NCBI GenBank assembly: GCA_030431485.1
Contig: JAUIIR010000036.1
Coordinates: 1 to 39,650, forward strand
Origin: Alphaproteobacteria bacterium
GTDB taxonomy: Bacteria; Pseudomonadota; Alphaproteobacteria; Rhodobacterales; Rhodobacteraceae
DNA length: 39,650 bases
Direction of reading: 5' to 3'
A model generated the notes under the pieces. That model was not told where the DNA came from, searched no databases, and was given only the letters and a program-made list of their open reading frames with translations. The position numbers and the translations under genes are program-made. Of this stretch, positions 1 to 39,650 are shown piece by piece (within the stretch, counting starts at the first letter, position 1; every line of letters starts with the position of its first letter).

Positions 1-138
1 GAGTCGGATTCGCGCAAGGTTTTTCCACATCTAGTGGGCGAGCGCAGCTGAAACACAAGTATGTTCGGCCTGTGGCCTTCGCGTACAATGCGGCAACGTA
101 CCGGATGAGAATCCGCTGCGGAGCGGCAATCACGTCAA

Positions 139-1044
139 CTACTTGCTCATCGCATTGTCATTTTCTAGCAACGCAAGTTGTTCAGCCCGCTCCAGCAGCA
201 TCTTCACAGAGGACGGTTGCCATTTGGCCCGTCCACGCGGTGTGCGTTCGCGCATAGCTTCCAGCCGGTCGCAGATCGCCTGCAGCGTGATTTCGGGGTC
301 CGCGCCTTTGATCGCTGCGACGATGGCCGGCAGGCGGTCATCGGTTTCGCGGCGTCCGGCGCGGCCAAGCACCTCGGCAGGAAGGAAACCGTCTCTGACA
401 TAGGCCTTCACAGCGCGGAGCAGTCGGCTTTGTGTCCAATGGCGATCTGGGGACAGGGGGCCATTGATGATCCGCAGCAGGTCTTCCCAGGCCATATCGG
501 GGCGCAAACGGCGCACATGGGGCACCCAATCCTGCGCAGTTTCGTTCAAGCGCTCCATGTAGCCGTCCTGTCGCGCCAGCCGCACCTTGCGCAGCGCAGC
601 GGGATCCTTGGCGCGTAGCCCAGGATTGCCACCAACGCGACCTTTGGCGCGCGCAGAGGCAAGCCCGGCCTTTGTGCGCTCACGTATCAGCGCGCGCTCG
701 AACTCGGCCGCGGCGCCCAGAACCTGCAATGTGAACTTGCCCTGCGGGGAAGCGGTGTCGATGGGGTCCTGCAGGGAGCGGAAGAAAGCTCCCTTGGCCT
801 CAAGACGCTCGATCACCTCCAATAAGTGCGACAGAGACCGCGCAAGCCGGTCGATCCGCACAACGACCAGCGTGTCGCCGCTCTGGACGCGTTCGAGCAC
901 GCGTGCCAGCACCGGTCGCGCGCGATTGCCGCCCGAGGCGTGTTCTTCAAAGATCTCGACGCAACCCGCAGTTTGCAGGGCCTCAGACTGGGGCAGGGGG
1001 GTCTGATCCTCTGTGGAAACACGGGCGTAGCCTATCAGGGGCAT
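139..1044 (-). CDS. Serine recombinase (resolvase/invertase family) with long C-terminal extension
   Basis: This 301-residue protein opens with the resolvase signature GYARVSTEDQ, which places the nucleophilic serine at residue 10. It continues with the catalytic-core motif RIDRLARSLSHL and the family segment PQGKFTLQVLGAAAEFER followed by RERTKAGLASARAKGR. Resolvases of the Tn3/Hin type usually end near residue 190. Here about 110 more residues follow the core and contain predicted helical, basic stretches, probably a different DNA-binding region. I placed the start at the ATG just before PLIGYARV, because the upstream in-frame extension has no family similarity. No good Shine-Dalgarno is visible. 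The gene is divergent from the winged-helix gene at 1271, and the 226-bp gap between them carries several symmetric sites. The role is site-specific recombination of DNA, perhaps plasmid or island resolution; the target site is not known. Confidence 0.85.
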   Translation of the reverse strand: MPLIGYARVSTEDQTPLPQSEALQTAGCVEIFEEHASGGNRARPVLARVLERVQSGDTLVVVRIDRLARSLSHLLEVIERLEAKGAFFRSLQDPIDTASPQGKFTLQVLGAAAEFERALIRERTKAGLASARAKGRVGGNPGLRAKDPAALRKVRLARQDGYMERLNETAQDWVPHVRRLRPDMAWEDLLRIINGPLSPDRHWTQSRLLRAVKAYVRDGFLPAEVLGRAGRRETDDRLPAIVAAIKGADPEITLQAICDRLEAMRERTPRGRAKWQPSSVKMLLERAEQLALLENDNAMSK

Positions 1045-1080
1045 GAAATCGGGCCGTTTGCAATTTAAGATATCGCTACT

Positions 1081-1099
1081 AAACGACCGTTTGTAAACG
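1081..1099. promoter_or_regulatory. Alternating AAACG/CGTTT half-sites in the divergent gap
   Basis: AAACG (1081-1085), CGTTT (1088-1092) and AAACG (1095-1099) follow one another with 2-nt spacers, forming two overlapping palindromes. CCGTTTG also occurs at 1054-1060 and 1087-1093, 33 bp apart. Such symmetric sites beside a serine recombinase gene could be recombinase crossover or accessory sites, or repressor operators. The sequence alone does not decide. Confidence 0.35.
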
Positions 1100-1242
1100 A
1101 ATGCAAGCAAGTGCTCTCTCGTTGCGTTCGTCCATAATCCCTTGGTTTCCTTGCGCTGAGCGCGATCTGAGAGGTTCCACCGGCAGTCGCGCGCGCATAC
1201 TATATAAAGAGCGAAGGCAACCGCCACAAAATCACTTGGGTA

Positions 1243-1270
1243 ATGTGCAAAAGAACAGTATTTTGCACAT
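1243..1270. promoter_or_regulatory. Perfect 10-bp inverted repeat abutting the start codon at 1271
   Basis: The arms ATGTGCAAAA (1243-1252) and TTTTGCACAT (1261-1270) are perfect complements around an 8-nt spacer. The right arm ends directly at the ATG of the downstream gene, so there is no room for a Shine-Dalgarno sequence. The symmetry and position suggest an operator, possibly bound by the product of the adjacent helix-turn-helix gene. Confidence 0.6.
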
Positions 1271-2338
1271 ATGAAGACCCAAACATCCGCTTTTACTGAT
1301 GATTTCGATGACTCCCTCATCACCATCGAGGAGGATGAAGAGGCTCACGACGAGGACCTCTGGTTTCTGCCGGGACCACATGAAGAAGAACCAGATGATT
1401 TGCCTCCCGGGCCGCGAGCGGAACCGCCAGACACTGCCGTCATCAAAAACTGGGCAAAGGCAGAAAGCGTTCACGCTGCGCGACTGGCACGCGTGGCTGG
1501 ACGCCTGGGTGCTCTGGATGACCGGCTGCTGCGTGGCCCGGAAGGCTGGCGGCATCGCCTCGCTCTTATCGAGGCAGCGGACCTTAGCTGGTTCGCAGGG
1601 GATCGGGTGAGTTCTGATCGACTGGCGCTCTGGATATCGATGCGGCTGTCAGGTGCACAGGATGACCCAAATGCCCTGGCAAGAGTTGGATGGGCTGTTC
1701 GGCGCCTGACAGGCGGTCCCGGACCGAAGGCTGACTTGGCCGCCTTCCTGGATCGCCGCGATCCCGAGAACATTGAAGGCAGCGTTGAGCGTTTCGAAGA
1801 TCGCGCGGGTGGATGGCTGGACGTAATGACAGCCGCAGCCGAGCTCCACCCAATAACCCGGGCTTGCATGGGCTTTCATCTCTGGAGTCTGGCGGGCCTC
1901 GGACAGCACGGCGACCCGATCGAAGCCGCCGTGACCGCGTCCAGGGTCGCGGCCTATGACGAAAGCGGCGCCGTCTTCGCGCCGCTGGCCATGGGTGGGG
2001 CAGGGGGACTGCGTGTCTCGGGTTTGCCAACCGAACGCTTGGCACGCTGGTTGGATGGGATGAACAGCGCAATTCTGACGGCGATGCGAACACTTGACGA
2101 TATTGAAGCGTGGACGGGTCGGGCAGAAAACGTCATGGCGCAATTGTCAGGCCGCACACCGACTGCCTTGCGAAAAATATTCTCTCAATGGCCTTTGGTC
2201 TCCGCGCCGATGGCTGAGGCCGTGACCGGAGCTAGTCGCGCCGCCGTTCAGCGCAATCTGGCGTGGATGGAGGCAAGCGGTTTGATCAGCGAAGTGACCG
2301 GGCAGGGGCGGTATCGAACTTGGAAAGCGATAGTCTGA
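1271..2338 (+). CDS. Winged-helix/HTH protein resembling the DUF1612 / RHE_PE00001 family
   Basis: This 355-residue protein starts with a very acidic N-terminus (about residues 8-60, many D and E). A helical middle part follows, and the C-terminus ends in a helix-turn-helix-like segment (about residues 300-350: ...AEAVTGASRAAVQRNLAWME, then ASGLISEVTGQGRYRTW). The overall pattern, with LDDRLLRGPEGWRHRLALIE near residue 80 and the terminal HTH, recalls the DUF1612/RHE_PE00001 proteins common on rhizobial and roseobacter plasmids, which have no established function. The family assignment is from memory and moderate. Only one start codon is possible before residue 100. It directly follows a perfect inverted repeat, so the transcript may be leaderless or repressor-controlled. 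The gene is divergent from the recombinase. Confidence 0.6.
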   Translation: MKTQTSAFTDDFDDSLITIEEDEEAHDEDLWFLPGPHEEEPDDLPPGPRAEPPDTAVIKNWAKAESVHAARLARVAGRLGALDDRLLRGPEGWRHRLALIEAADLSWFAGDRVSSDRLALWISMRLSGAQDDPNALARVGWAVRRLTGGPGPKADLAAFLDRRDPENIEGSVERFEDRAGGWLDVMTAAAELHPITRACMGFHLWSLAGLGQHGDPIEAAVTASRVAAYDESGAVFAPLAMGGAGGLRVSGLPTERLARWLDGMNSAILTAMRTLDDIEAWTGRAENVMAQLSGRTPTALRKIFSQWPLVSAPMAEAVTGASRAAVQRNLAWMEASGLISEVTGQGRYRTWKAIV

Positions 2339-2523
2339 CCGATCGCCCAGTGATGGATGGTGTCAATCTTATCCGAACTTCAGTGATCAACGTGTGGTCG
2401 TGTGCAGCGTACGTTCATGTTTCCATCGCGTAATCTCGTGCTGCGATATGCAGATGTCAGCCGCAGCGGATTAGTGCGGTGACGAGTTGCTGCCTCGGCA
2501 CCGGCTGGTCATTGGACTGAGAG

Positions 2524-3687
2524 CTATCGAGAGTTCGTGGACCGGCATAGCATCCGCGCGAGGTATTGCTGGAAGTACCAGACCGTCCGTTCCTTTGGCG
2601 AAAGCCGCCCGGGCGCGGCGGCAAGCGCCCTGGCATTCTGGGCGATGCTACCAATGATCGGCTTGTCCTCGTCGTTGATCCGATCAAACCCGGCTTTCAG
2701 CTCTGCAGCATAGACCGCGCGTTCCTTCGGGTCTTCCGGCACGGCACCGGGATATGCATCCGCCCCCCAGAACACCTTAACCTGATCCGTGCCATGAGGC
2801 TGTAGCGACAGCCAGAAGGTGCGCTCTGCCACAACTGAAAAGACATGACAGGGAAAGACCGCCGACAAGACAGCCGTGTTGCGCTCTTCTTCTGTCAGAA
2901 GCGGGTTGTCGACTTCCATATCAGAATTGCGTTCATAGGATTTCCCGGGAATGCGCCCCTGCTTGTAAAGGCTGAAACCGTCGCCACCGTGCATCGCATT
3001 CGCAAGCTTGGTGGGCATGGCCGGTTCAATCGTCTTGGCATGCGCCATAAACAGGTGGTAGCCCTCGGTGAAGTTCTGAACGAGAATTTTCCAGTTGGTG
3101 TCCCATATCTCTTCCGCCCGGAACAATGTCCGGTATTTGGGCAACTGATAGTTATCCAGATGCTCGGAAAGCTTTTCCAGCCTTGGCGCCAGCGGTGCGG
3201 CATCCTGATCCAGCGAGACATAGACCCAACCCTGCCAGACCTCGACCTTGAACTGTGGCAGGCAGACGCCCTTCTTGTCGAAATTGTCGCGCATATAAGA
3301 GGCGCCGATCAGCTGACCATCCAAATTGTAGGTCCACGCATGATAGGGACAGCTGATCCGCCCCTTGATGTTTCCCGCGCCTTCCAGAAGCGTCGCCATC
3401 CGGTGGCGGCAGATGTTTGACATCGCCCGCAACGTGCCCTCCCGATCCCGCAGCACAACAACAGGATCGCGACCAATCGTTGTCGCCCGGTAATCGCCGG
3501 GGTTTTCAAACTCATCTTCGCGCCCGACACAGAACCACTCGTGATTGAAAAGCTCGTCCAGCTCCAATTCCAGAAACTCGGGCGACGTATAGATCTGTGG
3601 CGGCGTGGCCTCGGCCAGCTCATCAGGTAGCGCAGCATTATGCGCCAGTGCTTCCAGCAATTCGTCAAGAGACATGTGGGGTTTCAT
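2524..3687 (-). CDS. Rieske non-haem iron oxygenase, alpha subunit (GbcA/stachydrine-demethylase type)
   Basis: This is a 387-residue ring-hydroxylating-oxygenase alpha subunit. The Rieske [2Fe-2S] ligands are visible as C93-x-H95 (ICRHRM) and C113-x2-H116 (CPYHAW). The mononuclear iron site shows E208-x2-H211-x4-H216 (TEGYHLFMAH), and an acidic stretch NDEDKPI near the C-terminus fits the third ligand. The start is the ATG preceded by GGAGGG at 3694-3699; an upstream in-frame ATG has no ribosome binding site. It is the last gene of the leftward operon, 34 bp after soxG. Rieske enzymes linked to sarcosine oxidase usually oxidatively demethylate quaternary or tertiary amines such as glycine betaine or stachydrine, so N-demethylation is the likely reaction. 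No reductase partner gene lies in the window. Confidence 0.85.
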   Translation of the reverse strand: MKPHMSLDELLEALAHNAALPDELAEATPPQIYTSPEFLELELDELFNHEWFCVGREDEFENPGDYRATTIGRDPVVVLRDREGTLRAMSNICRHRMATLLEGAGNIKGRISCPYHAWTYNLDGQLIGASYMRDNFDKKGVCLPQFKVEVWQGWVYVSLDQDAAPLAPRLEKLSEHLDNYQLPKYRTLFRAEEIWDTNWKILVQNFTEGYHLFMAHAKTIEPAMPTKLANAMHGGDGFSLYKQGRIPGKSYERNSDMEVDNPLLTEEERNTAVLSAVFPCHVFSVVAERTFWLSLQPHGTDQVKVFWGADAYPGAVPEDPKERAVYAAELKAGFDRINDEDKPIIGSIAQNARALAAAPGRLSPKERTVWYFQQYLARMLCRSTNSR

Positions 3688-3721
3688 CTCAGACCCTCCT
3701 CCCGCCGATGAAATGGCTGTG

Positions 3722-4288
3722 TCAGGTGATCTCAAGCCCGTATTGCCGGGCTGTTTCGATCAGGATTTCGCAAAGTGAGGCCGCAAAACTGCGTGGCAGG
3801 AAAAGATTGAAGTCCTGCGCATCAAGCCAAAGTGTGACACCCACATGATGAAAGGCGGTGGAGGCCACCGATCTTTCGGGAAAGGCTCTCTCTGATAGAT
3901 CAATCGGCAGCACATGGTTCAAAAGCCGCGCCGATTGCGGCCCGCCTGCACGCAGCCAGCTGCGCGATTGCGACACATCCAGCGTTGCCCCCAGTTCGTC
4001 GGAAAGCATAACGGGTTGCTCGGTCTCACTGATCAGCCACCATTTCAGCGGTTCCACCCGCAAAAGCGTGCCATTGGCCCCAGTTGCGGCCTGTCCGGGC
4101 CCCGGCGCGGTTTGCACACCGGCTGCCTTAGCAGCCTCGGCACCGGCTTGCGCCACGGTGCCGGACCATGCGGCAAACTGCGTCACGGTACGGGCGCGGA
4201 TTTCGGTCAGTCTCACCCCGGCCGGGCCGGACACACCGGACTGCCCCGTCACTAGTAGATCGTGCAATGCGGAAAGACCGTCAGCCAT
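3722..4288 (-). CDS. soxG: Sarcosine oxidase gamma subunit
   Basis: This 188-residue protein is the fourth subunit of a heterotetrameric sarcosine oxidase. Its start overlaps the end of soxA by 8 bp, which indicates translational coupling. It carries the gamma-subunit pattern GVRLTEIRARTVTQFAAWSG near the N-terminus and LRVEPLKWWLIS in the middle. The C-terminal part VGVTLWLDAQDFNLFLPRSF also matches the family. Gamma subunits resemble the aminomethyl-transferase fold and are structural, with no cofactor motif of their own. The assignment rests on the motifs together with the gene order B-D-A-G, which is the usual one. Confidence 0.88.
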   Translation of the reverse strand: MADGLSALHDLLVTGQSGVSGPAGVRLTEIRARTVTQFAAWSGTVAQAGAEAAKAAGVQTAPGPGQAATGANGTLLRVEPLKWWLISETEQPVMLSDELGATLDVSQSRSWLRAGGPQSARLLNHVLPIDLSERAFPERSVASTAFHHVGVTLWLDAQDFNLFLPRSFAASLCEILIETARQYGLEIT

Positions 4289-7226
4289 GCATTCTTGCTC
4301 CTTCGGGGTCGAACATGTGGGGCGATACGATTTCTACCGCGACATCTCCCTTGCGAACCGGATCGGTGGCGGTCACGGTCTTGCCAGCCCAGGCCTCGTG
4401 CCCGCCTGCAATGTAGCCAAGCCCGATCCAGTGGCCCAATGCAGGCGAATGGGTCACCGCCGTGATCCAGCCTTCGCCAAATCCGGTGGCCTTGTTGGTC
4501 GCACACAGCAACGCACCGCCGTTGAAGGTCTGGCTGCGATCCTTGGGAAAGATGCCGACCAGACAGGGGCGATCCGCCCGTGTCAACTCCGGTCGCTGTC
4601 GCAGGCTGCTGCCGATGAACGGTTTCTTGGTCGATGCCATCTTGCCCAGCCCGGCATCATCAATGGTCACGCGCCCATCAAGCTCTGCACCGGTGACATG
4701 GCCCTTTTCGATTCTGAGAGCTCCAAGTGCCTCCAGCCCGTAAAGGCATCCACCGGCGGCTTTTGCGGCGGGCCATAGCAGATCCATCATTTCTTCACCG
4801 TGATCTGCGGGCACATAAAGCTCATAAGCCAGTTCCCCGGAAAAGCTGATCCGTGCAATATGCCCCTGGATCCCGCCCTTCAGCGTGACAGGGGCCACAC
4901 CCATGAATGGCAACGTCCCGTCCGAGATATCCGTCCCGTCTTCAAGGCTGGCGGCAATGACATTGCGCGCCTGCGGCCCCGCCACAGACACACCGGCCCA
5001 AAGATCCGTGACCGAGGTGACATGAACCCGCAGATCGCTCCACCGGGTCTGTAGCAGTTCTTCAAGCCATACCATCACCCGACCGGCATTGGTTGTGGTC
5101 GTGGTCATCAGGAAATCGGCCTCACCCAACCGCCAGGTTGTACCGTCATCCATCACCATGCCATCATCGCGCAGCATGATACCGTATCTGGCGCGCCCCA
5201 CGGCGAGCTTCGCAAAGGCGTTGGAATAGACACGGTTCAGAAACTCCGCCGCATCCGGCCCCTGCACGGCGATCTTACCAAGAGAGCTGACATCACAGAT
5301 GCCGACCGTATCGCGCACTGTGGTTGCTTCTCGGATATAGGCCTCTGTGATGGTTTCGCCTTCGCGGGCAAAATACCATGGCCTCTGCCAAAGCCCAGCC
5401 TCGGTCATCGTGGCCCCGTGACGAAGGTTCCAGTCATGTAGCGGCGTGCGTCGCAGCGGTTTGAAATGATGCCCCACATTGCGCCCCGCCAGCGCCCCGA
5501 TGGCAACGGGTGTATAGGGCGGGCGGAACCGTGTGGTGCCCACGGCGGGCACCTCCCGGCCAAGCGCTTCTGCCATCAGCGCAAGGCCAATAACATTGCC
5601 CATCTTGCCCTGATCGGTGGCCATGCCAAGCGTGGTGTAACGCTTCAGATGCTCAACCGATACAAACCCTTCTTGATGCGCCAGATGCACATCATCTGCG
5701 GTCACGTCATGCTGTGGATCGACAAAGGCCTTGGCCTTGGTGCCCGGTACACGCACCTCATAGACAGGCCGGATTGGGCGGATCCAGCCGCCTGGCGCAA
5801 CGACCTCGGCCTGTTCACCCATGGCAAGGCGCGCTGCGGCCACACCTGACGCGGCACAGTCGGACCGGTTCCAGATACCATTGGCCGATCCGGCCATGTG
5901 GATCGGCTCTTCGGTCGGCCCGGCCAGGAAACAGGCCAGATCGGCTTTCCATTCCGGTTTGGCCCCCCGATGTGAAGACAAGTTCACCACCGGCGACCAT
6001 CCCCCCGAAACCAGCAACAGATCACACGCCTCGCGGCTGGCCTTCGCCCAGGCTGAGCCAGAGCGGGAGGCCAGCGTCACACCCTGAACCGAGCGCCGTC
6101 CATGCGTGACCAGCGGCGCAAGGCCCGTGCGCAACTTCACGCCAGTAGGCGCGTCTGCATTGTCACGGGCATCAGCCAGAACAACCTCGGCCCCCGCTGC
6201 GGCAAGATCACAGGCCACATCAAGCGTGCTGTCATTGGTGGTCGCGATCACGACGCGCTTGCCGGGCAACACGCCAAAGCGGTTCAGATAGCTTCGCGCT
6301 GCGCTTGCCGTCATCACGCCCGGCCTGTCATTGCCGCCAAAGGCGATTGATCGCTCAATCGCCCCGGTTGCCAGAACCGTCGCCCCGGCCCGCACGGTCC
6401 AGAACCGCTGGCGCGGCAAATGCCGGTCCGGCGTGGCCAGATGATCGGTCACACGCTCCACCAACCCGGCGACACCGCTGTCATAAAGCCCGAACGCCGT
6501 GGTGCGTGTCAGAACCCGAACACCAGCGCGCTCCACCGCCGCGATCAGCGCGGTCCGTTCTGCTTCGGCCCCCGGATCGTTAATGTAGTCACCGCCAAGC
6601 TCGAAATCCTGTTCAACCAGCATCACGTCTCGACCCGCTTCTGCCGCTGTCAGCGCGGCATTCAGCCCCGCAGGGCCAGAGCCGACAACAAGGATGTCAC
6701 AGAAGGCATGAACATGATCATAGCAATCCGGGTCAGGTTCCCGGCTGGCGGTGCCCATCCCGGCGGCTTTTCGGATCAGCTTTTCATACTGCATCCAGAT
6801 ACCAGTGCCGCGCCCCCATTCAAAAGGCGGAAGACCCATGAAGGTCTTGTAGTAGAACCCGGCGGAAAAGAAGCGTCCAAAAAGCCCGTTCACCGATCCC
6901 AGATCAAACCGCACATTGGGCCATGCATTCTGCCCATGTGCCTCCAGCCCGTCATAAAGCTCTTCCATCGTGGCCTTGACGTTTGGCTCGTGTCGCGCAC
7001 CTGCGCCAACGGATACGATGGCGCCGGATTCCTCGACCCCCGCCGACATGATGCCGCGTGGCCGGTGATACTTGAAACTGCGGCCAAGGATTGTTTGGCC
7101 GTTCGCCATCAATGCCGAGGCAAGAGTGTCCCCGCCAAATCCGCCATAGGTCTTGTCATCCCACCGAAAACTGACAGGCCGGGATCGGTCGATCCGGCCC
7201 CCCTTATCCAGACGCCGTGCGGTCAT
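4281..7226 (-). CDS. soxA: Sarcosine oxidase alpha subunit
   Basis: At 981 residues this is the normal size for SoxA. The N-terminal 100 residues form the ferredoxin-like domain (YGGFGGDTLASALMANG, SFKYHRPRGI) without iron-sulfur cysteines. A dinucleotide-binding fold begins at about residue 180 (VGSGPAGLNAA), with a second nucleotide segment near ATGAIERSIAFGGNDRPG. The C-terminal third (from about residue 590) is a GcvT/aminomethyltransferase domain (SSLGKIAVQGPDAAEFLNRV, LEALGALRIEKGH) that hands the methyl group to tetrahydrofolate. With SoxB, SoxD and SoxG it oxidatively demethylates sarcosine or a similar N-methyl amino acid, giving H2O2 and 5,10-methylene-THF. It overlaps soxD by 4 bp and soxG by 8 bp. 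No folate-recycling genes are adjacent, unlike in some sox operons. Confidence 0.93.
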   Translation of the reverse strand: MTARRLDKGGRIDRSRPVSFRWDDKTYGGFGGDTLASALMANGQTILGRSFKYHRPRGIMSAGVEESGAIVSVGAGARHEPNVKATMEELYDGLEAHGQNAWPNVRFDLGSVNGLFGRFFSAGFYYKTFMGLPPFEWGRGTGIWMQYEKLIRKAAGMGTASREPDPDCYDHVHAFCDILVVGSGPAGLNAALTAAEAGRDVMLVEQDFELGGDYINDPGAEAERTALIAAVERAGVRVLTRTTAFGLYDSGVAGLVERVTDHLATPDRHLPRQRFWTVRAGATVLATGAIERSIAFGGNDRPGVMTASAARSYLNRFGVLPGKRVVIATTNDSTLDVACDLAAAGAEVVLADARDNADAPTGVKLRTGLAPLVTHGRRSVQGVTLASRSGSAWAKASREACDLLLVSGGWSPVVNLSSHRGAKPEWKADLACFLAGPTEEPIHMAGSANGIWNRSDCAASGVAAARLAMGEQAEVVAPGGWIRPIRPVYEVRVPGTKAKAFVDPQHDVTADDVHLAHQEGFVSVEHLKRYTTLGMATDQGKMGNVIGLALMAEALGREVPAVGTTRFRPPYTPVAIGALAGRNVGHHFKPLRRTPLHDWNLRHGATMTEAGLWQRPWYFAREGETITEAYIREATTVRDTVGICDVSSLGKIAVQGPDAAEFLNRVYSNAFAKLAVGRARYGIMLRDDGMVMDDGTTWRLGEADFLMTTTTTNAGRVMVWLEELLQTRWSDLRVHVTSVTDLWAGVSVAGPQARNVIAASLEDGTDISDGTLPFMGVAPVTLKGGIQGHIARISFSGELAYELYVPADHGEEMMDLLWPAAKAAGGCLYGLEALGALRIEKGHVTGAELDGRVTIDDAGLGKMASTKKPFIGSSLRQRPELTRADRPCLVGIFPKDRSQTFNGGALLCATNKATGFGEGWITAVTHSPALGHWIGLGYIAGGHEAWAGKTVTATDPVRKGDVAVEIVSPHMFDPEGARMHG

Positions 7227-7507
7227 TCTGCGCCCTCCAAAGTAGAGGCCAGTTCCGAATGCGCGGGACGCACGGAATGGATTTCATGGGTCAGCGTGTC
7301 GCGCTCAACCAGAAGCCACATGCGGCAACCGTGAACATGCTGCCAAGTCTCAACCTGCCGGCCGCACACATTGTCGCGCAGGAACACCGCATCGTGCCAG
7401 TCCTGCACCGGCGCATCGAGCGCGGGATAGATGATGGACCCGTCACCGCCATAGCTGAATTCGCTGTGGTCTCGGAGGCCGCAGAAGGGGCAGGCAAGTC
7501 TGAGCAT
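7223..7507 (-). CDS. soxD: Sarcosine oxidase delta subunit
   Basis: This 94-residue protein shows the SoxD zinc-site pattern: CPFCG at residues 6-10, and a downstream HVHGCRMW segment that supplies the remaining ligands. The motif FSYGGDGSIIYPALD is also characteristic. Delta is a small zinc-binding structural subunit of the tetramer. It lies 6 bp after soxB and overlaps soxA by 4 bp (ATGA), so B, D and A are translated as one unit. Confidence 0.93.
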   Translation of the reverse strand: MLRLACPFCGLRDHSEFSYGGDGSIIYPALDAPVQDWHDAVFLRDNVCGRQVETWQHVHGCRMWLLVERDTLTHEIHSVRPAHSELASTLEGAE

Positions 7508-7513
7508 CGTATC

Positions 7514-8785
7514 CTATCCGTGCAGTTTGCAGTCCGGCCCGGCGCCGCGCTCGTCGATCTGCAGTCCACGTTCGAACCGTTTCAAGTCGAACGACGCGAT
7601 CATCGGTGCGGGCCGGTCATTGGCGATCAGGTCGGCGAACCACCAGCCCGAGGCGGGGGTGGCCTTGAACCCGCCGTAGTTCCAGCCGGCATTGAGATAG
7701 AGATTGTCGAGCGGTGTCTTGCAAATGAAATGCGTGCCATCCATCGACATGTCGACAACGCCCGACCAGTGGCGCAAAAGCTTGACCCGGCCCAAGCAGG
7801 GCAGAACCGACATCGCCGCCTCGGCCACGTCCTGGACGATGGGTAGATTGCCCCGCTGAGCATAGGACTTGTACCAGTCCAGATCGCCGCCAAAGACCAT
7901 CCCGCCCTTGTCGGATTGCGAAATGTAGAAATGCGCCCCGCCCATGCCGAAAACCACGACCTGATCCAGAAGCGGCTTCAGCGGTTCGGACACGAAAGCC
8001 TGCAACTTGTGGCTTTCGATAGGCAAGCCGCCAAGCCCAGCCATCTGCCACAGAAGCGACGTGCTGCCCGCCACGGCAAAGGCAACCTTGCCGGCGGTTA
8101 TGCGCCCGCGTGTGGTGTCCAGCGCGGTGATCCGGCCACCCTCACGCGCGAGCCCTTCAACTTTGCAGTTCTGGATAATGTCGACACCACGCGCATCTGC
8201 GGCACGGGCATAGCCCCAGACCACGGCGTCATGCCGTGCCGTGCCTGCACGTTTCTGCACAGCCGCCCCTATGATCGGAAAGCGGGCGTTCGCCGCATAG
8301 TTCAGATGCGGCACCGCGCGTTTCAGGGTTGGCAGATCCCAGATCTCGGCATCCGGTGTCCCGGTCCGCCGCATTGTGTTGTAGTTGCGCGAGGCCGCGT
8401 CAATCGCACCCGGGCTGTGCAGAAGCGCGATATGCGAGCGTTGCGAGAACATGACGTTGTAGTTCAGCTCATGGCTGAGGTTCTCCCACAGCCTGAGCGA
8501 ATGCTCGTAAAACTCGCGATTGCCCGGTTGCGCATAGTTCGACCGCACAATCGTGGTATTGCGCCCGGCATTTCCGCCACCGATCCAGCCCTTTTCGAGA
8601 ACGGCAACGTTCTGCACGCCATGGACCTTAGACAGGTAATAGGCCGTGGCAAGCCCGTGCAGTCCGCCCCCCACGATGACAACATCGTAATGGGCTTTGG
8701 GCTCCGGATCTCGCCACTGACGGGTCCAGCCCTTCTGGCCGGTTATCCCCTGCCAGAAGACATTCCAAGCGGTAAATCGGGTCAT
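7514..8785 (-). CDS. soxB: Sarcosine oxidase beta subunit (FAD/FMN flavoprotein)
   Basis: This is a 423-residue DAO-family flavoprotein. The FAD-binding Rossmann motif VVIVGGGLHGLATAYYLSK lies at about residues 35-53, followed by the SoxB-typical GGGNAGRNTTIVRSNY. The RHDAVVWGYARAADARG segment around residue 184 contains the histidine that, by analogy with characterised corynebacterial SoxB, would bind FMN covalently. The end motif LYLNAGWNYGGFKATPASG is also standard. I chose the ATG of MTRFTAWNVFWQG, which is the usual beginning of the family; upstream in-frame sequence overlaps the preceding gene. It carries the amine-oxidising site and lies 4 bp after the EutA-like gene. Confidence 0.93.
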   Translation of the reverse strand: MTRFTAWNVFWQGITGQKGWTRQWRDPEPKAHYDVVIVGGGLHGLATAYYLSKVHGVQNVAVLEKGWIGGGNAGRNTTIVRSNYAQPGNREFYEHSLRLWENLSHELNYNVMFSQRSHIALLHSPGAIDAASRNYNTMRRTGTPDAEIWDLPTLKRAVPHLNYAANARFPIIGAAVQKRAGTARHDAVVWGYARAADARGVDIIQNCKVEGLAREGGRITALDTTRGRITAGKVAFAVAGSTSLLWQMAGLGGLPIESHKLQAFVSEPLKPLLDQVVVFGMGGAHFYISQSDKGGMVFGGDLDWYKSYAQRGNLPIVQDVAEAAMSVLPCLGRVKLLRHWSGVVDMSMDGTHFICKTPLDNLYLNAGWNYGGFKATPASGWWFADLIANDRPAPMIASFDLKRFERGLQIDERGAGPDCKLHG

Positions 8786-8789
8786 TGCA

Positions 8790-9584
8790 CTAGCTGATTT
8801 TGCGCAGGTGCTTGCCGGGATGTTTGAAAATCTGTCCGAAGCCCTCAAGCTCATCCATGATCCCCGCCCGGCGCAGGCAGGACCAGAACTGCGCCTGGTT
8901 CGATGTGATCACCGGTTTGCCGGTGATCTGCTCGATCTCCTGAACCGCCGGCAGCGACCGTACGCCACCACAGCTGAGGAAAATGGCATCTGCATCAGGC
9001 TGATCAATCTCCAGCGCGAACTTCTTCCAGTATTCAGGTGTCACCAGCCCCATGTCCCAACCGCTGGCAATGTTAAGGCCCTGAATGTCCAGAACTTCAA
9101 AACCACGCTCGACCAGAAACTCGGCTTCGGCTGTGTTGATGTCATCAAGATAGGGCGTGCCGACCACCAGCTTTTTCACGCCCAGCTCATTGAGCGCATC
9201 AAGAACGCCCTGCACAAGGCACATTGGCTGGGCCCAGGGCGCACCTTTCTTGATTTCGGCCATAACCCGGTCTTCGCCGATCACGATGGAGCCCGAGGTG
9301 CAACTGTAACTGACAACATCCGGTTTCGCCTCGGGCTGAATGCGCGACGCGGCATCGGCCATATGTTCGATATGCAGTGCAAGTGTTTCGGTCGTCGTGT
9401 GGTCGTCGGTCTTCAGTCGCGTGACGTAGACGGCGACACCTTCCGGCGCCATATCCCAGAAATCGCCCTCGGCCGAGGGGTCTGTGGACATCAAGATAAA
9501 GCCAAGTTTGGCGCGGTGGAAACGCCCGCCGTCCATTTCAGGGGTACGGGGTTCGGATTTGATGATCTGACCGGGCTGAAACAT
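8790..9584 (-). CDS. EutA-like Asp/Glu racemase-superfamily enzyme (maleate isomerase / arylmalonate decarboxylase type)
   Basis: This 264-residue protein has the two-cysteine plan of the Asp/Glu racemase superfamily. The first cysteine lies in SYSCTSGSIVIGE (about residue 115) and the second in LSCGGVRSLPAVQEIE (about residue 205), followed by GKPVITSNQAQFW. This matches the maleate cis-trans isomerase / arylmalonate decarboxylase branch, which includes EutA of ectoine-utilisation clusters. The reaction could be isomerisation, racemisation or decarboxylation of an acidic intermediate; the sequence does not settle which. The start ATG overlaps the stop of the upstream M24 gene (TGATG), and soxB follows closely, so it belongs to the sarcosine-oxidase operon. 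A paralogue is at 21574. Confidence 0.78.
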   Translation of the reverse strand: MFQPGQIIKSEPRTPEMDGGRFHRAKLGFILMSTDPSAEGDFWDMAPEGVAVYVTRLKTDDHTTTETLALHIEHMADAASRIQPEAKPDVVSYSCTSGSIVIGEDRVMAEIKKGAPWAQPMCLVQGVLDALNELGVKKLVVGTPYLDDINTAEAEFLVERGFEVLDIQGLNIASGWDMGLVTPEYWKKFALEIDQPDADAIFLSCGGVRSLPAVQEIEQITGKPVITSNQAQFWSCLRRAGIMDELEGFGQIFKHPGKHLRKIS

Positions 9585-10726
9585 CAGAGAATAACCTCCT
9601 CAACGGATTTGGGGTGGCTGGTCAGCGGCTCCCAGCCGGTTTCGGTGATGATGAAACTGTCGCCGACCTGCGCCCGGAAGGTCTCGACCGAGACCGAACC
9701 ATCGACCGCCAGAACCATGCCGGGCTGGATGATCGTCGTATCGCCGGTGACAAGCTGCGGTGCCTCCAGAAAACTGAAGCCCGTAGCCCGGCCACAGCGG
9801 AACGGATACTCGAACCCCGCGCCCTGGATCACCTCGGCATATGCGGCGTGCACGCTCTCGGCAGTCACGCCCGGCTTCAGAGCGTCAAGCGCGGCCTTCT
9901 GACTGGCCACCGCCACCTCGTAAACGGCGACCTGGTCGGCGGGTGCATCGCCGATCCAGAAGGTGCGATCGAAGCCCAGTTTGAAGCGGTGGAAATTGGT
10001 CATGCCGCAGAAACACAGGAACACCGGTTCGCCCCGCCGCATGATCCGGGTCGAGGCCCGGTGATGGGTTTTGATGATGTCGCTGCCCGAGGCCATGATC
10101 TGCAGGAAATGCGTGTTGGGCGACATGTCGGCATCGTCGTAATGCGCCGCTAGAAGCTCTGCGGCTTTTCGCGTTCCGGCCTGCGAAGTGGCAATAGCAA
10201 CCTCAAATTCCGGTACACCATCGGCTATTGCCGCCCGCCCCGCTGTCATCATCGCGGTTGCGACCTGCCCGGCATGGCGGGCCAGTTCCAGTTCCTCCGC
10301 CGACTTGATCATCCGCATGTCGTTCAGGATCGGCGTAACGCTGGTCAGCCGTTCCTGGCCGATAAGGTCGTCGACATAGGCACGCACAAGCGGCGGCATG
10401 TGACTGGGTTCGATCCCAACCTTTCCCGCACCTTTGACAGCACCCGGCAGTTCCTCGCGCCATTCTTCGCCCATACCGTCATTCCAGGGCGCGATGCGGT
10501 CCACCCGCGCCGCCGACTTGGCCGAGTTCAGATCAATCGTTGGCGTGATCAGCAGCGACGGCCCGTCTTTTGGCACAACCAGGATTGTCGGGCGGCCGAA
10601 TTCCATGTGCAGATAGTCGTAGTAACCGCTCAGGTAGTAGACGTTGTCGTCATCCGTAACTAACGCCACGTCGATGCCGGCATCGGCCAGACGGGTCTGA
10701 AATCGGGACAGTCTTTCAGTGAACAT
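9584..10726 (-). CDS. Creatinase/ectoine-hydrolase-like M24 protein without the metal site
   Basis: This is a 380-residue pita-bread-fold (M24) protein. Its N-terminal domain has YYLSGYYDYLHMEFGRP and its central part DMRMIKSAEELELARHAG, both close to creatinase. The five metal ligands of M24 peptidases are not kept. The GHxxG motif reads GRATG, and the strand that normally has D-x10-D reads CFCGMTNFHRFKLGFDRTF. Creatinase and ectoine hydrolase (DoeA/EutD) also work without metal, so a metal-independent amidinohydrolase or ring-opening hydrolase is likely. Positions corresponding, as I recall them, to two glutamates of the creatinase active site appear as aspartate, so it need not be a true creatinase. 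It is the first gene of the operon leading to EutA-like, SoxBDAG and Rieske proteins, and is divergent from the LysR gene. Confidence 0.75.
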   Translation of the reverse strand: MFTERLSRFQTRLADAGIDVALVTDDDNVYYLSGYYDYLHMEFGRPTILVVPKDGPSLLITPTIDLNSAKSAARVDRIAPWNDGMGEEWREELPGAVKGAGKVGIEPSHMPPLVRAYVDDLIGQERLTSVTPILNDMRMIKSAEELELARHAGQVATAMMTAGRAAIADGVPEFEVAIATSQAGTRKAAELLAAHYDDADMSPNTHFLQIMASGSDIIKTHHRASTRIMRRGEPVFLCFCGMTNFHRFKLGFDRTFWIGDAPADQVAVYEVAVASQKAALDALKPGVTAESVHAAYAEVIQGAGFEYPFRCGRATGFSFLEAPQLVTGDTTIIQPGMVLAVDGSVSVETFRAQVGDSFIITETGWEPLTSHPKSVEEVIL

Positions 10727-10843
10727 ATGGCATCCCTTAGCGCGTGCGACCGGGCCGGCATTACGCGGCGGAGTGGCCTGAATTGAACACCAGAATAAGC
10801 GTGGTTCGGCGATTTCTAAAGTGACATCTCTTGCGGGCTTATG

Positions 10844-10858
10844 ATAACCTTAGGTTAT
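10844..10858. promoter_or_regulatory. Palindromic LysR-type box overlapping the lysR start codon
   Basis: ATAACCT and AGGTTAT form a perfect palindrome around one central base. Within it, T-N11-A (10845-10857) fits the LysR-box rule. The right arm overlaps the ATG of the LysR gene at 10857, and the box lies 118 bp from the start of the divergent M24 gene. Autorepression of lysR plus activation of the divergent operon is the natural reading, by inference. Confidence 0.55.
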
Positions 10859-11735
10859 GAAAAATTTTCGCCGCTCCCTGCCACCGCTTGACTACCTCCT
10901 GTTTTTTGAGGCAGTCGCCCGGCATGGAAATTTCACCCGGGCCGCAGAAGAACTGAACGTTAGTCAGGCGGCTGTCAGCAAGCGAGTGAAGGTGCTGGAA
11001 GATTGGCTGGGAATGAAGCTGGTCCATCGAAGCGGGCGCAAAATCACCTTGTCGCGCAATGGAAAAGGACTCGCCGCCAACACAGCTGAGGCGCTTGATT
11101 ACCTGAACACCGGCCTACAGCAATTGCGCCGTGCGACGGCGGGCGAGCGGCTATCGCTGGCGGCGAATGTCGCCGTGGCGCAATACTGGCTGACACCGCG
11201 GATCAACGAATACCTGCTTGGGCCAAACGCCGTCCCGGTCACACTGACCGCCTCGGACAAGGATGCCGATCTTTTCACCCTCGAGACGGATGCCATATTC
11301 TTCTACGGCTCTGACATTCCTGCAGGTTGGGATGGCACGCCCCTGTTCGAGGAAATATGGTTGCCTGTCGCGGCACCCGCGCTGGTGGGGGCGATGCGGG
11401 GTTTCAGCGATGCCACGCTCCTGGATTTCGACAAGCTGACCCCGAAATGGGTCAACTGGGATAATTTTGCTGAACTGACCGGAAACCGCGAGATTGCTGC
11501 CGCGCCGAAGGTCAATCTGCGGTCCTATGGCAGCACGCTTGACACCGCCTTGCGCGGCAAGGGTTTCGCGCTTGGGTGCCCCGCGGTCCTTCAGTTTGAA
11601 ATAGAGGCGGGCCGGCTGGTCGCGCTGGAGGATTTCCAGCTTAGGACCGGACGCAGCTATTTTGTGATTTGGCGCATGGGCAGCATGAACAACCGCACCC
11701 GCGCACTGATGGGCGAAGTGGGCATCCGTGTCTGA
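10857..11735 (+). CDS. LysR-family transcriptional regulator of the sox/M24 operon
   Basis: This 292-residue regulator has an N-terminal winged helix at about residues 8-67 (HGNFTRAAEELNVSQAAVSK, then KVLEDWLGMKLVHR) and a substrate-binding domain at about residues 95-290. The order PLDYLLFFEAVARHGNFTRAA is typical of the GcvA-like branch. The start codon sits inside a palindromic LysR box and has no visible Shine-Dalgarno. It is divergent from the leftward operon for the creatinase-fold hydrolase, EutA-like protein, SoxBDAG and Rieske oxygenase, so it probably controls that operon in response to the substrate or an intermediate. Its 3' end converges on the PLP-enzyme gene with a 56-bp gap. 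Confidence 0.9.
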   Translation: MKNFRRSLPPLDYLLFFEAVARHGNFTRAAEELNVSQAAVSKRVKVLEDWLGMKLVHRSGRKITLSRNGKGLAANTAEALDYLNTGLQQLRRATAGERLSLAANVAVAQYWLTPRINEYLLGPNAVPVTLTASDKDADLFTLETDAIFFYGSDIPAGWDGTPLFEEIWLPVAAPALVGAMRGFSDATLLDFDKLTPKWVNWDNFAELTGNREIAAAPKVNLRSYGSTLDTALRGKGFALGCPAVLQFEIEAGRLVALEDFQLRTGRSYFVIWRMGSMNNRTRALMGEVGIRV

Positions 11736-11791
11736 CCGGCCTAGGCCACCTTCCGGTTCTTGTTACAGTCGACGTCTCTGCCTCCGGGCCT

Positions 11792-13264
11792 TCAGGCGGC
11801 GTTGAACCGGTCGATCATTTCATCCCAGACTGGCGCCAGTTCAAGCAGGCCGTCCCAGAAAGATTGGTCCCGCCGCCGGTCGAAATCCGCAAGGGCAACG
11901 CCTTGTTGTTCGACCCACGTGTAGTATCCCAGATTGAAAATGCTTTCCCGGCCGAACCGATCGAGCTCCTTCAGGTGATCGATGCCGACGCCCAGAACGG
12001 CGCTGCCGAAGGTTTCCGCTGCCGAAACTTCGTCGAATTGGCCTGCGAAGTACCTGTTTTCAGCGAGAGCCATCTCGGTCAGGTACATATCAGCGCCATC
12101 GGTCGCAACCGTCAGCACCACATCCTTTTCCCCGAGATCCATATATTTGGCGTATTTGATGGCGCCGAGCACATTGGCGATTGAAGATAGGCCGAAATTC
12201 GCCAGCCCGGACATCTGCTCCTGCGTGACACCCTTGCGCTCGGACAGATACGCCCGACCCGACACCGAGTTAAACACGAGGTTCGTGCCATCGCATGCCC
12301 GGTCGGACACCCCGATCACAAAATCGGTGTTCATCACATTGTGGATCAGGGGTACATGCTTGTCGCCAATTCCCTGAATGTTGTGTTCGCCATAGCCATT
12401 GTAAAGCAGCGTCGGACATTCCAGCGCCTCGACCGCGCAGATATGCGTTCCCAGCGTCGCTTTCAGGTGATCGCCCGCAGCCAGGGTTCCCGCCGACCCG
12501 GTGGCGGCGACAAATGCACGCGGCGTCAGGTTTCCGCTGGAGTTCAGATGGTAGAAAACCCGTTGCAGGGCAGGACCGGTGACTTTGCGGTGGATGATGT
12601 AGTTGCCGTATTCGTTGAACTGATTGAGGATCAGATTATCCGGGTCCTTCGCCAGCAGATGACAGGCGTCATAGATTTCCTTGACGTTGCTTTCGGTGCC
12701 AGGCGTGCGGAAAATGTCGTTCGGATCGGCCAACCAACGGTTCAGCCAGTCGAAACGCTCCTGGCTCATGCCTTCGGGCAAGACGGCAATAGACCGGCAT
12801 CCTAACAAGGTGGCAATTGCCACGCCGCCGCGGCAATAGTTGCCGGTCGACGGCCAAACAGCACGGTGGCGCGTGGCGTCGAACGTACCGGACAGAAGGC
12901 GGGGAATCAGGCACCCGTAAGCGGCCAGAACCTTGTGGGTGCTGATCATCGGAAACCGGTTGCCAAATGCCACCGCGATCTTGGCCTTCGTGCCGGTCAG
13001 GGTTTCGGGCAGCACAATGTGCTCGGGTACGCCGGTCAGGTGACGGCGGTCGGCACTGTTATGCCAATGCACCCGGAAAAGGTTGCGCACGTCGGGCGCA
13101 TCCGGGTCGGCCTGCAATATATCCTCGGCCGTCCTTGACAGATGAGTGGCCGGGTCGGCAAGCTCCTGGATTTTTGGCAAGATCACGCCCGCTTCGCGCA
13201 ACTTACCGACATTGCGGCGATAGGCGGGTTCGTCGACGATTTGATTTTCTAAGCCGGGGGTCAT
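11792..13264 (-). CDS. Large fold-type-II PLP-dependent enzyme of unknown substrate
   Basis: This 490-residue protein belongs to the tryptophan-synthase-beta/cysteine-synthase superfamily. The expected PLP lysine is K111 in MISTHKVLAAYG. The asparagine loop is STGNYCRGG (residues 139-147), and the phosphate-binding glycine-rich loop appears as ATGSAGTLAAGD. It is longer than cysteine synthases (about 300 residues), with a C-terminal half that matches nothing I recognise. Start ATG is preceded by AGAGGA with a 6-nt spacer. It is the last gene of the ehuBCDA unit, about 83 bp after ehuA, so it probably acts on the imported compound by elimination or replacement. In ectoine clusters a smaller PLP enzyme, EutB, has a comparable position. 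Confidence 0.72.
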   Translation of the reverse strand: MTPGLENQIVDEPAYRRNVGKLREAGVILPKIQELADPATHLSRTAEDILQADPDAPDVRNLFRVHWHNSADRRHLTGVPEHIVLPETLTGTKAKIAVAFGNRFPMISTHKVLAAYGCLIPRLLSGTFDATRHRAVWPSTGNYCRGGVAIATLLGCRSIAVLPEGMSQERFDWLNRWLADPNDIFRTPGTESNVKEIYDACHLLAKDPDNLILNQFNEYGNYIIHRKVTGPALQRVFYHLNSSGNLTPRAFVAATGSAGTLAAGDHLKATLGTHICAVEALECPTLLYNGYGEHNIQGIGDKHVPLIHNVMNTDFVIGVSDRACDGTNLVFNSVSGRAYLSERKGVTQEQMSGLANFGLSSIANVLGAIKYAKYMDLGEKDVVLTVATDGADMYLTEMALAENRYFAGQFDEVSAAETFGSAVLGVGIDHLKELDRFGRESIFNLGYYTWVEQQGVALADFDRRRDQSFWDGLLELAPVWDEMIDRFNAA

Positions 13265-13347
13265 GGCCGTCCTCTAGAATGTGCCGGGCCGTTAATTGCC
13301 GGTCCGTTGATCTTTCAGCAGAATGGCGAATAGCTGGAGAAGCCCGG

Positions 13348-14163
13348 TCACACCGCTTCTTTCACTGCGCTGAGGAACTGCTGCGTGCGTTCCTTCTTGG
13401 GGTTGCCGAACAGCTCTGCGGGCGGGCCCTGTTCCTCGATCTTGCCGCCGTAGAAGAAGCAGATCCGGTCCGAGATATCGCGGGCGAAACCCATCTGGTG
13501 GGTGACCATCAGCATTGTCAGGTTGTGTTCGCTGACCAGTTTGCGAATGACGTTAGTCACCTCGCCGATCACCTCGGGGTCTAGGGCGGATGTCACCTCG
13601 TCGAACAGCATCACCTTGGGCCGCATGGCCAAGGCCCGCGCAATCGCCACCCGCTGCTGCTGGCCGCCTGACAGGCGCGAGGGATGCTGGTCTTTCTTAC
13701 CGATCATCCCGACCATTTCCAGAAGCTCCTCCGAGCGTTCGCGCGCTTCTTTCTTTGGCAGCCCCAGCACCTGCACCGGCCCTTCCATGCAGTTTTCGAG
13801 CGCAGTCATGTGTGGAAACAGGTTGAAATGCTGAAAGCACATGCCGATATCGGCGCGCCTATTGCGCAGATGTTTCTGGCTCGCGGGGACCAGCGTGCCG
13901 TTCTTCTGCATATGGGTCAGTGGCTGGCCGTCAACATAGATGACACCGCCATTGATTTCTTCCAGCGTCATCAGCATGCGCAAAACGGTTGTCTTGCCCG
14001 ATCCTGACGGGCCGATGATCGACACCATTTCGCCCGCTTTAACATCAAGGTCGAGCTCGTCCAAAACGGTCAGTGCCCCATAGGATTTGGTGACCTTGCG
14101 AAAGCTCACCATGGGTGCCGGATCTCCGGCGATTTGGAGCGGAAAAGCGGAAACGTCGTGCAT
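13348..14163 (-). CDS. ehuA: Ectoine-type amino-acid ABC transporter, ATP-binding protein
   Basis: This 271-residue ATPase has Walker A GPSGSGKT, Q-loop in FQHFNLFPHM, signature LSGGQQQR, Walker B VMLFDEVTSALDP and switch histidine in MVTHQMG. These are standard for the polar amino-acid uptake family. The ATG at 14163 follows the ehuD stop with no gap; an in-frame upstream ATG would lie inside ehuD. Together with the preceding binding protein and two permeases it forms an Ehu-type importer. Whether it takes up ectoine or another compound is open. It powers uptake at the cytoplasmic face of the inner membrane. Confidence 0.87.
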   Translation of the reverse strand: MHDVSAFPLQIAGDPAPMVSFRKVTKSYGALTVLDELDLDVKAGEMVSIIGPSGSGKTTVLRMLMTLEEINGGVIYVDGQPLTHMQKNGTLVPASQKHLRNRRADIGMCFQHFNLFPHMTALENCMEGPVQVLGLPKKEARERSEELLEMVGMIGKKDQHPSRLSGGQQQRVAIARALAMRPKVMLFDEVTSALDPEVIGEVTNVIRKLVSEHNLTMLMVTHQMGFARDISDRICFFYGGKIEEQGPPAELFGNPKKERTQQFLSAVKEAV

Positions 14164-14164
14164 G

Positions 14165-14830
14165 TCACAGTCCCAGTTTGCGGCGCACATAGCCCTCGAA
14201 CAACCGGATCATGCCGGCCGCCGGAAGCGAGATCGCCAGAAAGATGATGCCCACCATCGTGTAAGGCTCAAGAAAGCGGTAATTCTCCGACCCGATGGCA
14301 TTGGCCGTATGGATAAGTTCGGCCACCCCGATTACCGACAGCATCGGTGTGTCCTTGAAGATTCCGACAAGGTAGTTGCCCATGCCGGCCAAGGCGGGCG
14401 GGATCGCCTGTGGAATGATCACGCGCCGGTACTTCTGCGCGACCGTCATGTTCAATGCCGTAGCCGCTTCCCACTGGCCCTTCGGCACACTTTCGATGCC
14501 GCCGCGATAAACCTCGGACAGGTAGCAGGCATAGTGCAAGCCGATGGCGATCATGCCGGAGGTCCAGGGGCTCAGCCGGACCCCGAACTGCGGACCGACG
14601 TAGAAGACGAAAAAGATCTGCAGGATCAGGGGTGTCGAGCGGATGAATTCGACCATCTCGCGCACGATCAGGGTCAGCGCAGAATAGGGTGTCCGCTGCG
14701 CCAGCGCCAGGATTAGCCCCAGCACGACGGCGATGACATAACCGATCAGCGCGGCCAATAGGGTGTTGCCAGTGGCCTGAACCAACCGGGGCAGGATTTC
14801 CCAGGTAAAATCCCATTTCCAGTCGAACAT
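14165..14830 (-). CDS. ehuD: Ectoine-type ABC transporter permease
   Basis: This 221-residue inner-membrane permease of the His/Glu/Gln/Arg family starts with MFDWKWDFTWEILPRLVQAT, close to EhuD of ectoine importers. The EAA coupling loop reads VPKGQWEAATALNMTVAQ, KYRRVIIPQA. About five membrane segments can be seen. It lies 3 bp after ehuC and next to ehuA, so it is co-transcribed. It pairs with EhuC to form the transmembrane channel. Confidence 0.87.
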   Translation of the reverse strand: MFDWKWDFTWEILPRLVQATGNTLLAALIGYVIAVVLGLILALAQRTPYSALTLIVREMVEFIRSTPLILQIFFVFYVGPQFGVRLSPWTSGMIAIGLHYACYLSEVYRGGIESVPKGQWEAATALNMTVAQKYRRVIIPQAIPPALAGMGNYLVGIFKDTPMLSVIGVAELIHTANAIGSENYRFLEPYTMVGIIFLAISLPAAGMIRLFEGYVRRKLGL

Positions 14831-14833
14831 GGA

Positions 14834-15499
14834 TCAGACCCTTCCCAGCTTGCGAGCCATGTAGTGTTCCAGCCAGCGCATGAAGGGCGTGACCATGAAG
14901 CGGGCAAGGACGTAGTAGATCACCAGTGCCGCACCGAAGACCTGTGCCGACAGGAACGTTGTGGCATTGATCTGCTTTGCCTCGAACATCAGGTCGGCGA
15001 CAGAGATCAGCGATACAAGCGCTGTGCCCTTCAGAAGCTCGATCATCAGATTGCCCCAGGGGGGGAGCATGTTGACCAAAGCCTGTGGCAGGATGATCCG
15101 CCGCATCCGCTGCGCCGGGCTCATGTTGATGGCAAGCGCGGCTTCCCACTGACCCTTGGGCACGGACAGTATGCCGCCCCGCACAAGCTCGGCGCCGTAG
15201 GCACCGATGTTCATACCAACGGCCAGGTAACCGGCGGTGAATTTCTCAATCGAGAGCCCGAACAGCGGCAGGACGAAAAAGATCCAGTAGAGCTGAACCA
15301 CCAGCGAGGTTCCGCGAAAAACCTCGATATAGGTGACGGCCGCACCGCGCACTACGGCGTTATGCGAAAGCTTCATCAGCCCCATCGCAAGCGAGATCGC
15401 AATGCCAAGAACTGCGGCAAGCAGAAACTGCGCCAGCGTGATGCCGGTACCACTCAGCAGTCGCGGCCAGTATTGTTGCAGGAAATCGAAGAAGGCCAT
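14834..15499 (-). CDS. ehuC: Ectoine-type ABC transporter permease
   Basis: This 221-residue permease begins MAFFDFLQQYWPRLLSGTGIT and has the EAA loop VPKGQWEAALAINMSPAQ, RMRRIILPQA. It has the same size and fold as the adjacent ehuD product, and about five hydrophobic segments. It follows the binding-protein gene by 61 bp. Together with EhuD it forms the heterodimeric channel of the importer; the name rests on gene order and overall similarity to ectoine/hydroxyectoine importers. Confidence 0.87.
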   Translation of the reverse strand: MAFFDFLQQYWPRLLSGTGITLAQFLLAAVLGIAISLAMGLMKLSHNAVVRGAAVTYIEVFRGTSLVVQLYWIFFVLPLFGLSIEKFTAGYLAVGMNIGAYGAELVRGGILSVPKGQWEAALAINMSPAQRMRRIILPQALVNMLPPWGNLMIELLKGTALVSLISVADLMFEAKQINATTFLSAQVFGAALVIYYVLARFMVTPFMRWLEHYMARKLGRV

Positions 15500-15560
15500 C
15501 AGTCCGCCGCTACGGTAGATTGGGGATGTGGCGGACCACTAGGGCCCGCCACCGCAGGGG

Positions 15561-16403
15561 TCAGCGGTTCTCGCAGACCCATTCGGCTGTCACGTCGCCG
15601 GGGAGGTTCGACTCGCGATAGCCGTATTCCTCAACGCTAGCGAGCATCGCGTCACTGCCCACGTACGACGCCAGTGCGGCGTTGAATTCGGCCATGAAGT
15701 CGGAGTCGTCCTCGCGGAAACCGATGCCCACGTAGTTCAGCGTCCACTCCGGCAGCGCCGCCGGGTCGGTGACGTCGATGTCGTCGTTGGTCTCGGCGAA
15801 GTAGTTGGCCTCGAAGTAGGTCATTCCACCGGCATCGGCGCGCCCGGCCTTCACGGCGGCCAGCATTTCGGACGGTCCGGGAACCTGCATGATCTGATCG
15901 TCGCCAAGCCCTTCCCTACGGGCGGATTCGATCGTGTTATAGCCGGCGCCGGTGACCATTATGTGGCCGCCGTTCAGAATGTCCTTGAAGGTCTGGATGT
16001 TGTTGGGATTGCCCGCAGGCACGATGAAGGCGTCACCGGTCTGGGCGATCGGCTCGGAGAATGCGATATTCTGACACCGACTGTTCAGGATGTAGAGGCC
16101 GCCGGTGATGATATCGTAGCGGTTGGCCTGCAGCCCCGGGATCAGACCGCCCCATTCGGTCACGCTGGTCTCGACATTGTCATACCCCATCTCGGCCAGG
16201 ATCCCGAGGGCGATCTCGTTGACGAAGCCCTTGGCGTCGCCATTCTCATCAGGATAACCCCAGATCGGCACGTTGGAGAAACCGATACGGATCGGCTCCC
16301 CTGCTGCAATCCGGTCGGCCAGCGGACCAGCGAGCGCAGACAGAGCACTCGAAGCCAGCAAAGCGCCGGCGGCAAGAAGTGTTTTGGTGGTAACGAATGT
16401 CAT
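15561..16403 (-). CDS. ehuB: EhuB-like periplasmic solute-binding protein
   Basis: This 280-residue protein has a Sec signal peptide (residues 1-25, cleavage after ALSALA). It has the family-3 solute-binding fold: WGYPDENGDAKGFVNEIA, then WGGLIPGLQANRYDIITGGLY, ILNSRCQNIAFSEPIAQTGD. The TPERC/NSRC-type segment followed by FSEP is characteristic of EhuB proteins, which bind ectoine and hydroxyectoine through an aromatic box. A strong GGAGG precedes the ATG by 6 nt, consistent with high expression. It is the first gene of the importer operon and is divergent from the Lrp-type regulator. Ligand identity cannot be fixed from sequence. Confidence 0.85.
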   Translation of the reverse strand: MTFVTTKTLLAAGALLASSALSALAGPLADRIAAGEPIRIGFSNVPIWGYPDENGDAKGFVNEIALGILAEMGYDNVETSVTEWGGLIPGLQANRYDIITGGLYILNSRCQNIAFSEPIAQTGDAFIVPAGNPNNIQTFKDILNGGHIMVTGAGYNTIESARREGLGDDQIMQVPGPSEMLAAVKAGRADAGGMTYFEANYFAETNDDIDVTDPAALPEWTLNYVGIGFREDDSDFMAEFNAALASYVGSDAMLASVEEYGYRESNLPGDVTAEWVCENR

Positions 16404-16483
16404 GATTTCCTCCCTGACAGATTATGTCCGCGGTGCGGAGACATCTCCGTTCCCGCGTGTGCCTTCCGCGCTATTTTAGTTGT

Positions 16484-16510
16484 CGCATTCGAGGTTTCTC
16501 ATCGAATGCG
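16484..16510. promoter_or_regulatory. Perfect 9-bp inverted repeat upstream of the Lrp/AsnC gene
   Basis: CGCATTCGA (16484-16492) and TCGAATGCG (16502-16510) are perfect complements around a 9-nt spacer, so the half-site centres are 18 bp apart, nearly two helical turns. The repeat lies in the gap between ehuB and the divergent Lrp/AsnC gene. It is a good candidate operator controlling both. It also argues against a TTG start at 16480, which would put the repeat inside the coding region. Confidence 0.6.
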
Positions 16511-16566
16511 GGCAAATGAAGATAAAAAATGTTGTCGCGCAGTTCGATGAAGAGCAAAGTGGTCTC

Positions 16567-17016
16567 ATGGATGGTAAGGACCAGGAAATACTTGCGCTTG
16601 TGCAAAAGGACGCTCGCCAAACCGCCGAATCGCTGGGAATTGAAATCGGCCTGTCGACGCCAGCCGTCCAGAAACGCCTGAAACGTCTTCGCGAAACCGG
16701 GGTGATCGAAAAGGAAATCGCTGTGCTCTCGCCCGCGAAGCTGGGACGGGAACTGACGGTCATCGTCGAAGTGATGTTGGAGCGCGAGAGCCGAATGCAC
16801 CTCGATGCGTTCAAGCGAAAGATGCGTGGCGCACCTGTCGTACAACAATGCTATTACACCACGGGCGAGGCCGATTTCATCGTGATCGTCGTGGTCAAGG
16901 ACATCAAAGAATACGAAGCGTTCACGCAGGAATACTTCTTCGATGAATCTAATGTCAGCCGCTTTACCTCATCGATCGTGATGGACCGGGTGAAGGTATC
17001 TCTCGACATTCTGTAA
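16567..17016 (+). CDS. Lrp/AsnC-family transcriptional regulator
   Basis: The protein has an N-terminal helix-turn-helix (DQEILALVQKDARQTAESLG, then LSTPAVQKRLKRLRETGVIE) and a C-terminal RAM ligand-sensing domain (YYTTGEADFIVIVVVKDIKE). With the ATG at 16567 it has 149 residues, the usual family length. The ATG at 16516 (166 residues) is also possible; neither has a strong Shine-Dalgarno. AsnC-type regulators are regular members of ectoine-utilisation clusters. This one is divergent from ehuBCDA plus the PLP-enzyme gene and probably controls them. Confidence 0.87.
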   Translation: MDGKDQEILALVQKDARQTAESLGIEIGLSTPAVQKRLKRLRETGVIEKEIAVLSPAKLGRELTVIVEVMLERESRMHLDAFKRKMRGAPVVQQCYYTTGEADFIVIVVVKDIKEYEAFTQEYFFDESNVSRFTSSIVMDRVKVSLDIL

Positions 17017-17065
17017 CCGTTTTCGCCGCCCTCGGGGGATCACCCAAAAGCTGCGACCGGGGTCG

Positions 17066-18235
17066 TCAGATCACCGGCAAGTCCTGCGGGGCGCGGGTTG
17101 TCAGCAGTTCCGCGCCGCCGGAACGGACGACAATGTTCTCCTCATGCACCATCATCAGGCTCTTGCCGTAAGACAGAGAAGGTTCCAGCGTCAGTACCAT
17201 TCCATCTTCCAGCACGGTCTCGTCGAAGGCTGCGTGCGACGGCTGTTCGGTCAGTTGCATCCCCAGCCCGTGCCCCAACCGCCCGATGTCGCCACCAGAG
17301 GGGTCCATCTCGGCAATGATGCCCGACATTGCGCGAAAGAGGTCGCGGCAGGTGTTGCCGGGCCGGGCCGCTGCCAGCCCTGCCTCGGTCGCACGCCAGA
17401 GCGTGTCGTGGGCGCGGCGGGCCATGTCATCCGCGTGGCCGATGGCCCAGTTGCGGTCGAAGTCACAAAAATAGCCGTCCCAGGTGCACCCGGTGTCCAG
17501 CATGAGTATGTCACCCGCCTGAAGCGGGCGACGGTTGGGGGGCGAGATGACGTCGCCATAGCCGCCGGGCGCCGATGCGCCCACCACATACGGAGCGTCG
17601 TCCGCGCCCTGAGTCAGCGCCTCGCGCCGAAAGGTGCGAAACACATCCTCAAACGGCATCCCCTCGGCCACGATCTCGGGCACGCGGGCAAAAGTGGCCG
17701 AGCCGATTGCGCAGATATGGCGCAGCTTTTCGATCTCGGCAGGGGACTTTACCTTGCGCAGGCCCTGCACAAGACGCGTGGCGTCGGCAACGTGCAGCCC
17801 CATCAGGTTGTCCATCAGGCGTTCCCAATCGCCAAGCGGCATCCGGAGCGAGGTTTCATGGCCCTTCATCACGCCGATGGTCTCGCTGTCCCTTGCAAGC
17901 GGCCCGAGGAGGTCGGTCAAAAGACTGATGCCGTCATCTTCGGGGCAGGGGGCCGACCAGGTTCGAATATCGTCAAGCCAGGATCGTCGCATCAGTTCCG
18001 CGCCGATCTCGGGGATCACCGCGACAGGCTTGCCCGAAGCCGGGACAAAGACGAACCAGGGCCGCGTCGGGCTTTGCCAGAACAAGGTCTGGAAACCCGT
18101 GAAATAGCGCACGTCCGGTTCGGTCATCAAAAGGAGGCCGGCCAGGCCTGCCTTGGCCATCCCTGCCTGCGCCTTATCGGTGCGGGCGGCGAACTCCGTA
18201 TCTGGGAAACCCCGTTCAGGCGCTTTAGGCCGCAT
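17066..18235 (-). CDS. M24-family metallopeptidase (Xaa-Pro dipeptidase-like) with intact metal site
   Basis: This is a 389-residue pita-bread-fold hydrolase. Unlike the M24 protein at 9584, it keeps the metal ligands: two aspartates in LDTGCTWDGYFCDFDR, histidine in GHGLGMQLTE, and glutamates in LTLEPS and HEENIVV. It is therefore probably a working metalloenzyme that hydrolyses an amide or imide bond next to a cyclic or N-substituted residue. The N-terminal creatinase-like domain has RYFTGFQTLFWQSPTRPWF. The ATG overlaps the end of the diaminopropionate ammonia-lyase gene by 11 bp. It is the last gene of an M20 / ammonia-lyase / M24 operon. Substrate is unknown. Confidence 0.82.
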   Translation of the reverse strand: MRPKAPERGFPDTEFAARTDKAQAGMAKAGLAGLLLMTEPDVRYFTGFQTLFWQSPTRPWFVFVPASGKPVAVIPEIGAELMRRSWLDDIRTWSAPCPEDDGISLLTDLLGPLARDSETIGVMKGHETSLRMPLGDWERLMDNLMGLHVADATRLVQGLRKVKSPAEIEKLRHICAIGSATFARVPEIVAEGMPFEDVFRTFRREALTQGADDAPYVVGASAPGGYGDVISPPNRRPLQAGDILMLDTGCTWDGYFCDFDRNWAIGHADDMARRAHDTLWRATEAGLAAARPGNTCRDLFRAMSGIIAEMDPSGGDIGRLGHGLGMQLTEQPSHAAFDETVLEDGMVLTLEPSLSYGKSLMMVHEENIVVRSGGAELLTTRAPQDLPVI

Positions 18236-19418
18236 CGCGCCCCTCCATTATCATGGCGAAAATCGCCGGGTCGGTAACACCCTCGGACCCGATCAACAGG
18301 ACTTGCGATTGCGCATCAAGGCCAAGCTTGGCGGAAAGCTCTGCATCCGCACGCGCAGCGATCAGCGCCGCCAGACCCGCGACCGCACTTTCGCCTGCCT
18401 CGATCTCGGGATCCCCCGGCAGTGGCCGGGCCAGCAGCCGAACGGCGGGCGCCACGACGCTTTCAGGGATGGTCAGGAAGTCGGACGCTTCATCGGACAG
18501 TATTTCCCAGGCGAGCGGTGACGGTTCGCCGCAAGACAGGCCGGCCATAAGGGTCTCTTGTTCGATGGCCACAGAGGTCGGAGCGCCCGCCTTGGCGCTT
18601 TCGTAAAGACAGCCGGCCAGTTCCGGTTCGACGATTACCACACGCGGGGCGTTGTCGCGCCAATACTGGCGCAGCCCGGCGGCGACACCGGCTGCAAGAC
18701 CACCGACGCCGCCCTGCAGAAAGACGTGTGACGGGGCTTCGGCCATGGATTCGCAGATCTCGCGGGTCATCACGCCATAGCCCGCCATCACGTCACGTGG
18801 CGGTTGGGAGTAGCCAGGCCAGGACGTGTCAGAGACGACGAACCACCCGTTGGCTTCGGCCTCGCTCTTGGCGAGGTCGACCGAGTCATCATAATCGCCG
18901 TCGATGCGAATAACCGTGGCGCCCAGATCGCGCATTGCGTCAGCCCGGCCCTCGCTGACCTCGGCGTGGATGTAGATGCGGCATGGCGCGCCGAAGCGTC
19001 GGCACCCCCAGGCAAGCGACCGGCCGTGATTACCATCCGTCGCCGAGACCAGTGTGATCTTCGCCGATTCGTCGCGGTACTTGCCGTTGCGGATGTCCGC
19101 AAGGCTGACCTCTTGTCCGAGACGACTGGATATCTCGCGCTGAAGAACACGCAGGGCAGCATAGGAGCCGCCAAGTGCTTTGAAACTGCCAAGTCCGAAA
19201 CGAGGACCCTCATGCTTGTAGAGTATTCCGGCAACACCGATTCGGTTGGCCAGCGCGGAAAGCGAAACCAGCGGCGTGGGCGCATAGCCTTCCCACTCAA
19301 TGATCTCGCTTTGAGCGGTGGAGAAATCCTCGGACGTAAGAACACTGTGTGCGGCAGCGCCGTTGCTGCGGCGGGCGGCCACGTGATTGATCCTGGCGTG
19401 GGGAAGTAGGTCGGTCAT
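18225..19418 (-). CDS. dpaL: Diaminopropionate ammonia-lyase-like PLP enzyme
   Basis: This 397-residue fold-type-II PLP enzyme has the expected lysine in GLGSFKALGGSY, the ATDGNHGRSLAWG asparagine loop, and the run DYDDSVDLAKSEAEANGW, VVSDTSWPGY typical of YgeX/DpaL. The family converts D- or L-2,3-diaminopropionate to pyruvate and two ammonia. The start is the ATG of MTDLLPHARINHV, which overlaps the M20 gene by 4 bp (ATGA); upstream in-frame sequence lies inside that gene. Placed between an amidohydrolase and a peptidase, it probably works on the deacylated diamino acid. Threonine dehydratase-like activity is the main alternative. Confidence 0.85.
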   Translation of the reverse strand: MTDLLPHARINHVAARRSNGAAAHSVLTSEDFSTAQSEIIEWEGYAPTPLVSLSALANRIGVAGILYKHEGPRFGLGSFKALGGSYAALRVLQREISSRLGQEVSLADIRNGKYRDESAKITLVSATDGNHGRSLAWGCRRFGAPCRIYIHAEVSEGRADAMRDLGATVIRIDGDYDDSVDLAKSEAEANGWFVVSDTSWPGYSQPPRDVMAGYGVMTREICESMAEAPSHVFLQGGVGGLAAGVAAGLRQYWRDNAPRVVIVEPELAGCLYESAKAGAPTSVAIEQETLMAGLSCGEPSPLAWEILSDEASDFLTIPESVVAPAVRLLARPLPGDPEIEAGESAVAGLAALIAARADAELSAKLGLDAQSQVLLIGSEGVTDPAIFAMIMEGRDAA

Positions 19419-20566
19419 GCTTGATCCGTTCTTGCTGGGAGGCGGTCCCTCACCAGCGCCGCCCAGAAGTCGGAGCCGATGGGCAGGAGCGCATCGTTGA
19501 AATCGTAATTTGCGGCATGAAGCGGCTGCCCATGCGGGCCCTCGGTTCCGTTCCCAAGCAGCAGGAAACAACCCGGCACGGCGGCGGCGAAATGGGCAAA
19601 ATCCTCCGAGAAACTCATTGGCGGGCGGTCACCATCGACCGCCAAGCCTGCGTCTCTGGCCGTCCTGACTACGGCGTCGACCGGGCCTTGCGCATTGATC
19701 GCCTCGATGAATTCGGTGTTGAACGTCATCGTCGCGGTCACGCCATGGGTGGCGGCGACGCCGGCGACGATCTGGCGCATGAAATGTTCGACGGCTTTTC
19801 GGTCCTCAGGCAGACGCGCCCGGACGTCGCCTTTTAGCGTTGCATGACCCGGCAGGACGTTCCGTTGTCCGTCGGTCAGAAACTCCGTCACCGACACGAC
19901 GACCCCAGCACCAGGTGCCAGCTTGCGCGACACTACCGTTTGAAGGGCCAGGACCATCTCGGCACCGACCGTGATCGCCTCGACGCCCACATGTGGCATC
20001 GAGGCATGGCCACCCTTGCCCGCAATGGAGATCTCAAAAAGGCTTTCGGAGGCGCAGATCTGACCGACCCGGGTCGATACCTGCCCGACCGGCGCTCCCG
20101 GCAGGTTGTGGATCGCATACACCTCTTCGACCGGAAAACGATCCAGAACCCCGTCGTCGATCATCGCCCTCGCACCCAGCCCGTGTTCCTCGTTCGGCTG
20201 AAACAGGAAGACCACGGTGCCATCGAAATCGCTGCGGCGGGCCAGTTCTTCCGCCGCGCCCAGCAGCATGGTCATATGGCCGTCGTGGCCACAGGCGTGC
20301 ATGACCCCCGGATTCTCGGAGACATAGTCGTGGGTGCTTTTTTCGGTGATCGGCAAGGCGTCCATGTCAGCCCTGAGCCCGATGGCACGATTGCCGGTGC
20401 CGGCCTTGAGAACCCCGACGACGCCCACGCCCTCATGCACCTCGATGCCAAGCCCGCGCAGATGCGCCGCGACCTTCGCTTTGGTGCGGTGTTCCTGAAA
20501 GCCCAGCTCTGGATCGCGGTGGAATCCATGCCTGAGCGCAACCAGCTTCTCCGAGGTCCTATCCAT
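19415..20566 (-). CDS. M20-family amidohydrolase (hippurate hydrolase / N-acyl amino-acid deacylase type)
   Basis: This 383-residue metallohydrolase shows the M20D motifs: MHACGHDGHMTMLLGAAEEL (metal-binding cysteine/histidines), FQPNEEHGLGARAMIDDG (catalytic glutamate) and, near the end, SFSEDFAHFAAAVPG. The dimerisation domain includes KGGHASMPHVGVEAI. It would remove an N-acyl or amide group from an amino acid. GGGAGAG precedes the ATG by a short spacer. It is the first gene of the unit leading into dpaL and the M24 metallopeptidase, so its likely substrate is an N-acylated diamino acid, by inference. Confidence 0.85.
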   Translation of the reverse strand: MDRTSEKLVALRHGFHRDPELGFQEHRTKAKVAAHLRGLGIEVHEGVGVVGVLKAGTGNRAIGLRADMDALPITEKSTHDYVSENPGVMHACGHDGHMTMLLGAAEELARRSDFDGTVVFLFQPNEEHGLGARAMIDDGVLDRFPVEEVYAIHNLPGAPVGQVSTRVGQICASESLFEISIAGKGGHASMPHVGVEAITVGAEMVLALQTVVSRKLAPGAGVVVSVTEFLTDGQRNVLPGHATLKGDVRARLPEDRKAVEHFMRQIVAGVAATHGVTATMTFNTEFIEAINAQGPVDAVVRTARDAGLAVDGDRPPMSFSEDFAHFAAAVPGCFLLLGNGTEGPHGQPLHAANYDFNDALLPIGSDFWAALVRDRLPARTDQA

Positions 20567-20736
20567 GCGACTCTCCCTTGCCCGACGGGGCCGAAAGTAG
20601 ACAAGCCGGTGGATTATTGGCGTCGAATTCCGGTGTGATCGCGATCAAAATCGTCTGAATCTCCAGGTTCGGCGCCGAGTCCCCACAGGCCCAATCGCGG
20701 ATGCCGGTTTGCCACCCGCAATCAAAGACGATTGGT

Positions 20737-21480
20737 TTAGCGGTTCACAACGGCCTTTGCCGAGAACTCGGCAAGTTCTCCGCGCCAGATCTGACGACCA
20801 AAGCAGAACGGCTGATTGGCCGCGTCGCGAATGACCTGTTCCAGTTCGATCCCGGCCTGATGCGTCGTCACGCCCAAAAGCGCCGCCTCCTCCGGAGCTA
20901 TCGCGCGCATCCTGATGACCACATCGCCAACGCGCGCTGACAGGCCATAGTGATCTTCTAGCAATTGCGTGGTCGACTGTCTCAGGTCTTGCTCCAGTAG
21001 ATCCGGGCACCGACGGGCGATGACGTATTCCGTTTCAAGCAGCGTCGGATGACCATTCATTGTGAATAGCCGCGTATACTCGAAGAGTCTCTCGCCGACC
21101 GACACATCAAGGAGACCTGATAGCGTATCACTGGCCGGGATCGGCTTTGCTTGCACCACCTCGATGACCAGATCGGTGCCCAGCCTGTGGGCCTCGGCGG
21201 CGAAGCTTACGCGTTTGCTGATGTCATAGCGCACCCTCTTGGGCGAAACGAAGCGCCCTCTGCGATCTTCGCTGTAGGCCAAGCCCTCGGCCTCGATCGC
21301 TTCGAGCGCACGGCGTGCTGTCATCCGGCTGACTCCGTGCAGGTCTGCCAGCGTCCGTTCCGAAGGCAGGGCGGCATGTTCGCGCAGAACGCCGCTGTGT
21401 ATGTCACCTCGGATACTGTCGACGATCCTGCGAAAGCGGGGCGGACCGTCATCTTTTGTTGATTGGGTCATATGAGTCAC
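20737..21480 (-). CDS. GntR/HutC-family transcriptional regulator (UTRA domain)
   Basis: This 247-residue regulator has a winged helix in about residues 15-75 (LPSERTLADLHGVSRMTARR, then ALEAIEAEGLAYSEDRRGRF) and a UTRA ligand domain in about residues 95-240. The GTG at 21480 is preceded by AAGAAG at a 5-nt spacing; the ATG three codons later is the alternative. It sits between the M20/dpaL/M24 operon, in the same direction 170 bp away, and the divergent EutA-like gene. A textbook HutC-type palindrome lies in the divergent gap, so it probably represses at least the rightward pair and its own gene. Confidence 0.9.
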   Translation of the reverse strand: MTHMTQSTKDDGPPRFRRIVDSIRGDIHSGVLREHAALPSERTLADLHGVSRMTARRALEAIEAEGLAYSEDRRGRFVSPKRVRYDISKRVSFAAEAHRLGTDLVIEVVQAKPIPASDTLSGLLDVSVGERLFEYTRLFTMNGHPTLLETEYVIARRCPDLLEQDLRQSTTQLLEDHYGLSARVGDVVIRMRAIAPEEAALLGVTTHQAGIELEQVIRDAANQPFCFGRQIWRGELAEFSAKAVVNR

Positions 21481-21532
21481 GTGATCTTCTTCACCTTCTT
21501 ACTCCGATTAGGGATATGCACCAAGCCAACTC

Positions 21533-21544
21533 TGGTATATACCA
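21533..21544. promoter_or_regulatory. GntR/HutC-type operator palindrome
   Basis: TGGTATATACCA is a perfect 12-bp palindrome 29 bp before the EutA-like start at 21574 and 53 bp before the divergent gntR start. HutC-subfamily regulators bind GT-N-AC palindromes of exactly this kind (for example TGGTCTAGACCA for DasR/NagR-type proteins). It very likely is the binding site of the adjacent GntR protein. Confidence 0.7.
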
Positions 21545-21573
21545 ACTAGGAATCAGGCATTGGAGACCCTTCC

Positions 21574-22338
21574 ATGTTCGACCCCATGCATTTCGAGGAA
21601 CTGCCATTCAAGCTTGATAACGGTTTGGGTGCACGGGCGCGTTTCGGACTAATAATCCTGCAAAGCGACCAAACCGCCGAGTACGAATTTGCCACTTTGC
21701 TGCGTGGCGAGGGCGTGGCGCGGTATCATGCGCGCATTCCCAACGCGATGGAGGTTACGCCGGAAACGCTCCGGGATATGGAACGGGACATGCCGGTGGC
21801 AGCCGCGCTACTGCCCCCGTCGTTCGGATTTGACGCCATCGGCTATTGCTGCACGTCGGGCGCGACCATGATCGGCGAAGGTCGGGTGGATGAAATCATC
21901 CGCAGCATCCATCCGGGTGCGAAAACCACCAACCCGCTGACCGCCTGCAAGGCAGCGTTAGCCGCGCTTGGCGCACGGCGTTTCGCGCTCGTCACGCCTT
22001 ATCCTCCGTCGGTTACATCTAAAATGCAGCGCAACCTCGCGGATGCAGGGTTCGAAACGGGTGCGGTGGCCTCGTTCAACCAGTCCGACGACTTCACCGT
22101 CGCGCGGATCAGTTCCGACAGCATCCTTGACGCCATTCTTGCGGTTGGTCGGCGCGAGCGCTGCGCTGCGGTCTTTGTCTCCTGTACCAGCCTGCGTGTT
22201 CTACCCGTGATCGCCGAAGCCGAGAAGCAAATTGGCAAACCGGTGATCTCGAGCAATCAGGCCACGGCCTGGCACCTGATGCGCCTCGTCGGGCTCGGCG
22301 ACCGGCCCGAAGGGGCCGGCCGCCTTTTTCAGCACTGA
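21574..22338 (+). CDS. Second EutA-like Asp/Glu racemase-superfamily enzyme
   Basis: This 254-residue protein has the same two-cysteine plan as the paralogue at 8790: GYCCTSGATMIGE around residue 92 and VSCTSLRVLPVIAEAE around residue 206, followed by GKPVISSNQATAW. Both catalytic cysteines are therefore present. GGAG lies 8 nt before the ATG. It belongs to the maleate isomerase / arylmalonate decarboxylase / EutA group, with isomerase, racemase or decarboxylase activity on an acidic substrate. It is followed 28 bp later by the flavoprotein gene and is controlled by the GntR operator just upstream. Confidence 0.78.
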   Translation: MFDPMHFEELPFKLDNGLGARARFGLIILQSDQTAEYEFATLLRGEGVARYHARIPNAMEVTPETLRDMERDMPVAAALLPPSFGFDAIGYCCTSGATMIGEGRVDEIIRSIHPGAKTTNPLTACKAALAALGARRFALVTPYPPSVTSKMQRNLADAGFETGAVASFNQSDDFTVARISSDSILDAILAVGRRERCAAVFVSCTSLRVLPVIAEAEKQIGKPVISSNQATAWHLMRLVGLGDRPEGAGRLFQH

Positions 22339-22366
22339 GTTCAACCAATGCGGCAGGAAAGTGATC

Positions 22367-24817
22367 ATGTCGAAGCCCCTACCCAGTCATGCACAAGTCG
22401 TCATCATCGGTGGTGGCATCCACGGCTGCTCCGTTGCCTATCATCTTGCCAAGGAGGGCTGGAAGGATGTCGTGTTGCTGGAGCGCAAACAGCTTACCTC
22501 GGGCACCACATGGCATGCGGCGGGCCTGGTCGGCCAGTTGCAGGGCAGCCATGCGACGACGGCTTTCGCGAAGTACGGGATCGAGCTTTTGCAGGATATC
22601 GAGGCCGAGACGGGTCAGAATCCCGGCTACCGCCGCTCTGGCTCCATCTCCATCGCGATAAACGACGAGCGGCTGGCCGAGCTGAAGCGCAAGGCGGATT
22701 TCGCCTCGCTCTTCGGTATCGAGGCCAGCTATCTGACCGCAGCCGAAATCGCTGAGCGCTGGTCGTTGATGAACCCGGAAGGCGTGCTCGGCGGTATCTA
22801 CATGCCGAGCGACGGTTCGGCCAACCCAATCGACCTGACCACCGCCCTGGCCAAGGGCGCGCGAATGCACGGGGCGCAGATCTTCGAGCATGTCAAGGTC
22901 GAGGCGGTCGAGGTCGAGGGCGGCCGCGCGCGAGCCGTGCGCACCGAACAAGGCCGCATCACCGCCGATGTCGTGGTGAACTGCGGTGGCATGTGGGCGC
23001 GCGAGTTGGGCCGACAGAACGGTGTGGGCGTTCCGCTTCATGCGTGTGAACACTATTACCTCGTCACCGAACCGATTGCCGATCTGCCTAGCGACCTGCC
23101 GGTTCTGCGTTCCTACTGCGACGGCACTTATTGGAAGGAGGATGCGGGCAAGCTGCTCTTCGGCTTCGCCCATTTTCACCCCAAAGCCTGGGGAATGAAC
23201 GGCATTCCGGAATCCTTCTGTTTCGACAGCCTGCCCTTCATCGAAGAGGATGTGATGGATGTGCTGGAACTGGCGATGAACCGTGTTCCGATCCTTCAGG
23301 ACGTCGGCATCCGCACCTTCTTCAACGGGCCGGAAAGCTACTCCCACGATGGCCGGTTCACGCTGGGAGAAGCGCCTGACGTCAAGGACTACTATGTCCT
23401 GGCCGGGGTGAACTCCACGGGCATCCAGTCGGGCCCCGGCGCGGGCCGGGCGCTCGCGCAGTGGATCATGAAGGGCCATCCGCCGATGGACCTCAGCGAG
23501 ATGGACCCCAAGCGCTGCGAGGAATTCCAGACCCGCGATCCCTATCTGCGCGAACGCTGCGCCGAAACACTGGTGCTGACCTACGCGATGCACTGGCCGG
23601 GCCGTCAGCGCGAAAGCGCGCGCAACCTGCGGCGGACGCCGTTCTATCACGCGATGAAGGCGCGCGGCGCCTGCTATGCCGAGGTGCAGGGCTGGGAGCG
23701 CCCTGGCTGGTTCGCGCCTGAAGGCGTGACGCCGGAATACGACTACAGCTTTGGCCGCCCGAGCTGGTTCCCCCATGCGCATGCCGAACAGAAAGCCGCG
23801 CGTGAGGCGGTGGCGATGTTCGACTATTCGATGCTGGGCAAGCTGATGGTCGAGGGCAAGGATGCCGAGGCCTTCCTGCAACGTGTCTGCACAAACGATA
23901 TGGCGCTGCCGGTGGGCCGGGTCGCCTATACGCTGATGCTGAACGAACGCGGCGGCATCGAAAGCGATGTAACCGTCGCGCGCCATGCCCAGGACGCCTT
24001 CATGGTGATGAGTTCGATCTCGCATACACGGCGCGATTACCTGCATCTGCGCGATGCACTTCTCCCGGATGAGGATGTGCGCCTGCGCGATGCCACCACC
24101 GCCTATGGCGTGCTGTCCCTCGCCGGACCGAAATCGCGTGACCTGTTGGCAAAAGTGACAGAGACCGACGTCTCGAACGAAGGCTTTCCCTTCAACAGCC
24201 TTCGGCATTTCCATATCGGGCACGCGCCGGTCTTTGCACAGCGCCTGTCCTACACGGGCGAGCTTGGATGGGAAGTCTTCGTGACACCCGATTTCGCCGA
24301 ACATGTCTTCGAGGTTCTGGTCGAGGCCGGTGCGGGTCTGGGGCTGAAGCTGGCCGGGAGCGAGGCACTGAACGCGCTACGTATCGAGAAGGGATTCCTT
24401 CACTGGGGCCATGACATGGCCTACAGCGATGCGCCGCACCAGATGGGTCTTGGCTTTGCCTGCAGGCCGAACAAGGAAATCGCGTTTGTCGGCCGGGACG
24501 CCTATCTCGAACGCAAGGCCGCGCAGGCCGGGCCGTTCCTGTGTTTCGTCAAGCTAACCGATCCCAGTCCCCTTCTGCTTCACAACGAGCCAATCCTGCG
24601 CAACGGCAAGGTTGCGGGCTACGTGACGGCGGGCGCGTGGTCATCTTCCCAAGGGGTAGCGGTCGGACTGTGCCTCTTGTCATCACCGGATGGCGAGCCT
24701 GGCAGGCTGGCGTTGGCCAACGGACGCTATACCGTCTTGGTTGAAGGTCGGGAAATCGCCGCAGACATTAGCCTGTCTCCATTCTACGACCCGAAAAGCA
24801 TGCGAATGCTGAGCTAA
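22367..24817 (+). CDS. Dimethylglycine/sarcosine dehydrogenase-like flavoprotein (FAD oxidoreductase-GcvT fusion)
   Basis: This is an 816-residue two-part enzyme. The N-terminal half is a DAO-type flavoprotein with VVIIGGGIHGCSVAYHLAKEG and SGTTWHAAG, where the histidine fits the covalent FAD attachment of dimethylglycine and sarcosine dehydrogenases. The C-terminal half (from about residue 470) is a GcvT/aminomethyltransferase domain (FDYSMLGKLMVEGKDAEAFL, LNALRIEKGF). It would oxidise an N-methyl group and transfer the one-carbon unit to tetrahydrofolate. AGGAAA precedes the ATG at 22367 by about 7 nt; a GTG two codons earlier is less well placed. It is the second gene of the GntR-controlled pair and duplicates the chemistry of SoxBDAG. 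Confidence 0.88.
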   Translation: MSKPLPSHAQVVIIGGGIHGCSVAYHLAKEGWKDVVLLERKQLTSGTTWHAAGLVGQLQGSHATTAFAKYGIELLQDIEAETGQNPGYRRSGSISIAINDERLAELKRKADFASLFGIEASYLTAAEIAERWSLMNPEGVLGGIYMPSDGSANPIDLTTALAKGARMHGAQIFEHVKVEAVEVEGGRARAVRTEQGRITADVVVNCGGMWARELGRQNGVGVPLHACEHYYLVTEPIADLPSDLPVLRSYCDGTYWKEDAGKLLFGFAHFHPKAWGMNGIPESFCFDSLPFIEEDVMDVLELAMNRVPILQDVGIRTFFNGPESYSHDGRFTLGEAPDVKDYYVLAGVNSTGIQSGPGAGRALAQWIMKGHPPMDLSEMDPKRCEEFQTRDPYLRERCAETLVLTYAMHWPGRQRESARNLRRTPFYHAMKARGACYAEVQGWERPGWFAPEGVTPEYDYSFGRPSWFPHAHAEQKAAREAVAMFDYSMLGKLMVEGKDAEAFLQRVCTNDMALPVGRVAYTLMLNERGGIESDVTVARHAQDAFMVMSSISHTRRDYLHLRDALLPDEDVRLRDATTAYGVLSLAGPKSRDLLAKVTETDVSNEGFPFNSLRHFHIGHAPVFAQRLSYTGELGWEVFVTPDFAEHVFEVLVEAGAGLGLKLAGSEALNALRIEKGFLHWGHDMAYSDAPHQMGLGFACRPNKEIAFVGRDAYLERKAAQAGPFLCFVKLTDPSPLLLHNEPILRNGKVAGYVTAGAWSSSQGVAVGLCLLSSPDGEPGRLALANGRYTVLVEGREIAADISLSPFYDPKSMRMLS

Positions 24818-25264
24818 GAGATGGTTCGTATGCGATGGTTGCGGTCTTATTTTGTTGTGGTGCCGCACTTTTCGTGTCGCTCGTGCAGAAGATTGCATAT
24901 TTTGTTTTTGTGCGGCGGAAGTCTCGGGTTCACGGTATAGGGCTTTGGTTAGTCATTTGCGGTTCCCTCGAAGGAGGTTCAATCTTCCGAGGACGCCAGC
25001 CGATTTCAAGCTGATTAATGGAGGAGTGGCCAGGATTTCCAAATATCTTAAGACCTAAAACGCCGCCGCCGTGCGAAACATGTGCAACATGAGAATAGAG
25101 CGCAGCACCATAAGCTTAGAGCAGTATTCAACATATGGATGATCTTGGGTCCGCGAGTATACGCAAAGCACAATAACATAAACTTCATTATGCGTCGTTA
25201 TAGTTAGTGTTGTGATGGTATATTATCGTGTGTATGCTGGATTCCTGTCACGAGGTTCCTCAGC
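24818..25264. other. Gene-free, relatively AT-rich gap at the right end of the catabolic island
   Basis: No credible coding region, RNA gene or terminator could be recognised in these 447 bases. The part from about 25090 to 25240 is clearly richer in A and T than the flanks and has promoter-like stretches such as TATATTAT shortly before the secreted-protein gene. The change in base composition suggests a junction between blocks of different origin. Confidence 0.5.
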
Positions 25265-25960
25265 ATGCGCCATTCAGTCAAGAAGCTCCTCCCCTCAGTC
25301 GCAGTCGCTTTGACCGTCACGGGTCTTTCGCTGCCGGCACCCGCCCGCGCGCAGACATACCCGATCGACTGCGCGATCCTCTTGTGTCTGTCTGGCGGCT
25401 GGCCTGCATCCGTCCCGTGCGCCCGAGCTCGCGCCGAATTCATCAGGCGGATAACGCCCTGGCCGGTGGAACCGCCGCTGCAAATCTGGCGCTGTCCCAT
25501 GGGCGCGTCCTATGAGAGCGATCGGCCATCAAACAACGCTGGGCGCATCTTTGAAGCCTTGTACCGGCCCGACAACCGTCGGCCGCTCCAATCCTCGCCA
25601 GTCTACGATCTCGTTCCAGCCGACTGGGCCCTCCAGCTCGTTCAAGATCGCGCGGACATCGATATCAGCGGACCTGAATTCAACTTCGTGCGGTCCATCC
25701 GCGTCTTTGATGTTCGCTATGCGCGGCAGCATGAATCCGGTCGTGACGGTGACTGCAATCGCAGTGCGACCGTGGTCCTCGGCACGTACGGAACCCAAGG
25801 CGATTTCGCTTGGCAACGATCTTCCATAACTGCCCTGCCCGAGGCCCATGTAGGACTTGAACGTTGGGGCCAGAATTGCCCCGGTATCTACCACCGTTCT
25901 GTCTTCGTCGATTGGCGTGACTATGAGGGCAACTACGGCTTCGAACAGGTGAATTACTGA
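25265..25960 (+). CDS. Secreted hypothetical protein
   Basis: This 231-residue protein has a clear Sec signal peptide (KK at residues 6-7, a hydrophobic core, cleavage near PAPARAQ). Mature sequence begins with a cysteine-containing segment YPIDCAILLCLSGGWPASVP and continues with RRITPWPVEPPLQIWRCPMG. GAGG lies about 10 nt before the ATG. I cannot assign a function. Similar cysteine-rich N-termini occur, to my memory, in proteins carried with alphaproteobacterial conjugation loci, and TrbM has a comparable feature. It stands alone between the AT-rich gap and a decayed region, so it could be a displaced part of the transfer region 7 kb further on. Confidence 0.7.
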   Translation: MRHSVKKLLPSVAVALTVTGLSLPAPARAQTYPIDCAILLCLSGGWPASVPCARARAEFIRRITPWPVEPPLQIWRCPMGASYESDRPSNNAGRIFEALYRPDNRRPLQSSPVYDLVPADWALQLVQDRADIDISGPEFNFVRSIRVFDVRYARQHESGRDGDCNRSATVVLGTYGTQGDFAWQRSSITALPEAHVGLERWGQNCPGIYHRSVFVDWRDYEGNYGFEQVNY

Positions 25961-26163
25961 CAAGACTAAGTGACGCACCACGCTAGAGACAAAAGGTTGC
26001 AGAAAAAACTGTGTGGCGCTGCAGGTCGTCGTTGAAGTTCGCCATGTCGCAATAAAGACAAAGCCAGTAGAAATGTTGTCGGGAGGTTCCACAACGGCCC
26101 CAACGCACTACGTTTGAACAATGAACGAATGGCCGCTTCAACGGATTTCCGCAACCCATTCCC

Positions 26164-26450
26164 TCAGCGGGTGCCTGATGTTGCGAGTTTGAGTCTGGCA
26201 TAGAGAAAAAAGCATCCGAGGGTCGCTTCTATCCAACCCCGAAAGCGCTCATAGGCTCTGCGGATCGGGTTGGAAGAAAGGAGCAGCGCATATCTAACAT
26301 GTCCCACAAACGAGATCGCGAACGCTCCTCCGATAAAAAGTAGCGAGGCCGAACTGGGCGCGTTCCCGACACCGCCGAGGTACCGATATCGCAATGCCGA
26401 TGAATGACCGATCCAGCGAAAGGCAAGCTTGAAGACTTGAAGCTTCGTTG
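26164..26450 (-). pseudogene. Decayed LysE/RhtB-family exporter remnant
   Basis: Reading leftward, the frame encodes KLAFRWIGHSSALRYRYLGG, like the middle of a LysE-family exporter, then jumps to a C-terminal-like segment (FVGHVRYALLLSSNPIRRAY, then ERFRGWIEATLG, ARLKLA). The conserved NPKA-containing part found in intact members, such as the one at 28394, is missing. The frame has no plausible start and runs head to head into the GNAT gene. An internally deleted, non-functional remnant is the simplest reading. The 200 bp to its left (25961-26163) hold nothing I can identify. Confidence 0.45.
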
Positions 26451-26463
26451 CCAAACATAGTTC

Positions 26464-26976
26464 ATGAAACATCAGCATGCAAAATCCAACTTGAGCGTTT
26501 TGAAACTGGCCGAAATGAGCCGCGTACAACTAGCTGCACTGGCCTCATTGCAGGTTGCGCGAGATCAGGAAGATCTTGGGGGCACGTTCAAGGCGTCAGT
26601 GAACGAATGGAAAAACGCAGATGCCGATCAGATTCTGGGGCTGGCATTCTACCTTGGATCGGATCCCGTCGGTATCGTCCTTTTCAAACGATTTGCGCTT
26701 TCGCCTTCTTGGGTGCCGGATGAGGCCATCTCTCTTCATGGCCTGAAAATCGGGAAGGAGTTTCAGGGGCGCGGCTTGGGGCGAGAAGCCTTTGGATTGG
26801 CAATCGAAGCGGCGAAAGCGTATTGGCCATCTGCCAGACAACTTATGCTGGCGGTAGATGCTGGCAATGAGCCCGCCCTCTCCGTCTATAAGGGGGCTGG
26901 AATGCGCGACAGCGGACCGATCTACAAAGGCCGCATCGGGTATGAGCACCGGTTGGAGTTGGTTCTCAAAACATAA
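26464..26976 (+). CDS. GNAT-family N-acetyltransferase
   Basis: This 170-residue protein has the acetyl-CoA-binding motif A as LKIGKEFQGRGLGREAFGLA (about residues 94-113, containing Q/R-x-x-G-x-G). The later motif B region DAGNEPALSVYKGAGMRDSG is also typical. The acceptor, whether a small amine, amino acid or protein terminus, cannot be told. The start is uncertain: there is no clear Shine-Dalgarno before the ATG at 26464, and an ATG at 26515 is an alternative. It converges with the EamA gene at 26996, leaving only 19 bp between them. Confidence 0.82.
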   Translation: MKHQHAKSNLSVLKLAEMSRVQLAALASLQVARDQEDLGGTFKASVNEWKNADADQILGLAFYLGSDPVGIVLFKRFALSPSWVPDEAISLHGLKIGKEFQGRGLGREAFGLAIEAAKAYWPSARQLMLAVDAGNEPALSVYKGAGMRDSGPIYKGRIGYEHRLELVLKT

Positions 26977-26995
26977 TCCCAGTCGGTTTGCCGCG

Positions 26996-27859
26996 TCAGA
27001 CCTTCTTGCGTCGTTTCGTCAGAACCAGTCCGCCTCCGACAATAAGAGCCGCCCCCAAAACGGTACGCGTTGCGGGGATCTCCGTAAAAACGATAAAGCC
27101 AATGATCGCGCTCCCAACCAATTCTAGGTAGACCAGCGGCGACAGCGTCGATGCATCCGCCAGGCGAAACGCCAGGATTGTCAGCATGTGGCTGAAAACT
27201 GAGAAAAGCCCAAGCACCGCAAATAGCCAAAGCATGTCGATTTGAGGCAGTGACGCTGTTGCCACCGCTTGCGGCGTCAGCAGCAGAGTTCCCACGACAC
27301 ATTGAAATGTAAGTACCTTGATCGGGTCACTGCCCAAGGACGCTTGTCGCGTGGTGACCAGATAGAGCGCAAAGAAGATGCCTGCACCAAATGCCAGAAA
27401 AAGGCCAAAGTCTACGTCACCCGTTGGGCGCAAGACGACAAGCGAACCGATGAACCCAAGCGCGAGGCTCAGCGCCTTCCGTCGTGTCATGGCCTCTCGA
27501 AGGACCACCAGAGACAGAGCGACAGCAACCACAGGTCCGACAAAATAGGCGCTAACCGCCTGCGCGATTGGAATGCGCGCAAGTGCGAGGAAGTAGAATG
27601 TCATTGCGCAGACGAGAAATACCGTGCGCAACAGATGTACAAGTCGGCCTTCAGTCGGAAGAATTGCGCACCCGTGCAGCCAAATGGCGAGCGGCAAGAC
27701 GAAGAGCGACGCTGACGCGTAGCGTGCCCATGCAATGAAGAGCGGTGAATGCTCCGTGCTCAGGAATTTCGCCGTTCCGTCGACGGTGGGTACAGTCAGC
27801 ATTGCGATGGACATCAACAAGATGCCGCGACCGGATGAGTGCGTTGAATTAGTGGTCAC
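26996..27859 (-). CDS. EamA/DMT-superfamily transporter
   Basis: This 287-residue integral membrane protein has about ten hydrophobic segments in two homologous EamA repeats. The first includes ARIPIAQAVSAYFVGPVVAV and the second ADASTLSPLVYLELVGSAII. It ends in a basic tail (KRRKKV). The start is a GTG preceded by GAAAG. Proteins of this family export metabolites or amino acids from the cytoplasm; the substrate is unknown. It lies 183 bp downstream of the cupin gene and may be the last gene of that group, or separate. Confidence 0.85.
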   Translation of the reverse strand: MTTNSTHSSGRGILLMSIAMLTVPTVDGTAKFLSTEHSPLFIAWARYASASLFVLPLAIWLHGCAILPTEGRLVHLLRTVFLVCAMTFYFLALARIPIAQAVSAYFVGPVVAVALSLVVLREAMTRRKALSLALGFIGSLVVLRPTGDVDFGLFLAFGAGIFFALYLVTTRQASLGSDPIKVLTFQCVVGTLLLTPQAVATASLPQIDMLWLFAVLGLFSVFSHMLTILAFRLADASTLSPLVYLELVGSAIIGFIVFTEIPATRTVLGAALIVGGGLVLTKRRKKV

Positions 27860-28042
27860 AGCAGAAAGCTTTCGTGATGATCATGCTTTTGAATTTGTGA
27901 GTAGCGGCATGTCGGCAGCTCGATCCCGACCAAATCGTATTCGAATGCCTTTTCGCCTACCGCGTCATATTGATTTTCCAGACCATGCGGTAAGGCACCT
28001 CGCGCTGCATTCGCGCTTGCACGACATAAAGGCCTATTGCAG

Positions 28043-28333
28043 TCAGCTTTTCAGCTCGATTTCAACAAAGATCATTGGGTTTGCGCCACGATTAACCACG
28101 TTGTGTTCGATTCCCTCCGACCGGCGATATGCCTCCCCGGCAGCGACATCGACTTCGCGGCTTATGCCCCCAGGCTCTTCCAAAAGGAATTCGCAGTCCG
28201 TGATTGCTGTCACAACGTAGTCGTGGCCATGGACATGCCAGCCCGTCTCTGCACCGGGTGCGAAGCTGAATCGTGTTACCCTCACACGCTCATCATCTAC
28301 GAGAACCTTGGCTGTCGCCTTTGGTCTGTTCAT
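28043..28333 (-). CDS. Small single-domain cupin protein
   Basis: This 96-residue protein is a minimal cupin barrel. The first motif is GAETGWHVHGHDYVV, with the HxH metal ligands, followed by the acidic residues of EFLLEEPGG. The second motif is EGIEHNVVN with a further histidine. It lacks additional domains, so it could be a small metal-dependent enzyme or a ligand-binding protein. It lies 60 bp after the LysE-family exporter gene in the same direction and is probably co-transcribed with it. Confidence 0.82.
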   Translation of the reverse strand: MNRPKATAKVLVDDERVRVTRFSFAPGAETGWHVHGHDYVVTAITDCEFLLEEPGGISREVDVAAGEAYRRSEGIEHNVVNRGANPMIFVEIELKS

Positions 28334-28393
28334 TTTCCTGATCCTATCTCCACATCAGTTTTTTGATTTCCAGCTTGCCTTGACCCAAAGGCT

Positions 28394-29020
28394 TCAAGCA
28401 TCCCGCAAGGTCTTCACTCCGAGCATGAAGGCCGCGCCGATCAGGAAGACGCTGCCAAGCCGATGTACAAGCGCCGTCGCACGTCCCTTGAGCCGGGAGG
28501 CAATCCAGCCGGCACTCGCGCCGTAGGTGCTGAGAAAGGTTCCATCGACGACAAGATACGTGACCGAGAGCAGCACGAATTGCGGCACGAATGGCTGGCC
28601 GGGGTCAATGAACTGCGGGAAGAGCGCTGCAAAGAACACCACCGCCTTGGGGTTCGCGGCAGAGGTGAAGAACCCTTGCCCCCATAGCGCACGGCGGGAT
28701 GCGCTGCGGGCCGCGTTCATGCCCGATCTGGCGTGATCCGCTTGCCGCCACATGCGTATGCCCATCCATAGCAGATAGCCGACGCCAAGCCATTTCACGA
28801 TCTCCAAGGCGTGCTGCGAGGCAACAAGGATCGCCGCCAGACCAAGCGCTGCCGCAAGCATCTGCAGAGCGTTTGCCGTCAGGTCGCCAGCCGCAGTCGC
28901 CAGCGCAGGTTTGAACCCATGTGTCATGCTGTTCGACAGCATCAAAAGGTGACTGGGTCCCGGTGTGATCATGAAGGCCAACACGGTGGCGAGATAGGTG
29001 AGCCAAATCTCAAAGCTCAT
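28394..29020 (-). CDS. LysE/RhtB-family amino-acid exporter
   Basis: This 208-residue inner-membrane protein opens with the family segment LATVLAFMITPGPSHLLMLS and has the central motif ANPKAVVFFAALFPQFIDPG. About five to six hydrophobic stretches are visible. Members export amino acids such as lysine, homoserine or threonine. The ATG overlaps the stop of the upstream EamA gene (ATGA), so the two exporters are translationally coupled. The decayed frame at 26164 looks like a relative of this gene. Confidence 0.9.
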   Translation of the reverse strand: MSFEIWLTYLATVLAFMITPGPSHLLMLSNSMTHGFKPALATAAGDLTANALQMLAAALGLAAILVASQHALEIVKWLGVGYLLWMGIRMWRQADHARSGMNAARSASRRALWGQGFFTSAANPKAVVFFAALFPQFIDPGQPFVPQFVLLSVTYLVVDGTFLSTYGASAGWIASRLKGRATALVHRLGSVFLIGAAFMLGVKTLRDA

Positions 29021-29901
29021 AATTCGGTTCCCTTTTGTTTGGCGACGGTGCCTTGGTGTTTCTCCAGTCTTATTGAATAGAGAACCCCGAACAAGACGGC
29101 CGAGCCGCCAATCACAGTCGCTGTCGATGGGATTTCAAAGAATACCAGAAACGCCAGAAGCGGTGCGAGGGGTGTTTCCAAGGCACTGATCAGCGCGGTC
29201 TGGCCAGAAGGCACGCGCTTGGCCCCTTCGGCCAAGGTCACCGATGCAATGGCAAAGAGCAGCCCGAACGCAGCAAGGATCGCGATCTCAAAAGGGGCGG
29301 TTTGCAAAGGCTGCCCAAAAACGAATGACGGTGGCAGCAGGAACAGCGATTGCATCACCGACGGGCCAGCCCCCGGCGTTTCGGGGTACACACGGTAGAT
29401 CACCATGATCGTCGCCATGACCAGCGTCATCACCAGGGCCAGCCCGTCACCGATCAAGTTGAGACTTCCGATTGACCCCGACACGATCACACCGACACCC
29501 GCTATCGCGAGCAGTGCTCCGATCAGCGTGCGTCGCGTAATCCGCTCGCCAATCGCCACCCAAGCCATGATCGCGGCAAGCAGGGGGGCAGCGGCGTAGA
29601 TGAGGGCTACATTCGCAATGGAAGTCAGCTTGAAGGCCGGGATGAATGCGGCGGTACCGACAGCCCCGATGACCCCGACAGCCCAACCTGCCCTGCCCAT
29701 CTGACCAAACTGCGCGCGAAGCGACCCTTGCTGGAGTGTCCAGACGGTTGTGAAGAGCGCGGCAAACAGGCCACGCCAGAAGATCACGGCCCACGCCCCG
29801 GCCACCACACCCTTGGTGAAGATCCCTGCCGTGCTGTAGGTGAGCGCCGCAGCCATCAACAGGATGACCCCCGTGGTGTAGTCGGATCGTTTGGAGGTCA
29901 T
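29017..29901 (-). CDS. EamA/DMT-superfamily transporter
   Basis: This 294-residue membrane protein has ten predicted hydrophobic segments in two EamA halves, including TYSTAGIFTKGVVAGAWAVI, FWRGLFAA near the N-terminus and SALETPLAPLLAFLVFFEIP near the end. It probably exports a metabolite or drug-like compound. It is the first gene of a leftward unit with the LysE exporter (4-bp overlap) and the cupin, and is divergent from a GcvA-like LysR gene with a 136-bp gap. Confidence 0.88.
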   Translation of the reverse strand: MTSKRSDYTTGVILLMAAALTYSTAGIFTKGVVAGAWAVIFWRGLFAALFTTVWTLQQGSLRAQFGQMGRAGWAVGVIGAVGTAAFIPAFKLTSIANVALIYAAAPLLAAIMAWVAIGERITRRTLIGALLAIAGVGVIVSGSIGSLNLIGDGLALVMTLVMATIMVIYRVYPETPGAGPSVMQSLFLLPPSFVFGQPLQTAPFEIAILAAFGLLFAIASVTLAEGAKRVPSGQTALISALETPLAPLLAFLVFFEIPSTATVIGGSAVLFGVLYSIRLEKHQGTVAKQKGTEL

Positions 29902-29959
29902 ATCGGGTCCTGATGGGTGAGTTTTTCTGCGCTACGCATCAACAAAGGGAGGTCTGAAG

Positions 29960-30001
29960 CCAGATATTCTCAATAAATGCCTTTTGACAAACCAGATATT
30001 C
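29960..30001. promoter_or_regulatory. Direct repeat CCAGATATTC in the EamA/LysR divergent gap
   Basis: CCAGATATTC occurs at 29960-29969 and 29992-30001, 32 bp apart start to start, three helical turns on one DNA face. It lies between the divergent transporter and lysR genes. It could be a pair of LysR-protein contact sites. Confidence 0.4.
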
Positions 30002-30037
30002 CGCCATCATAAAGTAGATTTTCTAAGGCGCACCCTC

Positions 30038-30955
30038 ATGCATCGACTTCCGCCACTGAACGCTCTGCGCGCCTTCGAGGCCGCCGCCCGACATCTCAGC
30101 TTCAAAGAAGCTGCGCAGGAGTTGAATGTGACTCCCGGTGCCGTGAGCCAGCAGGTGAAGGCGCTCGAAGACTGGCTGGGCGCCAAACTGTTTCACCGCC
30201 TCACGCGCGCCCTGACACTGACAGCGGCGGGACAGGCGGCCTTGCCGGAATTGACAGAGGGATTTGACAGGCTGGCGTCGGCTGTCCAACGGATGGCCCG
30301 ACACAGTGACACAACTGAGTTGACTGTAAGCGTCAGCCCGTCTTTCGGCGCTCTGTGGTTGGTCCCGCGTCTGGACGGGTTTCGCGCCCTTCATCCAGAG
30401 ATAGAGATACGGATCGATGGAACGGACAAGCGCGTCGACATAACGCGGGGAGAAGCAGATATCGCGATACGCTACGGGCCGGGCGGCTATCAAAATGTTC
30501 GTGTCGATACGCTTTTTCCCCAGTTCAACGCTCCGGTCTGCTGCCCGGCACTGATCGAAGGTACTGCACCGCTGAAGACACCGCAGGACCTGTCACATCA
30601 CACGCTCTTGCACATCGACTGGAAGGATGCCGAGGCAAGCTGGCGTATGTGGCTGCTCGCGGCCAACGCCAACAGCGTCGATAGCACAAAGGGCCCGCGC
30701 TTTTCCGAGGAGAGCATGGCGGTGCAGGCGGCGATTGACGGTCATGGCGTCGCCTTGGTCGGCGACAAACTGGTCAGTGACCACATCGCATCTGGCCGGC
30801 TGATCTATCCTTTCGGGTCTGAGCACCGCACACCGCTAACTTTTGCCTATCATGTCTTGACGAGGCATTCGGAAGATATGTCATCGAACGTCGCTTGTTT
30901 CAGAGAATGGCTACTCGCCGAAGCAGATCCGAAATTGCAAAAAGCTGATCTATGA
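30038..30955 (+). CDS. LysR-family regulator, GcvA-like
   Basis: This 305-residue regulator begins MHRLPPLNALRAFEAAARHL, the usual GcvA-branch start, so I chose the ATG at 30038 over an upstream in-frame ATG at 29984. The helix-turn-helix is SFKEAAQELNVTPGAVSQQV. The rest is a periplasmic-binding-like ligand domain. AAGG lies about 10 nt upstream. It is divergent from the EamA-LysE-cupin unit and probably controls it, since LysR-type genes often regulate adjacent exporters. Confidence 0.9.
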   Translation: MHRLPPLNALRAFEAAARHLSFKEAAQELNVTPGAVSQQVKALEDWLGAKLFHRLTRALTLTAAGQAALPELTEGFDRLASAVQRMARHSDTTELTVSVSPSFGALWLVPRLDGFRALHPEIEIRIDGTDKRVDITRGEADIAIRYGPGGYQNVRVDTLFPQFNAPVCCPALIEGTAPLKTPQDLSHHTLLHIDWKDAEASWRMWLLAANANSVDSTKGPRFSEESMAVQAAIDGHGVALVGDKLVSDHIASGRLIYPFGSEHRTPLTFAYHVLTRHSEDMSSNVACFREWLLAEADPKLQKADL

Positions 30956-31049
30956 CGATTTCAGGCACGCAGCAGGACCGCTTGATGGCCGCTTCAAATG
31001 TGAAACCTACCTCGCACATACTGGGGCTTCGGATCAGAAGGAAAACGCG

Positions 31050-31712
31050 ATGCAAAATAACCTAGGCAAGGCCGAACTCGATCACATCTTTCTGATCGTT
31101 CGAGATGAAGCTCAGGCGCGTTCCATGATGGACCAAGCCGGATTGCGGGTGAATTACAGCCGCGCGCACCCAGGGCAGGGAACACGGAACATCTGTGCCT
31201 GTCTCGACGATGTTTTTATTGAACTGCTCTGGTCCGACGGCAGTGAGGTCTCTCAAGCGACAAGGCAAGTCACACTGAATGATCGATGCAACGGCCTCGG
31301 GTCTCCGGTGGGGATTTCTTGGCGGGGGAAATCGCCGTTCGACGCCTCTGACGGCGGCACGGTTCCTTATTTCGCCCCCTTTCTTCCGGCAGGTGTCAGT
31401 ATCCCCGTGGCATCACAGAGCCTGGACCTGGCTTTACCATTCGTCTTTCAAACACCAGGCGGCACGCCACCGATCGAGCGGATCGATGGCTTGGTTGGGG
31501 ACCGTCAATCACCTGAGTTGGCGACGCTCGGAAAGTGTAAACTGTTGGTCCGAGACCCGAAGCCCATTCGGGACTTCTTAGCACCATTTGAAAAGATTGA
31601 GGTCCAAGACGGAGCGCCCTGCATGCAGTTTGAATTGTTGCGACCTGACGGGTCAATCGGAAAAGCCTTTAGCTGGCCTGTGTTTGACCGTGGACAACCA
31701 AGTGTCGCGTGA
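31050..31712 (+). CDS. VOC/glyoxalase-like domain protein
   Basis: This 220-residue protein starts with a vicinal-oxygen-chelate-like segment (ELDHIFLIVRDEAQARSMMD, then AGLRV) and a repeat-like second half near KCKLLVRDPKPIRDFLAPFE. AAGGA precedes the ATG with good spacing. The family includes glyoxalases, dioxygenases and resistance proteins, and this member lacks a clear set of metal ligands, so the reaction cannot be named. It follows the LysR gene in the same direction by 94 bp. Confidence 0.7.
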   Translation: MQNNLGKAELDHIFLIVRDEAQARSMMDQAGLRVNYSRAHPGQGTRNICACLDDVFIELLWSDGSEVSQATRQVTLNDRCNGLGSPVGISWRGKSPFDASDGGTVPYFAPFLPAGVSIPVASQSLDLALPFVFQTPGGTPPIERIDGLVGDRQSPELATLGKCKLLVRDPKPIRDFLAPFEKIEVQDGAPCMQFELLRPDGSIGKAFSWPVFDRGQPSVA

Positions 31713-31770
31713 GTGATTGGTCCGATCCAAGGCCCGACAGTCACCGTCAATGAAACGGCGCACGTTGTTA

Positions 31771-31998
31771 TCAATCTGAATCGCCGCTTTCGATCCGCGT
31801 GAGCGCGTCGAAGTCGATTTCCTGCTTTTGTTTCTCAGTCAGATCCGGCCGGGTTTCCGATACCGGCTGGGGCCCATGGACGTCCCACATCACCGCATGC
31901 CCGCCTGTGCTCCATCGATACACCCAACCGACAATGCTGCACCCATCGGTCCCGATCAGATTGGCGATCGCGACGCCCTCACCTTTATCATCGTTCAC
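31771..31998 (-). CDS. Small hypothetical protein
   Basis: This 75-residue protein starts at a GTG with AGGA about 11 nt upstream. The N-terminal part (VAIANLIGTDGCSIVGWVYR) resembles a beta-rich segment, and the C-terminal part is acidic and polar (LTEKQKQEIDFDALTRIESG). I do not recognise a family. The ribosome-binding site and the sensible composition support a real gene; it stands alone between the VOC gene and the XRE gene. Confidence 0.5.
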   Translation of the reverse strand: MNDDKGEGVAIANLIGTDGCSIVGWVYRWSTGGHAVMWDVHGPQPVSETRPDLTEKQKQEIDFDALTRIESGDSD

Positions 31999-32165
31999 TG
32001 TTTACTGACTTCCTGCACTGTGGCGCTAAGTTTGCGGCATGGTGTCATAAGGCGCTTACTCGCGCCGCAGGCCGCACGTAGTGGATGTTGGCTAACTGCT
32101 CTTTGTTGAGGAGCTCACTTCACATGGGCGCGCACGCAGCGGCACGTCCCAAAATTTCTTTTCTG

Positions 32166-32423
32166 TCAAATTCTATGGTCGGGCTCCGTGGCGGCTTCAA
32201 CGATCGCCAGAACCTCGAACGGGTCAAAACCGATGGCACGCGCCAGAACGACCAGCTCGACAACGTCGACCCGGCGCTGGCCGCTCTCAAGGCGGGCAAT
32301 GAGGGATTGGTGGCATCTGAGCCTATCTGCCAACTCTTTCTGACCAAGGCCCGCTTTAACACGGGCGTCGACCAACGCCCGACAAAGTGCCACCTGACCT
32401 TTGCTTCTGATTGTTTTCGCCAC
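32166..32423 (-). CDS. Small XRE-family transcriptional regulator
   Basis: This 85-residue protein is a single Cro/C1-type helix-turn-helix: LVDARVKAGLGQKELADRLR, then CHQSLIARLESGQRRVDVVE. The GTG start is preceded by AAAGG at a 10-nt spacing; part of the 5' region lies in a perfect inverted repeat that may be its own operator. It lies leftward of the T4SS genes and may regulate mobility functions, but no toxin or antitoxin partner is beside it. Confidence 0.85.
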   Translation of the reverse strand: MAKTIRSKGQVALCRALVDARVKAGLGQKELADRLRCHQSLIARLESGQRRVDVVELVVLARAIGFDPFEVLAIVEAATEPDHRI

Positions 32424-32424
32424 G

Positions 32425-32445
32425 CGTCACATACCTTTTGTGACG
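32425..32445. promoter_or_regulatory. Inverted repeat at the start of the XRE gene
   Basis: CGTCACA (32425-32431) and TGTGACG (32439-32445) are perfect complements around a 7-nt spacer that contains the Shine-Dalgarno of the leftward XRE gene. Binding here would block translation initiation and probably transcription. It is a candidate autoregulatory operator. Confidence 0.5.
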
Positions 32446-32547
32446 TCGCTAGCGGATGAAATCTGTTATCTAAAAAGTAGATACTTGAGGGTGTTATCGG
32501 CGTCTGTTTTCCATTGGGTGCAAGTCTGGTGCATGCCCAGAGGCCCA

Positions 32548-32868
32548 TCAATCCCCCACCAGTTCGAGAAACCGACCGTAGTCCTGACTGATTTCGCGGG
32601 CTTCCTCAAAAGCCCGCGCACGCTCCTGCTCGAGGCAGCGAAAGTAGTCCTGAATGTCCGTGATGTAGACCTCAAAGTCTTGTCGGATGATGTCAGCATA
32701 GTCCCGGGCGGCCTGCGAATCGCTTGGAACGAATGGCCGGACCGGGGCGAGACAGGATCCGGCTTGGCTTGCGACCGGAACGAGCATCAGCAAGGCCACA
32801 GCCTGCATTGTCACCCATCGGCTCAACCGCAGGTTTCTGAAACCCCTATTTTCCTTGATAGACGCCAA
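32548..32868 (-). CDS. Small secreted hypothetical protein
   Basis: This 106-residue protein has a Sec-type signal segment (LLMLVPVASQAGS) and a mature domain beginning CLAPVRPFVPSD, followed by an acidic helical part with a second cysteine (DIQDYFRCLEQERARAFEEA). Two cysteines could form a disulfide in the periplasm. The start is uncertain: the longest frame begins at a TTG, and other TTG or GTG codons just before the hydrophobic core are possible. It is divergent from the T4SS genes. I recall proteins of this type accompanying roseobacter VirB loci, but no function is known. Confidence 0.6.
   Translation of the reverse strand: MASIKENRGFRNLRLSRWVTMQAVALLMLVPVASQAGSCLAPVRPFVPSDSQAARDYADIIRQDFEVYITDIQDYFRCLEQERARAFEEAREISQDYGRFLELVGD
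32595..32618. other. Strong hairpin inside the small secreted-protein gene
   Basis: CGCGGGCTT (32595-32603) and AAGCCCGCG (32610-32618) are perfect 9-bp complements around a 6-nt loop. No T-tract follows in either direction, so it is not a standard intrinsic terminator. It lies within coding sequence and may be a coincidence of codon use or an mRNA structure. Confidence 0.35.
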
Positions 32869-32924
32869 TGGCCGTGCCTAGAGTTTGAGTAACCGAGATA
32901 CAGCCGTATCTGCCGCATTATATC

Positions 32925-32950
32925 TTGCGGTTAATAATATACTATCGTAA
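32925..32950 (+). promoter_or_regulatory. Possible promoter of the T4SS operon
   Basis: The gap between the divergent secreted-protein gene and the first T4SS-linked gene contains an AT-rich stretch with a TATACT-like -10 element near 32938. A matching -35 element is weak. The placement fits a promoter that reads into the virB operon. Confidence 0.3.
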
Positions 32951-33011
32951 CTCTGGGCTTCAAGTGAGAATGCCCGGGTGTTGCGCGTTTGAAGAAAGCG
33001 TGAGCCGGGCC

Positions 33012-33365
33012 ATGAACTGGGACATCGAAGCACCAAATGTGGTTACGGAAGCACGTTTCCGCGAACTCGTGGAAAGCGGCTATAGCGCTGAAATCCTGTG
33101 CCAGGAGTCGGCACACAAGAAGGGCCCCAGCTACTACGGGGTCTGGATCATGCGCGTCGTCTCTGACGAGGGCGTGGAAAAGCTGCTGGTCACGGCCCGC
33201 ACCCGGACAACCTATAACGACATCAAGATCCGCGAGTTCAAGACAATCACGGGCGTTGTCTCCTTCCTCATCGGTATCGGCTTCTCCCATGCCGATGTCC
33301 CGCTCGAAGAAGGCCAGCGGACGACGCACAAACTGGCTGCAACCGACAAGGGCGGCAGCAAGTAG
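33012..33365 (+). CDS. Hypothetical protein, first gene of the T4SS operon
   Basis: This 117-residue protein is read from the ATG of [11 protein letters not shown]; a GTG four codons earlier is an alternative, and a much longer upstream frame is unlikely. The sequence ([20 protein letters not shown], then [17 protein letters not shown]) has no domain I can name. A hydrophobic patch near [11 protein letters not shown] is too short to be sure of membrane insertion. Its 3' end overlaps the signal-peptide-coding start of the virB1 gene by 71 bp in a different frame, which ties it to the T4SS operon. Confidence 0.65.
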
Positions 33366-34029
33366 CCTTCTCCTTTTCTGGTTCCTGACGGGTTCGGCTA
33401 ATGCCCAGATGGTACTGGTCATGGAGAGCGATGGCTCTCTAACCCCGTCCCGCTCCCAGGACAGCTTTGCCCGCAATTACAATGACGGCATCGGTCAGGG
33501 GTCTGCGGCTGATGAGCTGGCAATCCTCGGTGAAGATGAACCAGCTATTGAACCTGACGCGTTACGTTTTGCCGCCCTGTCGCGGCCCTCTCCCCTGCCC
33601 CCTGCAGGTGTGCTCGCTGCCATCGAGACCACTGCCCTTCGCTATGCCGGGAATCCTGCGCTGCGCCGAGCAGACCTCTCAGTCAGGGACTGGCTGACCC
33701 TCTACCGCGCCAATATCGAAGTCGAGAGCGCCTATCGGCAGGATGCAATCTCGAGCGCGGGCGCCATCGGCCTTGGTCAATTGATGCCCGCGACCGCGCG
33801 CGACCTCGGTGTTGACCCGCGCGATCCGCTGCAGAACCTCGAAGGGTCCGCCCGCTATCTTGCGATGATGCTAGAGACGTTCGGCGATCCGCGTCTTGCG
33901 CTCGCAGCCTACAACGCCGGACCGGATGCGGTCCGCCATTATGGCGGCATTCCCCCCTACCGAGAAACCCAGAACCACGTGGCCCGTGTCATGGCCGTCG
34001 TGGCCCGATTGGAAGGATCAAATTCATGA
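33295..34029 (+). CDS. virB1: VirB1-type lytic transglycosylase
   Basis: This 244-residue protein begins at the ATG that yields a full signal peptide ([10 protein letters not shown] as the basic part, [11 protein letters not shown] as the core, cleavage after SANA). The transglycosylase domain has the catalytic glutamate at E144 in IEVESAYR, followed by [18 protein letters not shown] and [12 protein letters not shown]. It cuts peptidoglycan so that the secretion channel can cross the cell wall. The 5' end overlaps the preceding gene by 71 bp, and the stop overlaps the virB2 start (ATGA). A second transglycosylase is encoded at 37109. Confidence 0.85.
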
Positions 34030-34319
34030 GACAGATTTCACACCAATTCGTCGCCTCTTTGGCGCTGTTCCTGCTCATTGCCGAACCGGCCCTCGCACAA
34101 AGCATCGATCTCTCGCCGATTCAGAGCCTTCTACAGGGTATCGTCGATGCGTTGACCGGCCCGCTTGGTGTTGTGATCGCGACGCTCGCCGTGCTGGGCG
34201 TTTTCTTGAGCTGGTTCTTCAACATCATCGATCTCCGCCAGGCGCTTTGGGTGCTTGTCGGCATCGCAGGTGTTGCTGCCGCCCCCACCATCGTTGCCGC
34301 GGTCTTCGCCGGTGGCTGA
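34026..34319 (+). CDS. virB2: VirB2-type pilin
   Basis: This 97-residue protein has a signal peptide (residues 1-24, cleavage near PALAQ) and two hydrophobic segments, around residues 45-65 and 70-95, as in TrbC/VirB2 pilins. The position between virB1 and virB3 confirms it. It would form the T-pilus or conjugative pilus subunit. The ATG overlaps the virB1 stop by 4 bp. Confidence 0.85.
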
Positions 34320-34590
34320 ACGCTCGCCCCTCTTTCTCGGCCTTGTGCGACCGCCCAAGCTGCTGGGCCTGCCCATCATGTATGCGATGGTCTGGCTCTT
34401 TGGCTCGGTGCTCCTGTTTGTCTGGGTCCAGCATATCGCCGTGCTGGGCGTGGCCGCCCTGCTCTACCCGGTGCTTTGGAAGGCCGCGGATTGGGATCCG
34501 CGCTTCATCGACGTGATGATGACGGCGCTGCAGGAAACACCGCCCACGCGGAACCGCTCCATTCACGGCGGGGACAGCTATGCACCCTAA
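34312..34590 (+). CDS. virB3: VirB3-type inner-membrane protein
   Basis: This 92-residue protein starts at a GTG inside the end of virB2 (8-bp overlap): [20 protein letters not shown], which is the usual VirB3 beginning. Two adjacent hydrophobic segments (AMVWLFGSVLLFVWV and IAVLGVAALLYPVLW) follow. VirB3 sits in the inner membrane with VirB4. The stop overlaps the virB4 start by 11 bp. Confidence 0.85.
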   Translation: MAERSPLFLGLVRPPKLLGLPIMYAMVWLFGSVLLFVWVQHIAVLGVAALLYPVLWKAADWDPRFIDVMMTALQETPPTRNRSIHGGDSYAP

Positions 34591-36955
34591 AAGAGCCGGG
34601 GATGAGTCCCTCGATATCCGCACGATGACGCCAGACTGGTATGCCCGCGAAACCCGCCTCGCGCATATGCTGCCTTATGTGAGCCTGGTCGATGACCGGA
34701 CCGTGCGGACGCGGGTGAACGAGCTCTTCCAATGCATCCGGCTCGACGGAGTCAACAGCTATACGACCGACGATGCCTCTCTCGACAAGGTGACCGCGCT
34801 CTTTGCCCGGATCATCGCGCAGCTGGGACCTGAGTTCAGCTACTACGTTCACAAGGTCTCCAAGGCGATCGCTCCGGAGCTGGAACCCGTGCGCGAGGAC
34901 AGTTTTGCGGGCGAGGTGGACCGGCTCTGGCGTGCGAAACTCGAGACCAGCGGCCTGCGTGACAAAACCTTGACGCTCACCATCATTCACCGCCCGCCCC
35001 CGAAAAGCGTCCTGCCCTTTCTGAACCGAAGCGCGCCGGACCGGCTGAAGGAAGCGACAGAGAAGCGTCTGCGTCGTCTAGGCGAGGCCGTGAGCGTGTT
35101 CGTGTCAGGCTTGAGCGAGCTGAACCCACGGGTGCTCTCGGCCAAAAGCGGCGAGTTGATCGGCTTTCTGGGCGCGCTCAACACTGGCCAGGAATTGCCG
35201 CTCTACCCCGCCAATACCTACGGCTTTCTGTCTTTCAACGTCGCCAACACGCGCGTGACGTTTCAAGGCGATCACTTTGAGCTCGCCGAAGGCGTGGTGG
35301 GACATCGCTTTGGGAAGAGCTTTACCATCGGCGAATACTCAGAGGCGACCTCCTGCACCATGTTCGACATGCTGAACCTGCCGGTCGACATGATCGTCAC
35401 GCACTCCTTCACGCCGATCAATTCGAACCTCATGGCGGGCCGCATCAAGCGGCAAAAGCGCCAGATGCAGGCCAGCCAGGACGCCGCCCTGTCGCTGATG
35501 GAAGCGCTCGACATCGCCGCCGATGATCTCGAGGCCAAGCGCCAGAGTTTCGGCGAGCACCACATGGTCGTGACAATCTTCTGTGATACGCTGGACGAGT
35601 TACAGACGCTCAGCGCCGAGATCGTCAACGCCGCCGCCGCCGAAGGCGTGAAGATGATCGGCGAGCGGGTCGCCGCCAAAGCCCATTACCTCAGCCAGCA
35701 TCCCGGCAACCAGCCCAAGCGCGTGCGCGCCAGCGCGATCACCAATCGCAACTTCGCAGATTTCGCGGCGTTTCATCGGACCCAGCTCGGCAAACCCGCC
35801 GCGAAGACACCCTGGGGCAAGGTCATCACCTATCTGCCCACGCCCGAGCAAAGCGCGTACCGGTTTTCCTATCACGAGCAGGGATCGCCCGACAAAGAAC
35901 CGACCAGCGGGCATACCCTCATTATGGGCCGACCCGGATCGGGTAAATCAGTCCTCTCAGCCTTCCTGATGACGCAGGCCCGTCGCGCAGGGGCGCGGAT
36001 CTTCGTCTTCGATTACCGTCTCGGTATGGAGATGGCGGTCCGCGCCAATGGCGGGCGATACGCGTCTTTGAAAGCCGGGCAGCCCACAGGCCTCAACCCG
36101 CTTTGGACCGAGACCGATGCGCGCGGCACCGCCTGGTTGTCGGACTGGCTCTCCACCCTGCTCTACCGTGCCGACAAGCCGCTCACGCCAGCACAGACAA
36201 ACCGCATTCAGGAAGTGGTGCGCCAGAACGCGCAAGCCACAAACCCAGCCCTGCGCAACTGGCGGGATTTTGCATCGCTTTTTGTGTCCACCGACGATGG
36301 CGGTGATCTGCACCAGCGCCTTCTCGAATGGACCGAAGAGGGTCGCTACGGCTGGATATTCGGGCAGACGCTGGAAGACACCTTCTCGCTCGAAGGCGAT
36401 GTCGTCGGATTTGATCTGACCGGCATTCTCGACAGTGAGGCCGAGAAGGAACGCATGGCCGTCCTCTCCTATCTCTTCCGCCGAGTCGAGCGCGAAATCG
36501 AGGACCGCCGCCCCACCATCATCGTCATCGACGAGGCCTGGAAGGCGCTCGACAACACATATTTCGCTGAGCGGCTGTCGAACTGGCTGGTCACCGCACG
36601 CAAACAAAACACCGTCGCTGTGATGATGACGCAATACGCGAGCCAACTGGAACGCACCCGGACCGGCAAGACCATCGTCGAGGCGGTGCCCACGCAGATC
36701 CTGCTCCCGAACATCCGCGCCCATGCCGCCGACTACGCGATGCTGAACCTCTATGAGAAGGAACTCGATGTGCTGCTCAACACCGGCAGCGACAGCCGCC
36801 TCGCGCTCATCCGCGATGACCAAGGTTCTATCGTGGTCGATGCCGATCTGAGCGCCCTCGGGCCCAATCTCACAATCCTCGGCGGCATGGAAAAAGGCGA
36901 GGCGCTCGTCGGCGCTGACTACCGCGACCGCCCGGACTTCTGGAGACTTTCATGA
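34580..36955 (+). CDS. virB4: VirB4-type T4SS ATPase
   Basis: This 791-residue protein is the CagE/TrbE/VirB4 ATPase. The N-terminal half (residues 1-400) is the VirB4 N-domain. The C-terminal half is an ATPase with Walker A GRPGSGKS at about residue 450 and Walker B IIVIDEAWKAL at about residue 650, followed by TARKQNTVAVMMTQYASQLE. It energises pilus assembly and substrate transfer. The ATG overlaps virB3, and the stop overlaps the start of the small lipoprotein gene (ATGA). Confidence 0.93.
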   Translation: MHPKRAGDESLDIRTMTPDWYARETRLAHMLPYVSLVDDRTVRTRVNELFQCIRLDGVNSYTTDDASLDKVTALFARIIAQLGPEFSYYVHKVSKAIAPELEPVREDSFAGEVDRLWRAKLETSGLRDKTLTLTIIHRPPPKSVLPFLNRSAPDRLKEATEKRLRRLGEAVSVFVSGLSELNPRVLSAKSGELIGFLGALNTGQELPLYPANTYGFLSFNVANTRVTFQGDHFELAEGVVGHRFGKSFTIGEYSEATSCTMFDMLNLPVDMIVTHSFTPINSNLMAGRIKRQKRQMQASQDAALSLMEALDIAADDLEAKRQSFGEHHMVVTIFCDTLDELQTLSAEIVNAAAAEGVKMIGERVAAKAHYLSQHPGNQPKRVRASAITNRNFADFAAFHRTQLGKPAAKTPWGKVITYLPTPEQSAYRFSYHEQGSPDKEPTSGHTLIMGRPGSGKSVLSAFLMTQARRAGARIFVFDYRLGMEMAVRANGGRYASLKAGQPTGLNPLWTETDARGTAWLSDWLSTLLYRADKPLTPAQTNRIQEVVRQNAQATNPALRNWRDFASLFVSTDDGGDLHQRLLEWTEEGRYGWIFGQTLEDTFSLEGDVVGFDLTGILDSEAEKERMAVLSYLFRRVEREIEDRRPTIIVIDEAWKALDNTYFAERLSNWLVTARKQNTVAVMMTQYASQLERTRTGKTIVEAVPTQILLPNIRAHAADYAMLNLYEKELDVLLNTGSDSRLALIRDDQGSIVVDADLSALGPNLTILGGMEKGEALVGADYRDRPDFWRLS

Positions 36956-37119
36956 CCCGTATCTTGTTTTTGCTTGCCGCACTCGGCGCTTTGGCCTCCT
37001 GCGCGCAGTACCAGGAACCGCAAGCCAATTGCTTCACCTTCCTCGCCTCGACAGCCCCTGTGGCGCCAGATTGCAGCTTCACGCCCCTCGGCGCGCCGGA
37101 GGGTGACGTTGAGGTCTAG
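36952..37119 (+). CDS. Small lipoprotein, VirB7-like
   Basis: This 55-residue protein has a short hydrophobic leader and a lipobox ending LASC, with the lipidated cysteine at residue 17, and two more cysteines in the mature part (residues 27 and 41). Its ATG overlaps the virB4 stop (ATGA), and its end overlaps the next gene. Size, lipobox and location match VirB7-type outer-membrane lipoproteins or entry-exclusion proteins of T4SS loci. Such a short gene is easily missed. Confidence 0.72.
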   Translation: MTRILFLLAALGALASCAQYQEPQANCFTFLASTAPVAPDCSFTPLGAPEGDVEV

Positions 37120-38263
37120 GCTGCCCCATATTCTGGCATTTTGCCTGCTGCCTGGCATCGCCCTGTCACAAGGTGTGCCGACCAATGACAGCGGGCTGAC
37201 CGCGCGCGATATCGTCGAGACCGGCGACCGCGAGGCCGACCTCGCCATTCAAGCCGACAAGCTTTCCGTGCGCGAGCTCATTGCCGAGATCGAACGGGAG
37301 CAACTCGAAACCTTGCAACGCATCCTCGATGCCCAGACAAGCTTCGGCGGTCAGGGCTTGCCGGCCATGGTCTCTGGGCTCGAAAGCGGCAGCGGCGATC
37401 CCGCTCGTTCCGTCGAGGCGGTCTATGGCAATGCCGAGATCGATCCCAATCCCGGCGGCGCGCAAATGTTCGGGGATGCGGCAGAAAACATCGAACAACT
37501 CATCATCCGCGTCGCCCAGGAGACCAGCGGCTTTGCGGGCGTGGGGCGCGCGGGCCTTTCTCCGGTCCAATGGCGCGCGCTTCTTCAGGCGCTCATCTGG
37601 CAGGAAAGCCGCTTCACCATCGGCGCCCGCTCGCCTGTCGGCGCCTTTGGCCTCACCCAGATTATGCCTGGGACCGCCAGCGATCTCGGGATCAACCCGG
37701 AATATTATGACAGCCCTTACCTGCAGGTGCATGGCGGCGCGCGCTATCTCGCGACCCAACTCAACACCTTCGATGGCAATATCATCAACGCGCTCGCGGC
37801 CTATAACGCCGGACCCGGCCGCGTGTTCGAATATGGCGGCGTCCCGCCTTTCGCCGAGACCCAGCACTACGTCCAGGTCATCCCCGAACGCTACAATCTC
37901 TACCTGAGCCGCATCGGCGGGATAGACGCGCTTGGCACGATCGACCCCGCTCTGCTGGCCAATGCCAACCTCTCGATCACCGGGCATGGTGCGGCCTTCT
38001 ATGGCAACAACTCACACGCCGCGATCAGGCAAGCCGCCCTGCGCATTACGGACATCGTCGAGCGGATTTCCACGACCGAAGATGTGCAGGAGAGCATCGC
38101 GCTCAACACCTATGCCCGCGCCGAACTCGTGCGCCTCGTCGCGGCCCGTATTCGACTTCAAGCGGCGCGGACCCGCGTTCTCTCCGCCGAGGAGTTGGCT
38201 CAGGCCAGTGCCCGTATGGCCGAGGGCGCATTCATGGACTTCACAATCAGGGAGATAGACTGA
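37109..38263 (+). CDS. Second lytic transglycosylase, with a VirB5-like C-terminal tail
   Basis: This 384-residue protein starts at a TTG with GGAGGG five nt upstream; a GTG at 37103 is the alternative. A signal peptide (HILAFCLLPGIALSQ) is followed by a helical region, then a transglycosylase domain with catalytic E in IWQESRF, SPVGAFGLTQIMPGTASDLG and [13 protein letters not shown]. The last 80 residues resemble the end of the VirB5 product encoded next: both have ESI-x-LNT, an AEL segment and a terminal FMDFT. Compared with ordinary VirB1 it is long, and the arrangement suggests a fused protein delivering the wall-cutting domain to the VirB5 position. It lies between the lipoprotein and virB5. 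Confidence 0.8.
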   Translation: MRSRLPHILAFCLLPGIALSQGVPTNDSGLTARDIVETGDREADLAIQADKLSVRELIAEIEREQLETLQRILDAQTSFGGQGLPAMVSGLESGSGDPARSVEAVYGNAEIDPNPGGAQMFGDAAENIEQLIIRVAQETSGFAGVGRAGLSPVQWRALLQALIWQESRFTIGARSPVGAFGLTQIMPGTASDLGINPEYYDSPYLQVHGGARYLATQLNTFDGNIINALAAYNAGPGRVFEYGGVPPFAETQHYVQVIPERYNLYLSRIGGIDALGTIDPALLANANLSITGHGAAFYGNNSHAAIRQAALRITDIVERISTTEDVQESIALNTYARAELVRLVAARIRLQAARTRVLSAEELAQASARMAEGAFMDFTIREID

Positions 38264-39072
38264 TGGGACATTTACTCATGAGAACGGCCTTGGCCACGAC
38301 GCTTGGGATCGGCCTGCATCTCGGCACCCTGTCCCCTGCCATGGCGCAAGGTGTACCCGTCGTCGACACCCAGAACATCGCGCAAAACATCCAGCAGCTC
38401 CGGCAGATGATCGAGGACGAGATCCTGCAAAACGAGCAGCTGACGCAGCTCCGCGAACAGCTTGCGACACTTACGGAACAACTCGCGGAGCTGCAAAGAA
38501 CATATGAAGCGCTCACCCGCCTTGCCGAACTGCCAGAAATCATCCGCACCGAGATGGAAGACGAACTCAATGGCCTGCTCGACCAGGAGTTCGGCGACAT
38601 TCTCGCCACCATCGAAGCCATCAAGACGGGGGATTTCTCTGGCCTGTCGGGCTCCGGCGCGGGCGAAATCGAAACCCAGATGGATCGGGTCCTGGCCGAT
38701 CTCGGGTTTGACGATGACACGCTTTCGGAAATGGCCACGAGCGGCAATCCCGGGGCCAACCGCGTGGCAACACAAGCCACGACCGGTGCGCTCGTCTCGG
38801 CCGCCGCCCAGAACAGCTATGAGGACGCCGGGCAATCGCTGGAACGTGTCGACCGGCTTGTTGGGCTCATCGATGACATGGACGAACTCAAGGAAAGCAT
38901 CGACCTCAACACGCGGGTGACGGCGGAACTGGCAATTGCGCTCGTCGCCATGTGGCAGCTCGAAGCGGTGCAGACCGTGGGCGACGGCACAGGCGGCGTG
39001 ATCGATGCCGCAACCATCGCCGAGGAGCAGCGGTTTATGGACTTCACGCTGCCCGAGTTGCGGGCAGACTGA
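38263..39072 (+). CDS. virB5: VirB5-type minor pilin
   Basis: This 269-residue protein has a signal peptide (residues 1-28, cleavage near SPAMAQ), then a long coiled-coil-rich part (QQLRQMIEDEILQNEQLTQL, TEQLAELQRTY) as in VirB5/TrbJ proteins. The end (FMDFTLPELRAD) is shared with the preceding transglycosylase. VirB5 forms the tip of the pilus. The start ATG overlaps the previous stop; an ATG five codons later is an alternative that also gives a good signal peptide. Confidence 0.8.
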   Translation: MGHLLMRTALATTLGIGLHLGTLSPAMAQGVPVVDTQNIAQNIQQLRQMIEDEILQNEQLTQLREQLATLTEQLAELQRTYEALTRLAELPEIIRTEMEDELNGLLDQEFGDILATIEAIKTGDFSGLSGSGAGEIETQMDRVLADLGFDDDTLSEMATSGNPGANRVATQATTGALVSAAAQNSYEDAGQSLERVDRLVGLIDDMDELKESIDLNTRVTAELAIALVAMWQLEAVQTVGDGTGGVIDAATIAEEQRFMDFTLPELRAD

Positions 39073-39088
39073 TCAAGGGTTGTGACAG

Positions 39089-39650
39089 GTGGCGAGTGAA
39101 CAGGACATCATCGAAGAAGAGCTGGTCTATGGTGCGCTGCGCCGCGAACGGCTCTGGCAGCGCCTTGGGCTCATCGGGCTCATCTTCGGCATTCTCGGAT
39201 GCCTGAGCGCGGCAGCCGTTGCCATCCTTGATGTCGATCCGCCGCCTGTGGTCGTGCCCTATGATCCCGCCACCGGCTTTGCACTCCCCGAAGCCTCGGT
39301 GGGCGCCTCCTCGGTGACCGCCAACCAGGCGATCATCGAGGCGGAGGTGTTCCGCTATGTGACCGACCGGGAGGTCTATAACCAGCTCGACAACGATCTG
39401 CGCATCCGCAGCGTTCTGCGCCGCTCGGACGGAGCTGCCGAGAGCGGGCTGCGCCAGATCTGGAACAGTGCCAACGAGAATTACCCGCCCACGGTCTATG
39501 GCCCCAATGCCCGGCTTGATGTCGAAATCCTCAGCATCAACCGGATTGGTACAAACCGCGCCACAGTCCGCCTGCGCAAGCGCCTGACGTCTATCAATGG
39601 CGTTCAGACAGGCCTCTTCACTGCCACGCTTCTCTTCGAGTTCCGCCCCG
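39089..39650 (+). CDS. virB8: VirB8-type T4SS protein, truncated by the window end
   Basis: The open frame begins at a GTG (MASEQDIIEEELVYGALRRE) and continues to the last base without a stop, giving 187 residues. A single transmembrane segment (GLIGLIFGILGCLSAAAVAI) lies near residue 30. It is followed by a periplasmic domain with PYDPATGF and EVFRYVTDREVYNQ, typical of the VirB8/NTF2-like fold. VirB8 is a core bridge of the channel. GAAG/AAGG-like sequence precedes the start. The gene is partial, and the rest of the T4SS (VirB6, VirB9 to VirB11, VirD4) would follow to the right. Confidence 0.88.
   Translation, partial: MASEQDIIEEELVYGALRRERLWQRLGLIGLIFGILGCLSAAAVAILDVDPPPVVVPYDPATGFALPEASVGASSVTANQAIIEAEVFRYVTDREVYNQLDNDLRIRSVLRRSDGAAESGLRQIWNSANENYPPTVYGPNARLDVEILSINRIGTNRATVRLRKRLTSINGVQTGLFTATLLFEFRP

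Follow-up and report, generated by a model that had tools for sequence, protein, structure and literature searches.

A plasmid-borne island in a Rhodobacteraceae genome with a possible ectoine-like catabolic route directed towards 2,3-diaminopropionate

Gene content and layout of the island

The gene set under study comprises 20 intact ORFs at positions 2524–24817 of the window (the whole analyzed stretch of 39,650 nucleotides). ORF analysis and Pfam/NCBIfam searches showed every gene listed in the initial annotation to be intact and at, or very near, its original position. The Rieske non-haem iron oxygenase alpha subunit (2524–3735, minus strand; PF00355, PF00848) has carnitine monooxygenase CntA as its closest solved structure (E 3.3e-35). 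It carries the [2Fe-2S] motif C-x-H...C-x-x-H as well as NFTEGYH....H, and 15 of 17 relatives have both. Against the glycine betaine monooxygenase GbcA model (NF058607, cut-off 670) the protein scores 132.3 bits. The adjacent sarcosine oxidase genes are all on the minus strand. SoxA (alpha subunit, 4281–7226; TIGR01372, 1229.5 bits, cut-off 1164) and SoxB (beta, 7514–8854; TIGR01373, 602.1 bits, cut-off 529.45) pass the subfamily cut-offs of heterotetrameric sarcosine oxidase. SoxG (gamma, 3722–4288; TIGR01375, 63.4 bits, cut-off 143.95) and SoxD (delta, 7223–7507; TIGR01374, 97.8 bits, cut-off 116.5; four Cys) do not, yet their position among SoxB, SoxA and the Rieske gene fits sarcosine oxidase despite these scores. 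The true start of SoxB is probably near 8785, because two orthologues are annotated with a length of 1272 bases. The DMGDH-like flavoprotein (22361–24817, plus strand; DAO and GCV_T; PF01266, PF16350, PF01571) matches dimethylglycine dehydrogenase 4p9s (E 1.2e-127).

The importer genes are likewise on the minus strand. The EhuA-type ATPase (13348–14190; TIGR03005, 402.4 bits, cut-off 345.4) and the EhuD-type (14165–14830; TIGR03003, 273.3 bits, cut-off 205.2) and EhuC-type (14834–15499; TIGR03004, 244.2 bits, cut-off 196.95) permeases all pass their models. The EhuB-like substrate-binding protein (SBP, 15561–16403) misses its own (TIGR02995, 173.7 bits, cut-off 190.9), and its closest solved relative is EhuB 2q88. 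We aligned the pocket residues of the SBP family (27 sequences) against Sinorhizobium medicae EhuB, whose ectoine pocket we take to consist of Glu, Phe, Tyr, Phe and Arg. The Arg is retained in 27 of 27 sequences, the aromatic cage F/Y/F is changed to W (26 of 27), W and Y (both 27 of 27), and the Glu is replaced by Val or Ile throughout the family. Thus, although Arg and an aromatic cage are retained, the missed cut-off and the absent Glu place the SBP outside ectoine EhuB. Downstream lies PALP490 (11792–13264, minus strand; PF00291), a cysteine-synthase-like fold-type-II PLP enzyme (TIGR01139, 82.5 bits, cut-off 350.95) in which HK at 110–111 and PSTGN at 138–142 are invariant (13 sequences).

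The initial annotation spoke of ectoine-type hydrolysis; for the two M24 proteins our analysis changes this reading. M24_1 (9584–10726, minus strand; PF00557/PF01321) is a metal-free pita-bread hydrolase whose active site resembles that of creatinase and not that of ectoine hydrolase, and M24_2 (17066–18235, minus strand; PF00557) is a metal-type prolidase-like hydrolase. They score 84.2 and 60.0 bits, respectively, against the ectoine hydrolase EutD/DoeA model TIGR02993 (cut-off 613). The metal site is absent from M24_1, which has C, G, R, D and G at the M24 metal-ligand positions D, D, H, E and E; all five ligands are present in M24_2 and in four of four relatives. The best solved relative of M24_1 is creatinase 1chm, with only distant similarity (94.5 bits). 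Residues R45, H221, D253, R313 and D342 are invariant in 44 sequences. Compared with creatinase, R64, H232 and R335 are retained, whereas E262 and E358 are replaced by Asp in all 44; the seven creatinases compared all keep Glu at these two positions. In creatinase we take R64 and R335 to be the carboxylate-binding Arg pair, H232 the catalytic His, and E262 and E358 the amidinium-binding Glu residues. With Asp for both Glu, M24_1 falls outside the creatinases and, if this reading is right, adds a third type of active site, with Asp/Asp, to the metal-free creatinase/ectoine-hydrolase fold.

EutA1 (8790–9584, minus strand), a two-cysteine member of the Asp/Glu-racemase/AMDase superfamily, and EutA2 (21574–22338, plus strand), a second two-cysteine EutA-like protein, both match PF17645, and neither reaches the cut-off (318) of the EutA ectoine utilisation model TIGR02990 (178.5 and 189.8 bits). 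Cys95 and Cys205 of EutA1 are present in 80 of 80 relatives, and both Cys of EutA2 in 18 of 18. According to PMC4996985, racemases of the two-cysteine type carry a second active-site Cys where AMDase has Gly74; by this criterion, EutA1 and EutA2 both belong to that type within the Asp/Glu racemase superfamily.

The diaminopropionate ammonia-lyase (DAPAL; 18225–19571, minus strand), with its true start probably at Met52, near 19418, scores 69.1 bits against the EutB model (cut-off 413.35). Its assignment is based on PRK08206 (483.6 bits, cut-off 276) and on catalytic residues, the stricter TIGR03528 being missed (325.7 versus 532.25). K77, D120 and D189 of the solved E. coli DAPAL 4d9g are conserved in the alignment. 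The M20 amidohydrolase (aminoacylase/DoeB2-like; 19415–20566, minus strand) passes TIGR01891 (303.1 bits, cut-off 153.75) and stays below the DoeB2 N-acetyl-diaminobutanoate deacetylase model NF038260 (310.6 bits, cut-off 550).

Instead of one regulator for each of the four transcription units, as initially proposed, we found three. The LysR regulator (GcvA-like; 10857–11735, plus strand; PF00126, PF03466; PRK11139, 181.2 bits, cut-off 288) is divergent from the M24_1-EutA1-SoxBDAG-Rieske unit, and the Lrp/AsnC regulator (16480–17016, plus strand; best Lrp-type NCBIfam match 71.0 bits, below the cut-off of 233) from the SBP-EhuCDA-PALP490 unit. The GntR-UTRA regulator (20737–21480, minus strand; PF00392, PF07702) lies between M20-DAPAL-M24_2, downstream on the same strand, and the divergent EutA2-DMGDH. 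As listed, the ORF pairs M24_1/EutA1, SoxD/SoxA, SoxA/SoxG, SoxG/Rieske, EhuA/EhuD and DAPAL/M24_2 overlap by 1–26 bases. The island is cargo of a roseobacter-type plasmid. A fourth HTH gene (1271–2338, plus strand) is part of the plasmid's recombinase module, outside the island regulators: on pDSHI04 a recombinase and a gene in matching layout adjoin repA, and positions 1–2600 of the window have matches in 176 plasmid records and are at least 80% covered in 69 of these.

Recurrence and linkage in other genomes

Co-occurrence of these genes in other genomes, proposed in the initial annotation as a check, was borne out. On a Roseovarius pelagicus plasmid, all genes but PALP490 (19 of 20) stand in a single block at 57–88% identity; the gene order differs from that of the island, and the grouping is more than chance. 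Of 80 EutA1-anchored loci, 20, spanning 13 of 60 taxon groups, contain 12 or more of the 20 families, and the neighbourhood protein clusters c0–c18 (9 to 64 loci each) are all island families. Carriers of the set or its core include roseobacters and other proteobacteria, among them Leisingera, Roseovarius, Ruegeria and gammaproteobacterial MAGs. Among the 17 SoxA-bearing loci, M24_1 is present in 16 and the Rieske gene in 14. EutA1 stands without any other island family in 16 of the 80 loci (several of these contigs are short). Elsewhere, non-homologous oxygenases adjoin the core: PhyH in L078 and its six-locus cluster, and in L064 a P450 accompanied by ferredoxin and ferredoxin reductase.

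Linkage was assessed in the 119 genomes of the host's family other than its own. Tight linkage is seen only between DAPAL and M24_2, with 11 shared out of 12 and 14 (P 4e-12). M24_1 and DAPAL are not linked (3 shared, P 0.08), and the pairs M24_1-SBP and SBP-DAPAL have 0 shared, as does M24_1-EutA1 at the threshold used. A split EutA1 that adjoins M24_1 in one genome (G038) was overlooked by this threshold. For EutA1-DMGDH, a single genome underlies the uncorrected P of 0.017. Of 120 family genomes, one, the window's own, has the Rieske orthologue. That genome also has a separate EutD-like gene (at C102; 585.5 bits, slightly below the cut-off of 613) and a creatinase homologue (at C10; 65%). 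The island is therefore unlikely to be the pathway by which this genome handles either ectoine or creatine.

A possible catabolic route and its alternatives

From the gene content, protein families, conserved residues and recurrence described above we infer a substrate class, an order of steps and a common role of all units. The reading we prefer, with slightly less than even confidence, is a plasmid-borne ectoine-like catabolic route shifted to 2,3-diaminopropionate (DAP), after N-demethylation. The Ehu-type ABC importer would take up a zwitterionic compound that bears a carboxylate together with an N-substituted (methylated) cation or amidinium. N-methyl groups would then be removed by the Rieske oxygenase, the DMGDH-like flavoprotein and SoxBDAG, of which the last two would pass C1 units to folate. 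EutA1 and EutA2 may adjust stereochemistry, and two M24 enzymes, M24_1 (metal-free, creatinase-like) and M24_2 (metal-dependent), would break amidine/amide C-N bonds. Finally, M20 would deacylate an N-acyl diamino acid, and beta-elimination by DAPAL (perhaps also PALP490) would yield pyruvate and ammonia from DAP or a closely similar compound. The several demethylases, and DAPAL with its conserved catalytic residues, fit an N-methylated diamino-acid compound, one of the substrates suggested earlier. That all units form a single pathway is likely rather than proven, since they are also found apart in other genomes. If the proposed route is right, roseobacters and further proteobacteria have in common a so far undescribed way of degrading an N-methylated nitrogen-rich compound, which ligand screening with SBP, M24_1 and DAPAL could identify. 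A bolder and rather unlikely version would have as substrate a marine osmolyte or host metabolite that has so far escaped recognition, namely a cyclic amidine or guanidine of the DAP series, both N-methylated and carboxylated (a methylated relative of ectoine, one carbon shorter). M24_1 would then be the first member of a metal-free amidinohydrolase family that falls between creatinase and ectoine hydrolase, with EutA1 as its racemase partner.

Alternatively, two or more separate pathways might be adjacent. One, creatine-like and under LysR control (M24_1, EutA1, SoxBDAG, Rieske), would act on an N-methylated amidino acid or betaine. Another, under AsnC/GntR control, would serve an N-acyl-DAP compound and comprise the Ehu importer, M20, DAPAL and M24_2, perhaps also EutA2-DMGDH. 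Both would be gathered on one plasmid because they use similar nutrients. As DAPAL-M24_2 is the sole clear linkage in the family genomes, this is a serious rival, although we lean against it. L022 has the LysR unit but no Ehu importer, and L057 and L031 have part of that unit, likewise with no importer, while L055 and L067 have the importer, M20, DAPAL and M24_2 without Sox, Rieske and DMGDH (L082 is another otherwise similar locus with no demethylases in view). However, EutA1 persists in L055 and L067, and M24_1 in L055. Moreover, the importer, the LysR unit and M20-DAPAL-M24_2 are adjacent in L026 and L047, at least one demethylase is present in 22 of 26 importer-bearing loci, and the R. pelagicus block, for all its rearrangement, keeps the units together.

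The other explanations appear less attractive. An S- or N-oxide amino-acid derivative, such as an N-acyl cysteine conjugate sulfoxide with PALP490 as lyase and M20 as deacylase, is suggested by a BisC/TorA-type S/N-oxide reductase after PALP490 in L078 (reductase cluster: three loci), by its occurrence with the importer and PALP490 in L107, and by a sister module on Aminobacter pSR3 with an M20 gene and cystathionine beta-lyase. We consider this substrate improbable, as the 20 genes of the island include no such reductase, the R. pelagicus and Aminobacter stretches contain nothing that matches PALP490, and the demethylases and DAPAL are left unexplained. An unusually arranged known pathway for ectoine/hydroxyectoine, creatine or glycine betaine is very improbable: EhuA, EhuC, EhuD, SoxA and SoxB do pass curated cut-offs, but M24_1, M24_2, EutA1, EutA2, SBP, Rieske and DAPAL stay below the ectoine, GbcA or EutB models, and the genome has its EutD-like gene and creatinase elsewhere. 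The broken copy of the island on Parasedimentitalea marina pW43B indicates that it does decay in some hosts. Nevertheless, a decaying passenger without function in the present host is hardly credible given 20 of 20 intact ORFs, overlapping gene starts and catalytic residues conserved wherever tested.

Relation to known systems

Glycine betaine demethylation uses GbcAB, DMGDH or DgcAB, and SoxBDAG, and the island has these kinds of demethylase. However, its Rieske protein is far under the GbcA cut-off, and hydrolases, racemase-type proteins and DAPAL are added. The latter has K77, D120 and D189 in common with 4d9g but scores under the TIGR03528 cut-off and is set among M20 and M24 catabolic genes. 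A creatine pathway of creatinase and heterotetrameric sarcosine oxidase is reported for Roseobacter denitrificans among others (PMC8864220). In common with a creatine pathway, the island has a metal-free M24 enzyme with the Arg pair and His adjoining SoxBDAG; in contrast to creatinase, M24_1 has Asp for both Glu, EutA1 and Rieske share the operon, and the true creatinase homologue is elsewhere.

For ectoine/hydroxyectoine, PMC5924519 describes ehuABCD-eutABCDE in Sinorhizobium meliloti and uehABC-eutABCDE in Ruegeria pomeroyi. The island resembles these clusters in its Ehu-type importer, EutA-type protein, M24 hydrolase, deacylase step and AsnC gene divergent from the importer. It differs from them in that both M24 proteins fall below the EutD model, no EutB-level match is present, the SBP pocket is changed, DAPAL replaces diaminobutyrate transaminase and three demethylase systems are extra.

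The initial annotation knew no pathway with this combination, and the island is indeed probably distinct from the known routes for ectoine and creatine. Sarcosine oxidase genes near ehu/doeA-type genes, however, are not unprecedented, as SoxBDAG lies near Ehu and M24 genes on three rhizobial plasmids, those of Mesorhizobium amorphae (L118), Rhizobium sp. CCGE532 (L119) and Mesorhizobium sp. 131-2-5 (L120). Like the island, these clusters combine an Ehu importer (SBP 50–64% identical), SoxBDAG, M24 proteins and an amidase or M20. Unlike the island, they have no Rieske gene annotated within the stretches compared, and at the place of DAPAL they hold either a Thr/Ser dehydratase with a beta-eliminating-lyase-related protein or a methylaspartate ammonia-lyase.

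Gene content and plasmid setting of the island

All the genes named in the initial annotation were recovered by ORF and family searches of the window; the island comprises 20 genes (2524-24817). Based on strand and spacing, we inferred four transcription units. Unit i (M24_1-EutA1-SoxB-SoxD-SoxA-SoxG-Rieske) includes one of two M24 proteins, one of two two-cysteine EutA-like proteins and the sarcosine oxidase SoxBDAG, and has a divergent LysR gene. Unit ii codes for the EhuB-like binding protein (SBP), EhuC, EhuD, EhuA and PALP490, a cysteine-synthase-like PLP enzyme, with AsnC divergent. Unit iii consists of the amidohydrolase M20, diaminopropionate ammonia-lyase (DAPAL) and M24_2, with a GntR-UTRA gene upstream, from which unit iv (EutA2 and the dimethylglycine-dehydrogenase-like flavoprotein DMGDH) diverges. 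The four units originally proposed are thus retained, but not one regulator for each: there are three (LysR, AsnC and GntR-UTRA), because a single GntR gene borders both units iii and iv. Scanning 16350-21650 for promoters and terminators gave counts close to random expectation (2 versus 1.1 expected; 4 versus 4.8 expected). The DAPAL ORF as listed (18225-19571) starts within the M20 gene; the true start is probably Met52, near 19418.

The genome of the window spans 4.66 Mb in 164 contigs. Positions 1-2600, with a recombinase and HTH_13 gene pair (139-2338), have matches in 176 plasmid records, at least 80% of the stretch being covered in 69 of them. On Dinoroseobacter shibae pDSHI04, a recombinase and a companion gene are laid out as in the window and adjoin repA. 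The plasmid matches and this layout therefore indicate that the island adjoins a plasmid replication module. For the opposite flank (24800-39650) there are matches in 168 plasmid records; 113 of these are predicted to be conjugative, and coverage stays below 80% throughout. This flank carries type IV secretion genes at 33037-38263 (a VirB4-like ATPase and two SLT transglycosylases). Another conserved plasmid stretch lies at about 25172-25961. Since both flanks match plasmid records, the island is best read as cargo on a conjugative plasmid of roseobacter type. In a near-identity search, no plasmid record covered 80% of positions 2000-26000; the best-ranked records, from Aminobacter sp. SR38 and Roseovarius pelagicus, covered 29% and 23%, respectively. 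No transposon end was recognisable among the repeats in 1-2600 and 24700-25400.

Recurrence and linkage in other genomes

Co-occurrence elsewhere, which the initial annotation had proposed as a check, was found: 19 of the 20 genes lie in one block of Roseovarius pelagicus HL-MP18, in a different order and at 57-88% identity, PALP490 having no match in this block. Aminobacter sp. SR38 pSR3 has M20, two SBPs, EhuCDA, LysR, M24_1, EutA1, SoxBDAG and Rieske, together with a more distant DAPAL (37%) and AsnC (42%). There, the Rieske gene is followed by genes for a 2Fe-2S protein and an FAD oxidoreductase, which could be partners of the Rieske protein. Beside this island relative on pSR3 lies a sister module (locus L010, 7873-15919), possibly for a different substrate, with LysR, an ABC importer, EutA2-like, M24_2-like and M20 proteins and a cystathionine beta-lyase. 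Parasedimentitalea marina pW43B (L012, 11240-19016) carries a broken island, in which M24_1, EutA1 and SBP are in several pieces and LysR in two.

For a broader survey, a five-sequence EutA1 alignment was searched against GTDB genomes and the best 80 of 326 relatives were used, with loci extending up to 10 kb on each side and families called at 45% identity or more over more than half of the query. Among these 80 loci, every one of which contains EutA1 by construction, 20 have at least 12 of the 20 island families (13 of 60 taxon groups), and in 16 EutA1 occurs without any other island family. The numbers of taxon groups, out of 60, were 34 for M24_1, 22 for each of M20 and M24_2, 17 for the importer, 14 for DMGDH, 13 for each of DAPAL and SoxB, 11 for each of Rieske and EutA2 and 7 for PALP490. 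In unsupervised ORF clustering of the same loci, every one of clusters c0-c18, which range from 64 to 9 loci in size, corresponded to an island family; c19 (9 loci) is an opposite-strand ORF overlying EutA1 and was excluded from the family count. The simple ORF caller produced long opposite-strand ORFs over island genes, and these were left out of the families. In six loci from uncultured proteobacteria (L074, L079, L080, L081, L083 and L093, the last titled Pelagibacterales), EutA1 relatives 68-69% identical have a MacB-like gene cluster on one side and a NUDIX-like cluster on the other (domains checked in L074), and the other island families are absent beside them.

Linkage was tested in 120 genomes of the window's family, its own genome left out, using chosen identity cut-offs and counts that cover the best-ranked candidates per genome. 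DAPAL and M24_2 (12 and 14 holders) are common to 11 genomes (P 4e-12). The remaining pairs formed by M24_1, DAPAL, M24_2, SBP and PALP490 were all non-significant in the 119 genomes (M24_1-DAPAL: 3 shared, P 0.08). The association of EutA1 with a DMGDH orthologue (P 0.017, uncorrected) comes from one genome, G075, where AsnC-SBP-EhuCDA-EutA1 form a single block and M24_2 and DMGDH lie about 230 kb off on the same contig; DMGDH counts may be too low, because the best 8 candidates per genome were scored. The EutA1-M24_1 overlap was 0 at threshold, an underestimate, because in G038 (L116) a split EutA1 adjoins M24_1 and LysR. The Rieske orthologue (E 1e-100) was found in 1 of 120 genomes, namely the window's own. 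Across the class, 6 of 385 genomes have M24_1 relatives (E <=1e-120), the window's genome being one of the six. The weak pairwise linkage across genomes therefore describes a patchy, modular gene set, and it is chiefly the contiguous loci that support the view of a single pathway.

Binding pocket, active sites and proposed substrate

The SBP pocket was compared with Sinorhizobium medicae EhuB (our name for the protein in L103), which is close to the solved EhuB 2q88; we take the residue roles to be those of Hanekop et al. 2007. The carboxylate-binding Arg is kept in 27/27 sequences and the cage positions are W (26/27), W (27/27) and Y (27/27), while Glu is replaced by Val or Ile in all 27. Because the acidic partner is lost and the cage is larger, the pocket would fit a ligand with a cationic nitrogen bearing methyl groups.

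The best solved relative of M24_1 is creatinase 1chm (E 7e-26; DoeA, E 3e-17). In an alignment of 44 M24_1 sequences with creatinase and EutD, M24_1 residues R45, H221, D253, R313 and D342 are invariant and align with creatinase R64, H232, E262, R335 and E358 (counted on the solved chain, with an offset of one). At these positions, R, H, E, R and E are conserved in seven creatinases, and the residues of two EutD are V, H, S or C, Y and M. Six relatives at 41-45%, which come from rhizobia, Paraburkholderia and the window's own family, carry the M24_1 signature too. M24_2 has the full set of M24 metal ligands, whereas they are missing from M24_1. Thus, from the creatinase-like residues and the missing metal ligands, M24_1 is best read as a putative metal-free enzyme hydrolysing a carboxylated amidine or guanidine; its pocket would differ from that for creatine. 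We make no claim about its branching, because deep branches of the M24_1/creatinase tree are weak and long branches meet. In the EutA tree, too, branches are long and many forks stay open, and residue counts were used instead: both Cys are kept in 80/80 EutA1 and 18/18 EutA2 sequences. A passage in PMC4996985 puts the second Cys of superfamily racemases at the position of AMDase Gly74.

DAPAL scores above the cut-off for PRK08206, and in it residues K77, D120 and D189 of 4d9g (counted on the solved chain), which we take to be catalytic, are conserved. M20 belongs to the aminoacylase-type amidohydrolases; its DoeB2 score is high, yet under the cut-off. Taken together, the two enzymes point to an N-acyl derivative of 2,3-diaminopropionate as the intermediate and to pyruvate and ammonia as products. 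The solved protein nearest to Rieske is CntA, in which a Glu aligns with that of the Rieske NFTEGYH motif; for the DMGDH-like flavoprotein it is dimethylglycine dehydrogenase. Elsewhere, the core is adjoined by a PhyH dioxygenase (L078; its cluster comprises 6 loci) or by a P450 with ferredoxin and reductase (L064; P450 also in L034), an arrangement suggesting that oxygenation is a common step for which one oxygenase can replace another. In L064 (649-8649, a gammaproteobacterial MAG), M24_1-EutA1 are also preceded by glutamine-synthetase-like, aldehyde dehydrogenase, MppR-like and MarR genes. A BisC/TorA-type S/N-oxide reductase immediately follows PALP490 in L078 (15348-17699) and L107.

Comparison with known pathways and islands

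Curated model scores led us to set aside the pathways known for ectoine, creatine and glycine betaine. The initial annotation knew of no pathway that the combination matches; M24_1 and M24_2 fall far under the ectoine-hydrolase cut-off. EutA1 and EutA2 likewise miss the EutA cut-off, Rieske misses that of GbcA, and SBP is slightly under that of EhuB. The window's genome has a separate EutD-like gene on contig C102 (585.5 bits versus a curated cut-off of 613); only this match was counted, because a loose EutD search also matched in all 14 control genomes, 0 of them above the cut-off. It also has a creatinase homologue on C10 (65% identity), and a creatinase match (E 1e-60) is present in 85 of 120 genomes of the family. 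Glycine betaine is worked on by Rieske, DMGDH-like and SoxBDAG enzymes, and the island has these same three kinds. The resemblance of DoeA to creatinase is mentioned in PMC3187862, and PMC3691474 concerns a Colwellia genomic island with a heterotetrameric sarcosine oxidase.

The island is real, recurrent and mechanistically readable. Full-text searches of mostly non-subscription literature gave, among the matches listed, no description of the gene set by title or abstract start and 0 papers combining DAPAL, sarcosine oxidase and ectoine; among the matches listed there was also no paper on norzooanemonin degradation. The gene set is therefore not described in the literature among those matches, but this kind of catabolic island is already known. 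Plasmids of Mesorhizobium amorphae, Rhizobium sp. CCGE532 and Mesorhizobium sp. 131-2-5 carry, like the island, Ehu importers, SoxBDAG and M24 proteins, and their SBPs are 50-64% identical to that of the window, whereas their lyases are others (Thr/Ser dehydratase, methylaspartate ammonia-lyase). The window looks like one variant within a wider class of plasmid-borne islands for the catabolism of N-methylated amino-acid derivatives.
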